Shown here in pieces: positions 1-56,331 of a stretch of 56,331 bases of DNA. How positions within the stretch are numbered: position 1 is the first letter of the stretch; each line of letters starts with the position of its first letter. The notes below the pieces were generated by a model that was not told the origin of the DNA, ran no database searches, and saw only the letters and a program-made list of their open reading frames with translations. A program made the position numbers and the translations under genes. Location: positions 1 to 56,331 of IMG/VR virus record IMGVR_UViG_3300049048_000077; one strand, 5' to 3'. The DNA comes from a virus.

Positions 1-87
1 GGGCCCGCTACTTTCGTATCGGACACAGAGGACCCTTTACGAGGCGCATTGCTTGAGCTTCAAGTCTACGCGTTGGTGAACAGCTGA
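1..87 (+). CDS. 3' end of the small gene that is complete at 56036-56248 (duplicate copy)
   Basis: The open frame runs in from the window edge and stops at the TGA at 85-87. It encodes the last 28 residues of the 70-aa protein whose complete copy lies at the right end of the window. It is a by-product of the contig-end duplication and not a separate truncated gene. Confidence 0.8.
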   Translation, partial: GPATFVSDTEDPLRGALLELQVYALVNS

Positions 88-170
88 GCTGCGCAATGCT
101 TGTGGGCGGGGGAGAAAACTTCAGGGGCGGTTTTCGCTTCTTCGCTGTTTCGCGGCTCGGCGCCACTCCC
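1..170. repeat. Left copy of the 170-bp contig-end duplication
   Basis: This stretch matches 56162-56331 with a constant offset of 56161 and only four mismatches (window positions 100, 103, 128 and 132). Three of the four read G in the right-hand copy, which looks like read-end error. The simplest reading is that the assembler ran once around a circular or terminally redundant molecule, giving a true length near 56161 bp. It should not be taken as a biological terminal repeat without read evidence. Confidence 0.9.
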
Positions 171-573
171 AGGGCGGCGTGTGCGGTGCGCTCCATAAAC
201 CCACTGACCGGGCACGCGCGGTAGCTTCTAACGGTGCAAGGTCCGGACGGGCCGCCGAGTATTTCGTGTACACCCAAGCCATCCCGGCGCTGACCTGTTC
301 GGTCGCCACGTCACGCCTCTGGCATTCCACATCGCCGACCGTGCGCCCGTATTTGTCCGTGTCGCGCGGGATGATGAAGGCGCGAGTCTCGAAGCACAGC
401 TTGGCCAGGTGCTGGCGCGACACCTCGCCGAAGGCCTGACGCTTTTCGGGGGCATCAATGGCGTTGATTCGAATGGTGACCTGCTGATAGGCGCCTGGCA
501 CACCGCAGCGGGCCTTAATGGTGTCACCGTCGGTGATGGCGACCACGAGACAGAGTAATGGAGCGGCAAACAA
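121..573 (-). CDS. Secreted thermonuclease-like (SNase family) protein
   Basis: A 150-aa protein of the staphylococcal nuclease family, whose members hydrolyse DNA and RNA with Ca2+. Visible hallmarks are DGDTIKAR near residue 15, RINAIDAPEKR (catalytic Arg/Asp region), DKYGRTVGDV, GMAWVY and ARSVGLWS. The first 13 residues are hydrophobic (FAAPLLCLVVA), like a short signal sequence. An in-frame stop lies only two codons upstream, so the only available full-length start is TTG at 573; no strong ribosome-binding site is seen. The gene stands alone between the end of the circular map and the accessory ORF at 845. It may degrade host or competitor DNA, or be a lysogen-expressed exported nuclease. 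The family call is firm, the phage role is inference. Confidence 0.85.
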   Translation of the reverse strand: MFAAPLLCLVVAITDGDTIKARCGVPGAYQQVTIRINAIDAPEKRQAFGEVSRQHLAKLCFETRAFIIPRDTDKYGRTVGDVECQRRDVATEQVSAGMAWVYTKYSAARPDLAPLEATARARSVGLWSAPHTPPWEWRRAAKQRRSENRP

Positions 574-844
574 TGGAGCTTACTTTCGGTCGTGGCAATG
601 ATCAGTGCCGCAACGGTGCTACAGCGCAAATGTCCAAGCCTGCAAGCTGTTGAATTACAAAGACCTTTTTGGCCTGTCTGCCCAATCCATCATCGGCGCA
701 ACAGACATGCGCCGGGGCTCAAAGCAGGAAATTCCACAGCAGGCAAACGAAGAGGAAAAAAGGACACAGCGGGGCTGTGGCTGAACAAGGGCGCGCAGTG
801 CGCACGTTGGCCGGCGCGGAGACAGCGCCAGGGCTGCATGGCAG
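574..844. other. Intergenic stretch without a supported gene
   Basis: Overlapping open frames exist here on both strands, but none has family features or a ribosome-binding site. The stretch separates the leftward nuclease gene from the rightward ORF at 845 and would have to hold promoters for both. I see no clear promoter pair. Confidence 0.5.
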
Positions 845-1420
845 ATGCGGCGGGCGCATTATCCCATTCAAGCGGATGGGCCACCAGCAGTGGATCGGAG
901 TGAGAGTGGCCTGTTCGGGGCGGCTGAGAACATCGCGCATGCCAGCGTTCCGCCATACGGATCACTCAGCGCCCAGTTGGGGGCAATTTCCCCCGAAGGA
1001 AAGGCGAGGCTGCTGGCAGACCTGACGGCAGGCAAGGGGAGTGGAACCTACCGACTGGGCGATGTGACCGAAGGCCAAGCAAAGCTGCTCAGGCAGTCCG
1101 GCTTGCGATCAACTTCGAGAGATGTGCTCATGACGGATGACGTCCTGCGGCATCTGCATGACAAGCGCATGCTGGCGGAAAACTTTACACCAGCAGAAAT
1201 TGCCATGTTTGCCGAGCAAGCCATGGCGAAGCGGTCGCGCGTCGATCTGAATCCAGCCAAGGCTCGTCAGCAGCCTTCTTTGCTAAACGAAGGCATGCGC
1301 GATGCCGTCACAGGCAGGCGCTACGACGCGCGTATGCCCCTCTCAGAAGTGGATGGCGGGTACGAGGCACGGAGCATTGTTCCGGATGGCTTGCCACCAC
1401 GCAAAAAAATAAGCCCCTGA
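845..1420 (+). CDS. Phage MuF-C / barnase-EndoU-like toxin-domain candidate
   Basis: A 191-aa open frame on the plus strand, isolated between two leftward transcription units. The central part (about residues 67-105: GTYRLGDVTEGQAKLLRQ then DVLMTDDVLRHLHDKR) has the look of the MuF C-terminal/PBECR group of barnase-EndoU-colicin-like nuclease domains found at the ends of phage head proteins and polymorphic toxins: a glycine-led strand, then a helix, then an [I/L]RH[I/L] motif. That assignment is pattern recognition only. Start codon is uncertain: ATG 845 lacks a ribosome-binding site, and GTG 890 is an alternative. The stop codon lies inside the hairpin of the leftward terminator. Alternatively it is an orphan fragment of a longer toxin. 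Confidence 0.45.
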   Translation: MRRAHYPIQADGPPAVDRSESGLFGAAENIAHASVPPYGSLSAQLGAISPEGKARLLADLTAGKGSGTYRLGDVTEGQAKLLRQSGLRSTSRDVLMTDDVLRHLHDKRMLAENFTPAEIAMFAEQAMAKRSRVDLNPAKARQQPSLLNEGMRDAVTGRRYDARMPLSEVDGGYEARSIVPDGLPPRKKISP

Positions 1421-1440
1421 TCTTTCGAGTCGGGGGCTTA
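1403..1440 (-). terminator. Rho-independent terminator of the integrase end of the leftward operon
   Basis: An 8-bp stem (1410-1417 with 1433-1440, GC-rich core AAGCCCC/GGGGCTT) is followed on the minus strand by seven uridines, read from the A-run at 1403-1409. It lies 132 nt downstream of the integrase stop. Confidence 0.85.
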
Positions 1441-1571
1441 CATGGTCGGCACTGAGGGGTGGGGTTGAGTACCCACTACTGGAGTTGTCCCGTCACCTCA
1501 GCACAAACACTACCGACCGGGGGCACCGATGCGGTGAATTAATTATACGCCTATATGCCTCCGCCAGCAGG
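1441..1571. other. Intergenic, downstream of integrase
   Basis: No gene is visible. The last 30 bases are AT-rich (TTAATTATACGCCTATATGC), unlike the surrounding sequence. It is a secondary candidate for attP, less likely than the repeat-flanked site upstream of the integrase gene. Confidence 0.4.
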
Positions 1572-2495
1572 TCACAGCCGCGCTGAAATCTGCTCTGCTG
1601 TCTCGCGGTAGTACACGTTCAGGAGCATCGACAAATCCTTGTGTCTGCTGATCCGCGCCAGGGTCATCACATCCACCCGGCGAGCCAGCAGCGTCAATGC
1701 CGTGGCCCGGGTATCGTGAAACGTCAGATCGTCTAAAAGCAGCTGACGCCGCAGCTTGGTGAACAGCACGCTGGCCTCGTTCGGCCCTACGGTGAATTCC
1801 ACCGGGAACAGCTTGAGCGACCGACGCGGCAAGGGGACTTCAACATACCCCCCAGTCTTGGTCCGATCCAATATGTACACCCGGCGCTTTGCGTCATAGG
1901 TGCCGGTAAGCACCTCGGCAAGACGCATCCCTGTGTGCAATGCAATGTGGAAAGCCTTCACCACCTCGCCCATCTTCTTGCTTCGGTCCGAGCGCAGCAC
2001 GCGCTTCATCTGCCGCCATCCCCAAACCTGCCTGCGTGCCTCCACCTGTTCGGGCATCCGCACGCCCCGAAACGGGTGCGTGTCAATCCAGCGCCATTCG
2101 TCCATCGCCACGGTGAACAGGTTGCGAATCAAATTCGCCTCCCTCTGTACCGTCGCCCCAGTCACAGCTTTCAGGCGCGCATCTCGCCACTGCCCGATAT
2201 CCGCGCTGGTGATTTGAGCGATTGGAGTGTGGTCGCCAAAGTGATCCATGAAGGCGGCAAACCGCTTTTCCTCCCACAGGGGTTTGCTTTTGGTCACGCT
2301 GACGGTCCGCACATAGTCAGCCACAGCATCGCCCAGCGTCTTTCCACCGGAGCCCTTGAGCCTGTCCAACTCAGCTTCCTTCGCCAGAGCCCAGGCCTGG
2401 GCTTCGCGCTTGGTGGCGGCAAGGTGGGATGCCCGGATGCCGTGCCGCTGAACTTCTGCCCGCCACTTGTCGCGGTACTTGCGAATCGATGCCAT
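1572..2495 (-). CDS. int: Tyrosine recombinase (phage integrase)
   Basis: A 307-aa site-specific recombinase that would integrate and excise the phage. The N-terminal third (SIRKYRDKWRAEVQRHGIR and the following helix) resembles the arm-type DNA-binding domain, followed by a SAM-like core-binding domain. The catalytic residues are all visible: Arg in HTGMRLAEVL, Lys in DRTKTGGYVEVPL, the HxxR pair in FHDTRATAL, His in ISRHKDLSML and the nucleophile in NVYYRET near the C-terminus. The ATG at 2493-2495 immediately follows one of the direct repeats taken here as Int arm sites, so Int binding could repress its own gene. It is the last gene before the terminator at 1403-1440. Confidence 0.95.
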   Translation of the reverse strand: MASIRKYRDKWRAEVQRHGIRASHLAATKREAQAWALAKEAELDRLKGSGGKTLGDAVADYVRTVSVTKSKPLWEEKRFAAFMDHFGDHTPIAQITSADIGQWRDARLKAVTGATVQREANLIRNLFTVAMDEWRWIDTHPFRGVRMPEQVEARRQVWGWRQMKRVLRSDRSKKMGEVVKAFHIALHTGMRLAEVLTGTYDAKRRVYILDRTKTGGYVEVPLPRRSLKLFPVEFTVGPNEASVLFTKLRRQLLLDDLTFHDTRATALTLLARRVDVMTLARISRHKDLSMLLNVYYRETAEQISARL

Positions 2496-2497
2496 GG

Positions 2498-2677
2498 TGT
2501 GCGGGCTAGTGTGCGGGATTTGTGAGGGGAGCTACTGAATTCCTGGCCGAAACTCTAGCACTCTCCAGAGGGGAAACTGCCGCTATTTCCCCCGGTTTCC
2601 CTTCATTGGTCCCCTCGACAGGAATCGAAACCCAGTATTCATGCGGCTTTCAAGCGCATGTGCGTGATTTGTGCGGG
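2498..2677. other. attP: Predicted attP: core with flanking arm-type repeats
   Basis: Between the integrase and excisionase genes there are five copies of an 8-mer close to TGTGCGGG: exact at 2498-2505, 2510-2517 and 2670-2677, with one mismatch at 2521-2528 and 2659-2666. They form two clusters flanking 2530-2655. Within the interval, the minus strand of about 2607-2637 reads like the 3' end of a tRNA (a TTCGATT T-loop-like heptamer, then an acceptor-like strand ending in ACCA), the usual form of a tRNA-targeting attP core. The T-stem pairing is imperfect, so the host target is not certain. The arrangement (P and P' arms around a core, next to int and xis) is what supports the call. Confidence 0.6.
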
Positions 2678-2848
2678 TTTTCGATGAATGAATGCTCGCA
2701 CTTCGCTGCGCAGCCAGAGGCGATTGCGAGGGGTAGAAGTAGGGGCCTCGGCTGGAAACCCAGGCAGTTTTACCAGTACATCCCTGGCGTGCCGTGTGCT
2801 GCACTTGTTCATCGCAGCAAGGTCGTCTAATGTCATCAGGTCGTTCAT
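2639..2848 (-). CDS. xis: Excisionase / MerR-AlpA-type small DNA-binding protein
   Basis: A 69-aa protein with a winged-helix-type DNA-binding core: LDDLAAMNKCSTRHARDVL forms the helix-turn-helix and the later WLRSEVRAFI is the usual wing/C-terminal helix of AlpA- and Xis-like proteins. It starts 7 nt after a good GGGAGG ribosome-binding site. Its 3' end runs into the right-hand arm repeats of the predicted attP and the integrase gene follows, so a role in directing excision is the natural inference. It could instead be a small regulator of int. Confidence 0.65.
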   Translation of the reverse strand: MNDLMTLDDLAAMNKCSTRHARDVLVKLPGFPAEAPTSTPRNRLWLRSEVRAFIHRKPAQITHMRLKAA

Positions 2849-2860
2849 CCTGACCTCCCA

Positions 2861-2883
2861 ATAAAAATGCCGCTCTAGGCGGC
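2861..2883 (-). terminator. Terminator after the RNA ligase gene
   Basis: A GCCGC/GCGGC stem (2869-2873 with 2879-2883, 5-nt loop holding the ligase stop codon) is followed on the minus strand by ATTTTTATT. It would separate xis-int from the upstream early operon unless transcription is antiterminated. Confidence 0.75.
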
Positions 2884-3483
2884 AGTGTTTGGCTTGTGTA
2901 GTGCCTTGGGCACCTCGTCTTTTTCGAGCGTCTTTTTGAAGCCGACACAGCCAGCGACGTGAAAGACCACAACGCCCTCGGGCCTCATGAAGCCAGGCGC
3001 AGCGGCGCTACCATCGATGCGCAGGCGAGTGATTGCGTCCTCTACTTCATCGGTGCTGAACAAGCCTCGGTAAAGCACCGGCACCACACCAACACATGCA
3101 GGAACGCGGGTCTGATACTTCGGCTCTGCGCGCGGGTCGGCTGACGGGATCAGCGCGGGCTCCGCGTCGTGTGCACACCAGCGTAGCGTGTTGAACAGGC
3201 TGAAGCGCTTTTCGGTTTGGTTGTATTTCCGCTGGATGCCAGAGCCCCACCATTCGCCGAAGTGGCGTCCAGGTCCCAGCAGGCGCAGTTCGTCCGCATT
3301 GGCCGCAACCCAAGCGGCGAATCCGTAGTTGTCGTCGTCCGGCGTGATCCAGCGCGACCGCGACCCAGCGACGATGCCACCACCATCGCCGACGAGGATT
3401 TGTGCATTCGTGCCGTCGATCTTTTCGGTAATTACGCACTCGCGCGACAGGCGGGCCATCTTGGGGAATTCTTGAAAGTCCAT
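2875..3483 (-). CDS. Small RNA ligase (Rnl2-like nucleotidyltransferase)
   Basis: A 202-aa ATP-dependent RNA ligase of the Rnl2/RNA_ligase family. Motif I is KIDGTNAQI near residue 22 (the Lys would carry AMP). The motif III region is GRHFGEWWGSGIQRKY, motif IV is EGVVVFHV and motif V is FKKTLE near residue 183. It is shorter than T4 Rnl2 (334 aa) and lacks the C-terminal specificity domain, as many phage versions do. An AGGAG ribosome-binding site precedes ATG 3483. Known relatives repair tRNAs cut by host anticodon nucleases, and a counter-defence role here is inferred. Confidence 0.85.
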   Translation of the reverse strand: MDFQEFPKMARLSRECVITEKIDGTNAQILVGDGGGIVAGSRSRWITPDDDNYGFAAWVAANADELRLLGPGRHFGEWWGSGIQRKYNQTEKRFSLFNTLRWCAHDAEPALIPSADPRAEPKYQTRVPACVGVVPVLYRGLFSTDEVEDAITRLRIDGSAAAPGFMRPEGVVVFHVAGCVGFKKTLEKDEVPKALHKPNTAA

Positions 3484-3497
3484 GCGTTCTCCTGAAA

Positions 3498-3518
3498 TAA
3501 AAAAGAGCCCGAAGGCTC
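3498..3518 (-). terminator. Intra-operon terminator upstream of the RNA ligase gene
   Basis: The stem GAGCC/GGCTC (3505-3509 with 3514-3518, CGAA loop) is followed on the minus strand by six U. It overlaps the stop codon of the 49-aa gene. Confidence 0.8.
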
Positions 3519-3666
3519 AGTGAAAAGTATTGCTTGGTGCCGGGTCATCCTCCCGCTCCGGCACTTCGTCTTCATCGCTATCCCTTTCCTGCTGCCATTC
3601 CTGGCCGTGGAAGATGCGGGATAGCTCTTGGTCTTGGTCCTGGCGCTGGCGGGCTCTGCGGCTCAT
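3517..3666 (-). CDS. Small acidic protein, 49 aa
   Basis: An ATG at 3664-3666 overlaps the stop of the upstream gene (ATGA), and the frame stays open to a TGA in the following terminator hairpin. The product starts MSRRARQRQDQDQ and then becomes strongly acidic (DSDEDEVPEREDD). No family is recognised. The overlap and codon continuity with the operon make it a likely real gene that a length cutoff would miss. Confidence 0.6.
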   Translation of the reverse strand: MSRRARQRQDQDQELSRIFHGQEWQQERDSDEDEVPEREDDPAPSNTFH

Positions 3667-4064
3667 GGTGCCTCTCCTTCCCTCAGCTTCTGAGGATCAA
3701 TGCCAGGCCATGCCCTTGCACCGCGCTCCGTCAGTGCAGCGAGTTCAGCTTCGGGGAGAATGGCACGGGCGGCATCCCGCCTTGTCTTGTAGGTCATGTA
3801 GACCACTTCACCCACCTTGCCGTGCGGCTGGCAGGCTTCCCAGTACAAGCGGTCTGCTTTCTCCTGCTCTAGCGCCACCCAGTCGCTGAATGCCCACGAA
3901 ACACATTCGAAGAACACTTTGGCGCTGGCGTCAGCATCGCCGTTGAAGACGAGTTCCCCCCCGCTCAGATCCAGACTTCCTAGTCTTGTCCCATCTCGCC
4001 AGAAAATTATGGTGTGCTGTTGTGAAGAACTTTGCGGATCGATTTGTATCGTGTGTTCGTTCAT
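3663..4064 (-). CDS. Hypothetical early protein, 133 aa
   Basis: Starts at ATG 4064 overlapping the previous stop (ATGA), with AAGGAG eight bases upstream. The C-terminal half contains MTYKTRRDAARAILPEAELAALTERGARAWPGI, resembling a helical segment common in small phage early proteins. No catalytic motif or membrane segment is seen. It belongs to the tightly packed leftward operon; function unknown. Confidence 0.75.
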   Translation of the reverse strand: MNEHTIQIDPQSSSQQHTIIFWRDGTRLGSLDLSGGELVFNGDADASAKVFFECVSWAFSDWVALEQEKADRLYWEACQPHGKVGEVVYMTYKTRRDAARAILPEAELAALTERGARAWPGIDPQKLREGEAP

Positions 4065-4294
4065 TTTTGCTCCTTCTCTAGGCGGGCGCGAGCGGCGTCA
4101 ATAGCGCCCTCTGCATTGATCGCGCGGTGCGCCTCCAGCGCATCAAGCAGAAGTGCAATCAAAGCTCGGTCCCTATCGGCCAGCTCTTTTTCAATCGCTC
4201 GCGCGAATGTCACTGGCAGAACATAGCCGTTGTCCCCAGGCTCAGCAGCCCGGCTCTCCGCCGCAATCTCGATGATTCTTTCGGTGGTCAGCAT
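4061..4294 (-). CDS. Hypothetical early protein, 77 aa
   Basis: Predicted to be almost wholly helical and charged (TERIIEIAAESRAAEPGDNG, then AIEKELADRDRALIALLL). AAAGGAG lies 5 nt before the ATG. The central stretch resembles the short helical proteins repeatedly seen in the early regions of Burkholderiales phages. No function can be given. Confidence 0.7.
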   Translation of the reverse strand: MLTTERIIEIAAESRAAEPGDNGYVLPVTFARAIEKELADRDRALIALLLDALEAHRAINAEGAIDAARARLEKEQK

Positions 4295-4295
4295 G

Positions 4296-4664
4296 TCATG
4301 CTCCTTTGGTGATGCCGTGCGGCTGCCGAGCCTTTTTCAACTCGGCCAAGATGATTGCTACCAGTCGTTCATGCACCCTGTCCAGCAACCCGGAAGGTTC
4401 GCCTTCCTCGCCATCGTGATACGCAGTGTTCCGCAGGTGGTTGATCTGCGCAGTGATGAGCGGAGGCAAGTAGTGAGGCTCCGGGCTTGCTGCAGGTGCA
4501 GGCTGGGCGCGGCGCACGGCATCCAGATTGGCACGGACTGTTTCCGAGTTGTGGCACGCCTTGAACATCAGGCAAGCGGCGTAGGGGTGGTACTCACGGG
4601 GATCGCACGGCATCCCACATTCGCCGCAGGGGTGCATGGCTACTGGTCTATCTGTTTTGCTCAT
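4296..4664 (-). CDS. Hypothetical protein with N-terminal Cys cluster, 122 aa
   Basis: Residues 13-37 hold CGECGMPCDPREYHPYAAC followed by KACH, enough Cys/His to bind one zinc ion. The rest is an Ala/Pro-rich linker and a helical tail (LLDRVHERLVAIILAELKKA). It overlaps the preceding gene by four bases (ATGA at 4661-4664). Function unknown; a nucleic-acid-binding zinc protein is one possibility. Confidence 0.7.
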   Translation of the reverse strand: MSKTDRPVAMHPCGECGMPCDPREYHPYAACLMFKACHNSETVRANLDAVRRAQPAPAASPEPHYLPPLITAQINHLRNTAYHDGEEGEPSGLLDRVHERLVAIILAELKKARQPHGITKGA

Positions 4665-5026
4665 AGCTCGCGATTCCTCACGTTAATAACAGGCTCTGCC
4701 TTTGCCCTGGCGGTCTTGATACGGCCTTTCAGCCGTGCCTCTTCTTTCTTCAAGGCCTCTACGCGGTCCAAGCCATCCGACAGCTTCTTGCGAACATCGC
4801 GGTGGCGATCCCAGGCATCCTGTAGGCGCCGCACCTCGTTTCTCAGGAAATCGAACGGGTCGAACACCTTTGCGCACTTCACGCAGCGCACAGTGCGCGA
4901 GTGTTCGTCCAGGCTGATCTTCTCGTGGGTGCAGTAGCCGAATGGCTCGCGCTCAACGCTCAGCGTCTGCTCGGGGATTTCGGCGCCCGGGAAGGCCCGA
5001 ATGTTGGAATCGGGTCTATCTGTCAT
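4661..5026 (-). CDS. Zinc-finger plus coiled-coil protein, 121 aa
   Basis: The frame is open from 5065, but ATG 5026 overlaps the upstream stop and has a GGAG at proper distance, so it is chosen. Residues about 32-57 carry C-x1-H and C-x2-C (YCTHEKISLDEHSRTVRC, then VKCAKVFDPFDFL), a small zinc knuckle. A long charged helix follows (LRNEVRRLQDAWDRHRDVRK onward), probably a coiled coil. No recognised family function. Confidence 0.7.
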   Translation of the reverse strand: MTDRPDSNIRAFPGAEIPEQTLSVEREPFGYCTHEKISLDEHSRTVRCVKCAKVFDPFDFLRNEVRRLQDAWDRHRDVRKKLSDGLDRVEALKKEEARLKGRIKTARAKAEPVINVRNREL

Positions 5027-6045
5027 GGCTTTGCTCCAGTTGCGCGGGCTGCGTCCGGCCCACACCAGCCAACACCTTCGCAGGCATCGCAGTGCGTTCG
5101 GAGGTCAACGGTTTCCACGCCGATCTCCTTGCCGTGGTTGATGCTTTCAGACTGCCAGTGCCACCCTTTGCCGTGACAGCGCTCGCATTTCCACGCATCC
5201 AGATCGGGCTGCGCAGCATCCTCCTGCACCCCGCTGTCCGCCCGACCTTCGGCGAGCCCGGCCTCGTACTGGCGCTGCGCGAACACGCGGACGTGCTCCA
5301 TGATGCGGGTGCCCGCCTCACCGAGCGGGTCGGTGGCGTCCCGCAGGGCGTTCCATGCGATGGATGCCTGTGATGGGGTGGCGGTGCTGTCTGCCTGGGC
5401 GGCAGGGGTGGGCGCTGCGGCCAGAGCTGCATAAATCAGGCGCTCACACTCGCTGCGCCGAATCGGCGGCGTGATGTTCTTCATCTCCACCATGGCAGCA
5501 TCGACCATTGCGATCATCGCTACTGCGCCAGCGGCTGGTGCCGCCTGTGCCGCCTGGGGCGAGGGGGTGGGCTGGTGCGCCGTCGAACGGAATGCGCGGT
5601 CAATCAAAGCCTCAACATCGGAAAATGCTTGGTGTTCATTGCCGAACAGGCCTACCACCAGGGTCATCAGTCGCTTGTCTCCATCCGTCAATGGCCGCCA
5701 ATCAATCCACCCGAAATCTGTAGCGCCGTAGGCCGCCCCGGCTGGTGCTTGCCCATTGGATGCGCGGACGGCTGCTAAGGCGTCGTACCAGCCTTCGCGG
5801 TATGCAGTGCCCCCGATGCTCCCCGTGATATACCCCCGCCCCATCTCAAACTTAGGCAGCACCGCCACGGCAGTGTTCGATTCCACTGCGCTGACCTGGG
5901 CGGGCTGTGTGAGTGCGGCTACCTGTGCGTGGAGGCGGCGAAGTTCGGCGGCGGCGGCGCGAGCTTCATCAGGCCACGGGTAGCCATGCTCAAGTTCTGC
6001 TGCCCGTCGCAGCGCTTCGGGCACTTGCCCTGGGGGGGTGGTCAT
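5023..6045 (-). CDS. Large early protein with DnaJ-like C-terminal zinc motif, 340 aa
   Basis: Although open further upstream, the real start is ATG 6045 (ATGA overlap, GGAGAAACCCA spacing). The N-terminus is a helical stretch (EALRRAAELEHGYPWPDEAR), and the middle has WIDWRPLTDGDKRLMTLVV and an Ala/Pro-rich linker around residues 155-175. The C-terminus has CERCHGKGWHW and HCDACEGVGWCG, the CxxCxGxG pattern of DnaJ-type zinc centres. It looks assembled from modules that recur in phage ea-type early proteins. Function unknown. Confidence 0.7.
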   Translation of the reverse strand: MTTPPGQVPEALRRAAELEHGYPWPDEARAAAAELRRLHAQVAALTQPAQVSAVESNTAVAVLPKFEMGRGYITGSIGGTAYREGWYDALAAVRASNGQAPAGAAYGATDFGWIDWRPLTDGDKRLMTLVVGLFGNEHQAFSDVEALIDRAFRSTAHQPTPSPQAAQAAPAAGAVAMIAMVDAAMVEMKNITPPIRRSECERLIYAALAAAPTPAAQADSTATPSQASIAWNALRDATDPLGEAGTRIMEHVRVFAQRQYEAGLAEGRADSGVQEDAAQPDLDAWKCERCHGKGWHWQSESINHGKEIGVETVDLRTHCDACEGVGWCGPDAARATGAKP

Positions 6046-6290
6046 TGGGTTTCTCCGAGAGTGGTTTCGATTTCCACGCCGTGGTGGACCGCACGCAGCG
6101 TCAGAGCGCCACCGAAGCGGGCATGCAGGTCTTGGGCGATCACTTCCTGAAAACCCTCGCGGTGCAGTGCACAGGCCGTCTTGATGTGCTCCACGCGCAC
6201 CATGTCTTTGTTCCGCAGTTCCAGGCTGTAGATGATCTGCTCGCCATTGCCTGGGCACGCAGCGGCGAACGTGTAGCGGTAGGTGTTCAA
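6042..6290 (-). CDS. Hypothetical protein, 82 aa, TTG start
   Basis: The frame extends upstream without a good start. TTG at 6288-6290 has AAGGGAG six bases before it and overlaps the preceding stop as TTGA, exactly the coupling used elsewhere in the operon. The product begins with NTYRYTFAAACPGNGEQIIY and ends with a strand-rich segment. Probably a small alpha/beta protein of unknown role. Confidence 0.65.
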   Translation of the reverse strand: MNTYRYTFAAACPGNGEQIIYSLELRNKDMVRVEHIKTACALHREGFQEVIAQDLHARFGGALTLRAVHHGVEIETTLGETQ

Positions 6291-7036
6291 AGCAAACTCC
6301 CTTGAATGATTGGGTCTTCGTCCGGTATGGCGAACGACCACCGGGCCGGGGCATTCTGGGATTCGATGCGGGAGCGCATCACCTGGGCGCGCGCTTCCTT
6401 GGTGGGCGGCGTGTAGGTGCCGCGCCACGCTTGGTCGATTCCGATGTTTCGTCCGATGTTTGTGCTGTCGGCGCTCGATAGGGGCAGGCGGGCGAAGATT
6501 TCAGGATTCAGCATTCGCAGGCCGTGCATCCTGCACATGGGGCGTCCTTCGTCGTCGCAAACCACGCGCAGAGCACGGGCCATCTGACCCCACCATGCGG
6601 TGGTTCCGACCGTTGCGAACTCGCCTGAGCTGCCGATGCAGATGCGCGGGTAAGTGGATGCCAGCCGCTCTAGGCGTGCGAGGCTTTCGTGCATGTGCCA
6701 GACAGGCGCCCCGAACCACTTCGGCAGGGGCCACTCAGCCAGCAACGCATCGTTGTCGGCCTCGCCGCCGTCGATCACATCAGGGATCACGGCAAAGTCA
6801 CACATAGGCAGCAATTTGCACTGCCCGGCCCACTCGTAGAACGGGCGCCAGTCCTGCACGGGGTTTCCTGCGCGCCATGCCGGGAATGCGCCGTTGTCGA
6901 TGGCCAGGGATTGGCACACCGACACGGCAACGCCCAATTGTTCGCGGTTCGGGAAGCTCACAAAGGCATGGCCACCGCCGACAGCTGCCACTGCGCAGGT
7001 GTCAGGAGTGATTGGGAGCCCGTGGTAGTGGATCAT
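6287..7036 (-). CDS. TGT/DpdA-like TIM-barrel candidate, 249 aa
   Basis: A well-conserved-looking soluble protein with LAIDNGAFPAWRAG near residue 44, CDFAVIPDVIDGGEADN near residue 79, VWHMHESLARLERL, RICIGSSGEFATVG, RMHGLRML and SSADSTNIGRN. The D-x-G-[AG]-F motif and the later ordered blocks resemble tRNA-guanine transglycosylases and the phage/bacterial DpdA group, which exchange guanine for 7-deazaguanines. No preQ0 pathway genes are present, so any substrate would come from the host. The resemblance is motif-level only; the protein might have a different barrel function. Confidence 0.45.
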   Translation of the reverse strand: MIHYHGLPITPDTCAVAAVGGGHAFVSFPNREQLGVAVSVCQSLAIDNGAFPAWRAGNPVQDWRPFYEWAGQCKLLPMCDFAVIPDVIDGGEADNDALLAEWPLPKWFGAPVWHMHESLARLERLASTYPRICIGSSGEFATVGTTAWWGQMARALRVVCDDEGRPMCRMHGLRMLNPEIFARLPLSSADSTNIGRNIGIDQAWRGTYTPPTKEARAQVMRSRIESQNAPARWSFAIPDEDPIIQGSLL

Positions 7037-7497
7037 GTCGCCCCCTTTGCCTCAGATGCGAGGGGTGGGGCAGCGGCGATCATCGCGTTGAAGATGCGCT
7101 CTACCTTCTCGCGCGCGCCGCGTCCATTGCTGTTGTGCAGCATCTTCTTGCCCGCGTCGATCATTGCGTCGGTCACTGCCATTCCCTCTGGGGGAGAGGG
7201 GTGGGTGTAGAGGGGCGTCCACATGCAGTTGACCGGGTCAGAGAACCACAGGTATCCGCGCGTCGTGGTTTCGCGCTTCGTCAGTTGCTCGGTGAGCGCC
7301 CAAGCCACAGGCTCACTCCCCGCATTTGCTGCGAGAGATGCGCGGCCAGCCAGATACTGGTCGGCTTGCTCGACTGCGCTGGCTGCCTCTGCGTCCATTG
7401 AGGGGCTGAACGTCGGCGCACCGATGTAGCTTCGCGCCTCGTCCAACACATCGCGCAGCTTGAGGATGACGCGCTCTCCATTCATTTCGTCTGCCAT
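7033..7497 (-). CDS. Hypothetical early protein with PLYTHP motif, 154 aa
   Basis: ATG 7497 is preferred over the upstream in-frame ATG because GGAGG lies directly before it. The protein has a helical N-terminus, a central SEPVAWALTEQL...FSDPVNCMWTPLYTHP block typical of phage Ea-type early proteins (aromatic strand ending in PLYT.P), and a C-terminal helix (DAMIDAGKKMLHNS). Its biochemical role is unknown. Confidence 0.7.
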   Translation of the reverse strand: MADEMNGERVILKLRDVLDEARSYIGAPTFSPSMDAEAASAVEQADQYLAGRASLAANAGSEPVAWALTEQLTKRETTTRGYLWFSDPVNCMWTPLYTHPSPPEGMAVTDAMIDAGKKMLHNSNGRGAREKVERIFNAMIAAAPPLASEAKGAT

Positions 7498-7513
7498 ACG
7501 GCCTCCATGTGGG

Positions 7514-7993
7514 TTAGCGGGCACCAAGCCCTTGATGCCACGCAGCGGTTGTCTCGCGCCACGCCTTGTTTGTGCGGACCCTGCTAATCAGCGTCCGATC
7601 CACGCCGTACACAAGGGCCAGGTCGTCGCAGGTCTGGTTTGAGGCTCTGATTTCCCGGGCCTTCTCCATAGTCAGCTTCCCTGTTTTGCGGCTGGCCTTC
7701 GCGCAGGAGATGACTTTCTTTGCTTTGACGGTGGGGCAGCTGTGCACCTTGGCTGTTATCTCCGCCTTGGTGGTCAGCCGCAGGTGCTCAGGGCTCAGGC
7801 AGGCAGCGCAATCGCATGTCACCGTCACGTAGTGGCCAGCCGGGATGCGTCCTTTCGCCAGCTCATAGACAAGCCTTCTAGCCGCCTTGTCGTTGTATTT
7901 GGGGTGCCCGGATGACTTGCTGAGGGAGCCTTGCCAAATCAGGCAATCAGCATCCTCTTTGCACTTGCCCAACAGAAATTGCAGAGTGGTCAT
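7514..7993 (-). CDS. HNH endonuclease-like protein (free-standing)
   Basis: 159 aa from ATG 7993. CLIWQGSLSKSSGHPKYNDK, ARRLVYELAKGRIPAG, VTVTCDCAACLSPEHLRLTT follows the HNH_3-type pattern seen in phage free-standing nucleases. The histidine before the first Cys is replaced (VTVTC instead of VxHxC), so activity is uncertain. The C-terminal part (LTMEKAREIRASNQTCDDLA, VYGVDRTLISRVRTNKAW) is a helix-turn-helix that would bind DNA. It starts only six bases after the terminator behind ssb and has no ribosome-binding site, as expected for a mobile gene inserted between operon segments. Confidence 0.7.
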   Translation of the reverse strand: MTTLQFLLGKCKEDADCLIWQGSLSKSSGHPKYNDKAARRLVYELAKGRIPAGHYVTVTCDCAACLSPEHLRLTTKAEITAKVHSCPTVKAKKVISCAKASRKTGKLTMEKAREIRASNQTCDDLALVYGVDRTLISRVRTNKAWRETTAAWHQGLGAR

Positions 7994-7998
7994 GGCGT

Positions 7999-8022
7999 AA
8001 AAAAGCCCGCTAGGTGCGGGCT
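7999..8022 (-). terminator. Terminator after ssb
   Basis: A 7-bp stem AGCCCGC/GCGGGCT (8004-8010 with 8016-8022, loop TAGGT) is followed on the minus strand by six U. It sits between ssb and the HNH gene. Confidence 0.85.
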
Positions 8023-8045
8023 GGTGTGGGGTGGTTAGGAGGGCG

Positions 8046-8519
8046 TCAGAACGGAATGTCGTCATCCATGTCGTCAAAGCCGTTAGCGGCGCGTGGGGCT
8101 ACCGATGGGGCATTGCGCTGCTGAGGTCGTGGCGCCGAAGCTGGTGCACGCGATTGCCCGCTGTCGTCACCTTGATCGCCGCCTTGCCTGCCGCCCAGCA
8201 TCTGCATCTGATCGGCCCGGATCTCCGTGCTGTACTTCTCAACCCCTGCCTGATCCGTCCACTTGCGCGTGCGCAGCGAGCCCTCGACGTAGATCTGCGA
8301 GCCCTTGCGCAGGTACTGCCCTGCAATCTCTGCCAGCCGCCCGTTGAACACGATGCGGTGCCACTCGGTGGCCTCTTTCATTTCGCCAGACTGCTTGTCC
8401 TTCCACTTATCTGTGGTGGCGACGGTGACGTTTGCCACTTGGTCCCCACTGGGGAACGTTCTGATTTCGGGGTCGCGGCCCAAGTGACCGACTACGATGA
8501 CTTTGTTTACGGATGCCAT
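8046..8519 (-). CDS. ssb: Single-stranded DNA-binding protein
   Basis: 157 aa. The OB-fold is complete: [20 protein letters not shown] at the start, then [20 protein letters not shown] and [12 protein letters not shown] Gly/Gln/Pro-rich linker follows and the tail ends DDMDDDIPF, the acidic tip that binds partner proteins. It is the third member of a recombination cassette (bet, exo, ssb) and would coat ssDNA during phage replication and annealing. Followed immediately by a strong terminator. Confidence 0.97.
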
Positions 8520-8564
8520 ATCGGCCTTTCTAAAATTCCCGCCAGCCTGCCCGGCGGGTGTTGG

Positions 8565-9185
8565 TTAAGCAGCGTTCCTGAAGCTGCGGATTGCCTCGAC
8601 CTCTGCTGCAACTTCGGTCATGAAGACCTCGACTGCGGCGGCGAGCTTTTCTATGTACGCGCCATCGCGAGGGATGGTGCGAACGATCAATTGGGCGTTC
8701 TCTGGAAACTCTGGGCAGAAAGACACGAAGTCCCACTCGGTGCGCCCAGTGATCCACATGCAGCCTTGGATCTGTGGCGTGTACTCTGGAGGCTCTGCTT
8801 TCGCGCGCAGATACTCGCAATGCTTGCCGGGAGTGGGGCACTTGATCTCCAGCCCGCGCACCTCGTCAATCAGCCCATCAGGCGAGGCGCCGCATTCCAG
8901 CGTGTCGTGCACGCAGAACCCGACTTCTTCAACCAAGTTGCCGGTCAGGGCCTCGTAGGCAATTCGGGCGAGTGGCTCGCGTTCGGTGCCTTGCTTCATG
9001 GCATCGTTCTGGAAAACGTCCTCCTGTTTTCCGGTGATTCGCTCCAACGCCAGGCGCACCCGGTAGTTGCGGTATGCAGCGGTTGTCTTCGCCGCAAGGA
9101 TGTTCCCGAAGTTGCTGGCAGTCGCCTTGCCCAGTCTTGCAGCAAACCACTCTGGGGACCGCTGTTCAGCCGTGATGAGTTTCAT
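8565..9185 (-). CDS. exo: YqaJ-family recombination exonuclease
   Basis: 206 aa, a lambda-exonuclease-type protein that degrades one strand of duplex DNA to give ssDNA for Bet. Motifs: RSPEWFAARLGKATASNFGN at residues 9-28, ASPDGLI near residue 100 (metal-binding Asp), LEIKCP (Glu/Lys of the PD-(D/E)XK core) and YTPQIQGCMWITG. It overlaps bet by 20 bases, implying coupled translation of the pair. Confidence 0.93.
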   Translation of the reverse strand: MKLITAEQRSPEWFAARLGKATASNFGNILAAKTTAAYRNYRVRLALERITGKQEDVFQNDAMKQGTEREPLARIAYEALTGNLVEEVGFCVHDTLECGASPDGLIDEVRGLEIKCPTPGKHCEYLRAKAEPPEYTPQIQGCMWITGRTEWDFVSFCPEFPENAQLIVRTIPRDGAYIEKLAAAVEVFMTEVAAEVEAIRSFRNAA

Positions 9186-9918
9186 GCTTCACCTCTGCAT
9201 CGGTTGCGGTAGCGTTTTTAAGCGCAGTGCGGTGATCCGCGACGGCCTTCTTGAACTTGGCGTGGTCGTCCGGCTGCTTGACCAGCTTGCCGTTGTGCTC
9301 CTTCCAGATTGCCAGCGCCTCGGCATCGGTGGTAGCCGCAAGAGCAAGTTCAATGAACGGCTGCGGGTCGATGACCTCGGCAGGCTCTGACACCACAATG
9401 CCCAGCTTGCTCTCAACGATTCGCTCGGCTTCGTCTTGGTCGAAGATTCCGGAGTACCCGAAGGCAAGCCGCGCGCACTGAATCATTGCCTTGTGGCGCA
9501 GCATCCGGCGCGGGTGCGATTTCCAAGGGCCTACGCCATCGCGGCGGCACTCAACCATGTACTCCGTCACTTTGATGGGGTGGCTGCGGTCCTTGCGGTA
9601 CACGATGCAGGTGCAGGATTCGTCGTCCTGCTGAAAATCCATCCCGTCGAACTGCGGGTGGTTGTTGATGATCCGGCTCCAGCCGTCCACCCCGACGACC
9701 GGCACGATGCCATTGCTGCGGTCAGGGAATGCGTAGATTTCCTTCGTCCAGGGGTTCAGGCCGTACTGGTTTGCGACCACCATCAAGGCGGTCATCTGGG
9801 CGTCGGTTACCGGCCCTTTGAAAGCCGTGGCCTTGAGTGTGTCCATCAGCCCTGCGCCGTCGCCCATGTCCAGGGTTGTGGCAAGTTTCTGTGTCAGCGT
9901 TGCTAAAGCGTTGCTCAT
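9166..9918 (-). CDS. bet: Bet/RecT-type single-strand annealing recombinase
   Basis: 250 aa. The core has QMTALMVVANQYGLNPWTKE, IYAFPDRSNGIVPVVGVDGW, SRIINNHPQFDGMDF and CRRDGVGPWKSHPRRMLRHK, MIQCARLAFGYSGIFDQDEA, all characteristic of phage Bet. It anneals complementary strands during phage recombination and works with the downstream exonuclease and SSB. The C-terminal 80 residues (IWKEHNGKLVKQPDDHAKFK) are a helical tail probably used for partner contacts. Confidence 0.95.
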   Translation of the reverse strand: MSNALATLTQKLATTLDMGDGAGLMDTLKATAFKGPVTDAQMTALMVVANQYGLNPWTKEIYAFPDRSNGIVPVVGVDGWSRIINNHPQFDGMDFQQDDESCTCIVYRKDRSHPIKVTEYMVECRRDGVGPWKSHPRRMLRHKAMIQCARLAFGYSGIFDQDEAERIVESKLGIVVSEPAEVIDPQPFIELALAATTDAEALAIWKEHNGKLVKQPDDHAKFKKAVADHRTALKNATATDAEVKHETHHG

Positions 9919-9927
9919 GTTGATCTT

Positions 9928-10050
9928 TCAAATAAACGGGTAAAGCAGCCCCGCACAAAACCCCGTCACTCCAAACAAGGTCAGTAGCAGGACAATCCAA
10001 AACAGCAGGCTCTCTACTGGTGACAGGTCTATGTCTGTGGGTTCGGTCAT
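9928..10050 (-). CDS. Small single-pass membrane protein, 40 aa
   Basis: ATG 10050 overlaps the stop of the upstream gene (ATGA). The product begins TEPTDIDLSPVES, then has one strongly hydrophobic segment of about 23 residues (LLFWIVLLLTLFGVTGFCAG). Position between bet and the HTPGPW gene, and the coupling, support it as a real short gene. Function unknown. Confidence 0.65.
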   Translation of the reverse strand: MTEPTDIDLSPVESLLFWIVLLLTLFGVTGFCAGLLYPFI

Positions 10051-10385
10051 GGGGATGGCTCCCCGGTTGCTTTGGCGATAGCTGCGTTCATCAATTCAAA
10101 AGCTTCGGCGCACAGGAAGATGCGCTCCATGAAGCCAATCGCGTGATCCTTCTCCCGCTCATCCCAGTCGACCAGCTTCTGGCAGGCCTCCAGCAAATCA
10201 GGCGCTGCTGCGATCAGATGGGCGTTTGCCAGCATTTCCTCGCGCGAAATCACTTCGGCGAAGGTGTTGTTGTCTCGACGATCCATGCTGCAGGTGAGGT
10301 TGTGCTCCGTGCCAAGCAGGACGTCGCAGCAAGCGTTGTTCTCGTCGCCAATCGACCAGGGGCCGGGCGTGTGTCGTGCTGTCAT
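10047..10385 (-). CDS. Phage early protein with HTPGPW and AHLIAAAPDLLEA motifs, 112 aa
   Basis: ATG 10385 is preferred (GGAGG before it, overlap with the upstream stop). The N-terminus ARHTPGPWSIGDENN and the internal NAHLIAAAPDLLEACQKLV are the signature of a very widespread small phage protein family whose function is not known. C-terminal helix FMERIFLCAEAFELMNAAI ends with AIAKATGEPSP, a tail also found in the 79-aa protein at 10651-10890. Confidence 0.8.
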   Translation of the reverse strand: MTARHTPGPWSIGDENNACCDVLLGTEHNLTCSMDRRDNNTFAEVISREEMLANAHLIAAAPDLLEACQKLVDWDEREKDHAIGFMERIFLCAEAFELMNAAIAKATGEPSP

Positions 10386-10654
10386 CACTTCACCTCCGCT
10401 ACTGTGTAAGCACGTCCCCGCCGTGGCGTGCAGGTCAATGTCTTGTCGTCTGTCCACTGCGCCAGAGCAGCAGGACCGCACACAGCCTGCCCAGCAAACT
10501 CGCGCGAGGCCTTTGCAGATTCCTCTTGCTGGATGGCTTGCAGGTTGTCAGCCCTGCCAAAATCATCGCGGTAGTCCTGATCGCTCAGAAAGCAAAAAGC
10601 ACCGATAACGGTGCTTAGTACAAGGCCGGTAAACCAGTTCGGGTGGTGGGTCAT
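10385..10654 (-). CDS. Membrane-anchored or exported small protein, 89 aa
   Basis: One hydrophobic segment near the N-terminus (FTGLVLSTVIGAFCFL, residues 8-23), then a polar domain with two Cys (AVCGPAALAQW and TLTCTPRRG). The Cys pair suggests an oxidised periplasmic domain. It overlaps neighbours on both sides by a few bases. No known family. Confidence 0.65.
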   Translation of the reverse strand: MTHHPNWFTGLVLSTVIGAFCFLSDQDYRDDFGRADNLQAIQQEESAKASREFAGQAVCGPAALAQWTDDKTLTCTPRRGRAYTVAEVK

Positions 10655-10890
10655 GGGGTGTCTCCGGTTGCTTTGGCGATTGCGGACCGAAGGTGCGCGG
10701 ACAAATGTTTTTGGTAGAACAGGCGCTCAAGATGGCTTGGCGCCATGTCCACGCACCTCTTAAGTTGATCGGCCTTTGCACGCCAGCGCTCAAACTCATT
10801 CAACTCATTCAACTCGTTCTCCCGCTTCGCCCGCTCCTGCGCTTCCATGCTTCGCTTTGCTGCAAGGGCGCGTTGTTCGTCTTGTGTCAT
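10651..10890 (-). CDS. Hypothetical helical protein, 79 aa
   Basis: The frame is open from 11127, but that region is shadowed by the next gene; ATG 10890 overlaps its stop. The product is highly charged and helical (TQDEQRALAAKRSMEAQERA), with LERLFYQKHLSAHLRSAIAK at the end. Its C-terminus AIAKATGDTP nearly repeats that of the 112-aa protein two genes away, a sign of local duplication or a shared exchange module. Confidence 0.6.
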   Translation of the reverse strand: MTQDEQRALAAKRSMEAQERAKRENELNELNEFERWRAKADQLKRCVDMAPSHLERLFYQKHLSAHLRSAIAKATGDTP

Positions 10891-11123
10891 GGCTTGGCCT
10901 TTGGTGGGTGGGCTAGGCCGCGCCAGTGCTTGCCAGCGCCCTGTGTGGCACCTGTCGTATCGCGCCAGGTATCCGCCAAGCGGATGTAAGGGGTGCGCCA
11001 TCCCCATCGCTGCCCATCCCAATAGGCGAAACCATCGCCGCCGCCGGTTCTGACCTTGTAAACACCCTTGCGCACCGGCTTCTCGCCATTCACAAACCAC
11101 GGCGTCAGTTCTTGCTTGTTCAT
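10887..11123 (-). CDS. Hypothetical protein with aromatic strand motif, 78 aa
   Basis: ATG 11123 overlaps the preceding stop. The sequence ELTPWFVNGEKPVRKGVYKV followed by GGGDGFAYWDGQRWGW is a compact beta-rich motif seen in many small phage proteins. Probably folds as a small beta domain; role unknown. Confidence 0.7.
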   Translation of the reverse strand: MNKQELTPWFVNGEKPVRKGVYKVRTGGGDGFAYWDGQRWGWRTPYIRLADTWRDTTGATQGAGKHWRGLAHPPKAKP

Positions 11124-11368
11124 ACACATCCCCTCATGTCATCAACCAGGTCATCCAAATAGTTCTGCGCAATCTCGCGCGGTTCTTCACGCAGAGCCTT
11201 TGCCCTCTCGGACAGTGCTGCGGCAATCTGCGCAAACCACTCTGGTGTGATCGCAAAAGGTTGCTGTGCCCGGATGACAGCAATCACCCGGCTTGCGGAG
11301 CAATCTGCTGCTTCGGCTTGGTCGCGCTCGGCTATCTGCGCCATGAGCTCGGGGGGGAGTGGGTCCAT
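11120..11368 (-). CDS. Hypothetical helical protein, 82 aa
   Basis: Two in-frame ATGs are possible; the one at 11368 has GGAGA six bases upstream and is preferred over 11380. The product (DPLPPELMAQIAERDQAEAA, then ITPEWFAQIAAALSERAKAL) is helical and acidic. First gene after the HNH gene and its trailing hairpin. Function unknown. Confidence 0.65.
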   Translation of the reverse strand: MDPLPPELMAQIAERDQAEAADCSASRVIAVIRAQQPFAITPEWFAQIAAALSERAKALREEPREIAQNYLDDLVDDMRGCV

Positions 11369-11384
11369 TGCTGTCTCCATGAAG

Positions 11385-11404
11385 AACGGCCCACTGAGGG
11401 GCCG
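11385..11404 (-). terminator. Weak terminator-like hairpin after the HNH/AP2 gene
   Basis: ACGGCCC (11385-11391) pairs with GGGCCGT (11398-11404) around a 6-nt loop. The following minus-strand sequence (TCTTC) is only moderately U-rich, so termination would be partial. Confidence 0.4.
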
Positions 11405-11406
11405 TG

Positions 11407-11904
11407 TTAAAGGGTGCAGCCAGGATGAATCTGGCGCTTTCGTGCTACGTAAGCTGCATGTGCTTCTTCTTTTGTATCGAAGCGGCCGATGGTTGAGGTC
11501 TTAAGGACGCCATCAACCGTGAGGGATATCTGCGCCTTCCATCGCCTCTTTTTCTTGTCCCAATGCACGCCAAGTACTCCTGACGCGCTGTCCCTGTGGG
11601 CGCGCCGTTGGTTCTGCATGTTGAGGGTCTGAGAAACCTCCCGGAGGTTGGCTATCCGGTTGTCACCTGGGTCGCCATTGATGTGGTCTACGTGGCCTAC
11701 AGGCCATCTACCGTAGAAGATCAACCACGCCAGTCGGTGCGTCAGATAGCTGCCACGACAAAGCTCAACGTAGAAATAACCGCCGGGCGGCTTGCAGTAC
11801 GGTTGCGAGCCCTTGAGCTTCCGGAGAATCCCGGTTTCCGGGTCGTAGGAGATCTCGCTCAGCACTTGCTCTACGCTCAGGTCATCTTTCGCTTTGAAGC
11901 TCAT
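11407..11904 (-). CDS. HNH homing endonuclease with AP2-type DNA-binding domain
   Basis: 165 aa from ATG 11904. The HNH nuclease part is THRLAWLIFYGRWPVGHVDH, INGDPGDNRIANLREV, QTLNMQNQRRA, with the catalytic His in VDHINGDPGDNR. The C-terminus (SGVLGVHWDKKKRRWKAQIS to EEAHAAYVARKRQIH) is an AP2-like three-strand DNA-binding module. Such genes are self-mobile and usually do not serve the phage. A paralogue lies at 19580-20089. It sits directly downstream of a strong terminator and lacks a clear ribosome-binding site. Confidence 0.92.
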   Translation of the reverse strand: MSFKAKDDLSVEQVLSEISYDPETGILRKLKGSQPYCKPPGGYFYVELCRGSYLTHRLAWLIFYGRWPVGHVDHINGDPGDNRIANLREVSQTLNMQNQRRAHRDSASGVLGVHWDKKKRRWKAQISLTVDGVLKTSTIGRFDTKEEAHAAYVARKRQIHPGCTL

Positions 11905-11917
11905 ATGGTTAGCTCGC

Positions 11918-11940
11918 AAAAAAGCCACCCTGTAGGTGGC
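11918..11940 (-). terminator. Terminator upstream of the HNH/AP2 gene
   Basis: GCCACC (11924-11929) pairs with GGTGGC (11935-11940) around CTGTA, followed on the minus strand by six U. It lies between the 49-aa gene and the HNH gene. Confidence 0.85.
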
Positions 11941-11980
11941 CGTGTTGTGCCCGCATGAGCGGGAGGGGGGATGAAGGTGG

Positions 11981-12130
11981 CTAGGTAACCGGTTCAGACC
12001 AAGGATCTGATCCGCAACGTTCGGCTACTGCTGCTTGCGCTGCCGCCTGGATTTCTTCAATCGTCTCTCCAGAAACCACGGTGCTGTCATCGCTGCCGTC
12101 TGGCAATGTGTAGTGAATGCGAAAGTTCAT
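11981..12130 (-). CDS. Small conserved-looking early protein, 49 aa
   Basis: ATG 12130 follows AAGGAGAGCAGC. The product starts MNFRIHYTLPDGSDDSTVVS and continues GETIEEIQAAAQAAVAERCG, i.e. a two-strand hairpin followed by a helix, a compact alpha/beta fold often seen for tiny phage modulators. Second gene of the PL operon. No function known. Confidence 0.7.
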   Translation of the reverse strand: MNFRIHYTLPDGSDDSTVVSGETIEEIQAAAQAAVAERCGSDPWSEPVT

Positions 12131-12317
12131 GCTGCTCTCCTTGTTTTTTGGATAGGGGGAAATGCTTTGAAGGGCGGGCAGGACTCAAACCTGCATCTTC
12201 TGCAACATAGGCATCTGCACGATCAACCCTGCCGGGCGCCGATTCCTCGGCATTTACTTTGTGCTACCGCCCATCAAAGCACTCTCCTGTAGCCCCGGTA
12301 GGTGGGGCGGGGAGGGG

Positions 12318-12491
12318 TTAGAAGAAGCTGAGCGCGTATTCAGCGTCCGAGCCATCGGGCGTTTTGGTGAGTTTGAAAACGTCCGCAAAATCCTCGCCAA
12401 ACACGCCACCGTTTGCGATTGCCAACATGATTGCGGGGTGCGCAACCGTGACGTCTGCGCAGGTGTTATTCACGTATGAAAACTTAGCCAT
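12318..12491 (-). CDS. First gene of the PL operon, 57 aa
   Basis: ATG 12491 has CAGGAG at good spacing. The product is MAKFSYVNNTCADVTVAHPA followed by an alternating hydrophobic/glycine stretch (IMLAIANGGVFGEDFADVFK). It occupies the place of N in lambda-type phages, first behind PL and before several terminators, but it is acidic rather than arginine-rich, so it does not look like a typical N antiterminator. Function unknown. Confidence 0.7.
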   Translation of the reverse strand: MAKFSYVNNTCADVTVAHPAIMLAIANGGVFGEDFADVFKLTKTPDGSDAEYALSFF

Positions 12492-12576
12492 GCCTATCTC
12501 CTGTTGAATGTCGAAGCGCCCTGCGGATCAAGGCGCTTTGAGATTCGCCCCGCGTCAGCAGGGCTCCGTCTACTCT

Positions 12577-12669
12577 CTACCGGCAGACCCGGTGCACTGC
12601 TAAACAGTGCCTGACTTGCTCCCTTGCGGGCATCGCCTCAGACCGACCGTATTGCGGGCCGTTCGCCAT
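12577..12669 (-). CDS. Possible 30-aa leader ORF in the PL transcript
   Basis: An ATG about 20 nt downstream of the predicted PL start opens a frame with Arg/His-rich product (ANGPQYGRSEAMPAREQVRH). It has no convincing ribosome-binding site. Weak candidate: it could be a leader peptide or a short basic regulator, or chance. Confidence 0.25.
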   Translation of the reverse strand: MANGPQYGRSEAMPAREQVRHCLAVHRVCR

Positions 12670-12695
12670 CTCGGCATTGCTGCGTCGATGGGTGA

Positions 12696-12725
12696 AGTAT
12701 GGCTCAACCGGACACATAAGGTCAA
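12696..12725 (-). promoter_or_regulatory. PL, leftward early promoter
   Basis: Minus-strand -35 TTGACC (12720-12725), 18-nt spacer and -10 CATACT (12696-12701). The arrangement is nearly base-for-base that of PR, including an embedded operator. Transcription would begin near 12689 and run through the recombination genes to xis/int. Confidence 0.75.
12697..12713. promoter_or_regulatory. Left operator O_L-a
   Basis: GTATGGCTCAACCGGAC, identical as reverse complement to the right operator at 13823-13839. It covers the -10 and spacer of PL, so bound repressor or Cro would block leftward transcription. Confidence 0.75.
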
Positions 12726-12737
12726 GCTGAACCGGAC
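12721..12737. promoter_or_regulatory. Left operator O_L-b
   Basis: GTCAAGCTGAACCGGAC, matching the operator consensus at 11 of 17 positions of O_L-c. It overlaps the -35 of PL and lies 24 bp from O_L-a. Confidence 0.65.
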
Positions 12738-12766
12738 TATTTGCATAGAATTTGTTGTCATTACAA

Positions 12767-12783
12767 GTCCGGCTCATCCGGAC
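12767..12783. promoter_or_regulatory. Left operator O_L-c (most symmetric copy)
   Basis: GTCCGGCTCATCCGGAC is an inverted repeat, GTCCGG and CCGGAC around CTCAT, and defines the twofold axis of the whole operator family. It lies upstream of PL, where it could support cooperative binding or looping. Confidence 0.75.
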
Positions 12784-12810
12784 ATTTCCGCATATAGACC
12801 ACGCGTGCAA

Positions 12811-12835
12811 CAAAAAACCGCCTCAGTGGGCGGTT
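12811..12835 (-). terminator. Terminator of the cI operon
   Basis: AACCGCC (12816-12822) pairs with GGCGGTT (12829-12835); the A-run at 12812-12817 gives the U-tract on the minus strand. It insulates PL from lysogenic transcription of cI and the secreted-protein gene. Confidence 0.85.
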
Positions 12836-12909
12836 GTGTGGGTTTATGGCAGTTGTCTAAATGCTCATAGAACTATGCGTTATGAAGGCTTTGCGCATTT
12901 CTATGATCT

Positions 12910-13356
12910 TTAGAACACTCTGTTCGCTGTGATGGTGGTCCCAACTGGCAACAGCGAGCCGCAAGGCACGCCCTGCGCTGCGCCTTCCTTTGTCTGCACC
13001 GCTTGCAGGAGCTTGGCGGAGAGTGCGGGGCCGTTGAAAGTGACTTCAAATGCGGTGTCGCACATCATGTTCACCATCAAGCCGGTGATGATGGCCTTGT
13101 TGCCTTGCAGCTGCCCCATGAATGCGTTCCATATGAGGACCTCGCTCGGCTTCACTGTGACGTTGCCGTAGTAGAACGCGACCCCGCCAGTCGTGGGGAT
13201 GGCGAAATAGTTGGTCACCAGCACCTGCGGCCCATTCTGCTGAACCATCAGAAACGACTTCTGGTCTGTCACGGTTTGGTAGAGGCCGTCATACGGTCCA
13301 TTCGCCCAGGCGGCGCCAGTCAATGCCAGGCAGGCGGCGGCAATCACTCTTTTCAT
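12910..13356 (-). CDS. Secreted protein translationally coupled to cI
   Basis: 148 aa. MKRVIAAACLALTGAAWA is a clear Sec signal peptide with an AWA cleavage site. The mature part is beta-rich (QTVTDQKSFLMVQQNGPQVL and onward) with two Cys (MCDTAF and VPCGSLL) that could form a periplasmic disulfide. Its ATG overlaps the cI stop (ATGA), and a terminator follows, so it forms a two-gene unit with the repressor and should be made in the lysogen. A role at the cell envelope of the lysogen, such as superinfection exclusion or receptor masking, is inferred from that. No family recognised. Confidence 0.8.
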   Translation of the reverse strand: MKRVIAAACLALTGAAWANGPYDGLYQTVTDQKSFLMVQQNGPQVLVTNYFAIPTTGGVAFYYGNVTVKPSEVLIWNAFMGQLQGNKAIITGLMVNMMCDTAFEVTFNGPALSAKLLQAVQTKEGAAQGVPCGSLLPVGTTITANRVF

Positions 13357-13757
13357 TTCACTTTCCCCTTCTTGTTGACTGGTTGCGGCGCTGGCGGCAA
13401 ATGCTTCGCCACATCGCCATCGGGCACGGCGGGTCCCATCATCATGGAGAGCAGTTTGCGCCGTTGATCTTCGGACAGGGCCTGCACCACGCTCGCGGCC
13501 TTGGCCAGCTCTGCGTCCTTCTTTATGTCGCCAAAGATCAGAAAGTCAGCGCTGATGTTGAGCTTGAGGCATATGAGGCGCAGCTGGTCGGCCTTCGGGT
13601 AGTGGCGCTCTGCCTCCCAGTCAGCCACCGATTGCTTCGATGCGTCTTTGCCTGGACGGTCACCCGCACCACGGCCCAACTCCACGCCGCTGAGTTTCGC
13701 GTCGGTGCGGGCCTGCTTGAGCCTGGCGCCAAATCCAAAGCTGGCTGATTTATCCAT
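13353..13757 (-). CDS. cI: CI-like repressor (XRE family, no peptidase domain)
   Basis: 134 aa from ATG 13757. The N-terminal XRE helix-turn-helix spans FGFGARLKQARTDAKLSGVE, KQSVADWEAERHYPKADQL and LRLICLKLNISADFLIFG. The remaining 50 residues are a helical tail (LAKAASVVQALSEDQRRKLL) with no LexA-type Ser/Lys protease, so induction cannot be by RecA-stimulated self-cleavage in the usual way. It is divergent from cro and flanked by the predicted operators. The start codon lies six bases after the -10 of PRM, so the mRNA is probably leaderless. Confidence 0.88.
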   Translation of the reverse strand: MDKSASFGFGARLKQARTDAKLSGVELGRGAGDRPGKDASKQSVADWEAERHYPKADQLRLICLKLNISADFLIFGDIKKDAELAKAASVVQALSEDQRRKLLSMMMGPAVPDGDVAKHLPPAPQPVNKKGKVK

Positions 13758-13763
13758 CGTTTG

Positions 13764-13791
13764 AGCATAAAGACTGCCCGCCTCATGCCAA
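13764..13791 (-). promoter_or_regulatory. PRM, repressor maintenance promoter (leaderless)
   Basis: Minus strand: -35 TTGGCA (13786-13791), 16-nt spacer, -10 TATGCT (13764-13769), then six bases and the cI ATG. Transcription should begin at or next to the A of the start codon, as for lambda cI from PRM. The operator at 13799-13815 lies just upstream of the -35, the position for repressor autoactivation. Confidence 0.7.
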
Positions 13792-13798
13792 ACTATTG

Positions 13799-13815
13799 GT
13801 ACGGCTGAACTTGAC
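13799..13815. promoter_or_regulatory. Right operator O_R-a
   Basis: GTACGGCTGAACTTGAC matches O_L-c at 12 of 17 positions, overlaps the -35 of PR and abuts PRM. This is the position of lambda O_R2. Confidence 0.6.
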
Positions 13816-13840
13816 TCATGCTGTCCGGTTGAGCCATACT
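13811..13840 (+). promoter_or_regulatory. PR, rightward early promoter (leaderless cro)
   Basis: -35 TTGACT (13811-13816), 18-nt spacer, -10 CATACT (13835-13840), then six bases to the cro ATG. The same 12-base block GTCCGGTTGAGC lies in the spacer of PL. Transcription would start at the A of the start codon. Confidence 0.75.
13823..13839. promoter_or_regulatory. Right operator O_R-b
   Basis: GTCCGGTTGAGCCATAC, the exact reverse complement of O_L-a, overlapping the -10 of PR. Confidence 0.75.
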
Positions 13841-13846
13841 CGGTGC

Positions 13847-14077
13847 ATGGATAACCCTGAACTGACCGCATTTCTTGAAATCCGGGGAAAGCAAGCTGCT
13901 GTTGCATCGTCATTGGGGGTCTCCCGCCAGACGGTGAACGACTGGAAACGCCAGGGCTTCATTCCCGCGAAACACGCCGCAGCCTTTGAAGCGCTGTCCG
14001 GCATCGCTCGCACCCGGCTGTGCCCAACCTTCGCTTGGGTTCCGCCCCGCAAGGTCAAGCAGCCCACCACGGCCTAA
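13847..14077 (+). CDS. cro: Cro-like repressor
   Basis: 76 aa from ATG 13847. LTAFLEIRGKQAAVASSLGV then SRQTVNDWKRQGFIPAKHAA is a YdaS/Cro-type helix-turn-helix in which helix 3 is SRQTVNDWK. First gene behind PR, divergent from cI, followed by a terminator; it would turn down PRM and the early promoters through the shared operators. The frame is open further upstream but that would run through the promoter. Confidence 0.88.
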   Translation: MDNPELTAFLEIRGKQAAVASSLGVSRQTVNDWKRQGFIPAKHAAAFEALSGIARTRLCPTFAWVPPRKVKQPTTA

Positions 14078-14088
14078 CCCATGAACTT

Positions 14089-14133
14089 CCATCTGTGTCT
14101 TGTTTTGCATGGCCCAGATGGTTGCTTTTTTTT
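14089..14133 (+). terminator. tR1-like terminator between cro and the next regulator
   Basis: CCATCTG (14089-14095) pairs with CAGATGG (14115-14121) around a long loop and is followed by TTGC and eight T. Its place between cro and the cII-position gene is that of lambda tR1. Confidence 0.75.
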
Positions 14134-14167
14134 GCCCTGACAGGGTACTCAACCCGGTTCAAACATC

Positions 14168-14584
14168 ATGACCTCGCTTGAAGACCAGCACGAATTGGCC
14201 CTTGCCCGCGCACCTCAGCGCGCCGCTGTGCCCCTGGAAATGATCCGAGCACAGAAGACCGCCGCAGCCGCCTTCACGCTGGCCTGCAGTGTCTCCGGTC
14301 TGGAAGACAAGGAGATCTACCTCGCGCTGTCGATTGATGCCGGGTACTTCTCCAACATCAAGAAGGGCAAGGCCACGCTTCAAGCCGACTTGGTTTCGCA
14401 GTTCTGCGAGCTGGTGGGCAACACGATCTATCCCGAGTGGGCTGCGTACCAAGTGGGCTGCACGCTGGTGATGATCAAAACCGAAGCCGAGCGCCGTGCC
14501 GAACAGGCCGAGATGCGCGCCCAGGCTGCAGAGGCTGAGAACCGGTTGATGCGCCAGCTGCTGGCGGGGAGGGTTGCCGCATGA
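14168..14584 (+). CDS. CII-position regulatory protein, 138 aa
   Basis: The middle (TLACSVSGLEDKEIYLALSI, DAGYFSNIKKGKATLQADLV, SQFCELVGN) is a helix-turn-helix domain of the type seen in phage proteins located after cro. The C-terminal 35 residues (KTEAERRAEQAEMRAQAAEA) form a coiled coil that would allow oligomerisation. By position it could activate integrase/repressor transcription like CII or act on replication. Starts at ATG 14168 without an obvious ribosome-binding site. DNA-binding role likely, specific target unknown. Confidence 0.7.
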   Translation: MTSLEDQHELALARAPQRAAVPLEMIRAQKTAAAAFTLACSVSGLEDKEIYLALSIDAGYFSNIKKGKATLQADLVSQFCELVGNTIYPEWAAYQVGCTLVMIKTEAERRAEQAEMRAQAAEAENRLMRQLLAGRVAA

Positions 14585-14766
14585 GCACGTTGTGGAACCC
14601 CCGCCGTCCGCTCAACCAGCCCCCGCACTTCGGCGGTCTTTCTTTGACCGCTGGAAAAGCCGAGCGCACAACACCCCATTCAAGCATCGCAGTCAACGAG
14701 GACGAAGTCGAAGGCCTCGCTCTCATCCCTATGTCAGACCAGTCTGACAACCAAGAGCAACGGTGA
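14581..14766 (+). CDS. Hypothetical protein, 61 aa
   Basis: Begins at an ATGA overlap with the upstream gene. Composition is polar, with Pro/His-rich N-terminus (STLWNPRRPLNQPPHFGGL) and an acidic second half. No family is recognised; the coupling is the main support. Confidence 0.55.
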   Translation: MSTLWNPRRPLNQPPHFGGLSLTAGKAERTTPHSSIAVNEDEVEGLALIPMSDQSDNQEQR

Positions 14767-14795
14767 AGCCTGCGACCAGAACTGCAGGCATGAAA

Positions 14796-14836
14796 AAACC
14801 CGCTGTCATCGGCTGGCAGGCCTCGGCGGGTTTCTC
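14796..14836 (+). terminator. Terminator-like hairpin upstream of the HNH-type gene at 14852
   Basis: AAACCCGC (14796-14803) pairs with GCGGGTTT (14826-14833) around a 22-nt loop; the U-tract is short (TTTCTC). Probably a moderate terminator. Confidence 0.6.
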
Positions 14837-14851
14837 GAATTAAGGCGAATC

Positions 14852-15376
14852 ATGACACAAACCAACGCTCTAGCCAATTCGGCTATCAAGGCCGCCGCAG
14901 GGAGGCTCGCAGTAAGGGGGCACTTCAAGCCTAGGCACGGCCACGCACACCCAGGAAATAAAACCTATGTTGTCTGGTACAGCATGGTGCAGCGCTGCCA
15001 CTACCCAAAGCACAAGTCATTTCCACGGTACGGGGGTCGCGGGATCACTGTGTGTGAAACATGGCGCACCGACTTCGCGGCATTCCTTGCCGACATGGGA
15101 GAAGTTCAGCCTGGCATGACACTGGGTCGAATCGACAACGACCGTGGCTACAGCAAGGAAAACTGCCGCTGGGAAACCATGAAGGAGCAGCACAACAATA
15201 AGTCGTCGAATCGCATTTTGTCGGTTAACGGACAAAGCATGACGCTGTGCCAGTGGGCCGAACAAACGGGCAAGCTGGCATGCACCATTGCACGCCGAAT
15301 CGATAAGCTGGGGTGGAGTGTGGAGGCGGCGATTTTCACCCCTGTTCGCGCGCGCATTGCGCCCAAGGGCTGCTAG
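14852..15376 (+). CDS. HNH/AP2-type homing endonuclease-like protein, 174 aa
   Basis: The block VWYSMVQRCHYPKHKSFPRY, GGRGITVCETWRTDFAAFLA, DMGEVQPGMTLGRIDNDRGY, SKENCRWETMKEQHNNKSSN is a well-known phage free-standing nuclease/AP2-associated pattern: a TLGRID-D--Y--ENCRW core, then NN. The C-terminus (SMTLCQWAEQTGKLACTIAR) is a helix-turn-helix. It is likely a selfish gene inserted between the regulator and replication genes, just downstream of a hairpin. Confidence 0.75.
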   Translation: MTQTNALANSAIKAAAGRLAVRGHFKPRHGHAHPGNKTYVVWYSMVQRCHYPKHKSFPRYGGRGITVCETWRTDFAAFLADMGEVQPGMTLGRIDNDRGYSKENCRWETMKEQHNNKSSNRILSVNGQSMTLCQWAEQTGKLACTIARRIDKLGWSVEAAIFTPVRARIAPKGC

Positions 15377-15379
15377 CTC

Positions 15380-16144
15380 ATGGCCGGTGAATGGCTCAAG
15401 TTTGAAGCTAACACCCCGGAAAAGCCGGAGGTGTTGGCTATCACCATCGCCATGGGCTGGGACGACCCAGACCTGACGGTGGGAAAACTCATGCGTGTCT
15501 GGCGCTGGTTCGACCAGCAGACCGTAAACGGTAACGCTCCGAGCGTTACTGCAGCGTTACTCGATCGTTTGTTGGGCGTTAGCGGTTTGTGCCAAGCAAT
15601 GGCAAGCGTGGGTTGGTTGGTCATTGATGACCATGGCCTGACCCTTCCAAACTTCGATCGGCACAACGGCAAGACCGCAAAAGACCGTGCTTTGACGGCA
15701 AAACGGGTCGCAACACACAAAAGTAACGGTAAAGGTAACGCTCCCATCGTTAGCGATGCGTTACCTAGAGAAGAGAAGAGAAGAGAAGAGAAAGAAGAAG
15801 ACAAAGGGGAGAAGCCCGCGCCACGCAAGCGTGCCGCCCCCTTCCCCGTGCCTGAATGGATCAATCGAGAGCACTGGGATGCATGGCATTCATGCAGCAA
15901 ACGCCGCAACGCCACCGACAAGCAAAAGCAACTTGCTGTTGACAAGCTGACAGCGTGGCGATCTGAGGGCATAGACCACGCTGCCGCGCTGGAAAACGCA
16001 GCCATCGGCGGGTGGCAAGGGTTGTTCAAGCCCGACGCACAAAAGGCCGGTGGCGGGCCCGCTATCAACAAGCAAGAGGCGCTTGAGCAGCGCAATCGCG
16101 GCGTGGCTTCGAGCTGGGCTGCAGGGATTGGGAACTACGTATGA
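15380..16144 (+). CDS. Replication initiator, phage O-like
   Basis: 254 aa. The N-terminal 95 residues (AGEWLKFEANTPEKPEVLAI, TVGKLMRVWRWFDQQ, VSGLCQAMASVGWLVIDDHG, LTLPNFDRHNGKTAKDRALT) form the winged-helix domain of lambda O-type replication proteins. A charged linker (REEKRREEKEEDKGEKPAPR) connects to a C-terminal helical domain with EWINREHWDAWHSCSKRRNA. Its own coding sequence contains repeated GTAACG boxes and a purine tract, so it would bind the origin within its gene. AAGGG precedes ATG 15380. Confidence 0.82.
   Translation: MAGEWLKFEANTPEKPEVLAITIAMGWDDPDLTVGKLMRVWRWFDQQTVNGNAPSVTAALLDRLLGVSGLCQAMASVGWLVIDDHGLTLPNFDRHNGKTAKDRALTAKRVATHKSNGKGNAPIVSDALPREEKRREEKEEDKGEKPAPRKRAAPFPVPEWINREHWDAWHSCSKRRNATDKQKQLAVDKLTAWRSEGIDHAAALENAAIGGWQGLFKPDAQKAGGGPAINKQEALEQRNRGVASSWAAGIGNYV
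15530..15810. other. ori: Candidate replication origin: iterons and purine tract inside the initiator gene
   Basis: Two clusters of GTAACG or its complement lie inside the O-like gene: 15531, 15544 and 15555 in the first, 15723, 15735, 15748 (one mismatch) and 15759 in the second. The 11-mer GGTAACGCTCC occurs in both. Directly after the second cluster is a 40-base almost pure purine tract of GAGAA repeats (15767-15810). Iterons inside the initiator gene followed by an easily melted biased tract match the lambda ori layout. Confidence 0.6.
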
Positions 16145-16800
16145 CCGAAGCCGACCGCAACGACTTTGCGCAGCTCATCACGGATGTGCTCGCCTACTAC
16201 CGCCAGGACGCCAGCCGATTCGTGCTGGATCTTTGGTGGAACACCTGCAAGCCCTTTGCCTTCGAGCAAGTGCGCGCAGCCATCCAAAAGCATTGCACCG
16301 ACGCCGAGCGGGGACAGTTTGCCCCCAAGGTGGCTGACCTTGCCCGGATCCTGCAAGGAACGACGACTGACCGCGCCTCGCTCGCATGGGGGAAGGTGCT
16401 GGAGGCAATGTCCTCCGTGGGTGCCTATACCGATGTTGTCTTTGATGACCCTGCCATCCATGCCGCAGCGGACGACATGGGCGGCTGGCCAAAGATGTGC
16501 CGCACGGAAATGAAGGAGTTGAGCCATCTGCAGCACCGCTTCATGCAGTCCTACCGCGCCTACGCGGAGCGCGGGCAGTTTGACTATCCGCGCCGACTGG
16601 GTGGCGACCGCAGCCCGGACAGCGAATACGAAAAAGCAGGCTTGAAACTGCCGCGCCCTGCGCTGATTGGCGATGCGGAGCGAGCAAAGCTGGTCTTCCA
16701 GGGTGGGGGCGCTGGCAAAACGTCGATCAGCTTCGCGCCCATCCAATCGCTGGGTAATGCCATCGCGGCCGCGATTGAAGCTCCAAGGAGTGCCGCATGA
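16141..16800 (+). CDS. Second replication-region protein, 219 aa
   Basis: ATGA overlap with the initiator. The sequence EADRNDFAQLITDVLAYYRQ, LDLWWNTCKPFAFEQVRAAI, QKHCTDAERGQFAPKVADLA is a helical family that follows O-like genes in many betaproteobacterial phages. Location suggests a helicase-loader-type or initiator-accessory role, but no Walker motif is seen. C-terminal half has an arginine-rich segment (YRAYAERGQFDYPRRLGGDR). Function inferred from position only. Confidence 0.65.
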   Translation: MTEADRNDFAQLITDVLAYYRQDASRFVLDLWWNTCKPFAFEQVRAAIQKHCTDAERGQFAPKVADLARILQGTTTDRASLAWGKVLEAMSSVGAYTDVVFDDPAIHAAADDMGGWPKMCRTEMKELSHLQHRFMQSYRAYAERGQFDYPRRLGGDRSPDSEYEKAGLKLPRPALIGDAERAKLVFQGGGAGKTSISFAPIQSLGNAIAAAIEAPRSAA

Positions 16801-16925
16801 CCCTCCGCGACAACCTCACCAAAGAGCAAGCCTGGGCACACGCGGTACTGGACGACGTCCGCGATGGGTTTGCCCAATCACCCAAGGCCATTCGCGCAGC
16901 GCTGCGCATCTTGGGGGAGATGTGA
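16797..16925 (+). CDS. Small helical protein, 42 aa
   Basis: Starts at an ATGA overlap and ends one base into the ATG of the methyltransferase gene (TGATG). Product TLRDNLTKEQAWAHAVLDDV and RDGFAQSPKAIRAALRILGE is helical and plausible. Below common length cutoffs; the double coupling supports it. Confidence 0.65.
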   Translation: MTLRDNLTKEQAWAHAVLDDVRDGFAQSPKAIRAALRILGEM

Positions 16926-17683
16926 TGACCTACACCCGCAAAGAAGTGATCGGCAACGCCACGCTGTATCTGGGCGATTGCATGGAAATCCTGCCCGCAC
17001 TGGGCAAGGTGGATGCGGTGATTACCGACCCGCCCTACAGTGCCCGCTGCCACACGGGGCACGATTCCGGCGCCGCCAAGGCAAAGGACGGGGCAATTCG
17101 TTCAGGGTTGGGTTACGGGGCGCTAACCGGCGAGGATGTAGCGCGACTTGCAGAGGCATATGTGGCCTGCTGCGATGGGTGGGTCGTTTGGATGACGGAC
17201 AGCGATCTTGCTCTAGCCGTGCGGACGGCATTGGAAGAACTCGGGCGTTACGCGTTCGCTCCGCTTCCCTTCTACCAAGCTGGTCGTAGCGTTCGTCTGA
17301 GCGGTGACGGCCCTTCCTCCTGGACGGATTGGATCGTGGTGGCCCGTACCAAAGCTCAAATGAAGTGGGGCACCCTGCCGGGTGGGTACATCGCGGGGCC
17401 TGGCTGGAACGACAAGGCCCGCATGGGCGGAAAGCCCACCCTGTTGATGGAGGCCCTTGTCTCCGACTACTCCCGCCCTGGTCAAACAGTGCTGGACACC
17501 CACATGGGCGCCGGGACCACAGGCGTGGCTTGCATGCGGACTGGGCGCAAGTTCATCGGCTGCGAGGTCGACCCGGCTGCCTTTGAGATTGCCTGCCGCC
17601 GCATTGAGCAAGCCCACGCACAGGGTCAGCTATTTGAGCCGCAGCCCCACACCGTAGAGCAACTTGCATTGGGGGAGCTGTGA
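16925..17683 (+). CDS. DNA adenine/cytosine-N4 methyltransferase (beta class)
   Basis: 252 aa from ATG 16925, after GGGGGAG. Catalytic motif IV DPPYSA lies near residue 37 and the AdoMet-binding motif I (DTHMGAGTTGVACMRTGRKF) near residue 195, giving the beta-class order. Other blocks include GDCMEILPALGKVDAVITDP and PLPFYQAGRSVRLSGDGPSS. It would methylate phage DNA, most likely at an adenine, to evade host restriction or regulate packaging. Target sequence cannot be read from the protein. Confidence 0.9.
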   Translation: MTYTRKEVIGNATLYLGDCMEILPALGKVDAVITDPPYSARCHTGHDSGAAKAKDGAIRSGLGYGALTGEDVARLAEAYVACCDGWVVWMTDSDLALAVRTALEELGRYAFAPLPFYQAGRSVRLSGDGPSSWTDWIVVARTKAQMKWGTLPGGYIAGPGWNDKARMGGKPTLLMEALVSDYSRPGQTVLDTHMGAGTTGVACMRTGRKFIGCEVDPAAFEIACRRIEQAHAQGQLFEPQPHTVEQLALGEL

Positions 17684-17865
17684 CATGCAGCGAGTACGAA
17701 CACCAAGCCGCACACCTCACCAACCTAGCCCTGCAACCCGCATGGAAGGCCTACATATGGCAGCGGCTCAACGAGTTGGACCAAGCCCCTCTATTCGAGG
17801 GCATCAAGGCCGATGTGCTCCGGCGCATCGAATTGTTGAAGCAACAGCAACGCAATGGGGGGTAG
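17680..17865 (+). CDS. Hypothetical protein, 61 aa, GTG start
   Basis: GTG 17680 overlaps the methyltransferase stop (GTGA). The product TCSEYEHQAAHLTNLALQPA, LPLFEGI-type helix and RRIELLKQQQRNGG is helical and polar. No family known. A competing ATG four bases later opens a different frame with poor composition and is rejected. Confidence 0.6.
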   Translation: MTCSEYEHQAAHLTNLALQPAWKAYIWQRLNELDQAPLFEGIKADVLRRIELLKQQQRNGG

Positions 17866-17869
17866 GGGC

Positions 17870-18097
17870 ATGACCATCGGCGTATTCATGCCCGAGGGCA
17901 CAGAAGCCCGCATCTGCGTAGAGATCGCAGCCCGCCAGCAAATGGGCATTGCCAAGTACGGCACCACTGTTGCTGAGAACCGCCTGAGCCTGCGCGAGTG
18001 GCTTGTTCACGCAAAGGAAGAAGCGCTAGACCAAGCGATCTATCTGCAGCGAGCAATCGAGGAAATCGACGCGCAAGAGGGGAGGCGCCATGGCTGA
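17870..18097 (+). CDS. Small protein with KYG...WLxHAxEExxD motif, 75 aa
   Basis: ATG 17870 is chosen over the upstream in-frame start because the earlier region overlaps the previous gene. The sequence ARQQMGIAKYGTTVAENRLS, LREWLVHAKEEALDQAIYLQ, RAIEEID resembles the C-terminal part of phage dNTP-pyrophosphohydrolase-like and MazG-related helical proteins (KYG, W--HA-EE--D). A nucleotide-pool role is possible but the protein may be too short to be an enzyme alone. Confidence 0.65.
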   Translation: MTIGVFMPEGTEARICVEIAARQQMGIAKYGTTVAENRLSLREWLVHAKEEALDQAIYLQRAIEEIDAQEGRRHG

Positions 18098-18524
18098 GCG
18101 CATCACCCTCAGCCTGTGGGAGCCAGTACAGGCACACAAGGCGATCATGACCGCCTGGCACCACGCTAAAGGCTGGTTGATGGCTGGCGATCAGCGCCTG
18201 ACCCTGGAGATCCGCCCGGAGAAGCGCAGCGATGCGCAGAACCGCCTTTTGCACGCCTGCCTGTCCGAGATTGCAAAGCAAGTGGAGTGGGCCGGGGCAA
18301 AGCGCGACGTGGACACGTGGAAGCGCCTGCTCACTGCCGCATGGCTGCGCGCACGTGGCGAGCCTATTGAGATGCTGCCAGCGTTGGACGGCAACGGCGT
18401 GGACATCGTTTTTCGCAAGACCAGTCAGCTCAGCAAGGCCGAATGCGCGGAGCTGTCGGAATTCGTCATGGCCTGGGCGGCAGAGCGGGGCATCTACATG
18501 CCTGCGCCGGAGGGGTGGCAATGA
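18090..18524 (+). CDS. ninB: NinB/Orf-family recombination mediator
   Basis: 144 aa. RLTLEIRPEKRSDAQNRLLH, ACLSEIAKQVEWAGAKRDVD, TWKRLLTAAWLRARGEPIEM and TSQLSKAECAELSEFVMAWA are signature blocks of NinB (lambda Orf), which binds SSB-coated ssDNA and can replace RecFOR. It starts 8 bases before the end of the previous gene. Together with NinG, Bet and Exo it gives the phage its own recombination route. Confidence 0.9.
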   Translation: MAERITLSLWEPVQAHKAIMTAWHHAKGWLMAGDQRLTLEIRPEKRSDAQNRLLHACLSEIAKQVEWAGAKRDVDTWKRLLTAAWLRARGEPIEMLPALDGNGVDIVFRKTSQLSKAECAELSEFVMAWAAERGIYMPAPEGWQ

Positions 18525-18715
18525 AGCTAGCCACTCATTTGCGCCTCTGCGCTCTGGTGCTGCTGTGGCTCCTGTTGCCAATCTTTGCCGCTGGCAATTT
18601 TCTGCGCAATGCTTGGGTGTTGAACCGCCAAGCCTTGCGTTGGACCAGAACGTACACCCGCAACCGGTCGGCCGATCTGCGCGCTGCGTGGGTCTTCCTG
18701 CGGAAGGCGCCTTAA
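18521..18715 (+). CDS. Small membrane protein, 64 aa
   Basis: ATGA overlap with ninB. Residues 7-26 are strongly hydrophobic (HLRLCALVLLWLLLPIFAAG), then a basic cytoplasmic or periplasmic tail (RQALRWTRTYTRNRSADLRA). Unknown function. Confidence 0.65.
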   Translation: MKLATHLRLCALVLLWLLLPIFAAGNFLRNAWVLNRQALRWTRTYTRNRSADLRAAWVFLRKAP

Positions 18716-18990
18716 TGCTGGCCTACAAAAACCCAAAGGCCAAACCCTGCGAGGTATGCCCCCGTCTCTTTGTCCCCGAGCGCGAGGACGAGAAGGTCTG
18801 CAGCAACGTATGCGGGCTCAAGAGGGCGCGGCTGTTAATCGCTGCCGTTGTTGCCGCCGCTCTCTCGGGATGTGGCCCTACCTGTGAAGAAATGGGTGGA
18901 AAGCACGTGTTCTCGCACTTCCTCCCCATGGCGACCGGAAAGACGATGCTCATGATTCCACAGTACCGCTGCGTTGGGGCACAGCAATGA
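18715..18990 (+). CDS. Zinc-knuckle plus lipobox-like protein, 91 aa
   Basis: Starts at a TAATG overlap. Residues 12-34 (CEVCPRLFVPEREDEKVCSN, then VCGLKR) hold four Cys like a treble-clef zinc site. They run straight into a hydrophobic segment ending in a lipobox (LLIAAVVAAALSGCG) and a small Cys-containing domain (TCEEMGGKHVFSHF). A cytoplasmic zinc knuckle in front of a lipoprotein signal is odd; it may be a fusion of two genes. No in-frame start codon is seen directly before the lipobox region. Confidence 0.6.
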   Translation: MLAYKNPKAKPCEVCPRLFVPEREDEKVCSNVCGLKRARLLIAAVVAAALSGCGPTCEEMGGKHVFSHFLPMATGKTMLMIPQYRCVGAQQ

Positions 18991-19559
18991 CTTTCCGCCG
19001 CACACGCTGCCCCCATTGCAAAGGAAAGATGGAGCAGGGCGTCCGCATCCATCCTTACTGCATTGACGCCTATGCGGAAGCCGAAGAAGCCAAGGCAAAG
19101 CGCAAGGCCGAAAAGCAGGCCCGTGCCGCCGCAAAGGTGGAGAAAGCGGAAGATCGCCGCCGCAAAGAGGCCATGAAAAAGGTCTCCGAGCTGGAAGCCG
19201 ACTGCCGCAAGATCGTCCAAGAGATCGCCCGCATCCGTGATCGGAATGACGGCTGCATCTCCTGCCACATGGGGCCGAACTACGACGGGCAATGGCATGG
19301 ATCGCACTACCGGTCGCACGGCGGCTGTTCCTCACTGCAGTTCCATCTTTGGAACATCCACAAGTCCTGTGCCCAGTGCAACACCCACAAGGCCGGAAAC
19401 ATCGCCGAGTACCGCCCGCGGCTTGCTCAAAAGATTGGAGCGGACCGCGTGGAGTGGCTGGATAACCAGCCCAAGTCACAGAAATACAACAGGGAGTACC
19501 TGTACCGCTTCAAGGCGGTCATGGGTAGGCGCCTGCGCCGCATGAGGAAGACGAAATGA
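18987..19559 (+). CDS. ninG: NinG/Rap recombination endonuclease
   Basis: 190 aa. N-terminal CPHCKGKM zinc site, then a long charged helix (AEEAKAKRKAEKQARAAAKV), then the nuclease core GCISCHMGPNYDGQWHGSHY, RSHGGCSSLQFHLWNIHKSC, AQCNTHKAGNIAEYRPRLAQ. The Cys/His pattern and order are those of NinG (lambda Rap), a structure-specific endonuclease resolving branched DNA. Overlaps its upstream neighbour by ATGA. Confidence 0.93.
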   Translation: MTFRRTRCPHCKGKMEQGVRIHPYCIDAYAEAEEAKAKRKAEKQARAAAKVEKAEDRRRKEAMKKVSELEADCRKIVQEIARIRDRNDGCISCHMGPNYDGQWHGSHYRSHGGCSSLQFHLWNIHKSCAQCNTHKAGNIAEYRPRLAQKIGADRVEWLDNQPKSQKYNREYLYRFKAVMGRRLRRMRKTK

Positions 19560-19579
19560 AAACGCAAGGAGATCAAAGC

Positions 19580-20089
19580 ATGCCCACGAACGATAGCGCC
19601 GCAGACGAAGTCCGTGGGTTGCTCGACTATGACCCCGAAACAGGGATCTTCAAATGGCGCGTTATGCGTGGTGGTGTACCCGCTGGGTCGGTTGCAGGCG
19701 GCACGCATTGCCAGGGCTATGTGGCAATCCAGTTCCGTGGCGCACCGAGACTTGCGCATCGGCTCGCGTGGCTGCACTTCTATGGCGCATGGCCGCAGGG
19801 GCACCTGGACCACATCAACCGCGACAAAAAGGACAACCGCATCACCAACCTGCGGGTGGTAACTCCATCCCAGAACCTGCAAAACACTGGGCTGCAGAAA
19901 AACAGCACCTCAGGGTATCGCGGGGTTAGTTTGAATGTGCCCACCGGGAGATGGAAGGCATACATCAAGGTTGGCGGGCGCCGAAAGCATTTGGGTTACT
20001 TCACCACGCCGCAGGAAGCTTCCGAGGCCTATTTGGCGGCGGCAGCTCAGATGCACAGCCATAACCCTTTCGTGAAGGCAGCGCAATGA
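19580..20089 (+). CDS. HNH homing endonuclease with AP2 domain (paralogue of 11407-11904)
   Basis: 169 aa; ATG 19580 has AAGGAG eight bases upstream and is preferred to the overlapping ATG 19556. Blocks LAHRLAWLHFYGAWPQGHLD, HINRDKKDNRITNLRVVTPS, QNLQNTGLQKNSTSGYRGVS, and GRWKAYIKVGGRRKHLGYFT give an HNH nuclease followed by an AP2 DNA-binding module. It lies inside the nin-like operon with no terminator in front, unlike the other HNH genes. Probably an invading selfish gene. Confidence 0.92.
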   Translation: MPTNDSAADEVRGLLDYDPETGIFKWRVMRGGVPAGSVAGGTHCQGYVAIQFRGAPRLAHRLAWLHFYGAWPQGHLDHINRDKKDNRITNLRVVTPSQNLQNTGLQKNSTSGYRGVSLNVPTGRWKAYIKVGGRRKHLGYFTTPQEASEAYLAAAAQMHSHNPFVKAAQ

Positions 20090-20577
20090 AGAAGCAATGC
20101 AAGCGCAAGCACTGGGCCTTGATTAACCCGATTGAGCACGCGAAGTTTCAAGCGTCCAACCTCTCCGTGGCGGAGTGGAACGAGCAAATGACGCCCCTGA
20201 TCGTGGCCGTTGATGAACTGAGCAAAGGAAATTGGGACCCGCTAGAGGTGTGGAACAAGCTTTTCTTCGCGTTGAACCGCATTGAATCGATGCTGCACAT
20301 CAAGCGGGTGAGCGACGGCGGTTTCATCAACCAGGCGCAGGAGGCATTTGTCTCCGCCCTGGACCGCCAGCAAAAGACCGGCGCGCGAGCATTCAAGGCT
20401 GACGAGCTGGCAACCATCCGCGAGGTGGCGCAGGTTTATGGGGATTTATTGAGGGAGATCACCCACAAGGATTTCAAGGCCGCGTGCGCACACACCGACG
20501 CCAACGTGGCCCGAATCGTCCGGCAGCGCGGGCCTAAGACTGTGGTCAAGGGTGGCTGCATTTTGGAAACCAACTAA
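20086..20577 (+). CDS. Conserved-type early protein, 163 aa
   Basis: ATGA overlap with the HNH gene. KKQCKRKHWALINPIEHAKF, PLIVAVDELSKGNWDPLEVW, NKLFFALNRIESMLHIKRVS is a pattern I associate with short proteins preceding the late region in beta- and gammaproteobacterial phages. The protein is helical with a basic N-terminus. It occupies the Q position, so a regulatory role is conceivable, but no DNA-binding motif is evident. Confidence 0.65.
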   Translation: MKKQCKRKHWALINPIEHAKFQASNLSVAEWNEQMTPLIVAVDELSKGNWDPLEVWNKLFFALNRIESMLHIKRVSDGGFINQAQEAFVSALDRQQKTGARAFKADELATIREVAQVYGDLLREITHKDFKAACAHTDANVARIVRQRGPKTVVKGGCILETN

Positions 20578-20587
20578 AGGAGCGCCA

Positions 20588-21103
20588 ATGATTCAGAACG
20601 ACGTCCGTACTACCGCTCCGCATGAAGAGAAAGCCACGACGGGGCAGATCATCTGGGAAACCATCATTGGGCTTACGAACGACGAGCGCGACATCACCCG
20701 CCAGGTGCTGCGCGATATCACCGGCCTGTCCTACGACCTGATCGACGATCACATCAAGCGCCTGGAGACCGCGGGCAAGGTGTTCAAAGTGGGCAAAGGG
20801 CTGATCAAAGTTGTGCCTCTTTACCCACCCGAGCGCGCCCAAAGCGTCACGGCGTTGCCGGATGGCCGCGTCAAATTCGAAATTGGCGACGACTACTTGG
20901 TCTTGACGCCGCCTGAGGCCCGGCGCCATGGCTTGTTGTTCACCGGCTTTGCTCGCACATTTGAAGACATCGAGGCAAGCAACAAGGCCCTTATCCGTAC
21001 GATAGAGTTGAACGATCGGATCCGTGAGCTGGAGCGGACCGTCGCGGCGCTGAAGCAGCCGAAGAACGAGGCGCAGCTGGATCTACTCAAGGGTGCGGCG
21101 TGA
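20588..21103 (+). CDS. Winged-helix-like protein, candidate late regulator, 171 aa
   Basis: Start ATG 20588 after AAAGGAG. Residues 20-70 (GQIIWETIIGLTNDERDITR, QVLRDITGLSYDLIDDHIKR, LETAGKVFKVGKGLIKVVPL) read like a winged helix-turn-helix: a helical pair, recognition helix YDLIDDHIKRL and a wing. The C-terminus is a coiled coil (IRELERTVAALKQPKNEAQL). Being the last gene of the rightward early unit and a probable DNA-binding protein, it is the best candidate for the factor acting at the six repeated late promoters. This is inference. Confidence 0.6.
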   Translation: MIQNDVRTTAPHEEKATTGQIIWETIIGLTNDERDITRQVLRDITGLSYDLIDDHIKRLETAGKVFKVGKGLIKVVPLYPPERAQSVTALPDGRVKFEIGDDYLVLTPPEARRHGLLFTGFARTFEDIEASNKALIRTIELNDRIRELERTVAALKQPKNEAQLDLLKGAA

Positions 21104-21157
21104 GCACCGAAGAATGGCTTTGATAGCATCTAGCAGAACAAACTGAGGGCATCAACC

Positions 21158-21781
21158 ATGTCGCCGGACCAAATACACGCGATGGCCAAAGGCATCACTG
21201 ACGCAGCTGGAGGGCCGAGTTGGTGGGTTTACGTGTTGCTTATCCTGAGCGCAGTTGTCGCAGCATTCTTTGGCAGCTATCTGGGCGAGAAAGGCAAAAA
21301 CCTCGCCACCAAAGAAGACATCGCGAAGGTCACCGACAAGGTGGAGGGTGTCAAACGGCAGCATGAAGAGATCATTGAACGCCTCAAGCTGAGCCACCAA
21401 TTACAAATCCTCGCTGGCGAGCGACGGTTGCAGGCTCACCAAGAAGCTTTTGTGCTCTGGCGCAAAATTCTCAGGGCGGACCCAACTCACTGGGACGAGT
21501 GCTGGCCAATAGTCCAAGAAAGTCAGAATTGGTGGGAAAGAAACTGTATGTACTTAGGACCCGAAAGCCGCGACGCGATGTTTCGCGCCTACACAAGTCT
21601 TCACATTCAGCGCTATCAGAACCAAAACGACAGGCTAGCTGAACTGTTTGAGGATCGCAAACGACCGGGAGAAGTGCTGTTCAAAGAGGTAGCACTTCCA
21701 CCGCTCACTCCTTCCAATTTGGAGAAGCTCGCGGAAGGCGGATTTGACCAGGATCATCAATACGGTGTCGAGGCGCGCTGA
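21158..21781 (+). CDS. Membrane-anchored coiled-coil protein, moron candidate, 207 aa
   Basis: A short N-terminal amphipathic stretch is followed by one transmembrane helix (residues 22-43, WWVYVLLILSAVVAAFFGSY), a conserved-looking LGEKGKNLATKEDIAKVTDK, VEGVKRQHEEIIERLKLSHQ coiled coil, and a helical cytoplasmic domain rich in Trp. Similar proteins (TM plus NLATKEDI) occur scattered in bacteria and prophages. Its lower GC and 54-bp gap from the operon suggest an independently acquired gene with its own promoter. A defence or exclusion role is only a guess. Confidence 0.65.
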   Translation: MSPDQIHAMAKGITDAAGGPSWWVYVLLILSAVVAAFFGSYLGEKGKNLATKEDIAKVTDKVEGVKRQHEEIIERLKLSHQLQILAGERRLQAHQEAFVLWRKILRADPTHWDECWPIVQESQNWWERNCMYLGPESRDAMFRAYTSLHIQRYQNQNDRLAELFEDRKRPGEVLFKEVALPPLTPSNLEKLAEGGFDQDHQYGVEAR

Positions 21782-21844
21782 CATCAGGACAGTACTTAGA
21801 TCCGAGCAAAAGGACTACAGCCGCAAGCAGTCCTCAAGACGAAA

Positions 21845-21869
21845 GTTGGTCCATCCATAGGAGACCAAC
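21845..21869 (+). promoter_or_regulatory. Hairpin holding the ribosome-binding site of the Pro/Thr-rich gene
   Basis: GTTGGTC (about 21845) pairs with GACCAAC directly before the ATG, leaving the AGGAG in the loop. The stem ends at the start codon, so translation initiation could be structure-controlled. A second inverted repeat, AGGACT and AGTCCT, lies just upstream. Confidence 0.5.
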
Positions 21870-22412
21870 ATGCGTAAAACTACCCTCGCACTACTCTTCG
21901 GCGCCGCCACCGCCGCTTCAGCCGCATCCGCACAAACCGTCGGCGCTCCCCGCCAAGTCGTCCCAGGTGTTCCACCGCCTACGACAACTTTCACAGAGCC
22001 GTCGACCACTCCAAGCCAGACGGCCACGGTACCAACTTCGCAGACGCCCGCGGAAACGCACGCTGCGCCACCAGTAGCCCCGCCCACAGCCACTCAGGCG
22101 CCTGCAGCAGTCGGGGCGCCGCGGGTCTCGCCCAATGTGCAAACCGGCGTCTCAGCCGGGGCCCGCGGCAGCCAAGGTGTGGGTATGCCTGCCCAGCCCG
22201 CAGCCCAGCAACCCATTACCGCTCAGCCGAGCGTGATTCCGTCACAGATTGGCGCGCAGCCCGTCGCACCCGGTGCGCCCAGTTCCACCGGAGCGACACC
22301 AACTACGGGGTCTAGCGGAAGCTCCATCGCTCCGACCGCCCCAGGGGCCGCGCCCACCTCAGGCGCTACACCTGCGAACCCAAACGGCGGAGTTCACCAA
22401 ATCAAGCGTTAA
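21870..22412 (+). CDS. Secreted Pro/Thr/Ala-rich low-complexity protein, 180 aa
   Basis: MRKTTLALLFGAATAASAASA is a Sec signal peptide. The rest is low-complexity: repeated PTTT, SQTPAET, APPVAPPTATQAPAAVGAP and GSSGSSIAPTAPGAAPTSGA, without a folded domain visible. Such sequences form extended surface or periplasmic linkers. Located between early and late regions with a strong AGGAG inside a hairpin. Probably a moron; function unknown. Confidence 0.65.
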   Translation: MRKTTLALLFGAATAASAASAQTVGAPRQVVPGVPPPTTTFTEPSTTPSQTATVPTSQTPAETHAAPPVAPPTATQAPAAVGAPRVSPNVQTGVSAGARGSQGVGMPAQPAAQQPITAQPSVIPSQIGAQPVAPGAPSSTGATPTTGSSGSSIAPTAPGAAPTSGATPANPNGGVHQIKR

Positions 22413-22737
22413 GAGCTCGCAGGGCACTAGTGGCCTCTCCAGTAGGGGTGAGGCCGATGATGACCACGCAAATTGGAGTTCCGTATGTCGCAGGTGATTT
22501 ACTGCGACTGGAGATTCGGGGTCGCTGAATCAATCCTTGTTTGTGCGCGTCGATGATCGATGGCAAGAGGGTCGGGTCCTCTGCCATCTCCTCGCAGCCA
22601 TAACTGCGTTTGCCGTTGATGAGGTTTCGAACGATTCGGTTCATTACTACTCCTGGCTCGCCAGACAACCCGGCGATCAGCTCTAGTTTCGTCAAAAGGT
22701 CCGAAACGCGACTGCGGCCCAATTTCGCACCTTTCAT
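22402..22737 (-). CDS. Minus-strand small DNA-binding-like protein, 111 aa
   Basis: Start ATG 22737 rather than further upstream, because the longer frame runs through the late-promoter element. MKGAKLGRSRVSDLLTKLEL and the final IGLTPTGEATSALRAL resemble the end of winged-helix proteins (LTP.G....L). Convergent with the gene before it (11-bp overlap) and divergent from the small terminase gene: its start region overlaps the first late promoter element, so it could regulate, or be regulated by, that element. Confidence 0.55.
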   Translation of the reverse strand: MKGAKLGRSRVSDLLTKLELIAGLSGEPGVVMNRIVRNLINGKRSYGCEEMAEDPTLLPSIIDAHKQGLIQRPRISSRSKSPATYGTPICVVIIGLTPTGEATSALRALNA

Positions 22738-22738
22738 T

Positions 22739-22782
22739 CCCCCCCAGTGGGGGTCGCACCAAAACTTTCGCCCCGGAACACT
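22739..22782 (+). promoter_or_regulatory. Late element 1 (before terminase genes)
   Basis: Box 1 is CCCCCCCAGTGGGGGTCGC (variant with a perfect C/G stem), box 2 is CGGAACACT at 22774-22782. Distance from the C of CAGT (22745) to box 2 is 29, as in every other copy. The small-terminase ATG lies 15 nt after the start of box 2. Confidence 0.7.
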
Positions 22783-22788
22783 CGGGGA

Positions 22789-23505
22789 ATGGTCAAACCC
22801 ACCGCGCAAGACAAAGCGCCACCCACCGCAACAATGCCTGCAGCCAAGAAGAAGGCTGCAAAATCAGCCGCGCCTGCAAAGCGCCGCACCGACTGGGAAG
22901 CGGTTGAAAGGGACTACCGCACAGGGAAATTCACCCTTCGTGAGCTGGAAGAGAAGCATGGTGCATTCAACAGCTCGATTGCACGCAAAGCGAAGAAAGA
23001 CGGCTGGACCCAAGACCTTTCCCGCGCCATTCAGCAGGCGACCAACGCAAAGCTGGCCGAGTCGCTGGTTAGCGAGCTTGCTAGCGAAGGTGCGCAAAAC
23101 GCTAGCGCCACAGTGCTTGCTGCTGCGGAGGTCAATAAACAGGTGATTTTGGGGCATCGAAAGGACGTCACAGCCACCAGGAACGTCGCCGCCGCCCTTT
23201 TGGAAGAGCTGAGCCGGTCAGCACTGCTAGCAGAGGAGCAGGAATTGCTAACCCAGGTGTTAGCAGGAAGCGGCGCAGAGCCTGCTGATGAAGCGCGGAT
23301 TCGGGCGGTGGTGCAGAAGGCGCTATCGCTGCCGAGCCGGGTGGGCAGCGTGAAGCAACTCGCAGACACCTTCGACAAGCTGCAGCTGGCAGAACGCCGG
23401 GCTTTTGGGTTGGACGACAAGACCGACAGACCAGAGAGCAGCCTGGCCGAGATGGCAACTGATGAACTCAAGCGCATGCGTGAGGAGCTGCGCAATGGGG
23501 GCTAG
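22789..23505 (+). CDS. terS: Terminase small subunit
   Basis: 238 aa from ATG 22789. After a Lys/Ala-rich N-terminus, RRTDWEAVERDYRTGKFTLR, ELEEKHGAFNSSIARKAKKD, GW is the DNA-binding helix-turn-helix of phage small terminases. A long helical middle (AESLVSELASEGAQNASATV) should build the oligomeric ring. It ends inside the large-subunit gene (11-bp overlap), supporting the assignment. It recognises the pac/cos site and recruits the large subunit. Confidence 0.82.
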   Translation: MVKPTAQDKAPPTATMPAAKKKAAKSAAPAKRRTDWEAVERDYRTGKFTLRELEEKHGAFNSSIARKAKKDGWTQDLSRAIQQATNAKLAESLVSELASEGAQNASATVLAAAEVNKQVILGHRKDVTATRNVAAALLEELSRSALLAEEQELLTQVLAGSGAEPADEARIRAVVQKALSLPSRVGSVKQLADTFDKLQLAERRAFGLDDKTDRPESSLAEMATDELKRMREELRNGG

Positions 23506-24223
23506 CCTCGACCCAATGCTGCGCGAGGCCATGCTTGCAGAGATCGACCGCGAGCTATCCCGCCGCAAGATCGACGAGATGTACCCCGAGACGGGGCAGC
23601 TGCGCCGTGAGCTTTACCCCAAGCACATGGAGTTCTTCAAGGCTGGCGCTGGCTACCGTGAGCGGTGCGCAATGGCTGCCAACCGTGTCGGGAAAACGGA
23701 AGGCATGGGCGGCTATGAGACAGCGCTGCACCTGACTGGGCGCTACCCGAATTGGTGGACAGGTCGCAGGTTCGAGCACCCTGTGCAGTTCTGGGCGGCT
23801 GGCAAGACCAACGAAACGACCCGCGACATCGTGCAGCGAAAGCTGTTTGGCCCAGTGCGTGGTGCTGGCCCAGAAAAGCACTTCGACGGCACAGGCCTGA
23901 TCTATGGCGACTCCATCGGCAAGATTGCATGGAAGCAGGGTGTATCCGATCTGGCCGACACTGTGCTGATTCAGCACGTTTCTGGCGGGTGGTCAGAACT
24001 TGGGCTCAAGTCCTACCAACAGGGGCGCGGGAGTTTTGAGGGCACCGAGCGGCACGGCATATGGCTTGACGAAGAGCCACCGCTGGAAATCTACAGCGAA
24101 TGCCTGATCCGCACGGCAACCACTGACGGCATCGTTTACATCACCTTCACCCCCTTGGAAGGCACCACCGGGACGGTGATGATGTTCCTGCAACCGGACA
24201 TTGGCCAAAAGGCGGTGCACTGA
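23495..24223 (+). CDS. terL: Terminase large subunit, ATPase part (split gene)
   Basis: 242 aa. Walker A ANRVGKTEG near residue 65, Walker B IWLDEEP near residue 190 and coupling motif TFTPLEG near residue 222 make a complete packaging ATPase domain. The frame then stops at TGA 24221-24223, where homologous terminases continue into the nuclease domain encoded by the next ORF in the -1 frame. Together the two parts give 495 aa, the normal full length. So this is either a real gene fission with stop/start coupling (TGATG), a frameshift product, or a base-call error (AAAA instead of AAAAA at 24207-24210). Confidence 0.85.
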   Translation: MGASLDPMLREAMLAEIDRELSRRKIDEMYPETGQLRRELYPKHMEFFKAGAGYRERCAMAANRVGKTEGMGGYETALHLTGRYPNWWTGRRFEHPVQFWAAGKTNETTRDIVQRKLFGPVRGAGPEKHFDGTGLIYGDSIGKIAWKQGVSDLADTVLIQHVSGGWSELGLKSYQQGRGSFEGTERHGIWLDEEPPLEIYSECLIRTATTDGIVYITFTPLEGTTGTVMMFLQPDIGQKAVH

Positions 24224-24984
24224 TGCCCGCAGTAACCGCCACCCGCTATCTGGTTACCGCAGGCTGGAACGACGTTCCACACCTGGACGAAAAGACAAAG
24301 CGCGAACTTTGGGATAGTTCGCCGCCGCACGAACGCGAAGCTCGGGCCAAGGGTATTCCATCGCTAGGGAGCGGGCGGATTTTCCCTGTGGAGGAAGACG
24401 CTATCAAGGTGACGCCGTTCGCCATGCCTGCGCATTGGCCGCGCATCAACGGCATTGACTTTGGCTGGGATCACCCCACGGCTGCAGTTCAACTAGCGTG
24501 GGACCGTGATGCTGATTGCATCTATGTGCACAAGGCGCACCGGATGCGCGAGGCAACACCTGTGATGCACGCGGCCACGATCAAGCCTTGGGGTGAGTGG
24601 GTGCCTACCGCCTGGCCGCATGACGGGTTGCAGCACGACAAGGGCAGCGGCGAGCAACTGGCAAAACAGTATGCGTCGGCTGGATTGCTGATGCTCAGGG
24701 ACCGTGCCACCTTCGAGGATGGGTCCAACGGCGTCGAGGCCGGGTTGATGGAAATGCTCGAAAGGATGCAGACCGGGCGATTCAAGGTCTTCTCAAACCT
24801 GGATGAATGGTTTGGCGAGTTTCGCTTGTACCACCGCAAAGACGGCAAGGTTGTGAAGGTGATGGACGACCTGCTGTCCGCCACCCGCTACGCCGTGATG
24901 ATGAAACGCAAGGCCAAGGTTCGCCCTGTGCAGACCGCTTCGCCTGCTGGCTGGGCTCCTTTGGACAGAGAAGTAGGGTACTGA
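24223..24984 (+). CDS. terL: Terminase large subunit, nuclease part (split gene)
   Basis: 253 aa. It begins exactly where the missing half of the large terminase should: TRYLVTAGWNDVPHLDEKTK matches the post-ATPase linker. INGIDFGWDHPTAAVQLAWD carries the first metal-binding Asp, and VVKVMDDLLSATRYAVMMKR the last acidic pair of the RNase H-like headful nuclease. Starts with ATG overlapping the ATPase stop as TGATG, so reinitiation could supply it separately. No Shine-Dalgarno is obvious. Confidence 0.85.
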   Translation: MPAVTATRYLVTAGWNDVPHLDEKTKRELWDSSPPHEREARAKGIPSLGSGRIFPVEEDAIKVTPFAMPAHWPRINGIDFGWDHPTAAVQLAWDRDADCIYVHKAHRMREATPVMHAATIKPWGEWVPTAWPHDGLQHDKGSGEQLAKQYASAGLLMLRDRATFEDGSNGVEAGLMEMLERMQTGRFKVFSNLDEWFGEFRLYHRKDGKVVKVMDDLLSATRYAVMMKRKAKVRPVQTASPAGWAPLDREVGY

Positions 24985-24985
24985 A

Positions 24986-27196
24986 ATGCACGCCACCGTA
25001 ATGCAAGGGGGCGGCATGCCCCAGGCCGAGTCCGTCGACAAGCCGATGCTCGATCTGCGCGCTGAGTTTGTCCAGACGCTTCTCACCAAGCGCCGGGAAG
25101 CCATCGCTGGCCGAGCTGGATCCGGAATCGAAGAGGAGTGGACTGAGGATGAAGAACACTACCAAGGCATTGATGATGCTAATAGGGCATTCCAGAACGC
25201 CAATCAGCTCTACCGCAGCCGCAAGTCCACGTTGATCGGCTCAGCAACGAAAGATCAAGGCCCGTCTCGCTCGGTTGTGTTCCTCAATATCACGCGGCCA
25301 TACGTGGACGCCGCTAGTGCACGGGTGGCGGACATGCTGTTGCCGACGGATGACCGGGCGTGGGAGATCAAGCCGACGCCACTGCCGCGTATGTCGGAGA
25401 GCCAGATCACCAAACTGGCGAGCGCGATGGGTTTGAGTGACCCCGCAGAGGTACAAGCTCAGCTTGAGCAACGCCAGGTACAGGCCCGAGCGGCCTCCGA
25501 GGGCATGCAGAAAGCTATCGAGGACCCGCTGGTTGAGAGCAACTGGCACGGCGAGGTACGCCATCTGATCGAAGACTCGGCTCGCATCGGTACAGGCGTT
25601 CTAAAGGGCCCGTTCCCGATTCAGCGCACCGCTCGTGTGACGCATAAGGACCCGACCAGCGGCATGACCGAGCTCGTCAAGGTCAGCGAAATCAAACCCG
25701 GCTCCAAGCGCATAGATTGCTGGAATTTCTTTCCCGACCCATCCTGCGGCGAGAACATTCACAACGGCAGCTACACCTTCGAGCGGGAGTTCATCGGCCG
25801 CCGTCAGATCAAGGAGATGCTGGCAGACGAAAGCTATGACCAGGGCGAACTGATCGCCGTCCTGCGCGAGGGACCGGCCCGCACCCGCGAAGGGACCGAA
25901 GCGGTCTACCGCGCCAGCGAAGATGAGTTTGAAATGTGGATCTTCTATGGCCACGCCGCCCGCGAGTATTTGGCACGCCTGGGCGTCGAGCTGGATGAGG
26001 GCGACGAAGACCGCATGCCCACCATGGCCGTGATGATCAATGACCGCCTGGTGAAGGCGGTGCTCAGCCCCCAAGAGGACGGACAGTTCCCGTATGACGT
26101 GCTGGCCTGGCAGCGGCGTCCAGGCATGCCCTGGGGAGTGGGCATCGCCCGCCAGATTCGGACGGCGCAGCGCATGCTCAATGGTGCGACGCGGGCCATG
26201 ATGGACAACAGTGGTCTTTCAGCCGCGCCGCAAATCGTTTTGGGCAACGGAGTGACACCCCAAGATGGCAATTTCGTAATGCGACCGGGAAAGATTTGGC
26301 GGGCTGAGGCAGCTGCCGACGTGCAAGACGTGCGGGCCGCTTTCAACGCCTTCGTTGTGCCCAGTGTTCAGAACGAGCTGATGAACATCATCAACTTCGC
26401 CATGAAGATGGCCGAGGACACCACCGGCATGCCCGCCATGTTGCAGGGGATTCGCGGCGATGCACCAAGCACCTTGGGCGGCATGCAGATGCAGAACAAC
26501 AACGCGACAAGCGTGCTGCGCCGCCTGGCCAAGCGGTTCGACGACTACATGACCCGCCCTCACATCCAGCGGTACTTTGACTGGATGATGGCTTACAGCG
26601 ACGACGAAACCATCAAGGGCGACTTCGAGATTGAAGTGCGTGCATCCTCCGCGCTGGTCGAGCGTGATGCCCAGCAGCAGTTCCTCATGCAAATGGTGGC
26701 GATGGCCAAGGACCCGGCCTACGAGGTTGACCCTGCCAAGGTCTTCGCGGAGCTGTGCAAGGGCCAGCGTCTGGACCCCAAGAACTTCCAGCTCACGGAA
26801 GAGCAGAAGGCACAACGCCAGCAGGTGGCACCAGACCCAGTTGCGGAGAACAAGGCAAAACTGCTGGATGCACAGACCAGCAAGGTCGCCGCAGAGACGC
26901 GCAAGGTCGAGTCGGACAGATCCAGCACGGACATGAAGACGCTGTACAGCGGCGTGCAAACCGCCCAGGTGCTTGCGACGGTGCCTGGTGTGGCGCCGCT
27001 TGCCGACGAACTGGCGAAGTCCGTTGGTGTAGAGGACCAGAACGGCGGCACGGTTGTCCCGCAGCTGGCAGAGGCTGCGATGACCCAGCCAGAACCGGTT
27101 GCCGTTGCTACCAGCACCGACCCACTCACCCCGACAAGTCCTGCGCTGGGGTTCCAAGACGGCATTGAGACGCCCGAAGCTGACGGCGTTCGGTGA
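24986..27196 (+). CDS. Portal protein
   Basis: 736 aa, the usual size for podovirus-type portals. Recognisable blocks: VVFLNITRPYVDAASARVAD, MLLPTDDRAWEIKPTPLP, KRIDCWNFFPDPSCGENIHN, LAWQRRPGMPWGVGIARQIR, TAQRMLNGATRAMMDNSGLS and NIINFAMKMAEDTTGMPAML. The C-terminal 100 residues are a helical barrel-like tail rich in Ala/Gln. It would form the dodecameric channel through which DNA is packaged and ejected. Starts one base after the terminase stop. Confidence 0.9.
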   Translation: MHATVMQGGGMPQAESVDKPMLDLRAEFVQTLLTKRREAIAGRAGSGIEEEWTEDEEHYQGIDDANRAFQNANQLYRSRKSTLIGSATKDQGPSRSVVFLNITRPYVDAASARVADMLLPTDDRAWEIKPTPLPRMSESQITKLASAMGLSDPAEVQAQLEQRQVQARAASEGMQKAIEDPLVESNWHGEVRHLIEDSARIGTGVLKGPFPIQRTARVTHKDPTSGMTELVKVSEIKPGSKRIDCWNFFPDPSCGENIHNGSYTFEREFIGRRQIKEMLADESYDQGELIAVLREGPARTREGTEAVYRASEDEFEMWIFYGHAAREYLARLGVELDEGDEDRMPTMAVMINDRLVKAVLSPQEDGQFPYDVLAWQRRPGMPWGVGIARQIRTAQRMLNGATRAMMDNSGLSAAPQIVLGNGVTPQDGNFVMRPGKIWRAEAAADVQDVRAAFNAFVVPSVQNELMNIINFAMKMAEDTTGMPAMLQGIRGDAPSTLGGMQMQNNNATSVLRRLAKRFDDYMTRPHIQRYFDWMMAYSDDETIKGDFEIEVRASSALVERDAQQQFLMQMVAMAKDPAYEVDPAKVFAELCKGQRLDPKNFQLTEEQKAQRQQVAPDPVAENKAKLLDAQTSKVAAETRKVESDRSSTDMKTLYSGVQTAQVLATVPGVAPLADELAKSVGVEDQNGGTVVPQLAEAAMTQPEPVAVATSTDPLTPTSPALGFQDGIETPEADGVR

Positions 27197-27199
27197 GTG

Positions 27200-27242
27200 C
27201 CCCCCAGTAGGGTTCGCGCTGGAGGGCATGGCTCGGAACACT
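27200..27242 (+). promoter_or_regulatory. Late element 2 (before head-assembly genes)
   Basis: C-run plus CAGTAGGGTTCGC (27205-27217) and CGGAACACT (27234-27242), 29-nt start-to-start distance. The ATG of the 69-aa gene lies 16 nt after the start of box 2. The 43 bp between and around the boxes are almost identical to element 5. Confidence 0.75.
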
Positions 27243-27249
27243 CCGGGTC

Positions 27250-27459
27250 ATGAAGGGCATCGAGATCAATTCCCCCACGTGGCGCGCTGTGAGTGAGCAC
27301 GCTCAAACGCAGATCGCCACGCTGCGAGAGAAGAACGACAGCCCGTCAATGGACGCGATCCGCACTGCTGAAACACGTGGGCGGATTGCTGCATGGAAAG
27401 AACTGCTGGCGCTGGTCAAACCAGCCCCGGCGCCAACCGCCGACGTTGGTGGCTACTGA
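27250..27459 (+). CDS. Small head-region protein, 69 aa
   Basis: Starts directly after late element 2 with no room for a Shine-Dalgarno on a 16-nt-or-shorter leader. Product KGIEINSPTWRAVSEHAQTQ, IATLREKNDSPSMDAIRTAE, TRGRIAAWKELLALVKPAPA is helical and resembles small proteins found between portal and scaffold genes. Possibly an assembly helper; unknown. Confidence 0.75.
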   Translation: MKGIEINSPTWRAVSEHAQTQIATLREKNDSPSMDAIRTAETRGRIAAWKELLALVKPAPAPTADVGGY

Positions 27460-27489
27460 CCTCGGCACGACAACAGGAGTGCATGACGC

Positions 27490-28416
27490 ATGAACGTACG
27501 CGAGCAGGAACAGGCAGAAGAGCAAGCAGCCTTCGAGCAAGCCTTCGCAAGCGCAACCGGAGCAGAGCTTCCCGAGCCCACTGCAGCATCGAACGATGTT
27601 GCGGCCGGCAATGAAGTGATTGCCGGGGGCGCGAACGAGGGCAGCAACGAATCTGCAGCCCAGGCTCAAGCGCCAGACGCCAGCGATGCAGCACAAGGCA
27701 GTCCCGGGGACGGAACCTCGGCGGGCGAGAAGCCCGCTGGCGAACCTCCCGCCGAGGAAGACCCAGTGCTGCTCGATGGCCTCAAGCGCAGCGAGCTACG
27801 CCGCCTGCTCGGGAATGCGGCAGATGTGGAGAGCTTGAAAAAGCAGCTCGACAAGGCCCACGGCAGCATTGGCGATCTGAACCGCCGTTTCCAGCAGGTC
27901 CAGGCCGCAGCTAAACCTGCAGCCGAGGTGCCTGCCGAGATTCTGCAGTTTGAGCAGCTTTATCCCGAGTTTGCCGCGTACGTGAAAGCGCATGGAACCG
28001 TCCCCCAGCAATCCCAGGAAGCTCCACCAGCGGACCCCATGCAGACCGTGGCCACGGATGCAGGTGTTCCAGCGCAGGCCGAGCCCGACCCTACGGTGAT
28101 TGAACTGGCGGTTATGGACCGCATGCACAAAGGCTGGCGCGAAAAGATCGCGTCGCCCGACTTCAAGGTATGGCTGACGGGACAGCCCGACGACGTGCGC
28201 AGCACCTTCGAAACCACCACGGTGGCCGATGAGCTGAGCGCTGTTGTGGGCAAGTTCGACGCATGGAGCACAGCGCGCGAGTCGCGCCAGACCCACGGCC
28301 GCAGCCGCCTTGAACGGGCGATGACGCCGTCAGGGAACGCACCACGTCCCCAGGCCGCGCCAACCGAAGACGACGCATTTCGCGCCGCTTTCAACGCACA
28401 AATGGGCAAACGCTGA
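27490..28416 (+). CDS. Scaffolding-like protein
   Basis: 308 aa directly upstream of the major capsid gene. Very acidic and Ala-rich N-terminus (MNVREQEQAEEQAAFEQAFA), a coiled-coil middle (NAADVESLKKQLDKAHGSIG, DLNRRFQQVQAAAKPAAEVP) and a basic C-terminus (ESRQTHGRSRLERAMTPSGN), the typical build of capsid scaffolds, whose basic tail contacts the coat protein. Assignment rests on composition and position. Confidence 0.75.
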   Translation: MNVREQEQAEEQAAFEQAFASATGAELPEPTAASNDVAAGNEVIAGGANEGSNESAAQAQAPDASDAAQGSPGDGTSAGEKPAGEPPAEEDPVLLDGLKRSELRRLLGNAADVESLKKQLDKAHGSIGDLNRRFQQVQAAAKPAAEVPAEILQFEQLYPEFAAYVKAHGTVPQQSQEAPPADPMQTVATDAGVPAQAEPDPTVIELAVMDRMHKGWREKIASPDFKVWLTGQPDDVRSTFETTTVADELSAVVGKFDAWSTARESRQTHGRSRLERAMTPSGNAPRPQAAPTEDDAFRAAFNAQMGKR

Positions 28417-28439
28417 ACGCGCGCCCGAAGGAGTAGAAG

Positions 28440-29483
28440 ATGTCTCAGTTCACCAGCGCCAATCCCGCAGCTCGTATCGGCAAACTCAAGGGTGAGATCC
28501 TCGCCCACGCCGTCCCATGCGAAGTCCTGGGCATGACCGGCCAGCAACGCGGCATGGCAAAAAATATGGGCAAGACCATCGTGCACCGCCGTTACCTGCC
28601 CTACGGTGCGGCGGCCACCAACTACAACACGATCAATCGCCCCGCGGCTGATCCTGCAGCGCACGAGCTGACCGAAGGTGTCACGCCATCGGCCGACACC
28701 CTCGTTCCGCAGGACATCACCGTGACCCTGAAGCAGTACGGTTGCTTGTACCAGCTGACGGATCAAGTCGCCGACACCTACGAAGACGACGTCCCAGCGG
28801 AGATGAAGAAGCACTGTGGCGAGCGCATCGCCCTAGTGCGCGAAATGATCCGCTACGGCGTGCTGAAGGCGTGCACGAACGTGTACTACGGCGGTGGCGG
28901 ATCGACCCGTGCAAGCGTGAACGCCAAGATCACGCTTAATCTGCTGCGTAAGGTGAGCCGCAACCTGCAGGCCAACCACGCCAAGCGCATCACGGGCATC
29001 CTGGCGCCGTCGGTGGACATTTCGACCCAGCCGGTGGAAGCCGCCTACATCGTGTTCGTTCACACCGACGCCGAGGCTGACGTGCGCGACCTGGCGGGGT
29101 TCAAGCACATCTCCGAGTACGGCACTCGCAAGCCTGTGAGCCCGTACGAGATCGGAAGCGTCGAAAACTTCCGGTTCGTGACGTCACCAGAACTGGCTCC
29201 GTACCTGGCCGCTGGCGCAGCCGTGGGTGCCACTGGTCTTTCCAGCGCTGGCGGCGTGAACGTGGACGTGTACCCGTTCATCATGGTTGGTGAGGACGCC
29301 TGGGGTCAGCACGCTTTGCGCGGCGCTGATTCTATTGACCCGACCTACATCCCGACTGGCCAGAAAGACAAGAGCGACCCTCTGGGCCAACGTGGCTACG
29401 TGGGCGCCAAGTTCTACATGGCCTGCACCATGCTCAACGAGGGCTGGATGGCTGTGGCAGAAGCCGGAGTCTCGTCGCTGTAA
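28440..29483 (+). CDS. Major capsid protein, N4-gp56 family
   Basis: 347 aa. LPYGAAATNYNTINRPAADP, LTEGVTPSADTLVPQDITVT, LKQYGCLYQLTDQVADTYED, and later HISEYGTRKPVSPYEIGSVE, NFRFVTSPELAPYLAAGAAV, DVYPFIMVGEDAWGQHALRG are hallmark blocks of the N4-gp56 HK97-fold coat family. GAAGGAG precedes ATG 28440. The following hairpin suggests the message end is protected, consistent with the most abundant structural protein. Confidence 0.92.
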   Translation: MSQFTSANPAARIGKLKGEILAHAVPCEVLGMTGQQRGMAKNMGKTIVHRRYLPYGAAATNYNTINRPAADPAAHELTEGVTPSADTLVPQDITVTLKQYGCLYQLTDQVADTYEDDVPAEMKKHCGERIALVREMIRYGVLKACTNVYYGGGGSTRASVNAKITLNLLRKVSRNLQANHAKRITGILAPSVDISTQPVEAAYIVFVHTDAEADVRDLAGFKHISEYGTRKPVSPYEIGSVENFRFVTSPELAPYLAAGAAVGATGLSSAGGVNVDVYPFIMVGEDAWGQHALRGADSIDPTYIPTGQKDKSDPLGQRGYVGAKFYMACTMLNEGWMAVAEAGVSSL

Positions 29484-29495
29484 GGCAGCGCAGGT

Positions 29496-29511
29496 GAGGG
29501 CTTCGGCCCTC
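29496..29511 (+). terminator. Hairpin after the major capsid gene
   Basis: GAGGGC-TTCG-GCCCTC, a very stable tetraloop stem without a U-tract. It probably stabilises the capsid mRNA end or acts as partial attenuator rather than a strong terminator. Confidence 0.55.
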
Positions 29512-29546
29512 TCCGCACTTTAACCACCAAATTCAAGGAGCCCATC

Positions 29547-29915
29547 ATGGCCGACAACACTGCGGGCCAGACCCGCACCAACTCCGACAAGTCTGACTCG
29601 CCCAGCGCCGCACAAGGCAAGGTGATTTACGACGCGACAGCAATTGTCGCCACTGACTCAACTCGCGTGGATACGGGCTTCAAGCCACGCTACGTGCGCT
29701 GGGTGAACCTCACCGATCGCGTTGAGATCGAGTGGTTCGAAGGCATGGATGCAAACACGTGCTTGAAAACAGTCGCGGCAGGCACGCGCACGCTGGAGAC
29801 CAGCGGAGGTAACGGCGGTATCACTGTCGACGAGCGCGGCTTCCGCGTGCTCCAAAACGCCACGCTGGCTGCGATCCTGGCCTCGAAGACTTGCGTCTAC
29901 GAAGCTCGCGGTTAA
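29547..29915 (+). CDS. Head decoration-like or minor structural protein, 122 aa
   Basis: Polar flexible N-terminus (DNTAGQTRTNSDKSDSPSAA), then beta-rich GKVIYDATAIVATDSTRVDT, GFKPRYVRWVNLTDRVEIEW, FEGMDANTCLKTVAAGTRTL. The location right after the capsid gene and the size suggest a decoration or head-stabilising protein. No definite family. Confidence 0.65.
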   Translation: MADNTAGQTRTNSDKSDSPSAAQGKVIYDATAIVATDSTRVDTGFKPRYVRWVNLTDRVEIEWFEGMDANTCLKTVAAGTRTLETSGGNGGITVDERGFRVLQNATLAAILASKTCVYEARG

Positions 29916-29924
29916 GCCACCCCC

Positions 29925-29949
29925 GCGCCCCAGCATCTCGCTGGGGTGC
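29925..29949 (+). other. Hairpin with possible degenerate late element
   Basis: GCCCCAGC and GCTGGGGT (loop ATCTC) form a strong stem. CAG at 29931 is 29 nt before GAGAACACT at 29960, the spacing of the six late elements, but the rest of box 1 is absent. The ATG of the next gene follows at 29973. Confidence 0.3.
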
Positions 29950-29972
29950 CCCTCAATTGGAGAACACTGAAC

Positions 29973-30419
29973 ATGACCCGCAAGACTGCACTTGAAGCAA
30001 GCAACGAGTATCTGGGTGCCGAAAACAAGATGGAATTCGGCGTGGTTCCACAGTTCACCGCTGAGGATATCCAGAACCCCGTGACACTCAAGGATGCGGA
30101 ACTCGACGCCTTCATGAATGAACCCGTCATGGTGACCGTGCTTTCGGGGGGCAAGGAAAACGAGGCCCCGTACGTTCAGGTTGCGGTTAACGGTGTGACA
30201 CAGATGTTCCGCCGCGATGTCCCTATCGTGGTGAAGCGCAAATATGTTGAGCGCCTGGCTCGGGCCAAAGAAACCGGCTATGACCAGGAGCTTGATGACA
30301 GGCTCGGTGAGCGTATGAACATGCTCCAGCAAACCAAGAGCTTGCGCTATCCCTTCAGCGTCAACCGGGACGACAATCCCCGCGGCTCCGCATGGCTGCG
30401 CGCCGTGCTGGCCTCCTGA
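29973..30419 (+). CDS. Structural-region hypothetical protein, 148 aa
   Basis: ATG 29973 is preferred to the longer frame from 29946. Sequence has AEDIQNPVTLKDAELDAFMN, VNGVTQMFRRDVPIVVKRKY, VERLARAKETGYDQELDDRL: a mixed fold with basic strand MFRRDVPIVVKRKYVERL. Located between the capsid and adaptor genes, so likely virion- or assembly-related; no known family. Confidence 0.65.
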   Translation: MTRKTALEASNEYLGAENKMEFGVVPQFTAEDIQNPVTLKDAELDAFMNEPVMVTVLSGGKENEAPYVQVAVNGVTQMFRRDVPIVVKRKYVERLARAKETGYDQELDDRLGERMNMLQQTKSLRYPFSVNRDDNPRGSAWLRAVLAS

Positions 30420-30431
30420 TCGGACTAGTCA

Positions 30432-31109
30432 ATGACTCTCGCGGAGCTGATCGTCCTGTACCGGTCCCAATCGATGGACCAAGTAAGCTCTTTGAGCGGG
30501 AGCGACAGCGATGTTTTTTGCAAGGACGAGCTCCTCACGCTCTATGCTAACGAGGCGCAGGACGAGGCTTGCCGTCGAGGCGATCTGCTGCGCGACTCTG
30601 CTTCTCCCATGTGCTCGGTCGCCTTCGATGCGGATGCTGAAAATGTGACCCTTGACTCGAAAATCGTGCGTGTTGTTCGCGCACGAGTGAACGGGCAACA
30701 CGTAGCGGTCCTTTCGGGAGAAGAAATGGACTGCATTCACCCTGGGTGGCAGGACGACACGACCCGCGACCAGCCGACACACCTCGTTGAGGGCATGACT
30801 AGCGGCGCATTGCACTTTTGGCCGAGGCCTCAGGAGGCTGGTGTAATTCGCTTAACCGTTCAACGCTTGCCTTTGAAGCAGCTGCGCCACGGCGCCGACA
30901 AGCCAGAAATCCGGACCGACTTGCACGCAGGGCTGGTTGATTGGATGCTCTACCGTGCGCATAGCCGTGAGGACACTGACCTGCACAACGACAGGAAGGC
31001 CTCGGTAGCCTTGGCCAAGTTCGAAGCCGAGTTCGGTCGGAAGACAAGCGGGCGTAATGAAGCATGGATGCGACATGGGCTGGCCCCCATGCCCGGACCT
31101 ATTGCCTGA
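30432..31109 (+). CDS. Head-tail adaptor protein (DUF6682-like)
   Basis: 225 aa. FCKDELLTLYANEAQDEACR, RGDLLRDSASPMCSVAFDAD is the N-terminal helical pair of the phage adaptor family. SGALHFWPRPQEAGVIRLTV, DLHAGLVDWMLYRAHSREDT and DLHNDRKASVALAKFEAEFG follow with its typical C-terminal order. It would form the ring linking portal and tail tube. It ends just before late element 3. Confidence 0.78.
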   Translation: MTLAELIVLYRSQSMDQVSSLSGSDSDVFCKDELLTLYANEAQDEACRRGDLLRDSASPMCSVAFDADAENVTLDSKIVRVVRARVNGQHVAVLSGEEMDCIHPGWQDDTTRDQPTHLVEGMTSGALHFWPRPQEAGVIRLTVQRLPLKQLRHGADKPEIRTDLHAGLVDWMLYRAHSREDTDLHNDRKASVALAKFEAEFGRKTSGRNEAWMRHGLAPMPGPIA

Positions 31110-31115
31110 CCTCAG

Positions 31116-31157
31116 CCCCCAGTAGGGTTAGACGACCCCGTTCCGTACGGGAAAACT
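31116..31157 (+). promoter_or_regulatory. Late element 3 (before ejection-protein genes, degenerate box 2)
   Basis: CCCCCAGTAGGGTTAG with CAGTAGGG starting at 31120; box 2 at 31149 reads GGGAAAACT (7 of 9 matching), again 29 nt away. The next ATG is at 31184, so this copy has a leader of about 20 nt. Confidence 0.65.
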
Positions 31158-31183
31158 GCCTGCATTGATCCGAAAGGCCATCC

Positions 31184-33529
31184 ATGCAAGGCTTCCAGTC
31201 CCTGGCAGCGCGCGGGCTCGCGCAAGCAGCACAACACCCACAGCACCTCGCCGACGGCGGCCAAGTAGGCTTCGGCGCCCGAGGGCTCGCTGGCCTACGC
31301 GACCTAGTCCCCAAGATGGCCGCCATGGGCTACCCCCAGGCCGCGCCAGCAGCTGCTCCGGCTGTAGCTGCGGCGCCCGCAATCGACCCCCGCGCCGCCC
31401 AACTGCAAGCCATGATCCCTCGGATGGAGGCCATGGGCTACAAGCAGCAACCCCAGTACCTTGCCAAAGGTGGGTTGGTACGAGGTCCAGGTACTGGCAC
31501 AAGCGACAGCATTGAGACTGAAGCCGAGCCCGGCACGTTCATCATGCCCGCAGACAGCACCAAGGCTATCGGCCAAAGCGCGCTGCAGAAAATGGGCACC
31601 GTGCCCGTACGTCTGTCGAACGGCGAGTTCGAAGTTCCGCCCGAGCAAGTCATGGCTATCGGCGCGGCTGTGCTCAAGTTGCTCAAGGACACGACGCACA
31701 CGCCTGTGAACGGGGAAGATGGCGGCCAGACCGACGCCGAGGTAGCCCAGCTCACGGCGGAGATGCCTGAACAGCAGTTTGCCGACGGCGGCCTGATCGA
31801 GAACGATGTCACCCGCGTGGGCAACAGCTACAGCGGCGGCAACGTTGGCGGCAGCATCACGGTGAACGGCGACGCGCCTGCCGGGACCTTCAGCGAGAAC
31901 CCGGCGAGCCGTATGGCTGCAGCACCGACCGCTCCGCGCCCCACGACAACTGCCGTTTCCATGATCCGCGGCACCCCCAGCACCGGCACTTCAGATACTC
32001 CGGTGCCTGCTCCAGCACAGGCCGCTGCCCCCATGGGTTGGCAGGCCCGCCAGGATCAGCGCAATCTGGAAGTCACGGCCAGCTCAATCATCGACAGCCC
32101 TGAGCGGCGCGCGGCGCAGCAGCGGCTCGGAACTTTGCCTGCGACTGGCGTCGCGCCTCGCCGTTATGCGGACGGTGGAACCGTGGAGGATGACCTGCAG
32201 AAGCGTCTGATGCAGATCCCATCAAGCGCTCCTGCCGGATGGACTGGCGGCGGAGCGGCTGGTGGCCGCGGTGGTGCGACTGGCAGTTGGGAGACACCGG
32301 CGCCGATTCCAGCGCCAGCGCCAGCCCCGACACAACCTGCGGGCGCGTTGAGCCGCGCGGCCGCCATGTCGACCCCCGCACCTGCAGTACAGGCCCTCAG
32401 CGCAGTCCAGAGCACTCCAAACGGCGGAGAGGTCACATCACAGAACATGGAAGCCGCGCAGAGCTTGGTGCGCCGTGGTGCTGCAGACGCCATGGCCGCC
32501 ATGCCAAGCGCGCAGCAGCCTGTTCAGGTTCCAACTGTGTTGTCCAGCGAGAACAGTTGGCAGAAGCGGAACGACTTGCGCAATGCGCTCGTGTCCGCAT
32601 CCTCGATCACGAACAACGGCGGAAAATGGGACCGGCACAAGGGCGAATCACCAGAGTCGCTGACCTACCGCGCAATGCTGGCAACGGATCAAGGTCTTCA
32701 GAGCAGCGCGCCCGGACTGGCCCAGCAGGCCATGCGGGAGACTGGCGACACCCAGCGCGCGGGATTGCAGGTCTCCGCCAGCAGTGCGAACGCCGCCGCA
32801 GAGCGCATGGGGGCCATGGACCGCACACTGGTGACCGAGCGGGGCAACAACACGCGGGCGGGTATCTCGGCGCAGGCCGCGACCGAAGCAGCGCGATTGA
32901 AGGCCCAGCAGGAGAACAAGCCGCCTGCGGGCTATCGTTGGGCCGAAGGCGGGACAAAGCTCGAACCGATCCCGGGCGGACCTGCAGGCGACGGAAAACC
33001 CTTGACCGAAGATCAAGCCAAGTCGGCAGGCTATGCCCTGCGCATGGACAACGCGCTGAAGCTGATTGACGAAGTAGGCAAGAAGGATCCCAGTGCCATC
33101 CGCCCAGGCCTGATCACATCGGCCATCAACACGCTGCCGGAACCTGCAGCAAATGCACTGCGGTCGACCGGGCGCCAGCGTGTCGAAGCCGCGCAACTGG
33201 ATGCGCTGGACGCAGCACTGACCCTGAACACCGGCGCGGCCTACACACGCGAGCAGCTCCAGGGCCTGAGCAAGTCCTACTTTGCCCAGCCCAACGACGA
33301 CGATGCGACGGTGGCCGACAAGGCAAATCGCCTGCAGAGCTTGATCGAGACGGCCAGGGTGCGCGCGGGAGAAAAAGGGGTCGCGATGACGGACGCAGCG
33401 CAGGCCAAGAACGCCGACCGCGCGGCGGCCTCACCCCCGGCGGCCATGCCCCCGCAGATTGCCGAACTCCAGCGCCGCGCCGCCTCCAACCCAGCGCTGG
33501 CCGCACGTCTGAAAGAGATGGGGTATTGA
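31184..33529 (+). CDS. Internal virion/ejection-type structural protein, 781 aa
   Basis: A long Ala/Pro/Gly-rich protein with repeated motifs: DGG-containing loops at LADGGQVGF, LAKGGLVRG, FADGGLIEN and YADGGTVED; PKMAAMGY and PRMEAMGY; and two copies of a helix ending with ASSI (DQRNLEVTASSI, DLRNALVSASSI). GTFIMPADSTKAIGQ and VRLSNGEFEVPPEQV form a conserved-looking folded part. C-terminal 130 residues are helical. Such proteins lie in the capsid core or are ejected with DNA. Directly followed by the 707-aa gene after one base. Confidence 0.7.
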   Translation: MQGFQSLAARGLAQAAQHPQHLADGGQVGFGARGLAGLRDLVPKMAAMGYPQAAPAAAPAVAAAPAIDPRAAQLQAMIPRMEAMGYKQQPQYLAKGGLVRGPGTGTSDSIETEAEPGTFIMPADSTKAIGQSALQKMGTVPVRLSNGEFEVPPEQVMAIGAAVLKLLKDTTHTPVNGEDGGQTDAEVAQLTAEMPEQQFADGGLIENDVTRVGNSYSGGNVGGSITVNGDAPAGTFSENPASRMAAAPTAPRPTTTAVSMIRGTPSTGTSDTPVPAPAQAAAPMGWQARQDQRNLEVTASSIIDSPERRAAQQRLGTLPATGVAPRRYADGGTVEDDLQKRLMQIPSSAPAGWTGGGAAGGRGGATGSWETPAPIPAPAPAPTQPAGALSRAAAMSTPAPAVQALSAVQSTPNGGEVTSQNMEAAQSLVRRGAADAMAAMPSAQQPVQVPTVLSSENSWQKRNDLRNALVSASSITNNGGKWDRHKGESPESLTYRAMLATDQGLQSSAPGLAQQAMRETGDTQRAGLQVSASSANAAAERMGAMDRTLVTERGNNTRAGISAQAATEAARLKAQQENKPPAGYRWAEGGTKLEPIPGGPAGDGKPLTEDQAKSAGYALRMDNALKLIDEVGKKDPSAIRPGLITSAINTLPEPAANALRSTGRQRVEAAQLDALDAALTLNTGAAYTREQLQGLSKSYFAQPNDDDATVADKANRLQSLIETARVRAGEKGVAMTDAAQAKNADRAAASPPAAMPPQIAELQRRAASNPALAARLKEMGY

Positions 33530-33530
33530 G

Positions 33531-35654
33531 ATGGCCGCACCTGACTTCTCCTCGATGAGCGACGACGACCTGCTGGCGTCCGTCAAGCCGCGCACACCCA
33601 CGGCTGCTCCTGCAGCGGCACAGCCGGCAGCGCAGGACTACTCCTCCATTTCAGACGATGATCTGCTCGCCAGCATCAAGCCGAAGGCCGCATCTGCCCC
33701 AGCGTCGCAGCGCTCCCTGGTCGATAGTGCCGCACGTTCCTTCGGAATTGGCGCCCGCGGGGTTGTGCAAGGGCTGACCGACCTCCCGGCGATGGTGACC
33801 GACAACCTGGTGGCCAAGCCCATCAACGCGGCTTTGGACGCAGTGCGGGGCAAGGACAATGGCCCGCGCCTGCAGATGCTTGGCGAGGCAACAGGCAACT
33901 TGATGACGCAGGCCGGGGTCCCGACTGCAGAGACGGCCAGCGAGCGGGTATTGCAGGACATCAATCGTGGCGGGGCGTCCGCGCTGACTGGTATCGGGCT
34001 CGGCGGAGCCCTGGCGCGCGGCGCTGGTGGTGCGGCCCAAGTCGCGCAGGCCGGCGGACGCGTCATGCCCCCACCACCCAGCACTGTGACGGAGGCAGTT
34101 GGGCGAGGGCTATCTGCTGCACCATTGACGCAGGTAGCCAGCGGCGCAACAGGCGCAGGCGCTCAAGGTCTCACGCGAGAAGGCGGTGGAGGGGAGGGCG
34201 CGCAGTTTGCGGCCAACATTGCCGGGTCGCTGGCTCCATCCGTCGTGCCATTCGCAGCGCAGTCGGCTGTGCGAGGCGCGCTCCGCGGCGGGGAGGCTGG
34301 GCGTCAGCGTGTGGCCGAAAATATCAAGACATTCGAGGAGGCGTCCGGCACGGTTCCCACCATGGGCCAGGCCACCCAGTCACGCACGCTGCAGGCGGCT
34401 GAAACTGGGCTGTCCAATGTGATCGGCGGATCCGGTCTCATGGCCCGCCGCGGGGAGGCTCAGGCCAAAGCGCTTGAGGACTCAGTGCAGGCTCTGTCGC
34501 GCGAGCTGGCGCCAGATGCCACGGGCTGGGGCGCTGGAGAGGCGATCACGAAGGGCGTGAACGCGTTCAAAGACAGCGTCAAAACGACCCAAAAGCAGCT
34601 TTACGGCAAGCTCGACGAGTACATCCCGGCCGCCACGCCGGTCAGTGTGACCCGCACGCAGGAAGCGCTCAAAGCGTTGAACGAGGGTATCGAGGGTGCG
34701 CCAAACATCTCGCAGTTCTTCCGCAACGCCAAAATCGGGAACATTGAGCGAGCGCTACTCAAGGACGTGGAAGGCGCAACCCTGGCCAACATCGCTCCCG
34801 GCATGTCTTCAACCGGTGTAGCGCCCACGGTCGGGCAACTGCCATACCAAGCCATCCAGAAGCTGCGCACACTGGTGGGGCAGGAAATTGCCGAGAATTC
34901 TCTGACGAGCGACGTTCCACGGTCGAAGTGGCGCGCGCTATACGGCGCCCTGAGCGACGACCTGGGCACGGCTGCGGAAGCCGCAGGCCCACAAGCGCAG
35001 CAGGCCTGGAGTCGGGCAAACCAGTACACGCGGGGCAGCATGCAGCGCCTGGATCAGCTCGAAACCATCGTGAACCGCGACGCGCCGGAAAAGATCTTCA
35101 AAGCCGCGACCACAGGGCTGTCGGATGGGGGCACGCAGATCAACCGCCTGATGAAGTCCATGCCTGAGGAAAACCGACGCGAGGTGGCCGCCGCCGTGCT
35201 GCAGCGTTTGGGTCGCGCCAAGAATGGTCAACAGAACGAGATGGGGGACGCCTTCAGCAGCGAGACCTTCCTGACCAACCTGGCCGCGATGTCGCTACCG
35301 GCGCGGCGGGCCTTGTTCTCGAATTCAGGGTTTCCTGGGCTGGAGCAGAAGATCCAGACCATGGGAAAGATGGCGGCCAACCGGCGCGAAGGGGCGCAGG
35401 TCTTCGCAAATCCGTCTGGCACCGCCCGGCAGATCGGTCTTGGGGCTTGGGCCAGTACGCTGATTGGCGGCCTTGCATCAGGCAATCCAGTGATGATCTC
35501 TGGCGCTCTCGCCGCCCCTGCTGCTGCCAACGTGCTGGCGCGCCGGATGACGTCGGAGAATGCGGTCAGAAGCCTGGCAGAAAAGACCGTTTTGAACCCA
35601 GCAGCAGCTCCGGCAGGGCTGACGGCGCTTGCGCGAGAAGACCGGGAACGCTGA
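33531..35654 (+). CDS. Injection-type protein with duplicated N-terminal motif, 707 aa
   Basis: The N-terminus holds two copies of a 16-residue motif, FSSMSDDDLLASVKP and YSSISDDDLLASIKP, separated by a low-complexity linker, as in podoviral injection proteins. A glycine-rich amphipathic region (ALTGIGLGGALARGAGGAAQ) follows that could insert in membranes, then an extended helical domain (LPYQAIQKLRTLVGQEIAEN, AWSRANQYTRGSMQRLDQLE). Likely ejected into the host envelope with the DNA. Starts with ATG one base after the preceding stop. Confidence 0.7.
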   Translation: MAAPDFSSMSDDDLLASVKPRTPTAAPAAAQPAAQDYSSISDDDLLASIKPKAASAPASQRSLVDSAARSFGIGARGVVQGLTDLPAMVTDNLVAKPINAALDAVRGKDNGPRLQMLGEATGNLMTQAGVPTAETASERVLQDINRGGASALTGIGLGGALARGAGGAAQVAQAGGRVMPPPPSTVTEAVGRGLSAAPLTQVASGATGAGAQGLTREGGGGEGAQFAANIAGSLAPSVVPFAAQSAVRGALRGGEAGRQRVAENIKTFEEASGTVPTMGQATQSRTLQAAETGLSNVIGGSGLMARRGEAQAKALEDSVQALSRELAPDATGWGAGEAITKGVNAFKDSVKTTQKQLYGKLDEYIPAATPVSVTRTQEALKALNEGIEGAPNISQFFRNAKIGNIERALLKDVEGATLANIAPGMSSTGVAPTVGQLPYQAIQKLRTLVGQEIAENSLTSDVPRSKWRALYGALSDDLGTAAEAAGPQAQQAWSRANQYTRGSMQRLDQLETIVNRDAPEKIFKAATTGLSDGGTQINRLMKSMPEENRREVAAAVLQRLGRAKNGQQNEMGDAFSSETFLTNLAAMSLPARRALFSNSGFPGLEQKIQTMGKMAANRREGAQVFANPSGTARQIGLGAWASTLIGGLASGNPVMISGALAAPAAANVLARRMTSENAVRSLAEKTVLNPAAAPAGLTALAREDRER

Positions 35655-35655
35655 C

Positions 35656-35913
35656 CTACTTCTTCCCGGCTCTGGAAATCTCAACGATGGCGTACAGCAG
35701 GACCCCCGCGGCAACGGCCCAGCCGAGGGCGGGGACTGCAACGCACAGGTAGGTGATTGCTCCAATGACGGCGACCACCAAGGCAAGCTTGGCAATGCCC
35801 TTCAGGAGTCCAAACCAGAAGCCGAAGAATTCGGCGTCGTGATTGCGGCCGTGCAATAGATCATCGCTCTCCGCGAGGGTCATGGGCTTCTTGATGTGAT
35901 CGAACTGGGCCAT
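35656..35913 (-). CDS. Two-pass membrane protein, lysogeny moron candidate, 85 aa
   Basis: On the opposite strand to all surrounding late genes. From ATG 35913: an amphipathic start MAQFDHIKKPMTLAESDDLL, then LKGIAKLALVVAVIGAITYL and LGWAVAAGVLLYAIVEISRA, two membrane helices. A -10-like TACAGT lies exactly six bases before the ATG and a -35-like TTGCTT 16 bases further, so it could be transcribed from its own promoter as a leaderless message in lysogens. An exclusion function is inferred, not shown. Confidence 0.7.
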   Translation of the reverse strand: MAQFDHIKKPMTLAESDDLLHGRNHDAEFFGFWFGLLKGIAKLALVVAVIGAITYLCVAVPALGWAVAAGVLLYAIVEISRAGKK

Positions 35914-35919
35914 GGGCGC

Positions 35920-35947
35920 ACTGTAGCAGGCGCCGCTCAGAAAGCAA
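35920..35947 (-). promoter_or_regulatory. Promoter of the minus-strand membrane moron
   Basis: Minus strand -35 TTGCTT (35942-35947), 16-nt spacer, -10 TACAGT (35920-35925), six bases, ATG. Same -10-to-ATG geometry as PRM and PR. Confidence 0.5.
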
Positions 35948-35974
35948 AAGGCCTGATTCGGCGGGCATTTTGAG

Positions 35975-36017
35975 CCCCCCAGTAGGGTTCGCCCAATACG
36001 CCATCCCTCGGAACACT
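35975..36017 (+). promoter_or_regulatory. Late element 4 (before tail genes)
   Basis: CAGTAGGGTTCGC starts at 35980 after a C-run; CGGAACACT at 36009-36017, 29 nt away. The first ATG is at 36048 behind a CAGGAG, so this transcript has a normal leader. Confidence 0.75.
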
Positions 36018-36047
36018 GCCAGGCAATCACCTCGCAGGAGTTACCGA

Positions 36048-36848
36048 ATGCCCAACACCGCATACCCGCTCGGCGCGCAGAAAATTCTGAGCGGGAGCGT
36101 CAATTTCGCATCCGACACCATCAAGATGGCGCTGCTGCCGTCTTCCTATACCTTCAGCGCGGCGCACGAGTTCCTTTCGGCGCTCGGCTCGCGGATCGGT
36201 ACTGACCAAACCCTTGCAAACAAGTCAGTGGCTGGAGGCGTTCTGGATGGTGACGACTTGGACTATGGTGCTCTTGCCCCCGGCAGCACGGTCAAGGCCC
36301 TTGTGGTCTACAAAGACACTGGCAACTCGGCAACGTCACCCGTCCTGTTTTACTTCGACGTCATCACGGGCTTCCCATTCGCGACGAATGGAGGCGCTCT
36401 CACCGTTCCTTGGGGCAACGATGCGAAGAAGATCGCCCGGCTCGGCTTGCCGTTCTTTCCCCTGGGCGCCGAAAAGGTTTTTTCGGGAGCGATCAACTTC
36501 CTTGCCGATACGATCAAGGTGGCCCTGCTGCCCGCTGCGTATGTCTACGACGAGGCCCACGAGTTTCTGGATGACGTCGGCTCAATCATCGGCACAGCCC
36601 AGACGCTAGGCACCAAGACCGTCATTGGTGGCGTGTTCGATGCAGCCGATGCGTCTTTTGGCGCCCTGGGCGGTGGTTCCGACATCGGCTCGCTCCTGAT
36701 CTACAAGGACACGGGGACCGCGGGTACCTCTCCTGTGCTGCTGCACATCACCGACTCGGTGACGCTGCCGCTGCCCACCAACGGCTCCGCGGTTTCGCAC
36801 CAGTGGTCCAACGGCTCAGCCAAGATCTTCAGCTTGATCCCAGCCTGA
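36048..36848 (+). CDS. Tandem-duplicated structural protein, 266 aa
   Basis: ATG 36048 after CAGGAG. The protein is two copies of the same domain of about 130 residues: YPLGAQKILSGSVNFASDTI, then FPLGAEKVFSGAINFLADTI; IKMALLPSSYTFSAAHEFLS and IKVALLPAAYVYDEAHEFLD; LVVYKDTGNSATSPVLFYFD and LLIYKDTGTAGTSPVLLHIT. Each copy is probably one beta-sandwich. It opens the tail gene cluster, so a tail or baseplate protein is likely. Confidence 0.78.
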   Translation: MPNTAYPLGAQKILSGSVNFASDTIKMALLPSSYTFSAAHEFLSALGSRIGTDQTLANKSVAGGVLDGDDLDYGALAPGSTVKALVVYKDTGNSATSPVLFYFDVITGFPFATNGGALTVPWGNDAKKIARLGLPFFPLGAEKVFSGAINFLADTIKVALLPAAYVYDEAHEFLDDVGSIIGTAQTLGTKTVIGGVFDAADASFGALGGGSDIGSLLIYKDTGTAGTSPVLLHITDSVTLPLPTNGSAVSHQWSNGSAKIFSLIPA

Positions 36849-36858
36849 GGGCAACAGC

Positions 36859-37947
36859 ATGCTCCTGTTCTCAAATAACGCGCGCACCACGCTCGCGGCG
36901 GTGCTGACCGGCGACGACAGCGATCCCGACTACGGGACCATCGTCGCGGCTGGCGACGGGTCGGCCGACTTGTTCCAGGAACCTGAGGACGGCGATGCCG
37001 AGCTCGCGACGCTATTCGATGCCACTGACGAGTCGGTGTGGGAAGTGGTGCAGATCACGACCCGCACCGGTGCAACGTTCACGGTGCAGCGCGGCGTTGA
37101 GCTTTCGCCCGGATTGTCTGTACCACCGTCATGGCCCATCGGCACGTTCATGGAAGGGCGCGTCACCGCGCTCATGCTCGGTGGTTTCCAACAGACGAGC
37201 GACCAGAATGCCGAGGTCCGGTACGAACGCCGAGGAAGTGCTGGGCTGGTGCGGCCATCGTCGAACCTGGGGGGCGCGGAGGTCTTTGCGCTAAATGGCT
37301 ATCCCGCTCTGCCGGACTTTCGCAGTCGAGCCAATACGTTCGGTGTTCCCCCCACGCTGCAAGACCCGGTATTTGCACCCGAAATTGTCGGCGGCACTTT
37401 CCCTCTCGATCTGGGCTCAGCGGCCGCCTGGGCCGCCGGTACGACGTACAAGCACTTGGCGGTAGTCGTCCCATCAACGCCCGACGGGTACCAGTACTGG
37501 CTGGCCCTGAACGCAGGAGTTGATTCCTCGACCACGGACGTGGCCCCCACTTTTGCAGGCCCGAGCACGACGGAAGCCCGAAATGGCTATTCGCCGGATG
37601 ACGTAGTCGTCGGTTATTGGATTCCTACGGATTTGACCCGAGACATAACACTGCAGCTTGCCACCGATGCGAAGTTCGTGTTGACCGAGGTAGGTTTTAT
37701 GGCGCGTGACGTCACGGCCGGGACGCCACCTTATGTGTCCATCGGCACGGATGTAGACGCAACAAAGTTCGTGAATAACCAGCAGCTGACCCAAATCACG
37801 GACAACGGCCATGTGCACCGTTTCCCGATCTCCAGCGGTGGTGACATGGTTGAGTACTTGCGTTTCGTCGTGGACTCCCCTGCGGCGGGTGGTCGATTTC
37901 GCGGACGCTTTTACTTCCGTGGATTCTTTCTAAACGACTCAGAATAG
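36859..37947 (+). CDS. Tail/baseplate structural protein, 362 aa
   Basis: Beta-rich. LLFSNNARTTLAAVLTGDDS and VWEVVQITTRTGATFTVQRG, VELSPGLSVPPSWPIGTFME, GRVTALMLGGFQQ form a first domain of a type found in phage fibre-adaptor proteins (threshold, test, default-value pattern). FYFRGFFLND at the end is also typical. It lies between two repeat proteins in the tail cluster. Function by position only. Confidence 0.65.
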   Translation: MLLFSNNARTTLAAVLTGDDSDPDYGTIVAAGDGSADLFQEPEDGDAELATLFDATDESVWEVVQITTRTGATFTVQRGVELSPGLSVPPSWPIGTFMEGRVTALMLGGFQQTSDQNAEVRYERRGSAGLVRPSSNLGGAEVFALNGYPALPDFRSRANTFGVPPTLQDPVFAPEIVGGTFPLDLGSAAAWAAGTTYKHLAVVVPSTPDGYQYWLALNAGVDSSTTDVAPTFAGPSTTEARNGYSPDDVVVGYWIPTDLTRDITLQLATDAKFVLTEVGFMARDVTAGTPPYVSIGTDVDATKFVNNQQLTQITDNGHVHRFPISSGGDMVEYLRFVVDSPAAGGRFRGRFYFRGFFLNDSE

Positions 37948-37950
37948 TCG

Positions 37951-38637
37951 ATGTCGTTTCCCATCATCAACGGCGCAGTGATCAACGGGACTACCTCGCC
38001 TGAAGGGGTAGCTGGGATTGACCTCGTCTCGAGCGGCGAAGGCTCGATGCTGGTCACGTTGCAAGGGGTTGGCGCGAGCGCGCTGGAGTTGGGCGCCCAC
38101 CGCGGCCAGGTTGGTGTCGACGTTGTGGCCCGCCCAGCAGGGATCGAAATGGCAAGGGGCGGCCTGCACATCACCGTCGTCGGACAGCCGCCCGATGACC
38201 TGGTGCTGCAGGGCATCGGCGCCCGCGCGACGGAGCTGGGAACGCCTAATGCGGTGCTGGGCGTCATTACTCTCCAGGGGACAGGCGCATTGCCTTTGGA
38301 ACTCGGTGAGCCCGTGCTTGGCATGTTGCTTCTGGGGCAGGGCGCCAACCCCCTAGAAATCGGCTTGCCCAGCGTCACGAGGCTGCTTGCAGGGCGGGGC
38401 GCTCGCCCCTGCCAACTGGGCCAGCCATCCGCGCAGTTCAGGGTCGCCATTGAGGGGATCGAACTCGCGTCGGCGGGGCCTGGTTCTTTTGGCATCCAAG
38501 GGATCTTGCTGCAGGGCGCTGGCGCAAGCCCGATGAATCTTGGCTCGCCCGGCCAACCCGGGCTCACGTTGCGCGGGCGCCAGGCTTTTGCGCTCGAGCT
38601 CGGCCAGCCATCGGCTGACAGGGGGGCGTCATGCTGA
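37951..38637 (+). CDS. Repeat protein with seven LQGxGAxxLELGxP units, 228 aa
   Basis: Most of the sequence is seven units of 20-30 residues: TLQGVGASALELGAHRGQ, LQGIGARATELGTPNAV, LQGTGALPLELGEPVLG, LGQGANPLEIGLPSVT, AGRGARPCQLGQPSAQ, LQGAGASPMNLGSPGQ, LRGRQAFALELGQPSA. The regular glycine/hydrophobic alternation suggests a beta-helix or beta-roll. It overlaps the next gene by 7 bases. Not a known family to me; tail-located by context. Confidence 0.75.
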   Translation: MSFPIINGAVINGTTSPEGVAGIDLVSSGEGSMLVTLQGVGASALELGAHRGQVGVDVVARPAGIEMARGGLHITVVGQPPDDLVLQGIGARATELGTPNAVLGVITLQGTGALPLELGEPVLGMLLLGQGANPLEIGLPSVTRLLAGRGARPCQLGQPSAQFRVAIEGIELASAGPGSFGIQGILLQGAGASPMNLGSPGQPGLTLRGRQAFALELGQPSADRGASC

Positions 38638-39797
38638 CCTTCCAAGGCTTCACCGGCATCAACAACGTTGTTCCGTCCCATCGGCTGGAGGGCTCGGATC
38701 TCCTGGCGGCGACAAACGTCAACATTGGGCTCACCGGCGAGATCACTCGGCGCGGTGGCCTGCTGCAGGAGTCCGATGAGTGCCACAAGAACGTGCACCA
38801 AGCCACTGGCTTCATGCTTGCCACGTGTGGGTCGGCACTGACTGCAATTCACCCAGGCGGCGCGCGCCACGTCATCCATCCGGCTTTAGGCCCGGGCCGT
38901 GTCTGGTACTGCAACTTGCCAGACGGGCGAGTCACGTTCACGAACGGGCTGATTCAGGGCATTACCGACGGAGTGACGGGGCAGGAGCGTAGCGTTGCCG
39001 CCCCCACGGGCCTGGGTGCGCCCGACGTTGCCTTTGGCCTGCTCTTCCCGGGCCAGTACCGTTATCACCTGGCATCCCGCCGCATGACAGACGGCGCCGA
39101 AAGCCCGGCCATCAGCTCGGCGCCCATCGCCATTTCGCAAGGCGGCTTCCGCCTTGATGGTTTGCCCGTGCGCTTGGGACACGAGACTCTGGTGTACCTC
39201 AGCGGCCAGGACGGGGAGGGGGCGTATTTGGCTGGCTCCACGGCCACGGGTAGTTTCGAGTTCACCGGCAACAACGCTGCGCTGGTGCTGCCCTGCCGCA
39301 CGCTGGGCGCCCAGCCGTTCCCGGTCGGGACTTACACGGCCTACTGGCGCGGACGCGTGCTCACTGCTGTGGGCAACGTACTCTGGGCGAGCCGGCCCAA
39401 CGCACTCCATCTCTCCGACTGGCGTGACTTCAAGCAATTCGCAGGCGACATCACAGCCATCCAGCCCGTTTCCGACGGCATTTACGTGGGGACTGAGCAA
39501 GACCTGCTGTTTTTGTCCGGAACAATGTGGGACACGCTGGCCAACGTGCCAACCCTGCGCGGCCCTGTGGTTCCCGGCTCAGGAGTTTCGGCACCTGGAA
39601 ACCGCATTAAGTTGGGCGACGGCACTGGCGGAGGCCAGGCCATGCTGTGCATTGCCGGCGGGACAGTGGTTGCCGGGTTCAGCGGCGGCCAGACATTCTC
39701 GTTGACGGAAAACCGGTACCAGACCTCGGCCGCAGAAGTGTGCGCCGCGTTTCGCGAGGTCGATGGGATCCCTCAGTACCTCGCGGTGCCGCAATGA
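38631..39797 (+). CDS. Beta-rich tail protein, 388 aa
   Basis: LTFQGFTGINNVVPSHRLEG starts a protein made of repeated strand blocks: NVNIGLTGEITRRGGLLQES, VWYCNLPDGRVTFTNGLIQG, VLWASRPNALHLSDWRDFKQ, DGIYVGTEQDLLFLSGTMWD. The blocks (W.S.PN..H.SDW, D.IYVGT...L.FLSG) are typical of beta-propeller-like proteins in Burkholderiales podovirus tails. Likely part of the tail hub or tube. Confidence 0.7.
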   Translation: MLTFQGFTGINNVVPSHRLEGSDLLAATNVNIGLTGEITRRGGLLQESDECHKNVHQATGFMLATCGSALTAIHPGGARHVIHPALGPGRVWYCNLPDGRVTFTNGLIQGITDGVTGQERSVAAPTGLGAPDVAFGLLFPGQYRYHLASRRMTDGAESPAISSAPIAISQGGFRLDGLPVRLGHETLVYLSGQDGEGAYLAGSTATGSFEFTGNNAALVLPCRTLGAQPFPVGTYTAYWRGRVLTAVGNVLWASRPNALHLSDWRDFKQFAGDITAIQPVSDGIYVGTEQDLLFLSGTMWDTLANVPTLRGPVVPGSGVSAPGNRIKLGDGTGGGQAMLCIAGGTVVAGFSGGQTFSLTENRYQTSAAEVCAAFREVDGIPQYLAVPQ

Positions 39798-41794
39798 CCA
39801 GAATCTGGAATCCGAACGCCTTTTCGATCACGGGACGGCCGGTCGGCCCGGGGGCGCCGGAGGCATTGCGAGTTGAAGGCGGCGAAGCCACGGCACAGCA
39901 GCTAGCCATGGCCCAGGTCGCCTTCGCCAATTTCTGCATGCAAGCTCGGGTCTCAGTCGTCCCGAACCCTACGATGGAAGGGCGGCTCCCCGATGGTTCG
40001 CGCTACCGAATCACCGTCGTCGGCATCCAGGCCGTCATGCAACTGTGGCCAGTGGGCGGCGACGGAGGTCCGTTCATCGCTTGGACGACGTTCGTCTCCA
40101 GTTCATACCTGCCGATTTGGGAGCGCCCGCTCGTGGACTTTCCCTACGACGAGCTGCCACCGAAGCCGCAGCCGTCCGGTCCGGAGCCCGCATACCCTCC
40201 TCTTGCCAGTTTCGGATTGATTCTTGAGACGGAGACACCATCGCCCGGGACAACGGTCACGCGGTACACCGCATTTGCGGAACTCGCGGGCGGCGAGCGC
40301 GTCGCCGAAGCCACCGTCGAAGGCACCTCCACAGTTAGTGACGGGCCTTGCGGATCCACTCATTTTGTCGGCGAGGCTACGCCATTCATCGGCACGTACT
40401 TCGATGGCGAGCAGAGCGTTGCCGAGATATTTACTTACACCTTCGACTACGTTGGCTATCCCGGAGTGACGTCAGTCACTGGCGGCATCATCGTCGAAAA
40501 CGTGGCAGATCCCTGCGCGGAGGAACCGTCGTCAGTTGAAGTTTTCATTCCTCGAGTAAGTACGGGCGTTTTGGTGTCTATAGCTGTTGCGACGTCAGCG
40601 TACAACGTCGCGGCCGTGGCTGCTTGGGAGGCAGCGCATGCTGCGTGGGAGCTTGAAAACGCCGAGTACCTGATTGCTCTCGCAGAATGGGAAGCTGCGC
40701 GGGACGCCCTTCGGGCACTCCAGCGCCCCTGGCTGCCGGTCACCGCTATCCGCACCAACGCCCGACCTGCCCAGGTAGCGTCGGTCAAGGCATATTTGCG
40801 AAGCGGCATTGGCGACCGCCACCTGACCGCGCGCATCCTATCGTTTCCCTACAACGTGGCGTACCGCACGGTTCCAGCCGTGGGTGCAGGGGGCAGCATC
40901 TCAAACGCCGCAGACACGACAGAAACTGTCCTCGGCTTCAAGACTGTCTTGCTGGACGCGGAGCCCTTCAGCACCATTCCGCGCTGGGATGACGGCCCCA
41001 ACGAGATGTATCCGGAGCGCTCGTTGCGGACAGACTTCATGCCGGCCGAGTGCCTTTTCGGGTGGAAGGCTAACGGCGCAATGCAGTACGGCTACCGTTT
41101 CTACATGGAGAACCCGCGCTCGGAGCACTACGTGCTGATGCCCCCCGGGCTCAGCAATGTAGCGGTTTCGCAGCTTCCCAACTATTTCATGAATACCCGC
41201 GTCGTTCCCGATGACGCGGACGGCCTGGTTGTCGCTTCGGATGCTTTTGTACCTGTAGGCTCCATCATCACCGTGGTGTTCTTTGAATACCGCGTGGCGG
41301 ACCCATACACAGGCGAGGTGTATTGGACTGAGTGCCCAGATCTTATGCAGCACGACAGCATCTGGATTAGGGACACCGGGGTGTACATCGACCCGCCCAA
41401 GGCGATAGATCCGCTTTTTACCGATCGGGTGCGGCTCGCAGGATCCATCACTCAACGGCGCACAGCGTGGGGCACCTGGTCATCTCCCGTCGTGAAATCG
41501 CGTCAGGCACTGATTCAAGGCGGCTGGGAGGCGGCTTACGTGGCGGCGGTTGAATACGAGCGGCCATCGAAAGCGCCAGCGGCGGTCGTGATCGCGCAAA
41601 ACCTATCCATCGCCGCCAACCCCAGCCGCAACCAGTCGGACGACTTCTACATGGGCGCGAAATTCTTGTGGGCGGGTGCGCCCGGCCAGGTGCTCAGTGC
41701 TCGGACTCGCTCTTGGCAGACAAATGCCGTCATTGCGCCACAAGAGCAATTCATCGTCCGCGCGCTTATTGCCACGGGAAAGATCAAGCCATGA
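39794..41794 (+). CDS. Large tail protein, 666 aa
   Basis: ATGA overlap with the previous gene fixes the start at 39794. RIWNPNAFSITGRPVGPGAP opens, and the middle contains a helix (WEAAHAAWELENAEYLIALA) flanked by beta domains. YRFYMENPRSEHYVLMPPGL, and VRLAGSITQRRTAWGTWSSP follow later. No catalytic motif. A tail structural role is supported by the neighbours only. Confidence 0.65.
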   Translation: MTRIWNPNAFSITGRPVGPGAPEALRVEGGEATAQQLAMAQVAFANFCMQARVSVVPNPTMEGRLPDGSRYRITVVGIQAVMQLWPVGGDGGPFIAWTTFVSSSYLPIWERPLVDFPYDELPPKPQPSGPEPAYPPLASFGLILETETPSPGTTVTRYTAFAELAGGERVAEATVEGTSTVSDGPCGSTHFVGEATPFIGTYFDGEQSVAEIFTYTFDYVGYPGVTSVTGGIIVENVADPCAEEPSSVEVFIPRVSTGVLVSIAVATSAYNVAAVAAWEAAHAAWELENAEYLIALAEWEAARDALRALQRPWLPVTAIRTNARPAQVASVKAYLRSGIGDRHLTARILSFPYNVAYRTVPAVGAGGSISNAADTTETVLGFKTVLLDAEPFSTIPRWDDGPNEMYPERSLRTDFMPAECLFGWKANGAMQYGYRFYMENPRSEHYVLMPPGLSNVAVSQLPNYFMNTRVVPDDADGLVVASDAFVPVGSIITVVFFEYRVADPYTGEVYWTECPDLMQHDSIWIRDTGVYIDPPKAIDPLFTDRVRLAGSITQRRTAWGTWSSPVVKSRQALIQGGWEAAYVAAVEYERPSKAPAAVVIAQNLSIAANPSRNQSDDFYMGAKFLWAGAPGQVLSARTRSWQTNAVIAPQEQFIVRALIATGKIKP

Positions 41795-42228
41795 ACACCA
41801 TTGTTTGCAACACCCTCTCCGGCGCCGTGTCCGAGTACACCCGGCACGAATTCCAGAGCGTAACGCCCACGCATGGCGGGTCGGCAACGGGGCTCTATGC
41901 CTTCGGAGGCGACACCGACAACGGCCTGCCCATCGTGGCAACGCTGAAGCTGCCGCCCACGCTTCGCGAGAACACGCTGAAGACCCACATCGAGATGGTC
42001 TATCTGTCGATGCAAGGCAAGGGCTGCGCGGTCTTTACGGTCTTCGGCAATCACCAGAACTGGAACTACTCCTTCCCGTTGCGCGGATCGGGGCAGACAC
42101 GCTGCCCAGTGGGGCGGGGTATCCGGGAGAACTACATGGGCTTCGGCCTGAGCACCCCAGCGGGGCAGCAATTCGCGCTGGACCGCGTTGAAGTGCTGAC
42201 CATTAAATCGAAGACGCGAAGGATCTGA
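41791..42228 (+). CDS. Tail-region hypothetical protein, 145 aa
   Basis: ATGA overlap with the previous gene. NTIVCNTLSGAVSEYTRHEF, QSVTPTHGGSATGLYAFGGD, TDNGLPIVATLKLPPTLREN is compact and beta-rich, ending with LSTPAGQQFALDRVEVLTIK. Similar short proteins precede the coiled-coil tail protein in related phages. Unknown function. Confidence 0.65.
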   Translation: MNTIVCNTLSGAVSEYTRHEFQSVTPTHGGSATGLYAFGGDTDNGLPIVATLKLPPTLRENTLKTHIEMVYLSMQGKGCAVFTVFGNHQNWNYSFPLRGSGQTRCPVGRGIRENYMGFGLSTPAGQQFALDRVEVLTIKSKTRRI

Positions 42229-42230
42229 CC

Positions 42231-44033
42231 ATGGCAGACGTCACTCAAAGTGCGGCGGAAATCGTCAACGACAAATACGACCGGTCGATTGACCTTGCAG
42301 ATGCCGCCACAGAGGCGGTCGAAGGATTTCAAGAGGCCCTGAACAACAGCATCTACCAGCCGCCAACGGTCAGCGTGCGGTGGCAGACGCTGGCCGCGCC
42401 CAACTTGCCTCCCATCCCCGACATGCCGGAGCTTCCGGACGTCGACCTCGTGATCCCCGGAGGGATGCCCACGGCCTTGATGGATTCGATCGGCAGTGTG
42501 CAAATCGACGACTTCGACGTTCAGGCGCCCGACCTCAACTTTGGACTGCCGCCGCTGCTTTCGATTGGCGACGTGCCAACGCTGCCGGAGGTCCGCGACG
42601 TGGCCATCCCGGATGCGCCCGACATCACCTTGCCGGACGTGCCCTCGTTCCTGCCATTGCAGACCCACGAGTTCGGCGGAATCAACCTGCGCGAAGACTG
42701 GTTGTCGAAGCTGGACGAGATCCCTGAGCTCTCAGTCCTGCAGCCGGCGCCATTTGCCTACTCGCAGGGAGCGCGGTACGCAAGCCAGCTGATGGACAAC
42801 CTCAAGGCCCAGCTCAACGCACGCATCCACGGCGGTACCGGCCTTAACCCTGCCGTTGAGCAGGCCATCTGGGACCGCTCGCGCGACCGCGAGACTCAGA
42901 TCGCACTGGCGCGCGAGCAAGAGGTCTTGCGCGGCTCTGAAGCGCTGGGCTTCGATCTGCCGTCCGGCGTCCTTGCCGGTCAGTTGCAGGACGCCCGACG
43001 CGAATACCACGACAAGCTGTCCGGGCTGTCACGCGATATCGCCATCAAGCAGGCAGAGCTCGAGCAAGCAAACCTGCAACAAGCCACTACTCTGGCGCTG
43101 CAGCTGGAATCGACGCTGCTGGAGGACGCCTACAAACTCGAAGTGCTGGCCGTGGACATCGCCAAAACGGCGGCCGACAACGCGCTGGCGGCCTACAACT
43201 CGGCGCTCGAGCACTACAAGGCATTGCTGGCGGGATACCAAGCCTACGCTGGCGCATACCAGACCGTGGTTCAGGCTGAACTCAACAAGGTTGAAGTGTT
43301 CAAGGCATTGCTCGCGGCGGAAGAGACCAAGGCCAACATCAATCGGAATCTCGTCGAGCGCTACAAGGCTGAAATAGACGGCCGCATGGCGGTGGTGCAG
43401 ATCTACCAAGCCCGGGTCGGCGCAGCGAAAACACTGGTGGAGCTGGAGGGCACGCGCATCCAAGCGGGTGCGGAACAGGTCAAAGCATTCGTAGCGACTG
43501 TGAATGCTGAAACGGCGAAGTCGGAGTTGTACAAGGCGACGGTCGCTGCCGAAGGCACTAAGGTGGAAGCATTCTCTGCGCTGACGCGGGCCTACGGCTC
43601 CAAAGTGGGCGCCCAAGCCGAGAAGGCGCGCGTGGAGATCGCCAAGTTGCAGACCAAGATCGCGGCGAAAGGCTTGGAGTGGGATGGCTGGGGCAAACAG
43701 CTGGCCGCCGCATCTGCTCAGGTGGAGGCCGCTGCGCGCAAAAGCAGCATCATTGTTGACGGGTACCGCATAGGGGCCACTGCCGCCGAAGCGCAGGCAG
43801 GTTCGTACATGCGGCGTTGGGAAGCTGATATTCGACAGTACGAGGCAGGTACAAACGCAACCCTGCAAGCGGCCAAAGTCAACGCCGACGCAGTCATGCA
43901 CACCAACGATGCCCGCATGGAGGCCGCGAAGGTGGGGCTCACAACGTCCTCGCAGCGCCTGGCCAGCGCATGGGCCATGGTCAGCGCCAATGCGTCGATC
44001 AGCGGAAGCGCGTCGCTCAGTCAGACACTTTGA
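42231..44033 (+). CDS. Long coiled-coil tail protein, 600 aa
   Basis: The first 190 residues are Pro-rich with P-L-P-[DE] steps (PNLPPIPDMPELPDVDLVIP). The remaining 400 are one almost uninterrupted helical region, e.g. LSRDIAIKQAELEQANLQQA, VVQAELNKVEVFKALLAAEE, AEQVKAFVATVNAETAKSEL, with heptad periodicity. Could be a needle or fibrous tail component. It ends just before late element 5. Confidence 0.72.
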   Translation: MADVTQSAAEIVNDKYDRSIDLADAATEAVEGFQEALNNSIYQPPTVSVRWQTLAAPNLPPIPDMPELPDVDLVIPGGMPTALMDSIGSVQIDDFDVQAPDLNFGLPPLLSIGDVPTLPEVRDVAIPDAPDITLPDVPSFLPLQTHEFGGINLREDWLSKLDEIPELSVLQPAPFAYSQGARYASQLMDNLKAQLNARIHGGTGLNPAVEQAIWDRSRDRETQIALAREQEVLRGSEALGFDLPSGVLAGQLQDARREYHDKLSGLSRDIAIKQAELEQANLQQATTLALQLESTLLEDAYKLEVLAVDIAKTAADNALAAYNSALEHYKALLAGYQAYAGAYQTVVQAELNKVEVFKALLAAEETKANINRNLVERYKAEIDGRMAVVQIYQARVGAAKTLVELEGTRIQAGAEQVKAFVATVNAETAKSELYKATVAAEGTKVEAFSALTRAYGSKVGAQAEKARVEIAKLQTKIAAKGLEWDGWGKQLAAASAQVEAAARKSSIIVDGYRIGATAAEAQAGSYMRRWEADIRQYEAGTNATLQAAKVNADAVMHTNDARMEAAKVGLTTSSQRLASAWAMVSANASISGSASLSQTL

Positions 44034-44045
44034 GCGCCTGAGCGG

Positions 44046-44087
44046 CCCCCAGTAGGGTTCGCGCGAGAGGGCATGGCTCGGAACACT
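44046..44087 (+). promoter_or_regulatory. Late element 5 (before fibre genes)
   Basis: CAGTAGGGTTCGC from 44050, CGGAACACT at 44079-44087 (29 nt), ATG at 44095 (16 nt after box 2 starts). The 50 bp around it repeat element 2 almost exactly, including the 17 bases between boxes. Confidence 0.78.
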
Positions 44088-44094
44088 CCGGGTC

Positions 44095-44528
44095 ATGACC
44101 ATCACACCGGCCAGCCTGTCACTGCCCATCGTCCAGGGTGCCACCTTCGACGAGGCCCTGCAGCGCAGCTTCTTCCCGTACGACACCGCTTGGGTCTGCG
44201 GAGTGCTCGTCCGCGCAGACACGGGCGCGCCAGTCAACGAGGCTGATCGCGTGGCAGAGGACTACACCGGCTGCACCGCAGAACTGCAGTTGCGCCACCC
44301 CGAGACGAATGCGCTCATCAAGACGCTCAGCACGGCCAACTCCGGGATCGTGCTGGACGCTGACACGCTGAGGCTGTTCATCAGCCACACCGATACGGCG
44401 GCCTTCGCATACGGCGAAACGGCGCCTGCCTGGACGTATGCCTTTGGACACGTGGAAGTCACGCGCCCCGATGGCACGCGCGAGCGCCAGTACTCGATCA
44501 CCTTCCCACTGAACCCGGAGCTGACGGT

Positions 44529-44532
<4 letters not shown>
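44095..44532 (+). CDS. Small tail protein upstream of the fibre, 145 aa
   Basis: Begins immediately after late element 5, on a leader too short for a ribosome-binding site. [40 protein letters not shown] and [40 protein letters not shown] match the common small BppU-like/baseplate N-terminal protein pattern (transfer of a polar beta-sandwich). Stop and fibre start overlap. Confidence 0.7.
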
Positions 44533-46834
<2,302 letters not shown>

Positions 46835-46838
<4 letters not shown>

Positions 46839-47410
46839 GCGACACCTACCAACTCACAGGCGAAGGCTACGTCATCCGCAACGGCGAGACGAAGGTGCCG
46901 ACCATGGACGCACCAGGCTTGGGGCCGCACCCAGAGACCCTGGCCTACCGCGCCTGGATGGCTGCAGGTGGCGTACCGCTGCCAGCCGAGCTGCCGCCCA
47001 TCGAGCAGCGCCGCGCCGAAGTGTGGGAGGCCATCAAAACCGAGCGCGACCGCCGCGCGGCCATGGGTGTGAAAGTCGGTGCCCACTGGTACCACAGCGA
47101 CCAGAAAAGCCGCACGCAGCAACTCGGCCTTGTGATGCTGGGCCAGAACATTCCGGCGGGGCTGCAATGGAAAACGCTGAGCTATTCGCCCAACCCGGTG
47201 TTTGTCACGATGACGCCCGCCCTCGCGCAAGGGATCGTGATGAGCACGGCCGCCAGCGACACCGCCATCTTCACGGCCGCCGAGGTGCACCGCATGACCA
47301 TGGAGGCCAGCGCGGCCCCGCAGGACTACAACTTTTCCGCGGGCTGGCCCGTGTCCATTGAAGAGGAGGCGAACGATGCGGGCATCCAGTTCAACAGCGA
47401 CGCGGCTTAG
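46835..47410 (+). CDS. Tail-fibre assembly/accessory protein (DUF4376-like)
   Basis: 191 aa, ATGA overlap with the fibre gene. The N-terminus is a beta domain ([20 protein letters not shown]) and residues 65-190 ([60 protein letters not shown]) are the helical DUF4376 domain of fibre-assembly proteins, which fold or attach the trimeric fibre. Confidence 0.8.
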
Positions 47411-47729
47411 GAACGTGTGGGCACTGGTCCTGGCGTACGGGCAGCAGGTCTTCCTTGCTTTGGACCAGCTGGCCAATGCCCTGATCCCGCCTCTCGACGG
47501 CACGGTCAGCTTTGCCGACGAAACCCTCAGCGCCCGGTGCTACCGCGCCCACCGCGACGGCAAGTTGTTTGGGCGGTTGTTCATGCCGTCGATCGATTGG
47601 GTGTTCGGGCTGTGGCAGGGCCCAAACCACTGCCGCAATGCCTACGTCAAAGAGTTCGAGCGCAAGAACTACCCGAGCGAATACCACCCGCCCAACGAGC
47701 CGCGGTTCACTTCGCGCAGCGCGAAATGA
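47376..47729 (+). CDS. Conserved phage protein, 117 aa
   Basis: Overlaps the end of the previous gene; ATG 47376 has GAGGAGG upstream and is preferred. VWALVLAYGQQVFLALDQLA, NALIPPLDGTVSFADETLSA, RCYRAHRDGKLFGRLFMPSI, then HCRNAYVKEFERKNYPSEYH is a strikingly conserved-looking sequence common in phages of beta- and gammaproteobacteria. Its function is not known to me; position near fibre and lysis genes. Confidence 0.75.
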   Translation: MRASSSTATRLRNVWALVLAYGQQVFLALDQLANALIPPLDGTVSFADETLSARCYRAHRDGKLFGRLFMPSIDWVFGLWQGPNHCRNAYVKEFERKNYPSEYHPPNEPRFTSRSAK

Positions 47730-48385
47730 ACATCATCCAGTACCTACTCGCCGCGGACGTGCCCGTTGAGCTGGAGCAGGCCGCCGTGGCGTGTCTGCTT
47801 GATGCACAGGAGCGCGCCAGCGGGCTCACCTGGGTCAAGTGGAAGGTTCGCCTGTTCCGCGCGGGCAAGATCGCCAAGTTGCTCGCTTGGGCCGACGAAC
47901 GCCTGATCGACGTGCGTCCGGACCTCGCCGACTGGGACATCGCCCCCATGGTGAACATCACGGCCCACGGTGACAACGTGCCGTGGGGAGCAGACGGCCC
48001 TATGCGAGGCGCTTGGTTGCAGGACACCGCCGAGGCGCGCGCCGCCAACTACTGGTGCAAGGGCGAACACCCCCGCAGCAAGAAGTCGCGCAAGGTTTGG
48101 TACCGACGCAATGCTGGCGAGTACCGCGCCTGGCGCCTCGGCCGCCGCGTGGCCCCTGGCGCTACTCGGGTGTGGAGCGCCAACGGTGTCACCGTGCGGG
48201 AGAACAGCGGTGCATGGCAGATCGTGGCAACGGGCAAGTGGCTCGGCTTCATCCCCGTTCGCGTTCGCATCGGGTACGAAATCGACAACGCGGTGCGAGA
48301 TGACGGCACTCAGCTCTGGTATCCGATTCCCGGTGCGGAACTGCGCGCGCCCATCACTTGGTCGGTATTGCCAGCCCGAGGATAG
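47726..48385 (+). CDS. Late hypothetical protein, 219 aa
   Basis: ATGA overlap fixes the start at 47726. NIIQYLLAADVPVELEQAAV is an N-terminal helical segment; WKVRLFRAGKIAKLLAWADE and ANYWCKGEHPRSKKSRKVWY, RRNAGEYRAWRLGRRVAPGA are basic blocks that could bind nucleic acid or membrane phosphates. Ends directly before late element 6. Unknown function. Confidence 0.65.
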   Translation: MNIIQYLLAADVPVELEQAAVACLLDAQERASGLTWVKWKVRLFRAGKIAKLLAWADERLIDVRPDLADWDIAPMVNITAHGDNVPWGADGPMRGAWLQDTAEARAANYWCKGEHPRSKKSRKVWYRRNAGEYRAWRLGRRVAPGATRVWSANGVTVRENSGAWQIVATGKWLGFIPVRVRIGYEIDNAVRDDGTQLWYPIPGAELRAPITWSVLPARG

Positions 48386-48428
48386 CCCCCCAGTAGGGTT
48401 CGCGGGTGCCGGCCGGTGCCGGAACACT
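48386..48428 (+). promoter_or_regulatory. Late element 6 (before lysis genes)
   Basis: CAGTAGGGTTCGC from 48391, CGGAACACT at 48420-48428 (29 nt), ATG of a short ORF at 48436 (16 nt after box 2 starts). Confidence 0.78.
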
Positions 48429-48435
48429 GCAGGGC

Positions 48436-48483
48436 ATGAATCAAGAATGCCACCCCCTGCAGGCTGATGGAGCGCGACAGTGA
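48436..48483 (+). CDS. Leader peptide of 15 aa before the holin
   Basis: ATG 16 nt after the start of late box 2 opens a 15-codon frame (MNQECHPLQADGARQ) whose TGA overlaps the holin ATG as TGATG. It could couple holin translation to a ribosome that loads on the short late leader. No other role visible. Confidence 0.5.
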   Translation: MNQECHPLQADGARQ

Positions 48484-48818
48484 TGGATCGCAGCGAAATC
48501 AGCATGCCCTTTGCGAAAGCCGGCACCGCAATCACAGCTGCAGCAGCAGCCAAGGCCGACGTCGCGGACAAGGTGGCAATGGCAGCGTCAGCGAATGCCA
48601 GCCCCGACACCTGGATGATCGTCAACTCCATCCCCTGGGGCACCGTCGCATCTATGGCTGCGGCTGCATATACGTTGCTGCTGATCACCGAGTGGTTCTG
48701 GAAGAAGCTCTGGAGGCCTTTTTTTGAATCACGCGGCTGGCTCAAGGCCAAGCGGCGGCGGGTCATCACCGTCGAGGAGTACGAATCCTCGGGCGATACC
48801 GACAAGGCCCCGCTATGA
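48483..48818 (+). CDS. Holin
   Basis: 111 aa from ATG 48483 (GTG 48480 is a possible alternative). MPFAKAGTAITAAAAAKADV, ADKVAMAASANASP is an N-terminal cytoplasmic/periplasmic helix, and VASMAAAAYTLLLITEWFWKKLW a transmembrane segment of about 22 residues, followed by a strongly basic tail (RGWLKAKRRRVI). This matches the small holins of Bcep-like phages that pair with a SAR endolysin. It precedes the lysozyme gene with a 4-bp overlap. Confidence 0.78.
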   Translation: MDRSEISMPFAKAGTAITAAAAAKADVADKVAMAASANASPDTWMIVNSIPWGTVASMAAAAYTLLLITEWFWKKLWRPFFESRGWLKAKRRRVITVEEYESSGDTDKAPL

Positions 48819-49387
48819 ACGCAGACCGGGCCCGCGTCATCAAGGTGGCAGGCGGCGTGCTCGTCGCAGCATCAGCCGCCGTCGGCGCGATCCTGACCAA
48901 GTGGGAACCTGCGCCAAAGGATCCCGGCCTCGTCTACGCCGACAAGCTCGCCGGAGGCCTTCCCACCGTGTGCAACGGGATCACGCGCCACATCACCAGC
49001 ACGCCAGTAGTCGTCGGGCAGCGCTGGACCCCGGGTAAATGCGCTGAGGAAGAGTCCGCCGCTATCGAGAAGGTGCAGCGGCAACTCGCCCGGTGTTTCA
49101 CCCGCACGCCCCCGCAGATCGTGTTCGACATGGCTACCTCACACGCATGGAACAACGGCGCTGCGAACACGTGCGGCAGCCTGGCCATGGCGGCCTGGAA
49201 CGAAGGCCAGTGGGAGCTCGGGTGCCGCCGTATGAGTCTGTCAGACGACGGCCGCCCAGTGTGGAGCTTCGCGCGCACTGGCCGCATTCTGCCTAACGGA
49301 AAGCCAGAGATGCGCTTCGTGCAGGGATTGGCGAACCGCCGCACCGACGAGACCCGCAAATGCCTGGCAGGGCTTCCCACTACCTGA
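48815..49387 (+). CDS. SAR endolysin, glycoside hydrolase family 24-like
   Basis: 190 aa. An N-terminal weak hydrophobic helix rich in Ala/Gly (IKVAGGVLVAASAAVGAILT) fits a signal-arrest-release anchor. Then TKWEPAPKDP, YADKLAGGLPTVCNGIT gives the lysozyme core: Glu in KWE, Asp in YAD, Thr in the GIT end. CGSLAMAAWNEGQWELGCRR and FVQGLANRRTDETRKCL form the C-terminal half. It cuts peptidoglycan after release from the inner membrane. Confidence 0.85.
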   Translation: MNADRARVIKVAGGVLVAASAAVGAILTKWEPAPKDPGLVYADKLAGGLPTVCNGITRHITSTPVVVGQRWTPGKCAEEESAAIEKVQRQLARCFTRTPPQIVFDMATSHAWNNGAANTCGSLAMAAWNEGQWELGCRRMSLSDDGRPVWSFARTGRILPNGKPEMRFVQGLANRRTDETRKCLAGLPTT

Positions 49388-49405
49388 CCACGTCGAAAGG
49401 CCAGT

Positions 49406-49609
49406 ATGAAAGCAATCGCCCTGATTCTTGCACTGGCCCTTGCCGGCTGCGCCACTACGAAAGGCCTTGAGGTATCCGCCGACGATGCTGCAGAGTGCGC
49501 GGCCGCTGGCTGCACTCCTTGGAGCGAGCGCCAGATCCAGGGCCTTGCCAAGCACTTCTACGGCCTGGGCCACAAGGCGGGCGTGAAGCAGGGCAGGGGG
49601 AACATTTGA
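49406..49609 (+). CDS. Small lipoprotein in the lysis cluster, 67 aa
   Basis: MKAIALILALALAGCATTKG carries a lipobox LAGC (Cys15). The mature part is KGLEVSADDAAECAAAGCTP and ends with a helix (ERQIQGLAKHFYGLGHKAGV). It is in addition to the Rz1-type lipoprotein further on, so the cluster has two lipoproteins. Function unknown; perhaps a lysis regulator or outer-membrane spanin partner. Confidence 0.7.
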   Translation: MKAIALILALALAGCATTKGLEVSADDAAECAAAGCTPWSERQIQGLAKHFYGLGHKAGVKQGRGNI

Positions 49610-49662
49610 TGAACCCCATCTTGTTCGCCATGTTGTGGTACTGGTGGAGGGCGTGGAAATGA
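49609..49662 (+). CDS. Tiny hydrophobic peptide, 17 aa
   Basis: MNPILFAMLWYWWRAWK, coupled at both ends: its ATG overlaps the previous stop (TGATG) and its stop overlaps the Rz start (ATGA). Four tryptophans and a basic end suggest membrane insertion. It may be a real mini-protein or just a coupling ORF. Confidence 0.5.
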   Translation: MNPILFAMLWYWWRAWK

Positions 49663-50177
49663 TTCCAGGCCTTTACACCTACGTCGCCACAGCCCTTGCC
49701 GCTGGCGCCATTGCGTTTGCCGGTGGCTGGAAGGTGCAGGCGTGGCGCTACGACGCGCAGATCGCCGCCATCCATGCCAAGCACGCGGATGCCAAGCTCA
49801 AGCGCTCCGAGGCCGCTCGTGCGGACGAAACCAAGACCGCCGGGAAAGAGGGCGCGCACGCCACCAGCACACAGGAGAACTCCGATGAATTTACGACTTC
49901 GCAACCGGTGCGCGATGCCATTGCTCGTGCTGACCTTGCTCGCGTTGACCGGCTGCGCGTCGACGCCGAGCGCCGAGCCGCCACTTATCGCGCGCAAGCC
50001 CAAGCCGACGCCGCTGCCCGCAGCGATCTTGCAGATCGACACGCGGCCTTCGACCGCCACATTGTCGAGGGGGCAGCAGTGGTTGCAGAACACCGAGCAG
50101 CTCTTGCCCGGCGTGACGCAGAAGTAGTGCTGCTGCGGCGGCAGATTGATACCGAGCGGGCCCTGTTGGAGCCTTGA
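49659..50177 (+). CDS. Rz: Rz-type inner-membrane spanin
   Basis: 172 aa from ATG 49659. MIPGLYTYVATALAAGAIAF is a membrane anchor and the rest a long coiled coil (YDAQIAAIHAKHADAKLKRS, DLADRHAAFDRHIVEGAAVV). Together with the embedded Rz1 it would fuse inner and outer membranes in the last step of lysis. Confidence 0.85.
   Translation: MIPGLYTYVATALAAGAIAFAGGWKVQAWRYDAQIAAIHAKHADAKLKRSEAARADETKTAGKEGAHATSTQENSDEFTTSQPVRDAIARADLARVDRLRVDAERRAATYRAQAQADAAARSDLADRHAAFDRHIVEGAAVVAEHRAALARRDAEVVLLRRQIDTERALLEP
49885..50127 (+). CDS. Rz1: Rz1-type outer-membrane spanin lipoprotein (embedded in Rz)
   Basis: 80 aa in another frame inside Rz, from ATG 49885 with AGGAGA before it. MPLLVLTLLALTGCASTPSA is a lipoprotein signal with LTGC, then a Pro-rich mature protein (EPPLIARKPKPTPLP). 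The overlap inside Rz and the Pro-rich lipoprotein are diagnostic. Confidence 0.88.
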   Translation: MNLRLRNRCAMPLLVLTLLALTGCASTPSAEPPLIARKPKPTPLPAAILQIDTRPSTATLSRGQQWLQNTEQLLPGVTQK

Positions 50178-50224
50178 TCGAGCCGCCCCGGCCGGCTGCC
50201 GGTTCAACACACTGAGAGTCACCC

Positions 50225-50590
50225 ATGACCGAAAAGACCATTGAACAAGAGATTCAAGCCAAGGGCAAGACCGCTGCCCGTGTCACGCCGACTGACATCG
50301 AGGCAAACGTTGACGGCGAGTACTACTTCACAGCCGCTGAAGGCGTGCAGGCTGCGATGCATTCTCAGGATGAATTCACTCGGCTGACTGGTGCGCATGC
50401 CGAACTGAAACTGCTCACGTTCTGCGTGCTTCGTCTGAAAAACGGATTCACCGTTACCGGCGAGAGCGCCTGCGCCAGCCCCGAGAATTTCGACGCCGAA
50501 ATTGGCCGCAGGATCGCGCGCCAAAACGCAGTGCAGAAGATCTGGCCGCTGCTGGGCTTCCGCCTGCGCGACCAGCTGGCCAATACCTGA
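50225..50590 (+). CDS. N4 gp49 / Sf6 gp66-family protein
   Basis: 121 aa. VTPTDIEANVDGEYYFTAAE, then LTFCVLRLKNGFTVTGESAC, ASPENFDAEIGRRIARQNAV, QKIWPLLGFRLRDQLA is the full pattern of the Phage_gp49_66 family, found in many phages in accessory late positions. Molecular function is not known. Confidence 0.88.
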   Translation: MTEKTIEQEIQAKGKTAARVTPTDIEANVDGEYYFTAAEGVQAAMHSQDEFTRLTGAHAELKLLTFCVLRLKNGFTVTGESACASPENFDAEIGRRIARQNAVQKIWPLLGFRLRDQLANT

Positions 50591-50671
50591 TCACGTCGGC
50601 AAGGCCCGCCCCGGTGCGCCGGGATGGCCAAGTGGTCCTGCCCAGCCAGGCCGACACCAATCCCCCACCTC

Positions 50672-51043
50672 ATGAAAACCATCTGGATCGACGCAGGCTG
50701 GTATCCGGTGCGGATCGCTTTCTGCCCAGACGAATCGGCGTGGAAACGTCTCATGAAGCGTATGGGGCCGGAAGCAACCCCCTATCCGGCAAAGCCGACC
50801 GGGGCCGCTTGCTCTGCTTTCGAGGACTCGGACGGCGACAGGATCGTCGTTGTGACCTGCGGAGACGCCATCGAGGACTCAGTGGAGATCGTCTGCGCCC
50901 TGGTGCACGAGGCCGTCCATGTGTGGCAACGCATCCTCGAAAAGATCAAAGAGAAGGATCCGGGTTGGGAGCCGGAGGCCTACGCCATCCAGCACATCGC
51001 CAAGGGGTTGATCCGCGCGTATTCCAAGACCCGCATGCCATGA
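50672..51043 (+). CDS. HExxH-motif protein, candidate metallopeptidase-like, 123 aa
   Basis: ATG 50672 is preferred over ATG 50624 by composition, although neither has a strong ribosome-binding site. MKTIWIDAGWYPVRIAFCPD leads to CALVHEAVHVWQRILEKIKE, PEAYAIQHIAKGL: HEAVH with a downstream Glu in EAYAIQHIA is the zincin signature (HExxH...E). Such proteins are widespread in phages, and peptidase activity has not been shown for most. Confidence 0.7.
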   Translation: MKTIWIDAGWYPVRIAFCPDESAWKRLMKRMGPEATPYPAKPTGAACSAFEDSDGDRIVVVTCGDAIEDSVEIVCALVHEAVHVWQRILEKIKEKDPGWEPEAYAIQHIAKGLIRAYSKTRMP

Positions 51044-51228
51044 CCTGGCTCGTCGCCTCCACCGCCACTGAGATTCACGTCACACCCATGGACGACTACC
51101 GCCCGCACGACTTCACAAGCAAGTGCTGGTGCCGGCCGGTGGAAGGCGACGACGAACCCGACTTGTGGACGCACAACAGCCTGGACGGCCGGGAGGCTTT
51201 CGAGACTGGAGAGCGGCTCCCATCATGA
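51040..51228 (+). CDS. Small phage protein, 62 aa
   Basis: ATGA overlap with the previous gene. ATEIHVTPMDDYRPHDFTSK, CWCRPVEGDDEPDLWTHNSL, DGREAFETGERLP is a widely seen short phage protein (VTPxxDxRxHxxxxxCWCxPxxD). It carries CWC, which with His could bind a metal. Function unknown. Confidence 0.75.
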   Translation: MTWLVASTATEIHVTPMDDYRPHDFTSKCWCRPVEGDDEPDLWTHNSLDGREAFETGERLPS

Positions 51229-51566
51229 CTTCCCCGCCACGGCAAGGGACCCCCGCCGGTAGCCACGGCATCACCACCCGGAGATCCATCATGACCCGTT
51301 CCCGCCTCCTGTTCTCTGCCCTGGCCGCCGCCTGCCTTGCCGGTGCCGCCGCGCTCTCTGCCGCTGCTGACCGTTTGGTGGGTGCCGTGAGCCGTGGCTT
51401 CGGCCGCCTGATCGCCGCCTGGGCTGAACCCTTTCAGCCGCAGGTCGAGCCGCCCAGCCAGGAGAAACCGCGCCTGGCGCTGGTAGCGGCGCGGGCCTTC
51501 GTGGCGCGCGTGCTCAAGCGACGACCTACGGTGCACCCTTCCTGGCGTATGTGCCCGTCGATTTGA
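51225..51566 (+). CDS. Small membrane protein at the end of the late region, 113 aa
   Basis: ATGA overlap with the previous gene gives start 51225; an internal ATG at 51291 with GGAGATC nearby is an alternative. RSRLLFSALAAACLAGAAAL is a hydrophobic helix followed by a basic amphipathic region (RLALVAARAFVARVLKRRPT). Last gene before the terminator. Confidence 0.6.
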   Translation: MTSPPRQGTPAGSHGITTRRSIMTRSRLLFSALAAACLAGAAALSAAADRLVGAVSRGFGRLIAAWAEPFQPQVEPPSQEKPRLALVAARAFVARVLKRRPTVHPSWRMCPSI

Positions 51567-51592
51567 TCAGGGCGCCACGGCGCAGAATTGGA

Positions 51593-51617
51593 AAAGGCCC
51601 TCAAGGGGCCTTTTTTA
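51593..51617 (+). terminator. Terminator of the late region (bidirectional)
   Basis: AAAGGCCC (51593-51600) pairs with GGGCCTTT (51606-51613), then T-run TTTA. On the minus strand an A-rich flank also gives a shorter U-tract, so it can serve the convergent operon. Confidence 0.88.
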
Positions 51618-51914
51618 TTGGGTCGTGAGCGGCGTTTCCGCCCCGTCGACCGACACCATGACACTTGGATAGTCGGCCCTGATCTCCAGCCTCGCGCCCA
51701 TGAACTTCATGTGATCGCTTGCGGGCGAGGCGGCTATACCTTTGCGAACCGAAGCGATCGTGTCGGTCAACTCCTTATGCTGGGCTGGCGACAGTATGAA
51801 CTTCCGCGGGTAGGCCTCAGCGTGGGCTTTCCAGTGACCGCGCAGCGCGGTAAGCAGCGTTTCGTAGATATGGGACGCCAAAAAAGGATCTCTTCCTAGA
51901 TTGGAGCGCAACAA
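51615..51914 (-). CDS. Hypothetical protein, third gene of the pilin-like operon, 99 aa
   Basis: TTG 51914 directly follows the preceding stop, suggesting coupled translation. FLASHIYETLLTALRGHWKA, HAEAYPRKFILSPAQHKELT is helical and soluble; the C-terminus ends in a beta-like strand (IRADYPSVMVSVDGAETP). No family recognised. The region 51.6-52.8 kb is less GC-rich than the late genes, consistent with recent acquisition. Confidence 0.6.
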   Translation of the reverse strand: MLRSNLGRDPFLASHIYETLLTALRGHWKAHAEAYPRKFILSPAQHKELTDTIASVRKGIAASPASDHMKFMGARLEIRADYPSVMVSVDGAETPLTTQ

Positions 51915-52223
51915 CTATTTGGTGCGCGCAAGCGACAAAATACCGAAAACTCCAATAGCCAGGACAAGCGTCGCCTGAAGAATAATTGTGGCGAGTATTA
52001 ACTCCGTACCAGCAATTGAGTCATGAAGGCTGGCGGGAAGAAAATTCGCAAACAGGTTGTACTTCGGTAGCGACAACTGAAAGAACAAATTTGCAGCTAT
52101 CTCGCTACCGAAGTATGCGCAGATGTATAGCGCTGTAGCAGAAACCGCCCCAAGCGTCAGCGCAACTAGCACTGACATGATCAGTCGCGGCCAGGGTGCG
52201 TAAATTCTGGTGTTCTTCCGCAT
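51915..52223 (-). CDS. Two-pass membrane protein of the pilin-like operon, 102 aa
   Basis: Start ATG 52223 is 10 nt after the pilin-like gene. Two hydrophobic segments (LIMSVLVALTLGAVSATALY and LILATIILQATLVLAIGVFG) flank a polar loop (FGSEIAANLFFQLSLPKYNL). Could be an anchor or partner for the pilin-like protein. No homologue known to me. Confidence 0.65.
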   Translation of the reverse strand: MRKNTRIYAPWPRLIMSVLVALTLGAVSATALYICAYFGSEIAANLFFQLSLPKYNLFANFLPASLHDSIAGTELILATIILQATLVLAIGVFGILSLARTK

Positions 52224-52233
52224 GTTATAGCCG

Positions 52234-52833
52234 TTAGCAAGCCTCATAGCCTGGGATGACGCGTGAACGACCCGCGCCCGCAATGCATAATCGACGCGAG
52301 TTGTTGTCGGTAATGACGCGATGCTTTGCAATTACTTCGACGGTAACGTTGTTTTGGATCGCGCCCGTGTCGTCCGTTATGCGCCCTTGGCGGTTGAAGT
52401 AGAGACGGCCGTTCGTCGCACCCGTAACTGTGAGTTCAACATTAGGTGGTGGCGAGAATTCAATGATCGTGCACTCGGTCTGCTCTGTGGGTGTACACGC
52501 ACTTTGGTTGCCGTCTCGCAATAGTCCATCATGCCAAATCAACCAGCCGCACTTGAAGTCCGTGGCCCCGCTCGAAACGCAGCCATTTGGGCCGGTATCA
52601 TTTTTCTTTAGGACCACATCGCCGGCATGCTTAATAGCGGCCGACCGCGCGGTAAAAATACTGCCTTGCAAGGCTTCAGTAGCTGAGCGCACCCGCCACC
52701 GCTCTATTACTGGGGTGAAGCTGGGAGCAGCCAAAGCCAACAGCAGGCCCGCGATTGCGACCACCACCATCACCTCGATGAGGGAGAAGCCAAGCTGCAC
52801 AGTGCTTCGGGGAAAACGCAAATTTTGAACCAT
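52234..52833 (-). CDS. Type IV pilin / FimT-GspH-like prepilin
   Basis: 199 aa from ATG 52833 (AAGGA 7 bases upstream). The N-terminus QLGFSLIEVMVVVAIAGLLL is a class III prepilin sequence: Gly before Phe is the prepilin peptidase cut site, Glu at +5 and a hydrophobic assembly helix follow. TFTPV-like spacer, then FTARSAAIKHAGDVVLKKND, CGWLIWHDGL (GW-[VL] motif of FimT/GspH) and IEFSPPPNVELTVTGATNGR, LYFNRQGRITDD complete a minor-pseudopilin head with paired Cys. A phage-borne pilin on the opposite strand is unusual. It could alter host type IV pili and block pilus-dependent phages, or affect DNA uptake; this is inference. Confidence 0.88.
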   Translation of the reverse strand: MVQNLRFPRSTVQLGFSLIEVMVVVAIAGLLLALAAPSFTPVIERWRVRSATEALQGSIFTARSAAIKHAGDVVLKKNDTGPNGCVSSGATDFKCGWLIWHDGLLRDGNQSACTPTEQTECTIIEFSPPPNVELTVTGATNGRLYFNRQGRITDDTGAIQNNVTVEVIAKHRVITDNNSRRLCIAGAGRSRVIPGYEAC

Positions 52834-53071
52834 GAGTGATCCTTGAGATAGGGGCGCCATATCGGACTGTGACGCCCGCGCAATCCTTGCCGCGCTATTG
52901 TTGCCTGAGATGGTACAGATACGAAACATTTGAGCACAGAGTGTTGCTCGATGCCGCTTTTCGCCACCGCACGGCTTCCAAATCAGGACGAGCGGTTTTG
53001 CAAAACGCTGGGACACGGTAACTTGCTGATGGAGACCGTGCCGGCAAGTGTGAGCAGGACGGGAAGCAGTC

Positions 53072-54376
53072 TCACGCCCTGGCAATCGGCACGTCTTCCC
53101 ACCGGGTTGTGTACTGGGGCGTGCACCGCTCCTGCCGCATCTTCCAGTCCTTGGCGGCTCTGTTGCTGCCCCCCGTCGCAGCCGAGTGCACTGTCCCCTT
53201 TCCATATCGGCTGTTGAGCGCGTCGATGGTTTCCATCAACTTGCTGCGGTCACGGTTGTCGTCTTCCTCATCCAGGTCCAGCTCCCCCTGCTGCACGTTG
53301 TCCGGGATCAGGTCCAGCAGCATCACCCCGGCCTTGGCCATCCGGTAGCCTGGCTCATACATCCGGCGCATACCCGTTGTGGCTGCCTGCACCAGCAAGC
53401 CGGTATCGGCAGTGGGCCGACGCAGTGGCACCGTCACACCCTTGCTGAACCGCGGCCCGTCACGGAAGGGGGAGGTGTGGCAGAACACCAGCAGCTGGCT
53501 CGCCAAGCTGCCCTGCTTGCGCAGCTTCTCGGCGGCGCGGCTCGCAAACTCGCTTACTGCCTCGATCAGTGGGGGTAGCTCTGTCACGGTGCTGCCAAAG
53601 GACCGGGTGCACGCGATTTCTTTCTTCGGCTCGGGGGCGTCGGTCAGGTCAATGCACGGCATGCCCTGCAGCTCCCGCACAGTGCGCTCCAGGACCACGC
53701 TCCAGCGTCGTCGAACCGTGGCGGGGTCCATCCGCACCAGATCCAGCACTGTATGCACGCCGCCCGCCTGCAGCTGCGCGCCGATCTTGCGGCCCACGCC
53801 CCACACGTCATCTACCGGCGTCGCCTGCAGCACGTCGTCAAGATCCTGGGCGGGGAGGGCGGCGAGGTTGCACACCTGGGCAAGATCGGCGGGGTAGCTG
53901 CCGGGCTTGCGCTCAGCGGTCTTGGCAATGTGGTTGGCCAGCTTCGCCAGTGTCATCGTGGACGCAATGCCCACTCCGCAGGGGATGCCCACCCAGCGGT
54001 CGATGCGTTCGCGGATGGCCTTCCCTCTGCGGACCAGGTCACCGCGCACGCCGTGTAGGCCGATGAAGCTCTCGTCAATCGAGTAGATCTCCTGCGTTGG
54101 CCCAAGGCCGGCGGCGAGGGTCATCATCCGATTGCTCATGTCGCCGTAGAGTGTGTAATTGGCGCTCAGCGCCACCAGGCCGGCGCTCTCCTCGAGGTGC
54201 TGGATCTGAAACCACGGCGCGCCCATCTTGATGCCCAGGGCCTTGGCTTCGTTGCTGCGCGCGATCGCGCAGCCGTCGTTGTTGCTCAACACCACCACCG
54301 GGCGGCCGATCAGGCTGGGCCGGAACACCCGCTCACAGCTCACATAGAAGTTGTTCCCGTCGACCAATGCGTACAT
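53072..54376 (-). CDS. umuC: Y-family DNA polymerase UmuC-like
   Basis: 434 aa, start ATG 54376 (longer frame rejected). Active-site Asp in [17 protein letters not shown], catalytic pair in [12 protein letters not shown], then [20 protein letters not shown], thumb and little-finger blocks ([20 protein letters not shown]) and the C-terminal beta-clamp-binding-like QGELDL. Full-length, so active translesion synthesis is expected once UmuD is processed. It follows umuD by 23 bp under LexA control. Confidence 0.95.
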
Positions 54377-54399
54377 GGCGGCACTCCCGGGGTCCTGTG

Positions 54400-54849
54400 T
54401 CAGCTGGTAGAAAAGAGCTTCACGCACCCGCGCACGACACCCCACACCTCAATGGTCTGGCTGTCGCGCGGGATGATGTCGGGGTAGGTTGGGTTGGCGG
54501 CGCGCAGCTTCACCCGGCCGGCCCGCTGGTGCAGGTACTTCACGGTGCATTCGCCGTCGACCATAGCAACGACGACGCTGCCGTGTCTGGGCCGCACCGC
54601 GCGGTCGACCACGATGATGCTGCCATCTTCGATGCCCGCGTCACGCATCGAGTCGCCTCGCACCTGCCAAAAATAGGTCGCCTGGGGGTGCACCACCAGC
54701 AGTTTCATGATGTCCAGCCGCTCCACGACGAAGTCGTCAGCGGGCGATGGAAACCCCGCCCGTACGCTCACGCCACAGATGGGCAAAGCGAACGACTGCA
54801 CGGCCAGGTCGTAAGGCACTGGCAGGGGGGAATCCAGAAGACTGTACAT
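54400..54849 (-). CDS. umuD: UmuD-like mutagenesis protein
   Basis: 150 aa from ATG 54849. Cleavage region [14 protein letters not shown] with Ala-Gly as probable cut site, catalytic Ser in [10 protein letters not shown] and Lys in GECTVKYLH, the LexA/UmuD self-cleavage pair. The start codon lies inside the LexA box and six bases after a TACACT -10-like hexamer, indicating a leaderless message that LexA directly covers. Confidence 0.93.
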
Positions 54850-54857
54850 ATTTACAG
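54842..54857. promoter_or_regulatory. LexA operator (SOS box)
   Basis: CTGTACATATTTACAG is a perfect CTGT-N8-ACAG. It covers the predicted transcription start and ATG of umuD, and lies over the -35 zone of the divergent SRAP promoter, so one LexA dimer could repress both. Confidence 0.9.
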
Positions 54858-54861
54858 TGTA
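54856..54861 (-). promoter_or_regulatory. -10-like hexamer of umuD
   Basis: TACACT on the minus strand, six bases (GTAAAT) before the ATG. No good -35 is visible, so the promoter may be weak or activated. Confidence 0.5.
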
Positions 54862-54876
54862 TCCGCAGAACGGGTG

Positions 54877-54882
54877 TACAGT
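54877..54882 (+). promoter_or_regulatory. -10-like hexamer of the SRAP gene
   Basis: TACAGT, six bases (GACGTC) before the ATG at 54889, the same geometry as at cI, cro and the membrane moron. Confidence 0.5.
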
Positions 54883-54888
54883 GACGTC

Positions 54889-55548
54889 ATGTGCAATCGC
54901 TACACCCCGCCCGAGGTGGCGGACATTGAGCGCGAATGGTTGGTGTCGAGCCGCCAGCCTGTGCGCTGGTGGGACCAAACTCTGTTCCCTCGAGGCAAGG
55001 GTCCGTTCATCCGCCGCGCGCGCGACGATGCTGGATACAGCCGTGAGTTGGTCGTGGGGCAGTGGGGCCTTATCCCCTGGTTCGCAAAAGAGCCGAAGCT
55101 CAAGTACCCGACCAACAATGCCCGCAGCGAGGAGCTCGCGGACAAAGCCAGCTACAAGCTGCCGTGGGCACGCGGCCAGCGTTGCATAATTCCGGCGGCT
55201 GACTTCGACGAACCGAACTGGGAGTCAGGCAAGAACATCTGGTGGCGTTTCCGCCGCCCTGACGGGAGACCGTGGGGTCTGGCCGGGTTGTGGAACACCT
55301 GGACTGACAATGCTACCGGCGAGATCCACGAGAGCTACACGATGCTCACCATCAACGCCGACGCGCACCCGCTGATGAGCCGAATGCACAAGCCAGACCC
55401 CAAGCTGGCGGCCGATGCGCAGGACAAGCGCAGCGTGATCCCGCTCGATCCAGCGGACTATGACCAGTGGCTTGCTGGAACATTGGACGATGCGAAGGGC
55501 TTGCTGCGCCTGGCGGGGGTTGACGCCTTTGTGGGCGCGCCCGTTTAG
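54889..55548 (+). CDS. yedK: SRAP-family (YedK/HMCES-like) abasic-site crosslinking protein
   Basis: 219 aa. MCNRYTPPEVADIEREW begins with the catalytic Cys2. LKYPTNNARSEELADKASYK, and LPWARGQRCIIPAADFDEPN contain the conserved Asn/Glu, and NADAHPLMSRMHKPDP the His of the active site. SRAP proteins form a thiazolidine link to abasic sites in ssDNA, protecting replication forks. Divergent from umuDC across a LexA box, so it should be SOS-induced. Confidence 0.93.
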   Translation: MCNRYTPPEVADIEREWLVSSRQPVRWWDQTLFPRGKGPFIRRARDDAGYSRELVVGQWGLIPWFAKEPKLKYPTNNARSEELADKASYKLPWARGQRCIIPAADFDEPNWESGKNIWWRFRRPDGRPWGLAGLWNTWTDNATGEIHESYTMLTINADAHPLMSRMHKPDPKLAADAQDKRSVIPLDPADYDQWLAGTLDDAKGLLRLAGVDAFVGAPV

Positions 55549-55655
55549 GAAGAAGGAAACCACCTCATGGGCGCTCTGCGTCGCACCTCAACGCTCTTCA
55601 CATGCAGCTATCTCGACCCTAAATGGGCGGGTGGCCGCCGTCGAATGCGCGAGTT

Positions 55656-55910
55656 ATGAAGCAATCGATCTCTATCGCTGTATCTGATGACGTGCCAGAG
55701 GATGTTTTTGCTCGCGTGGCTTCCATGGCAGAAACAGTCGCCGCGACGGACTCCACTTTTGAGGGCGTGGCCATTGCTGTCACTCGTGCGCGCCTGGACA
55801 CTGTGCCCGTGCTTATTCAGGATTCAGACCTGATACGTCGGGAGCTGTTGCAGCTTCTGGTGGAGGAAGCCCTGAAGGGGCAGTCGGATTCGCTGTTCGG
55901 CTCGCTTTAG
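55656..55910 (+). CDS. Hypothetical protein, 84 aa
   Basis: ATG 55656 is preferred over the upstream in-frame start because the product MKQSISIAVSDDVPEDVFAR then has a normal beginning. Beta strand plus helix pattern (SISIAVSDDVPEDVFARVAS, FEGVAIAVTRARLDTVPVLI) with a C-terminal helix, an alpha/beta fold of unknown function. Lies downstream of SRAP with a 107-bp gap. Confidence 0.6.
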   Translation: MKQSISIAVSDDVPEDVFARVASMAETVAATDSTFEGVAIAVTRARLDTVPVLIQDSDLIRRELLQLLVEEALKGQSDSLFGSL

Positions 55911-56035
55911 GCACGCAGCGCGCTGCAAATGGCGTCAGGCTGACCGCGGTGTAAGCGGATTCCTACCGGCTTGAACGGCCAGAAATCTAGGCTCGGTTTT
56001 TTGCCGCCGCACGTGGGTTGAGTACGGATAAGCCA

Positions 56036-56248
56036 ATGAGCATTACAGTCTTCGTCGACAGAAAACTATCAGAAGCGGCCGTCAAAGAGGTTGAGCACCT
56101 CGCTCGGCATCTGGAAGAGCGTGATCCGAATTGGAAAGGGCGGCTGATCTGCGTGAAGCGGGGGCCCGCTACTTTCGTATCGGACACAGAGGACCCTTTA
56201 CGAGGCGCATTGCTTGAGCTTCAAGTCTACGCGTTGGTGAACAGCTGA
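56036..56248 (+). CDS. Hypothetical protein, 70 aa (complete copy across the contig seam)
   Basis: MSITVFVDRKLSEAAVKEVE, HLARHLEERDPNWKGRLICV, KRGPATFVSDTED is a beta-alpha-beta small domain of unknown family. ATG 56036 is preferred over TTG 56018. Its 3' end is duplicated at 1-87 of the window. Confidence 0.65.
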   Translation: MSITVFVDRKLSEAAVKEVEHLARHLEERDPNWKGRLICVKRGPATFVSDTEDPLRGALLELQVYALVNS

Positions 56249-56331
56249 GCTGCGCAATGCGTGGGGGCGGGGGAGAAAACTTCAGGGGGGGTCTTCGCTT
56301 CTTCGCTGTTTCGCGGCTCGGCGCCACTCCC
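56162..56331. repeat. Right copy of the 170-bp contig-end duplication
   Basis: Matches 1-170 with four mismatches (56261, 56264, 56289, 56293), see the left copy. Indicates circular closure of the map. Confidence 0.9.

Follow-up and report, generated by a model that had tools for sequence, protein, structure and literature searches.

What are the six copies of a two-box repeat that stand between the late gene modules of the viral record IMGVR_UViG_3300049048_000077, and which protein might act on them? The window analysed here is the whole record, 56,331 nucleotides, and an initial annotation of its sequence had described the repeat as a bipartite late promoter. Our analysis makes it likely that the elements are phage late promoters for the host sigma-70 polymerase, with box 1 bound by an activator, most likely the phrog_8117 protein, and with mostly leaderless mRNA as the product. 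Neither the predicted leaderless starts nor the co-occurring candidate activator gene was part of the initial annotation. The features are as follows, with promoter parts as predicted:

20588..21103, + strand: candidate late activator phrog_8117, 171 aa; predicted N-terminal winged helix, beta strands, long helix and C-terminal QLDLL
22741..22782, + strand: element 1; box 1 at 22741-22757; putative -10 AACACT at 22777-22782; small-terminase ATG at 22789 (predicted +1)
27201..27242, + strand: element 2; box 1 at 27201-27217; putative -10 AACACT at 27237-27242; ATG of a 69-aa gene at 27250 (predicted +2)
31116..31157, + strand: element 3, degenerate; box 1 at 31116-31132; putative -10 AAAACT at 31152-31157; predicted +1 at 31164
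35976..36017, + strand: element 4; box 1 at 35976-35992; putative -10 AACACT at 36012-36017; predicted +1 near 36024
44046..44087, + strand: element 5; box 1 at 44046-44062; putative -10 AACACT at 44082-44087; ATG of a 145-aa gene at 44095 (predicted +2)
48387..48428, + strand: element 6; box 1 at 48387-48403; putative -10 AACACT at 48423-48428; ATG at 48436 (predicted +2)

The geometry described earlier for the window is correct throughout, with boxes starting at 22745/22774, 27205/27234, 31120/31149, 35980/36009, 44050/44079 and 48391/48420, that is, 29 nt apart from start to start in 6/6 copies. Each copy precedes a different late module, as had been noted: the small terminase, a 69-aa gene with the head genes, a 781-aa ejection-type protein, a 266-aa tail-region protein, a 145-aa gene with the fibre, and lysis. 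Both boxes are exact in copies 2, 4, 5 and 6. Copies 1 and 3 are degenerate, with two mismatches in box 1 of copy 1 (CAGTGGGGGTCGC) and two each in box 1 (CAGTAGGGTTAGA) and box 2 (GGGAAAACT at 31149) of copy 3. When mismatches are allowed, either box taken singly occurs at a frequency near chance. A two-box matrix, whose training set included part of the scored data, these window sites among them, returned exactly these six on the + strand of the window (scores 32.7-41.3) and no match on the - strand; the best score in 20 Markov copies of the window was 15.1. The likeness of elements 2 and 5, previously given as near-identity over 50 bp, amounts to 93% over 60 nt. The statement that no + strand structural gene contains a copy is also correct. 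An antisense ORF overlaps copy 4 when taken at its longest (35656-36063), but a start at its internal ATG, at 35913, would put the copy between genes.

The capsid of the window is of the N4-gp56 type, and a near-identity search of phage records with the late region of the window returned no match. Relatives were gathered in three ways, by exact box 1, by capsid protein and by the two-box pattern, giving a comparison set of 21 phages (the window, 19 further phage contigs and a prophage contig of Acidovorax facilis), all oriented by their late genes. The late strand carried 101 box 1 sites, of which 61 were non-redundant, and the opposite strand 13. In these 61, selected by box 1 only, the strongest conservation 3' of box 1 fell on two bases, an A in 56/61 (column 36) and a T in 57/61 (column 40). 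The -10 element of sigma-70 promoters is marked by A-11 and T-7, four bases apart, and the conserved A and T stand exactly at these positions. The bases between them vary (AACACT, AATCAT, CACGAT, AAAACT, GAGACT, AACAAT), so that the consensus is xAxxxT, with CGG directly upstream. The reading of box 2 as -10-like is thus borne out by the two best-conserved positions downstream of box 1.

Box 1 itself has the form CCCC-NNTA-GGGTTCG and spans about -48 to -33, with its centre near -42; counted from T-7, CCCC occupies -47 to -44, GGG -39 to -37 and TTCG -36 to -33. No good -35 was found in the elements, the region being poor and TTCG-like, and the suggestion that box 1, placed at about -49 to -32, replaces a -35 agrees with this. 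From established promoter anatomy, a centre near -42 would be the position of a class II activator. A site common to several late operon starts stands where a -35 would be expected, as in activator-dependent phage late promoters. The exact box 1 core occurs five times in the 6.4-Mb genome of Acidovorax facilis, all on the prophage contig; the contig, from strain DSM 649, has seven elements in all.

The distance from the putative -10 to the next gene is also constrained. Among the 55 elements having both conserved bases, 36 have an ATG 7, 8 or 9 nt after T-7 (11, 17 and 8 elements, respectively), and in none is the next ATG at 5, 6 or 10-16 nt. Most of the other 19 have it 23-37 nt off, usually after a Shine-Dalgarno-like sequence. 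This phasing fits a transcript start about 7 nt after T-7; with a start there, ATG would fall at +1 to +3, so that the late mRNAs from the majority of these promoters would be expected to lack a leader. Within the window this prediction applies to elements 1, 2 and 5, which precede the genes of the small terminase, the 69-aa protein and the 145-aa protein. The ATG of element 6 begins a 15-codon ORF that overlaps, in TGATG, the next gene start at 48483. For element 3 a 20-nt leader with AAAGG is predicted, followed by ATG 31184 of the 781-aa protein, and for element 4 a short leader with AGGAG, followed by ATG 36048 of the 266-aa protein. A dyad centred on the -10 has at least 5 pairs in 6/36 leaderless copies, with no excess overall over a column-shuffle control (p 0.21).

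We compared the window ORFs, without bias, with the 20 other genomes. The ORF at 20552-21103 (likely start 20588), which matches phrog_8117, annotated as of unknown function, was found in 19/20 and was absent only from a 30-kb fragment; its spread is wider than that of terminase, portal or capsid. The structural phrog_399 is equally widespread in this main set, and annotated head-tail adaptor genes are also found in control phages. The first late promoter follows the phrog_8117 gene at a distance of a few genes. Its AlphaFold model comprises a winged helix (core pLDDT above 90), beta strands and a long helix. The closest PDB folds of the winged helix are DtxR/IdeR, MarR-type and CRP C-terminal domains (Z about 9-10), a likeness that indicates fold, not function. 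With Foldseek no PDB or viral match reached E below 0.001, the similarity being confined to the common winged helix, and Pfam holds no family for the protein, its best weak matches being generic HTH; nor did it match the Pfam families of Ogr/Delta and Mor/C. Covariation of the recognition helix with box 1 was also looked for, and the signal was too noisy to use. We infer that phrog_8117 is most likely the activator that binds box 1.

Temperate phages akin to Pseudomonas phage F116 form a group across which the element and the candidate activator gene co-occur; this co-occurrence partly reflects common descent and is inflated by the kinship of the phages. In contigs found by the phrog_8117 protein only, and lying outside the matrix training set, the element is present downstream on the + strand in 33/33, with 61 matches on the + strand against one on the - strand. 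Among 39 independent non-redundant sites, T-7 has the expected spacing in 31 and is off by at most 1 nt in 37, and the other strand carries no box 1. The two boxes thus recur in related phages, always oriented with the late genes; the 29-nt spacing, constant in the window, is usual but not strict in the relatives. In the reverse direction, large contigs found by the exact DNA pattern encode the phrog_8117 protein. Among annotated phages, phrog_8117 was found in F116-like Pseudomonas phages, 8P, Acidovorax AP1, Shewanella Y11 and Pseudoalteromonas Y7; F116, 8P, AP1, Y11 and Y7 have 3-5 elements each, in the late region, on a single strand and with none on the other. Searching with the protein led to an Acinetobacter phage-plasmid and to two more Burkholderiales genomes, and these likewise have the element.

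Genomes with a related capsid in which tblastn found no phrog_8117 gave the converse result. No convincing element in gene orientation with a -10 was seen in the phages OR779980, MW202426, Rollin and StenR_269, the last two scanned in part, and none that was convincing in Massilia plasmid NZ_CP024609. An exception to the co-occurrence is the gonococcal prophage of the NgoPhi2 region, where the phrog_8117 homologue is truncated and no element is clearly present. Gene 37 is the phrog_8117 gene of F116, and a published listing gives NGO1101 of NgoPhi2 as similar to F116p37 (PMC1931599); NgoPhi regions are mostly silent in RNA-seq (PMC4176332).

Among the readings considered, the late promoter proposed at the outset is the best supported by sequence comparison, through the -10 conservation, the ATG phasing and the recurrence of the architecture in independent phages. 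In the mechanism that we propose, phrog_8117 would be made early, bind box 1 at the class II position and bring polymerase to all late operons simultaneously. Box 2 would serve the main sigma-70 RNA polymerase of the host as a -10. Transcription would begin about 7 nt past T-7. For most copies this point coincides with the A of the start codon or falls immediately before it; for the others it lies 20-30 nt ahead of a gene with its own Shine-Dalgarno sequence.

One rival explanation concerns the sign of control. The label ‘activator’ rests on the position of the site and the weak -35, and phrog_8117 could also repress. On this view box 1 would be an operator: phrog_8117 or a different phage protein, bound there, would keep the late genes of the lysogen repressed, and their promoters would work without any activator. 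A box overlapping the -35 would suit a repressor as well, and the sign of control is not readable from sequence; however, the -35 region is poor and TTCG-like, box 1 lies where a class II activator would bind, and the window carries a separate HTH repressor-like gene at 13356-13913. We consider repression unlikely.

Given the strict two-box geometry, the boxes could alternatively serve a special sigma factor or a phage RNA polymerase as its -35 and -10, or GGAAC in box 2, which resembles an ECF -35, could itself be the -35 of an ECF sigma. However, Sigma70_r4 was not found in the window, and among 15 relatives it gave one match over the cut-off and four marginal ones; a search for T7-type RNA polymerase, run without a ringing control, gave no match. 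The ECF form is also opposed by the variability of GGAA and of the bases between A-11 and T-7, themselves constant, and by an ECF -10 that would land inside genes. These readings are very improbable. About equally improbable is a role for the boxes in translation initiation or as RNA signals close to start codons, comparable to the SAS/ESAS found in cluster K mycobacteriophages, although many copies lie 7-9 nt 5' of an ATG and SAS are likewise one-orientation repeats upstream of starts. The 19/55 elements without an ATG at that distance mostly have their own Shine-Dalgarno sequence, the positions that stay constant are the ones expected for a -10 element and the bases between them vary, which argues against an RNA motif; complementarity around box 2 is not above chance, and no Rfam family matches the elements. 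A function of the elements in packaging, recombination or RNA processing is a negligible prospect: the sequence is repeated between modules, and elements 2 and 5 are nearly identical, but there is one element per operon start, in fixed orientation, with -10 conservation and start-codon phasing.

A further feature of the candidate activator is its C-terminus. The strict pattern Q[LM]xL[LIMF] is present near the C-terminus in 14/28 non-redundant phrog_8117 homologues (QLDLL, QMDLL, QMSLI), against a background, activators included, of 12/1073 late-strand ORFs of at least 150 aa (about 1%). The consensus for binding to the bacterial clamp is QL(S/D)LF (PMC9690074). We raise as a tentative and rather doubtful idea that phrog_8117 proteins act as late activators and, through a QLDLL-type peptide, bind the beta sliding clamp of the host as well, coupling late transcription to replication. 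Several homologues without the peptide still have promoters; promoter use thus does not depend on the peptide, which may have nothing to do with the clamp. If the idea were true, temperate phages would have a T4-like coupling to replication, differing from T4 in that the activator would be site-specific and the messages leaderless.

Taken as late promoters with a named activator candidate, the elements would provide a testable late-gene control circuit for a widespread group that includes the classic transducing phage F116. A late regulon mostly of leaderless mRNAs would be unusual in Proteobacteria and would raise the question of how leader-free messages can give late proteins in large amounts. 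Beyond this, the element is of use for correcting gene starts and as a marker for the F116-related phage group in metagenomes.

Within the F116-like phages (Hollowayvirus) and the proposed Ranviridae, F116, 8P and Shewanella Y11 have both phrog_8117 and the element. ORF41 of Y11 is a core gene of the proposed Ranviridae group (PMC10846135) and, judged by its numbering, is probably the phrog_8117 protein. The papers on phiC725A and Y11 do not mention late promoters, and the open literature, a scope outside which the original F116 genome paper lies, yielded nothing relevant on F116 late promoters or leaderless phage late genes.

The SAS/ESAS of cluster K mycobacteriophages are oriented intergenic repeats just 5' of start codons, some of which are paired with a second element further upstream (PMC3203893), and this placement near starts is shared by the elements described here. 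SAS, however, is a 13-bp GGGATAGGAGCCC immediately upstream of starts, and the present elements differ from it in sequence, in their fixed spacing, in the -10 features of the downstream box and in the 19/55 copies that stand away from a start. The late promoters of T4, which depend on gp55, gp33 and the sliding clamp gp45, share a -10-type box without a -35. T4 gp55 carries a conserved short C-terminal clamp-binding segment behind a variable linker (PMC2988020), and this terminal epitope is resembled by the QL[SD]LF-like end of half of the phrog_8117 homologues. In contrast, T4 late promoters have no upstream activator box corresponding to box 1, T4 has the sigma-like gp55, no counterpart of which was found in the window, and promoters accompany several phrog_8117 homologues devoid of such a segment.

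In the late switches governed by Ogr of P2 and 186 and by C of phage Mu, one phage activator turns on several late operons through a site that replaces the -35, using the host sigma-70 polymerase. A single-activator late switch with a site instead of a -35 is what the present sequences suggest as well. The differences lie in the protein, phrog_8117 being a predicted winged helix outside the Pfam families of these activators, in the sequence and position of the box, and in the predicted leaderless starts.

Two coding starts are predicted from the element, the two-box putative late promoter. They are:

window 48436-48483, 15-codon ORF predicted to be leaderless (transcript start at or just before its ATG), product MNQECHPLQADGARQ
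NC_006552 22776-23666, small terminase of Pseudomonas phage F116 (L137), start predicted from the element

The stop of the 15-codon ORF, which follows element 6, shares TGATG with the start of the next gene, an overlap suggesting, at the sequence level, translational coupling into the lysis region. In F116, the element-predicted start (22776) lies 25 codons further upstream than the annotated one (22851), and the extension keeps the frame with an open reading.

The large terminase appears to be encoded by two adjoining ORFs joined by an ATGA-type overlap:

window 23405-24984, large terminase, ATPase-like (272 aa) and nuclease-like (253 aa) ORFs

Its halves likewise match as separate adjacent stretches in several relatives, and the arrangement may represent either a split TerL or a frameshift.

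A 170-nt direct repeat (98% identity) occupies the ends of the window (1-170 and 56162-56331), although the record is classed as linear. It may be an overlap left by the assembly, a sign of terminally redundant ends, or a pair of att repeats. The early region contains, close to the integrase:

window 2878-3483, minus strand, RNA ligase domain protein (PF09414)

A weak Rfam tRNA match at 12170-12273 (minus strand; 29.4 bits, E 0.041) barely exceeds the gathering score, and ARAGORN called no tRNA there.

Among homologues (BK061585, BK061591, L143-L150, L161) of phrog_8117, the candidate late activator, those in two phage records are labelled AbiEi antitoxin. Others end in EIPFL or EMPFA, C-termini that, as sequences, resemble SSB tails rather than a clamp peptide.

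Follow-up and report, generated by a model that had tools for sequence, protein, structure and literature searches.

Both phages and transforming DNA enter bacterial cells by way of type IV pili. Several prophage proteins, among them Tip, Aqs1 and Zip, disable type IV pili and so exclude phages, according to the accessible portions of two papers (PMC11656802, PMC11436027). Tip, Aqs1 and Zip, like the Pf proteins which act on PilC or PilJ, bind the motor, PilZ or the platform. The phage locus described here would resemble them in being an accessory gene with a proposed action on the pilus; however, it consists of a pilin and a membrane partner. To our knowledge, none of the phage pilus inhibitors known so far is a pilin. 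Pilins are already known from phages, since PHROG 3433 is annotated as 'pilin' among the morons. This family and PHROGs 11596 and 27437 hold prepilin-like phage proteins, and all five cassette pilins discussed below match them; the match is confined to roughly the first 75 residues in the two members for which ranges are available.

The host proteins with which the cassette pilins can be compared are FimT and FimU, as found in the operon of Acidovorax-type Comamonadaceae. Family, leader, helix and C-terminal cysteine pattern are the same. Unlike these, the cassette pilins are phage-borne, lack the operon, always have the same gene (ORF2) directly after them, and form a clade of their own; the W of the (D/N)RWG motif is also replaced by Q in the window pilin. 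The FimT protein of Legionella pneumophila, a DNA receptor, also belongs to the GspH/FimT family. A C-terminal GRxR region mediates DNA binding by FimT of L. pneumophila, P. aeruginosa and X. campestris; the motif is less well defined in FimU (PMC8897410, as far as its available text goes). No description of a phage FimT-type pilin cassette, or of such a pilin with a membrane partner shutting off pili, was found in the open-licence PMC literature; the available parts of PMC13228068, PMC9206674 and PMC10011098 describe no such cassette.

The window, meaning the whole stretch of DNA analysed, is a virus record of 56331 bases (Table 1). Late genes are on the plus strand; these include genes for head-tail adaptor/portal, major head and tail fibre proteins. 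The pilin lies between the lysis genes and umuDC, and an SRAP gene is also found in this neighbourhood, beside umuC and umuD (Pfam, PHROGs). The accessory position beside SOS genes given in the preliminary description is thus borne out. GC content is approximately 0.54-0.55 in the pilin region and 0.60-0.66 in the flanks. Host DNA wrongly joined to a phage contig is ruled out as the source of the pilin, because the terminal repeat, with an integrase inside its left end, brackets the window and because related phages carry the same gene pair in the same place. A major-capsid search of six records gave no matches; it was run without a positive control and is therefore not used. The 3' end of a nuclease-like gene is overlapped by the terminal direct repeat, and DNA resembling positions 210-568 is present in 43 of 47 Acidovorax-type genomes. 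The gene and repeat may mark the integration target or be a carried copy of it.

Table 1. Positions of features in the window
Feature	Position	Strand	Basis or remark
Direct repeat, left copy, att-like	1..170		170 bp, 4 mismatches vs right copy
Nuclease-like gene	121-573	-	
Tyrosine integrase	1572..2495	-	Pfam and PHROGs; inside left end
Dispersed repeat, six copies	22734-22793, 27194-27253, 31116-31159, 35969-36028, 44039-44098, 48380-48439		
Lysis genes (holin, endolysin, Rz-like spanin), end of late genes	48480..50177	+	PHROGs; cassette faces them
ORF3, 99 aa, TTG start	51615..51914	-	Judged outside cassette
ORF2, two-pass membrane protein, ~102 aa, second cassette gene	51915..52223	-	Alternative ATG at 52247
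Minor pilin, GspH/FimT family, class III leader, first cassette gene	52234..52833	-	Pfam; 199 aa at 52237-52833, stop at 52234
umuC-like polymerase gene	53072..54376	-	Pfam and PHROGs; start set by profile start
umuD-like gene	54400..54849	-	Pfam S24, PHROG 811; start codon uncertain
LexA-type box CTGT-N8-ACAG at umuD start	54842..54857		Only exact match in window
Direct repeat, right copy, att-like	56162..56331		170 bp, 4 mismatches vs left copy

The pilin has a leader of 15 residues ending in Gly (MVQNLRFPRSTVQLG, followed by FSLIE) and then a hydrophobic helix. Its matches exceed the Pfam cut-offs for both N_methyl (E 9.5e-6) and GspH (E 5.2e-7), and a chance ORF is therefore ruled out. Shortly 5' of the ATG is AAGGA, a possible Shine-Dalgarno sequence. 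An intact FimT/GspH-type prepilin with a class III leader is thus present in the phage, as had been reported from a first reading of the DNA. Both Pfam models match all five cassette pilins, in which G15 and F16 (the G/F cleavage site) and E20 (Glu5) are invariant. An AlphaFold model of the pilin built from three sequences is weak (pLDDT 60, pTM 0.54), and the best PDB match of this weak model is the minor pilin FimU (E 5.5e-3). Two other identities were considered and rejected: a type II secretion pseudopilin GspH, with a secretion role, for which the NCBIfam equivalog scores 31 bits against a cut-off of 80, and a component of a defence system, for which PADLOC gives no match.

ORF2 encodes two hydrophobic segments separated by a loop of approximately 40 residues, as judged by hydropathy, and so agrees with the two-pass membrane protein predicted earlier. 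Its ends are basic, which under the positive-inside rule fits a topology with both termini in the cytoplasm. ORF2 copies in the other cassettes have 27-42% identity to that of the window. We considered whether it might be TfpX or TfpZ, which we take to be accessory proteins of type IV pilins, but no curated model matches; among NCBIfam models, the only match of the five members is to CrcB (E 0.03), far under the cut-off. Cultured phages contain no relative of the L230 ORF2. When ORF2 was searched alone, no more than two of 399 family genomes had a distant relative, neither with an adjoining pilin. One (L239, 8762-9190) is in a phage-like gene block; the other (L240, 8956-9402) is near a patatin-like gene, and its neighbours, read from their translations, resemble a CBASS-type defence locus. 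As distant relatives occur without a pilin, ORF2 may predate the pairing. The weak matches at L224 and L225 lie across acyltransferase-like frames and are regarded as chance.

Four further loci with the cassette were found: two IMG/VR phages (L230 and L231), one Acidovorax-type prophage (L265) and one short host contig (L264). ORF2 directly follows the pilin in all five cassettes, and each junction is compact. In L265 the two genes overlap at TGATG; in L230 and L264 a Shine-Dalgarno-like GGAG directly follows the stop; in L231 the ATG overlaps; and in the window there is either a 10-nt gap or an overlap, if the earlier ATG is used. The preliminary description had placed the pilin at the head of a three-gene minus-strand operon starting at 51615 and proposed a search for the same block in prophages. 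That search succeeded for the pilin and ORF2, which recur together in the four other loci, and the conserved unit is narrower, at 51915-52833. ORF3 is a real feature of the window, with the 99 residues originally given; relatives of it occur apart from any pilin in Acidovorax phage AP1 and on plasmids, and five umuC-type phage loci, from records lacking a prepilin, have one as well. L230 has an ORF3-like frame upstream of the pilin, not downstream. Because its relatives occur apart from the pilin, ORF3 is not counted in the unit; it seems to share the slot and not the function.

The cassette converges on the end of the late or lysis genes in the window, L230, L231 and L265, and it adjoins an integrase in L230 and L265. 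This is the placement of an accessory moron: a slot at the genome end, outside the structural modules, beside the integrase or the umuDC end. Several late proteins are common to the phages of the window, L230 and L231 (approximately 44-81% identity). The L265 stretch has a serine-type integrase and only the cassette in common with the other phages; the cassette is thus present on unrelated phage backbones. L264, a short contig, combines a fragment akin to the L265 integrase with otherwise mixed genes, and its phage context is probable.

Carriage of pilins by phages was described from the outset as rare, and the searches support this. When the window pilin was searched as a single sequence, cultured phages, plasmids, IMG/VR and genome contigs all yielded no relative. 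The phage relatives were found only with a profile (A1) made from the window pilin and 22 host FimT-like proteins; in IMG/VR, this profile has full-length matches in L230 (49%) and L231 (43%) and a partial one in L232 (35% over 65 residues). Later IMG/VR scans with profiles A3, A5, A2 and A4 added no locus, and cultured phages contain no relative of the L265 pilin. Pfam N_methyl found a prepilin in none of the 37 umuC-anchored contigs among the matches listed, of 80 loci, and a motif scan of 81 umuC loci returned the window's own pilin only. More cassette members may be missed because the IMG/VR scans rest on short peptide patterns. In L232, an IMG/VR contig of 86.5 kb, a more distant FimT/GspH-like protein (3440-4030) lies beside an integrase-like gene. 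It is a candidate for a further independent phage pilin, and stands outside the cassette clade analysis.

The kin of the phage point to Comamonadaceae, because umuC, among named genomes, is best matched in Acidovorax and its relatives and because ORF3 has a relative in phage AP1. Relatives of the pilin are found in each of 12 betaproteobacterial genomes searched. A search of 399 family genomes with the single pilin gives matches at E 1e-20 in 42 of them; identity to the window pilin is 33-45% for host pilins aligned over nearly their full length and at most 52% for partial matches. Gene neighbourhoods were viewed for part of these 42 genomes. The host genes lie in an operon which we take to be fimT-fimU-pilV-pilW-pilX-pilY1-pilE, with the names assigned by position and general pilin biology. 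Some host operons seem to hold one fimT/fimU-like gene only (e.g. L266 and L267), and pilV and pilW adjoin the match in all 18 operon-type loci (L246-L263). No pilV, pilW, pilX, pilY1 or pilE gene is found beside the window pilin (Pfam, PHROGs) or near the cassettes of L230, L231, L264 and L265, and naming any of the five FimU by location in a minor-pilin operon was accordingly rejected.

Copies outside the operon are few among host genomes. Profile A3 matches 30 of 47 genomes of one genus at E 1e-30; the orphan copies in G482 and G485, which are the remaining two cassette pilins, outscore all operon copies (302 and 238 vs 225 bits), and both genomes also carry the operon type elsewhere, on separate contigs. 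Of 349 genomes sampled across the order, two match at E 1e-50, and neither is a cassette copy as judged by score. Of 299 family genomes searched with profile A5, two match at E 1e-55, namely G482 and G266; the G266 copy scores lower and does not belong to the cassette clade.

The five cassette pilins group together as a single clade (100/98, and in all 200 bootstrap trees) in a maximum-likelihood tree of 63 sequences, where they are nested in a group of host pilins encoded by the upstream gene (95/88). An earlier tree of 50 rows has the same cassette clade (100/96). Rows were selected on an N-terminal motif, a BLAST E of 1e-12 and coverage, which had to be at least 80% in the earlier round and 75% for the 63-sequence tree; identical rows were dropped from the latter, and two long rows, L170 and L171, were retained. 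The window pilin has the longest branch of its clade (1.33). Among the ten pilin pairs, identity is 30-43% at third codon positions vs 63-79% at second positions; by this comparison of codon positions, third positions are near saturation and the pilins are under purifying selection. A single clade nested among host pilins suggests that the gene was captured once and then passed from phage to phage under that selection.

A pilin kept by related viruses suggests that the virus re-tools host pili from within the cell. The reading that we tentatively prefer, and would place slightly below an even chance, is that the phage pilin substitutes in the tip or priming complex, with phage exclusion as the likeliest benefit. 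Gene 1 would have been captured from the fimT end of the fimT-fimU-pilVWX-pilY1-pilE operon of an Acidovorax-like host, and gene 2 would supply a small inner-membrane hairpin made right after the pilin. In a lysogen, the host prepilin peptidase PilD would cleave the pilin leader, and the cleaved pilin would sit in the inner membrane. There it would join, or compete for, the minor-pilin priming or tip complex in place of host FimT or FimU, while ORF2 would hold, stabilise or gate it at the assembly platform. The changed tip or assembly would then keep pilus-dependent phages off the lysogen. Retention of the leader, Glu5 and the head cysteines, together with the kinship to host pilins, speaks for handling of the product by the host pilus machinery, and a closely coupled, rare membrane partner argues for a purpose beyond that of an extra subunit. 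It should be noted, against this reading, that a full-length pilin with Glu5 could simply work as a normal subunit. A broader proposal, which we hold with rather little confidence, is that replacement minor pilin and inner-membrane gate make up a two-gene device which decides what the pilus takes in: rival phages, foreign DNA or both.

If tip substitution is correct, the pilus is subverted by replacement of a subunit and not by inhibition of its motor; phages would edit the pilus itself. The cassette would also be a natural reagent for the roles of FimT and FimU at the betaproteobacterial pilus tip. The pilin-ORF2 pair is small and common to unrelated phages.

For tip substitution, the cassette would have to be expressed in lysogeny. 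In the window phage it follows umuC on the same strand with 238 bases between umuC and the pilin, and promoter and terminator scans were at chance level, with no terminator site above chance. SOS read-through is therefore possible in this phage, and a position behind a LexA-boxed umuDC could mean expression only on induction. Such control is not general, because umuC is not beside the cassette in the other four loci.

The strongest competing reading concerns DNA uptake. The phage pilin in the place of FimT, together with ORF2, might block or redirect DNA capture by the competence pilus, and the prophage would thereby be safe from loss when the host is transformed with prophage-free DNA. Opposition to transformation is frequent among mobile elements, which use DNases or disrupt competence genes (PMC11472951, in the text available). 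The window pilin has GRSR, in agreement with the GRxR region by which known FimT proteins bind DNA (PMC8897410, available portion), and two or three basic residues lie within the last 16 in all five cassette pilins. However, the four closest relatives have GRFK, GRIM, GKYK and GRIK, so that strict GRxR occurs in one of the five. In these hosts, moreover, GRIR is commoner in the downstream paralogue; the term 'FimT-type' for the phage gene therefore reflects position and kinship only. The evidence on the DNA-binding suggestion made for this locus is thus mixed: DNA binding by the cassette pilin is possible, the motif does not appear to be a conserved feature, and a role in DNA uptake is, in our view, rather doubtful.

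Plain lysogenic conversion, in which a working extra minor pilin improves the adhesion or surface behaviour of the lysogen and ORF2 serves as an assembly helper, would fit the intact and conserved pilin features and the purifying selection. We consider it unlikely: both host genomes with orphan copies have operon copies of their own, and the scarcity of ORF2-like genes in family genomes indicates that a helper is not normally needed. A recently carried host pilin gene without function in the phage would agree with the local drop in GC (to approximately 0.54) and the long branch of the window pilin, but is contradicted by five copies with the same partner, in one clade and a repeated slot, and by conservation of the protein while third positions are saturated, and is very improbable.

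A dispersed repeat of approximately 44-60 nt, with the core CCCCCAGTAGGGTT ... CGGAACACT, is found between the late genes of the window; it may be a late promoter or other regulatory element of the phage.
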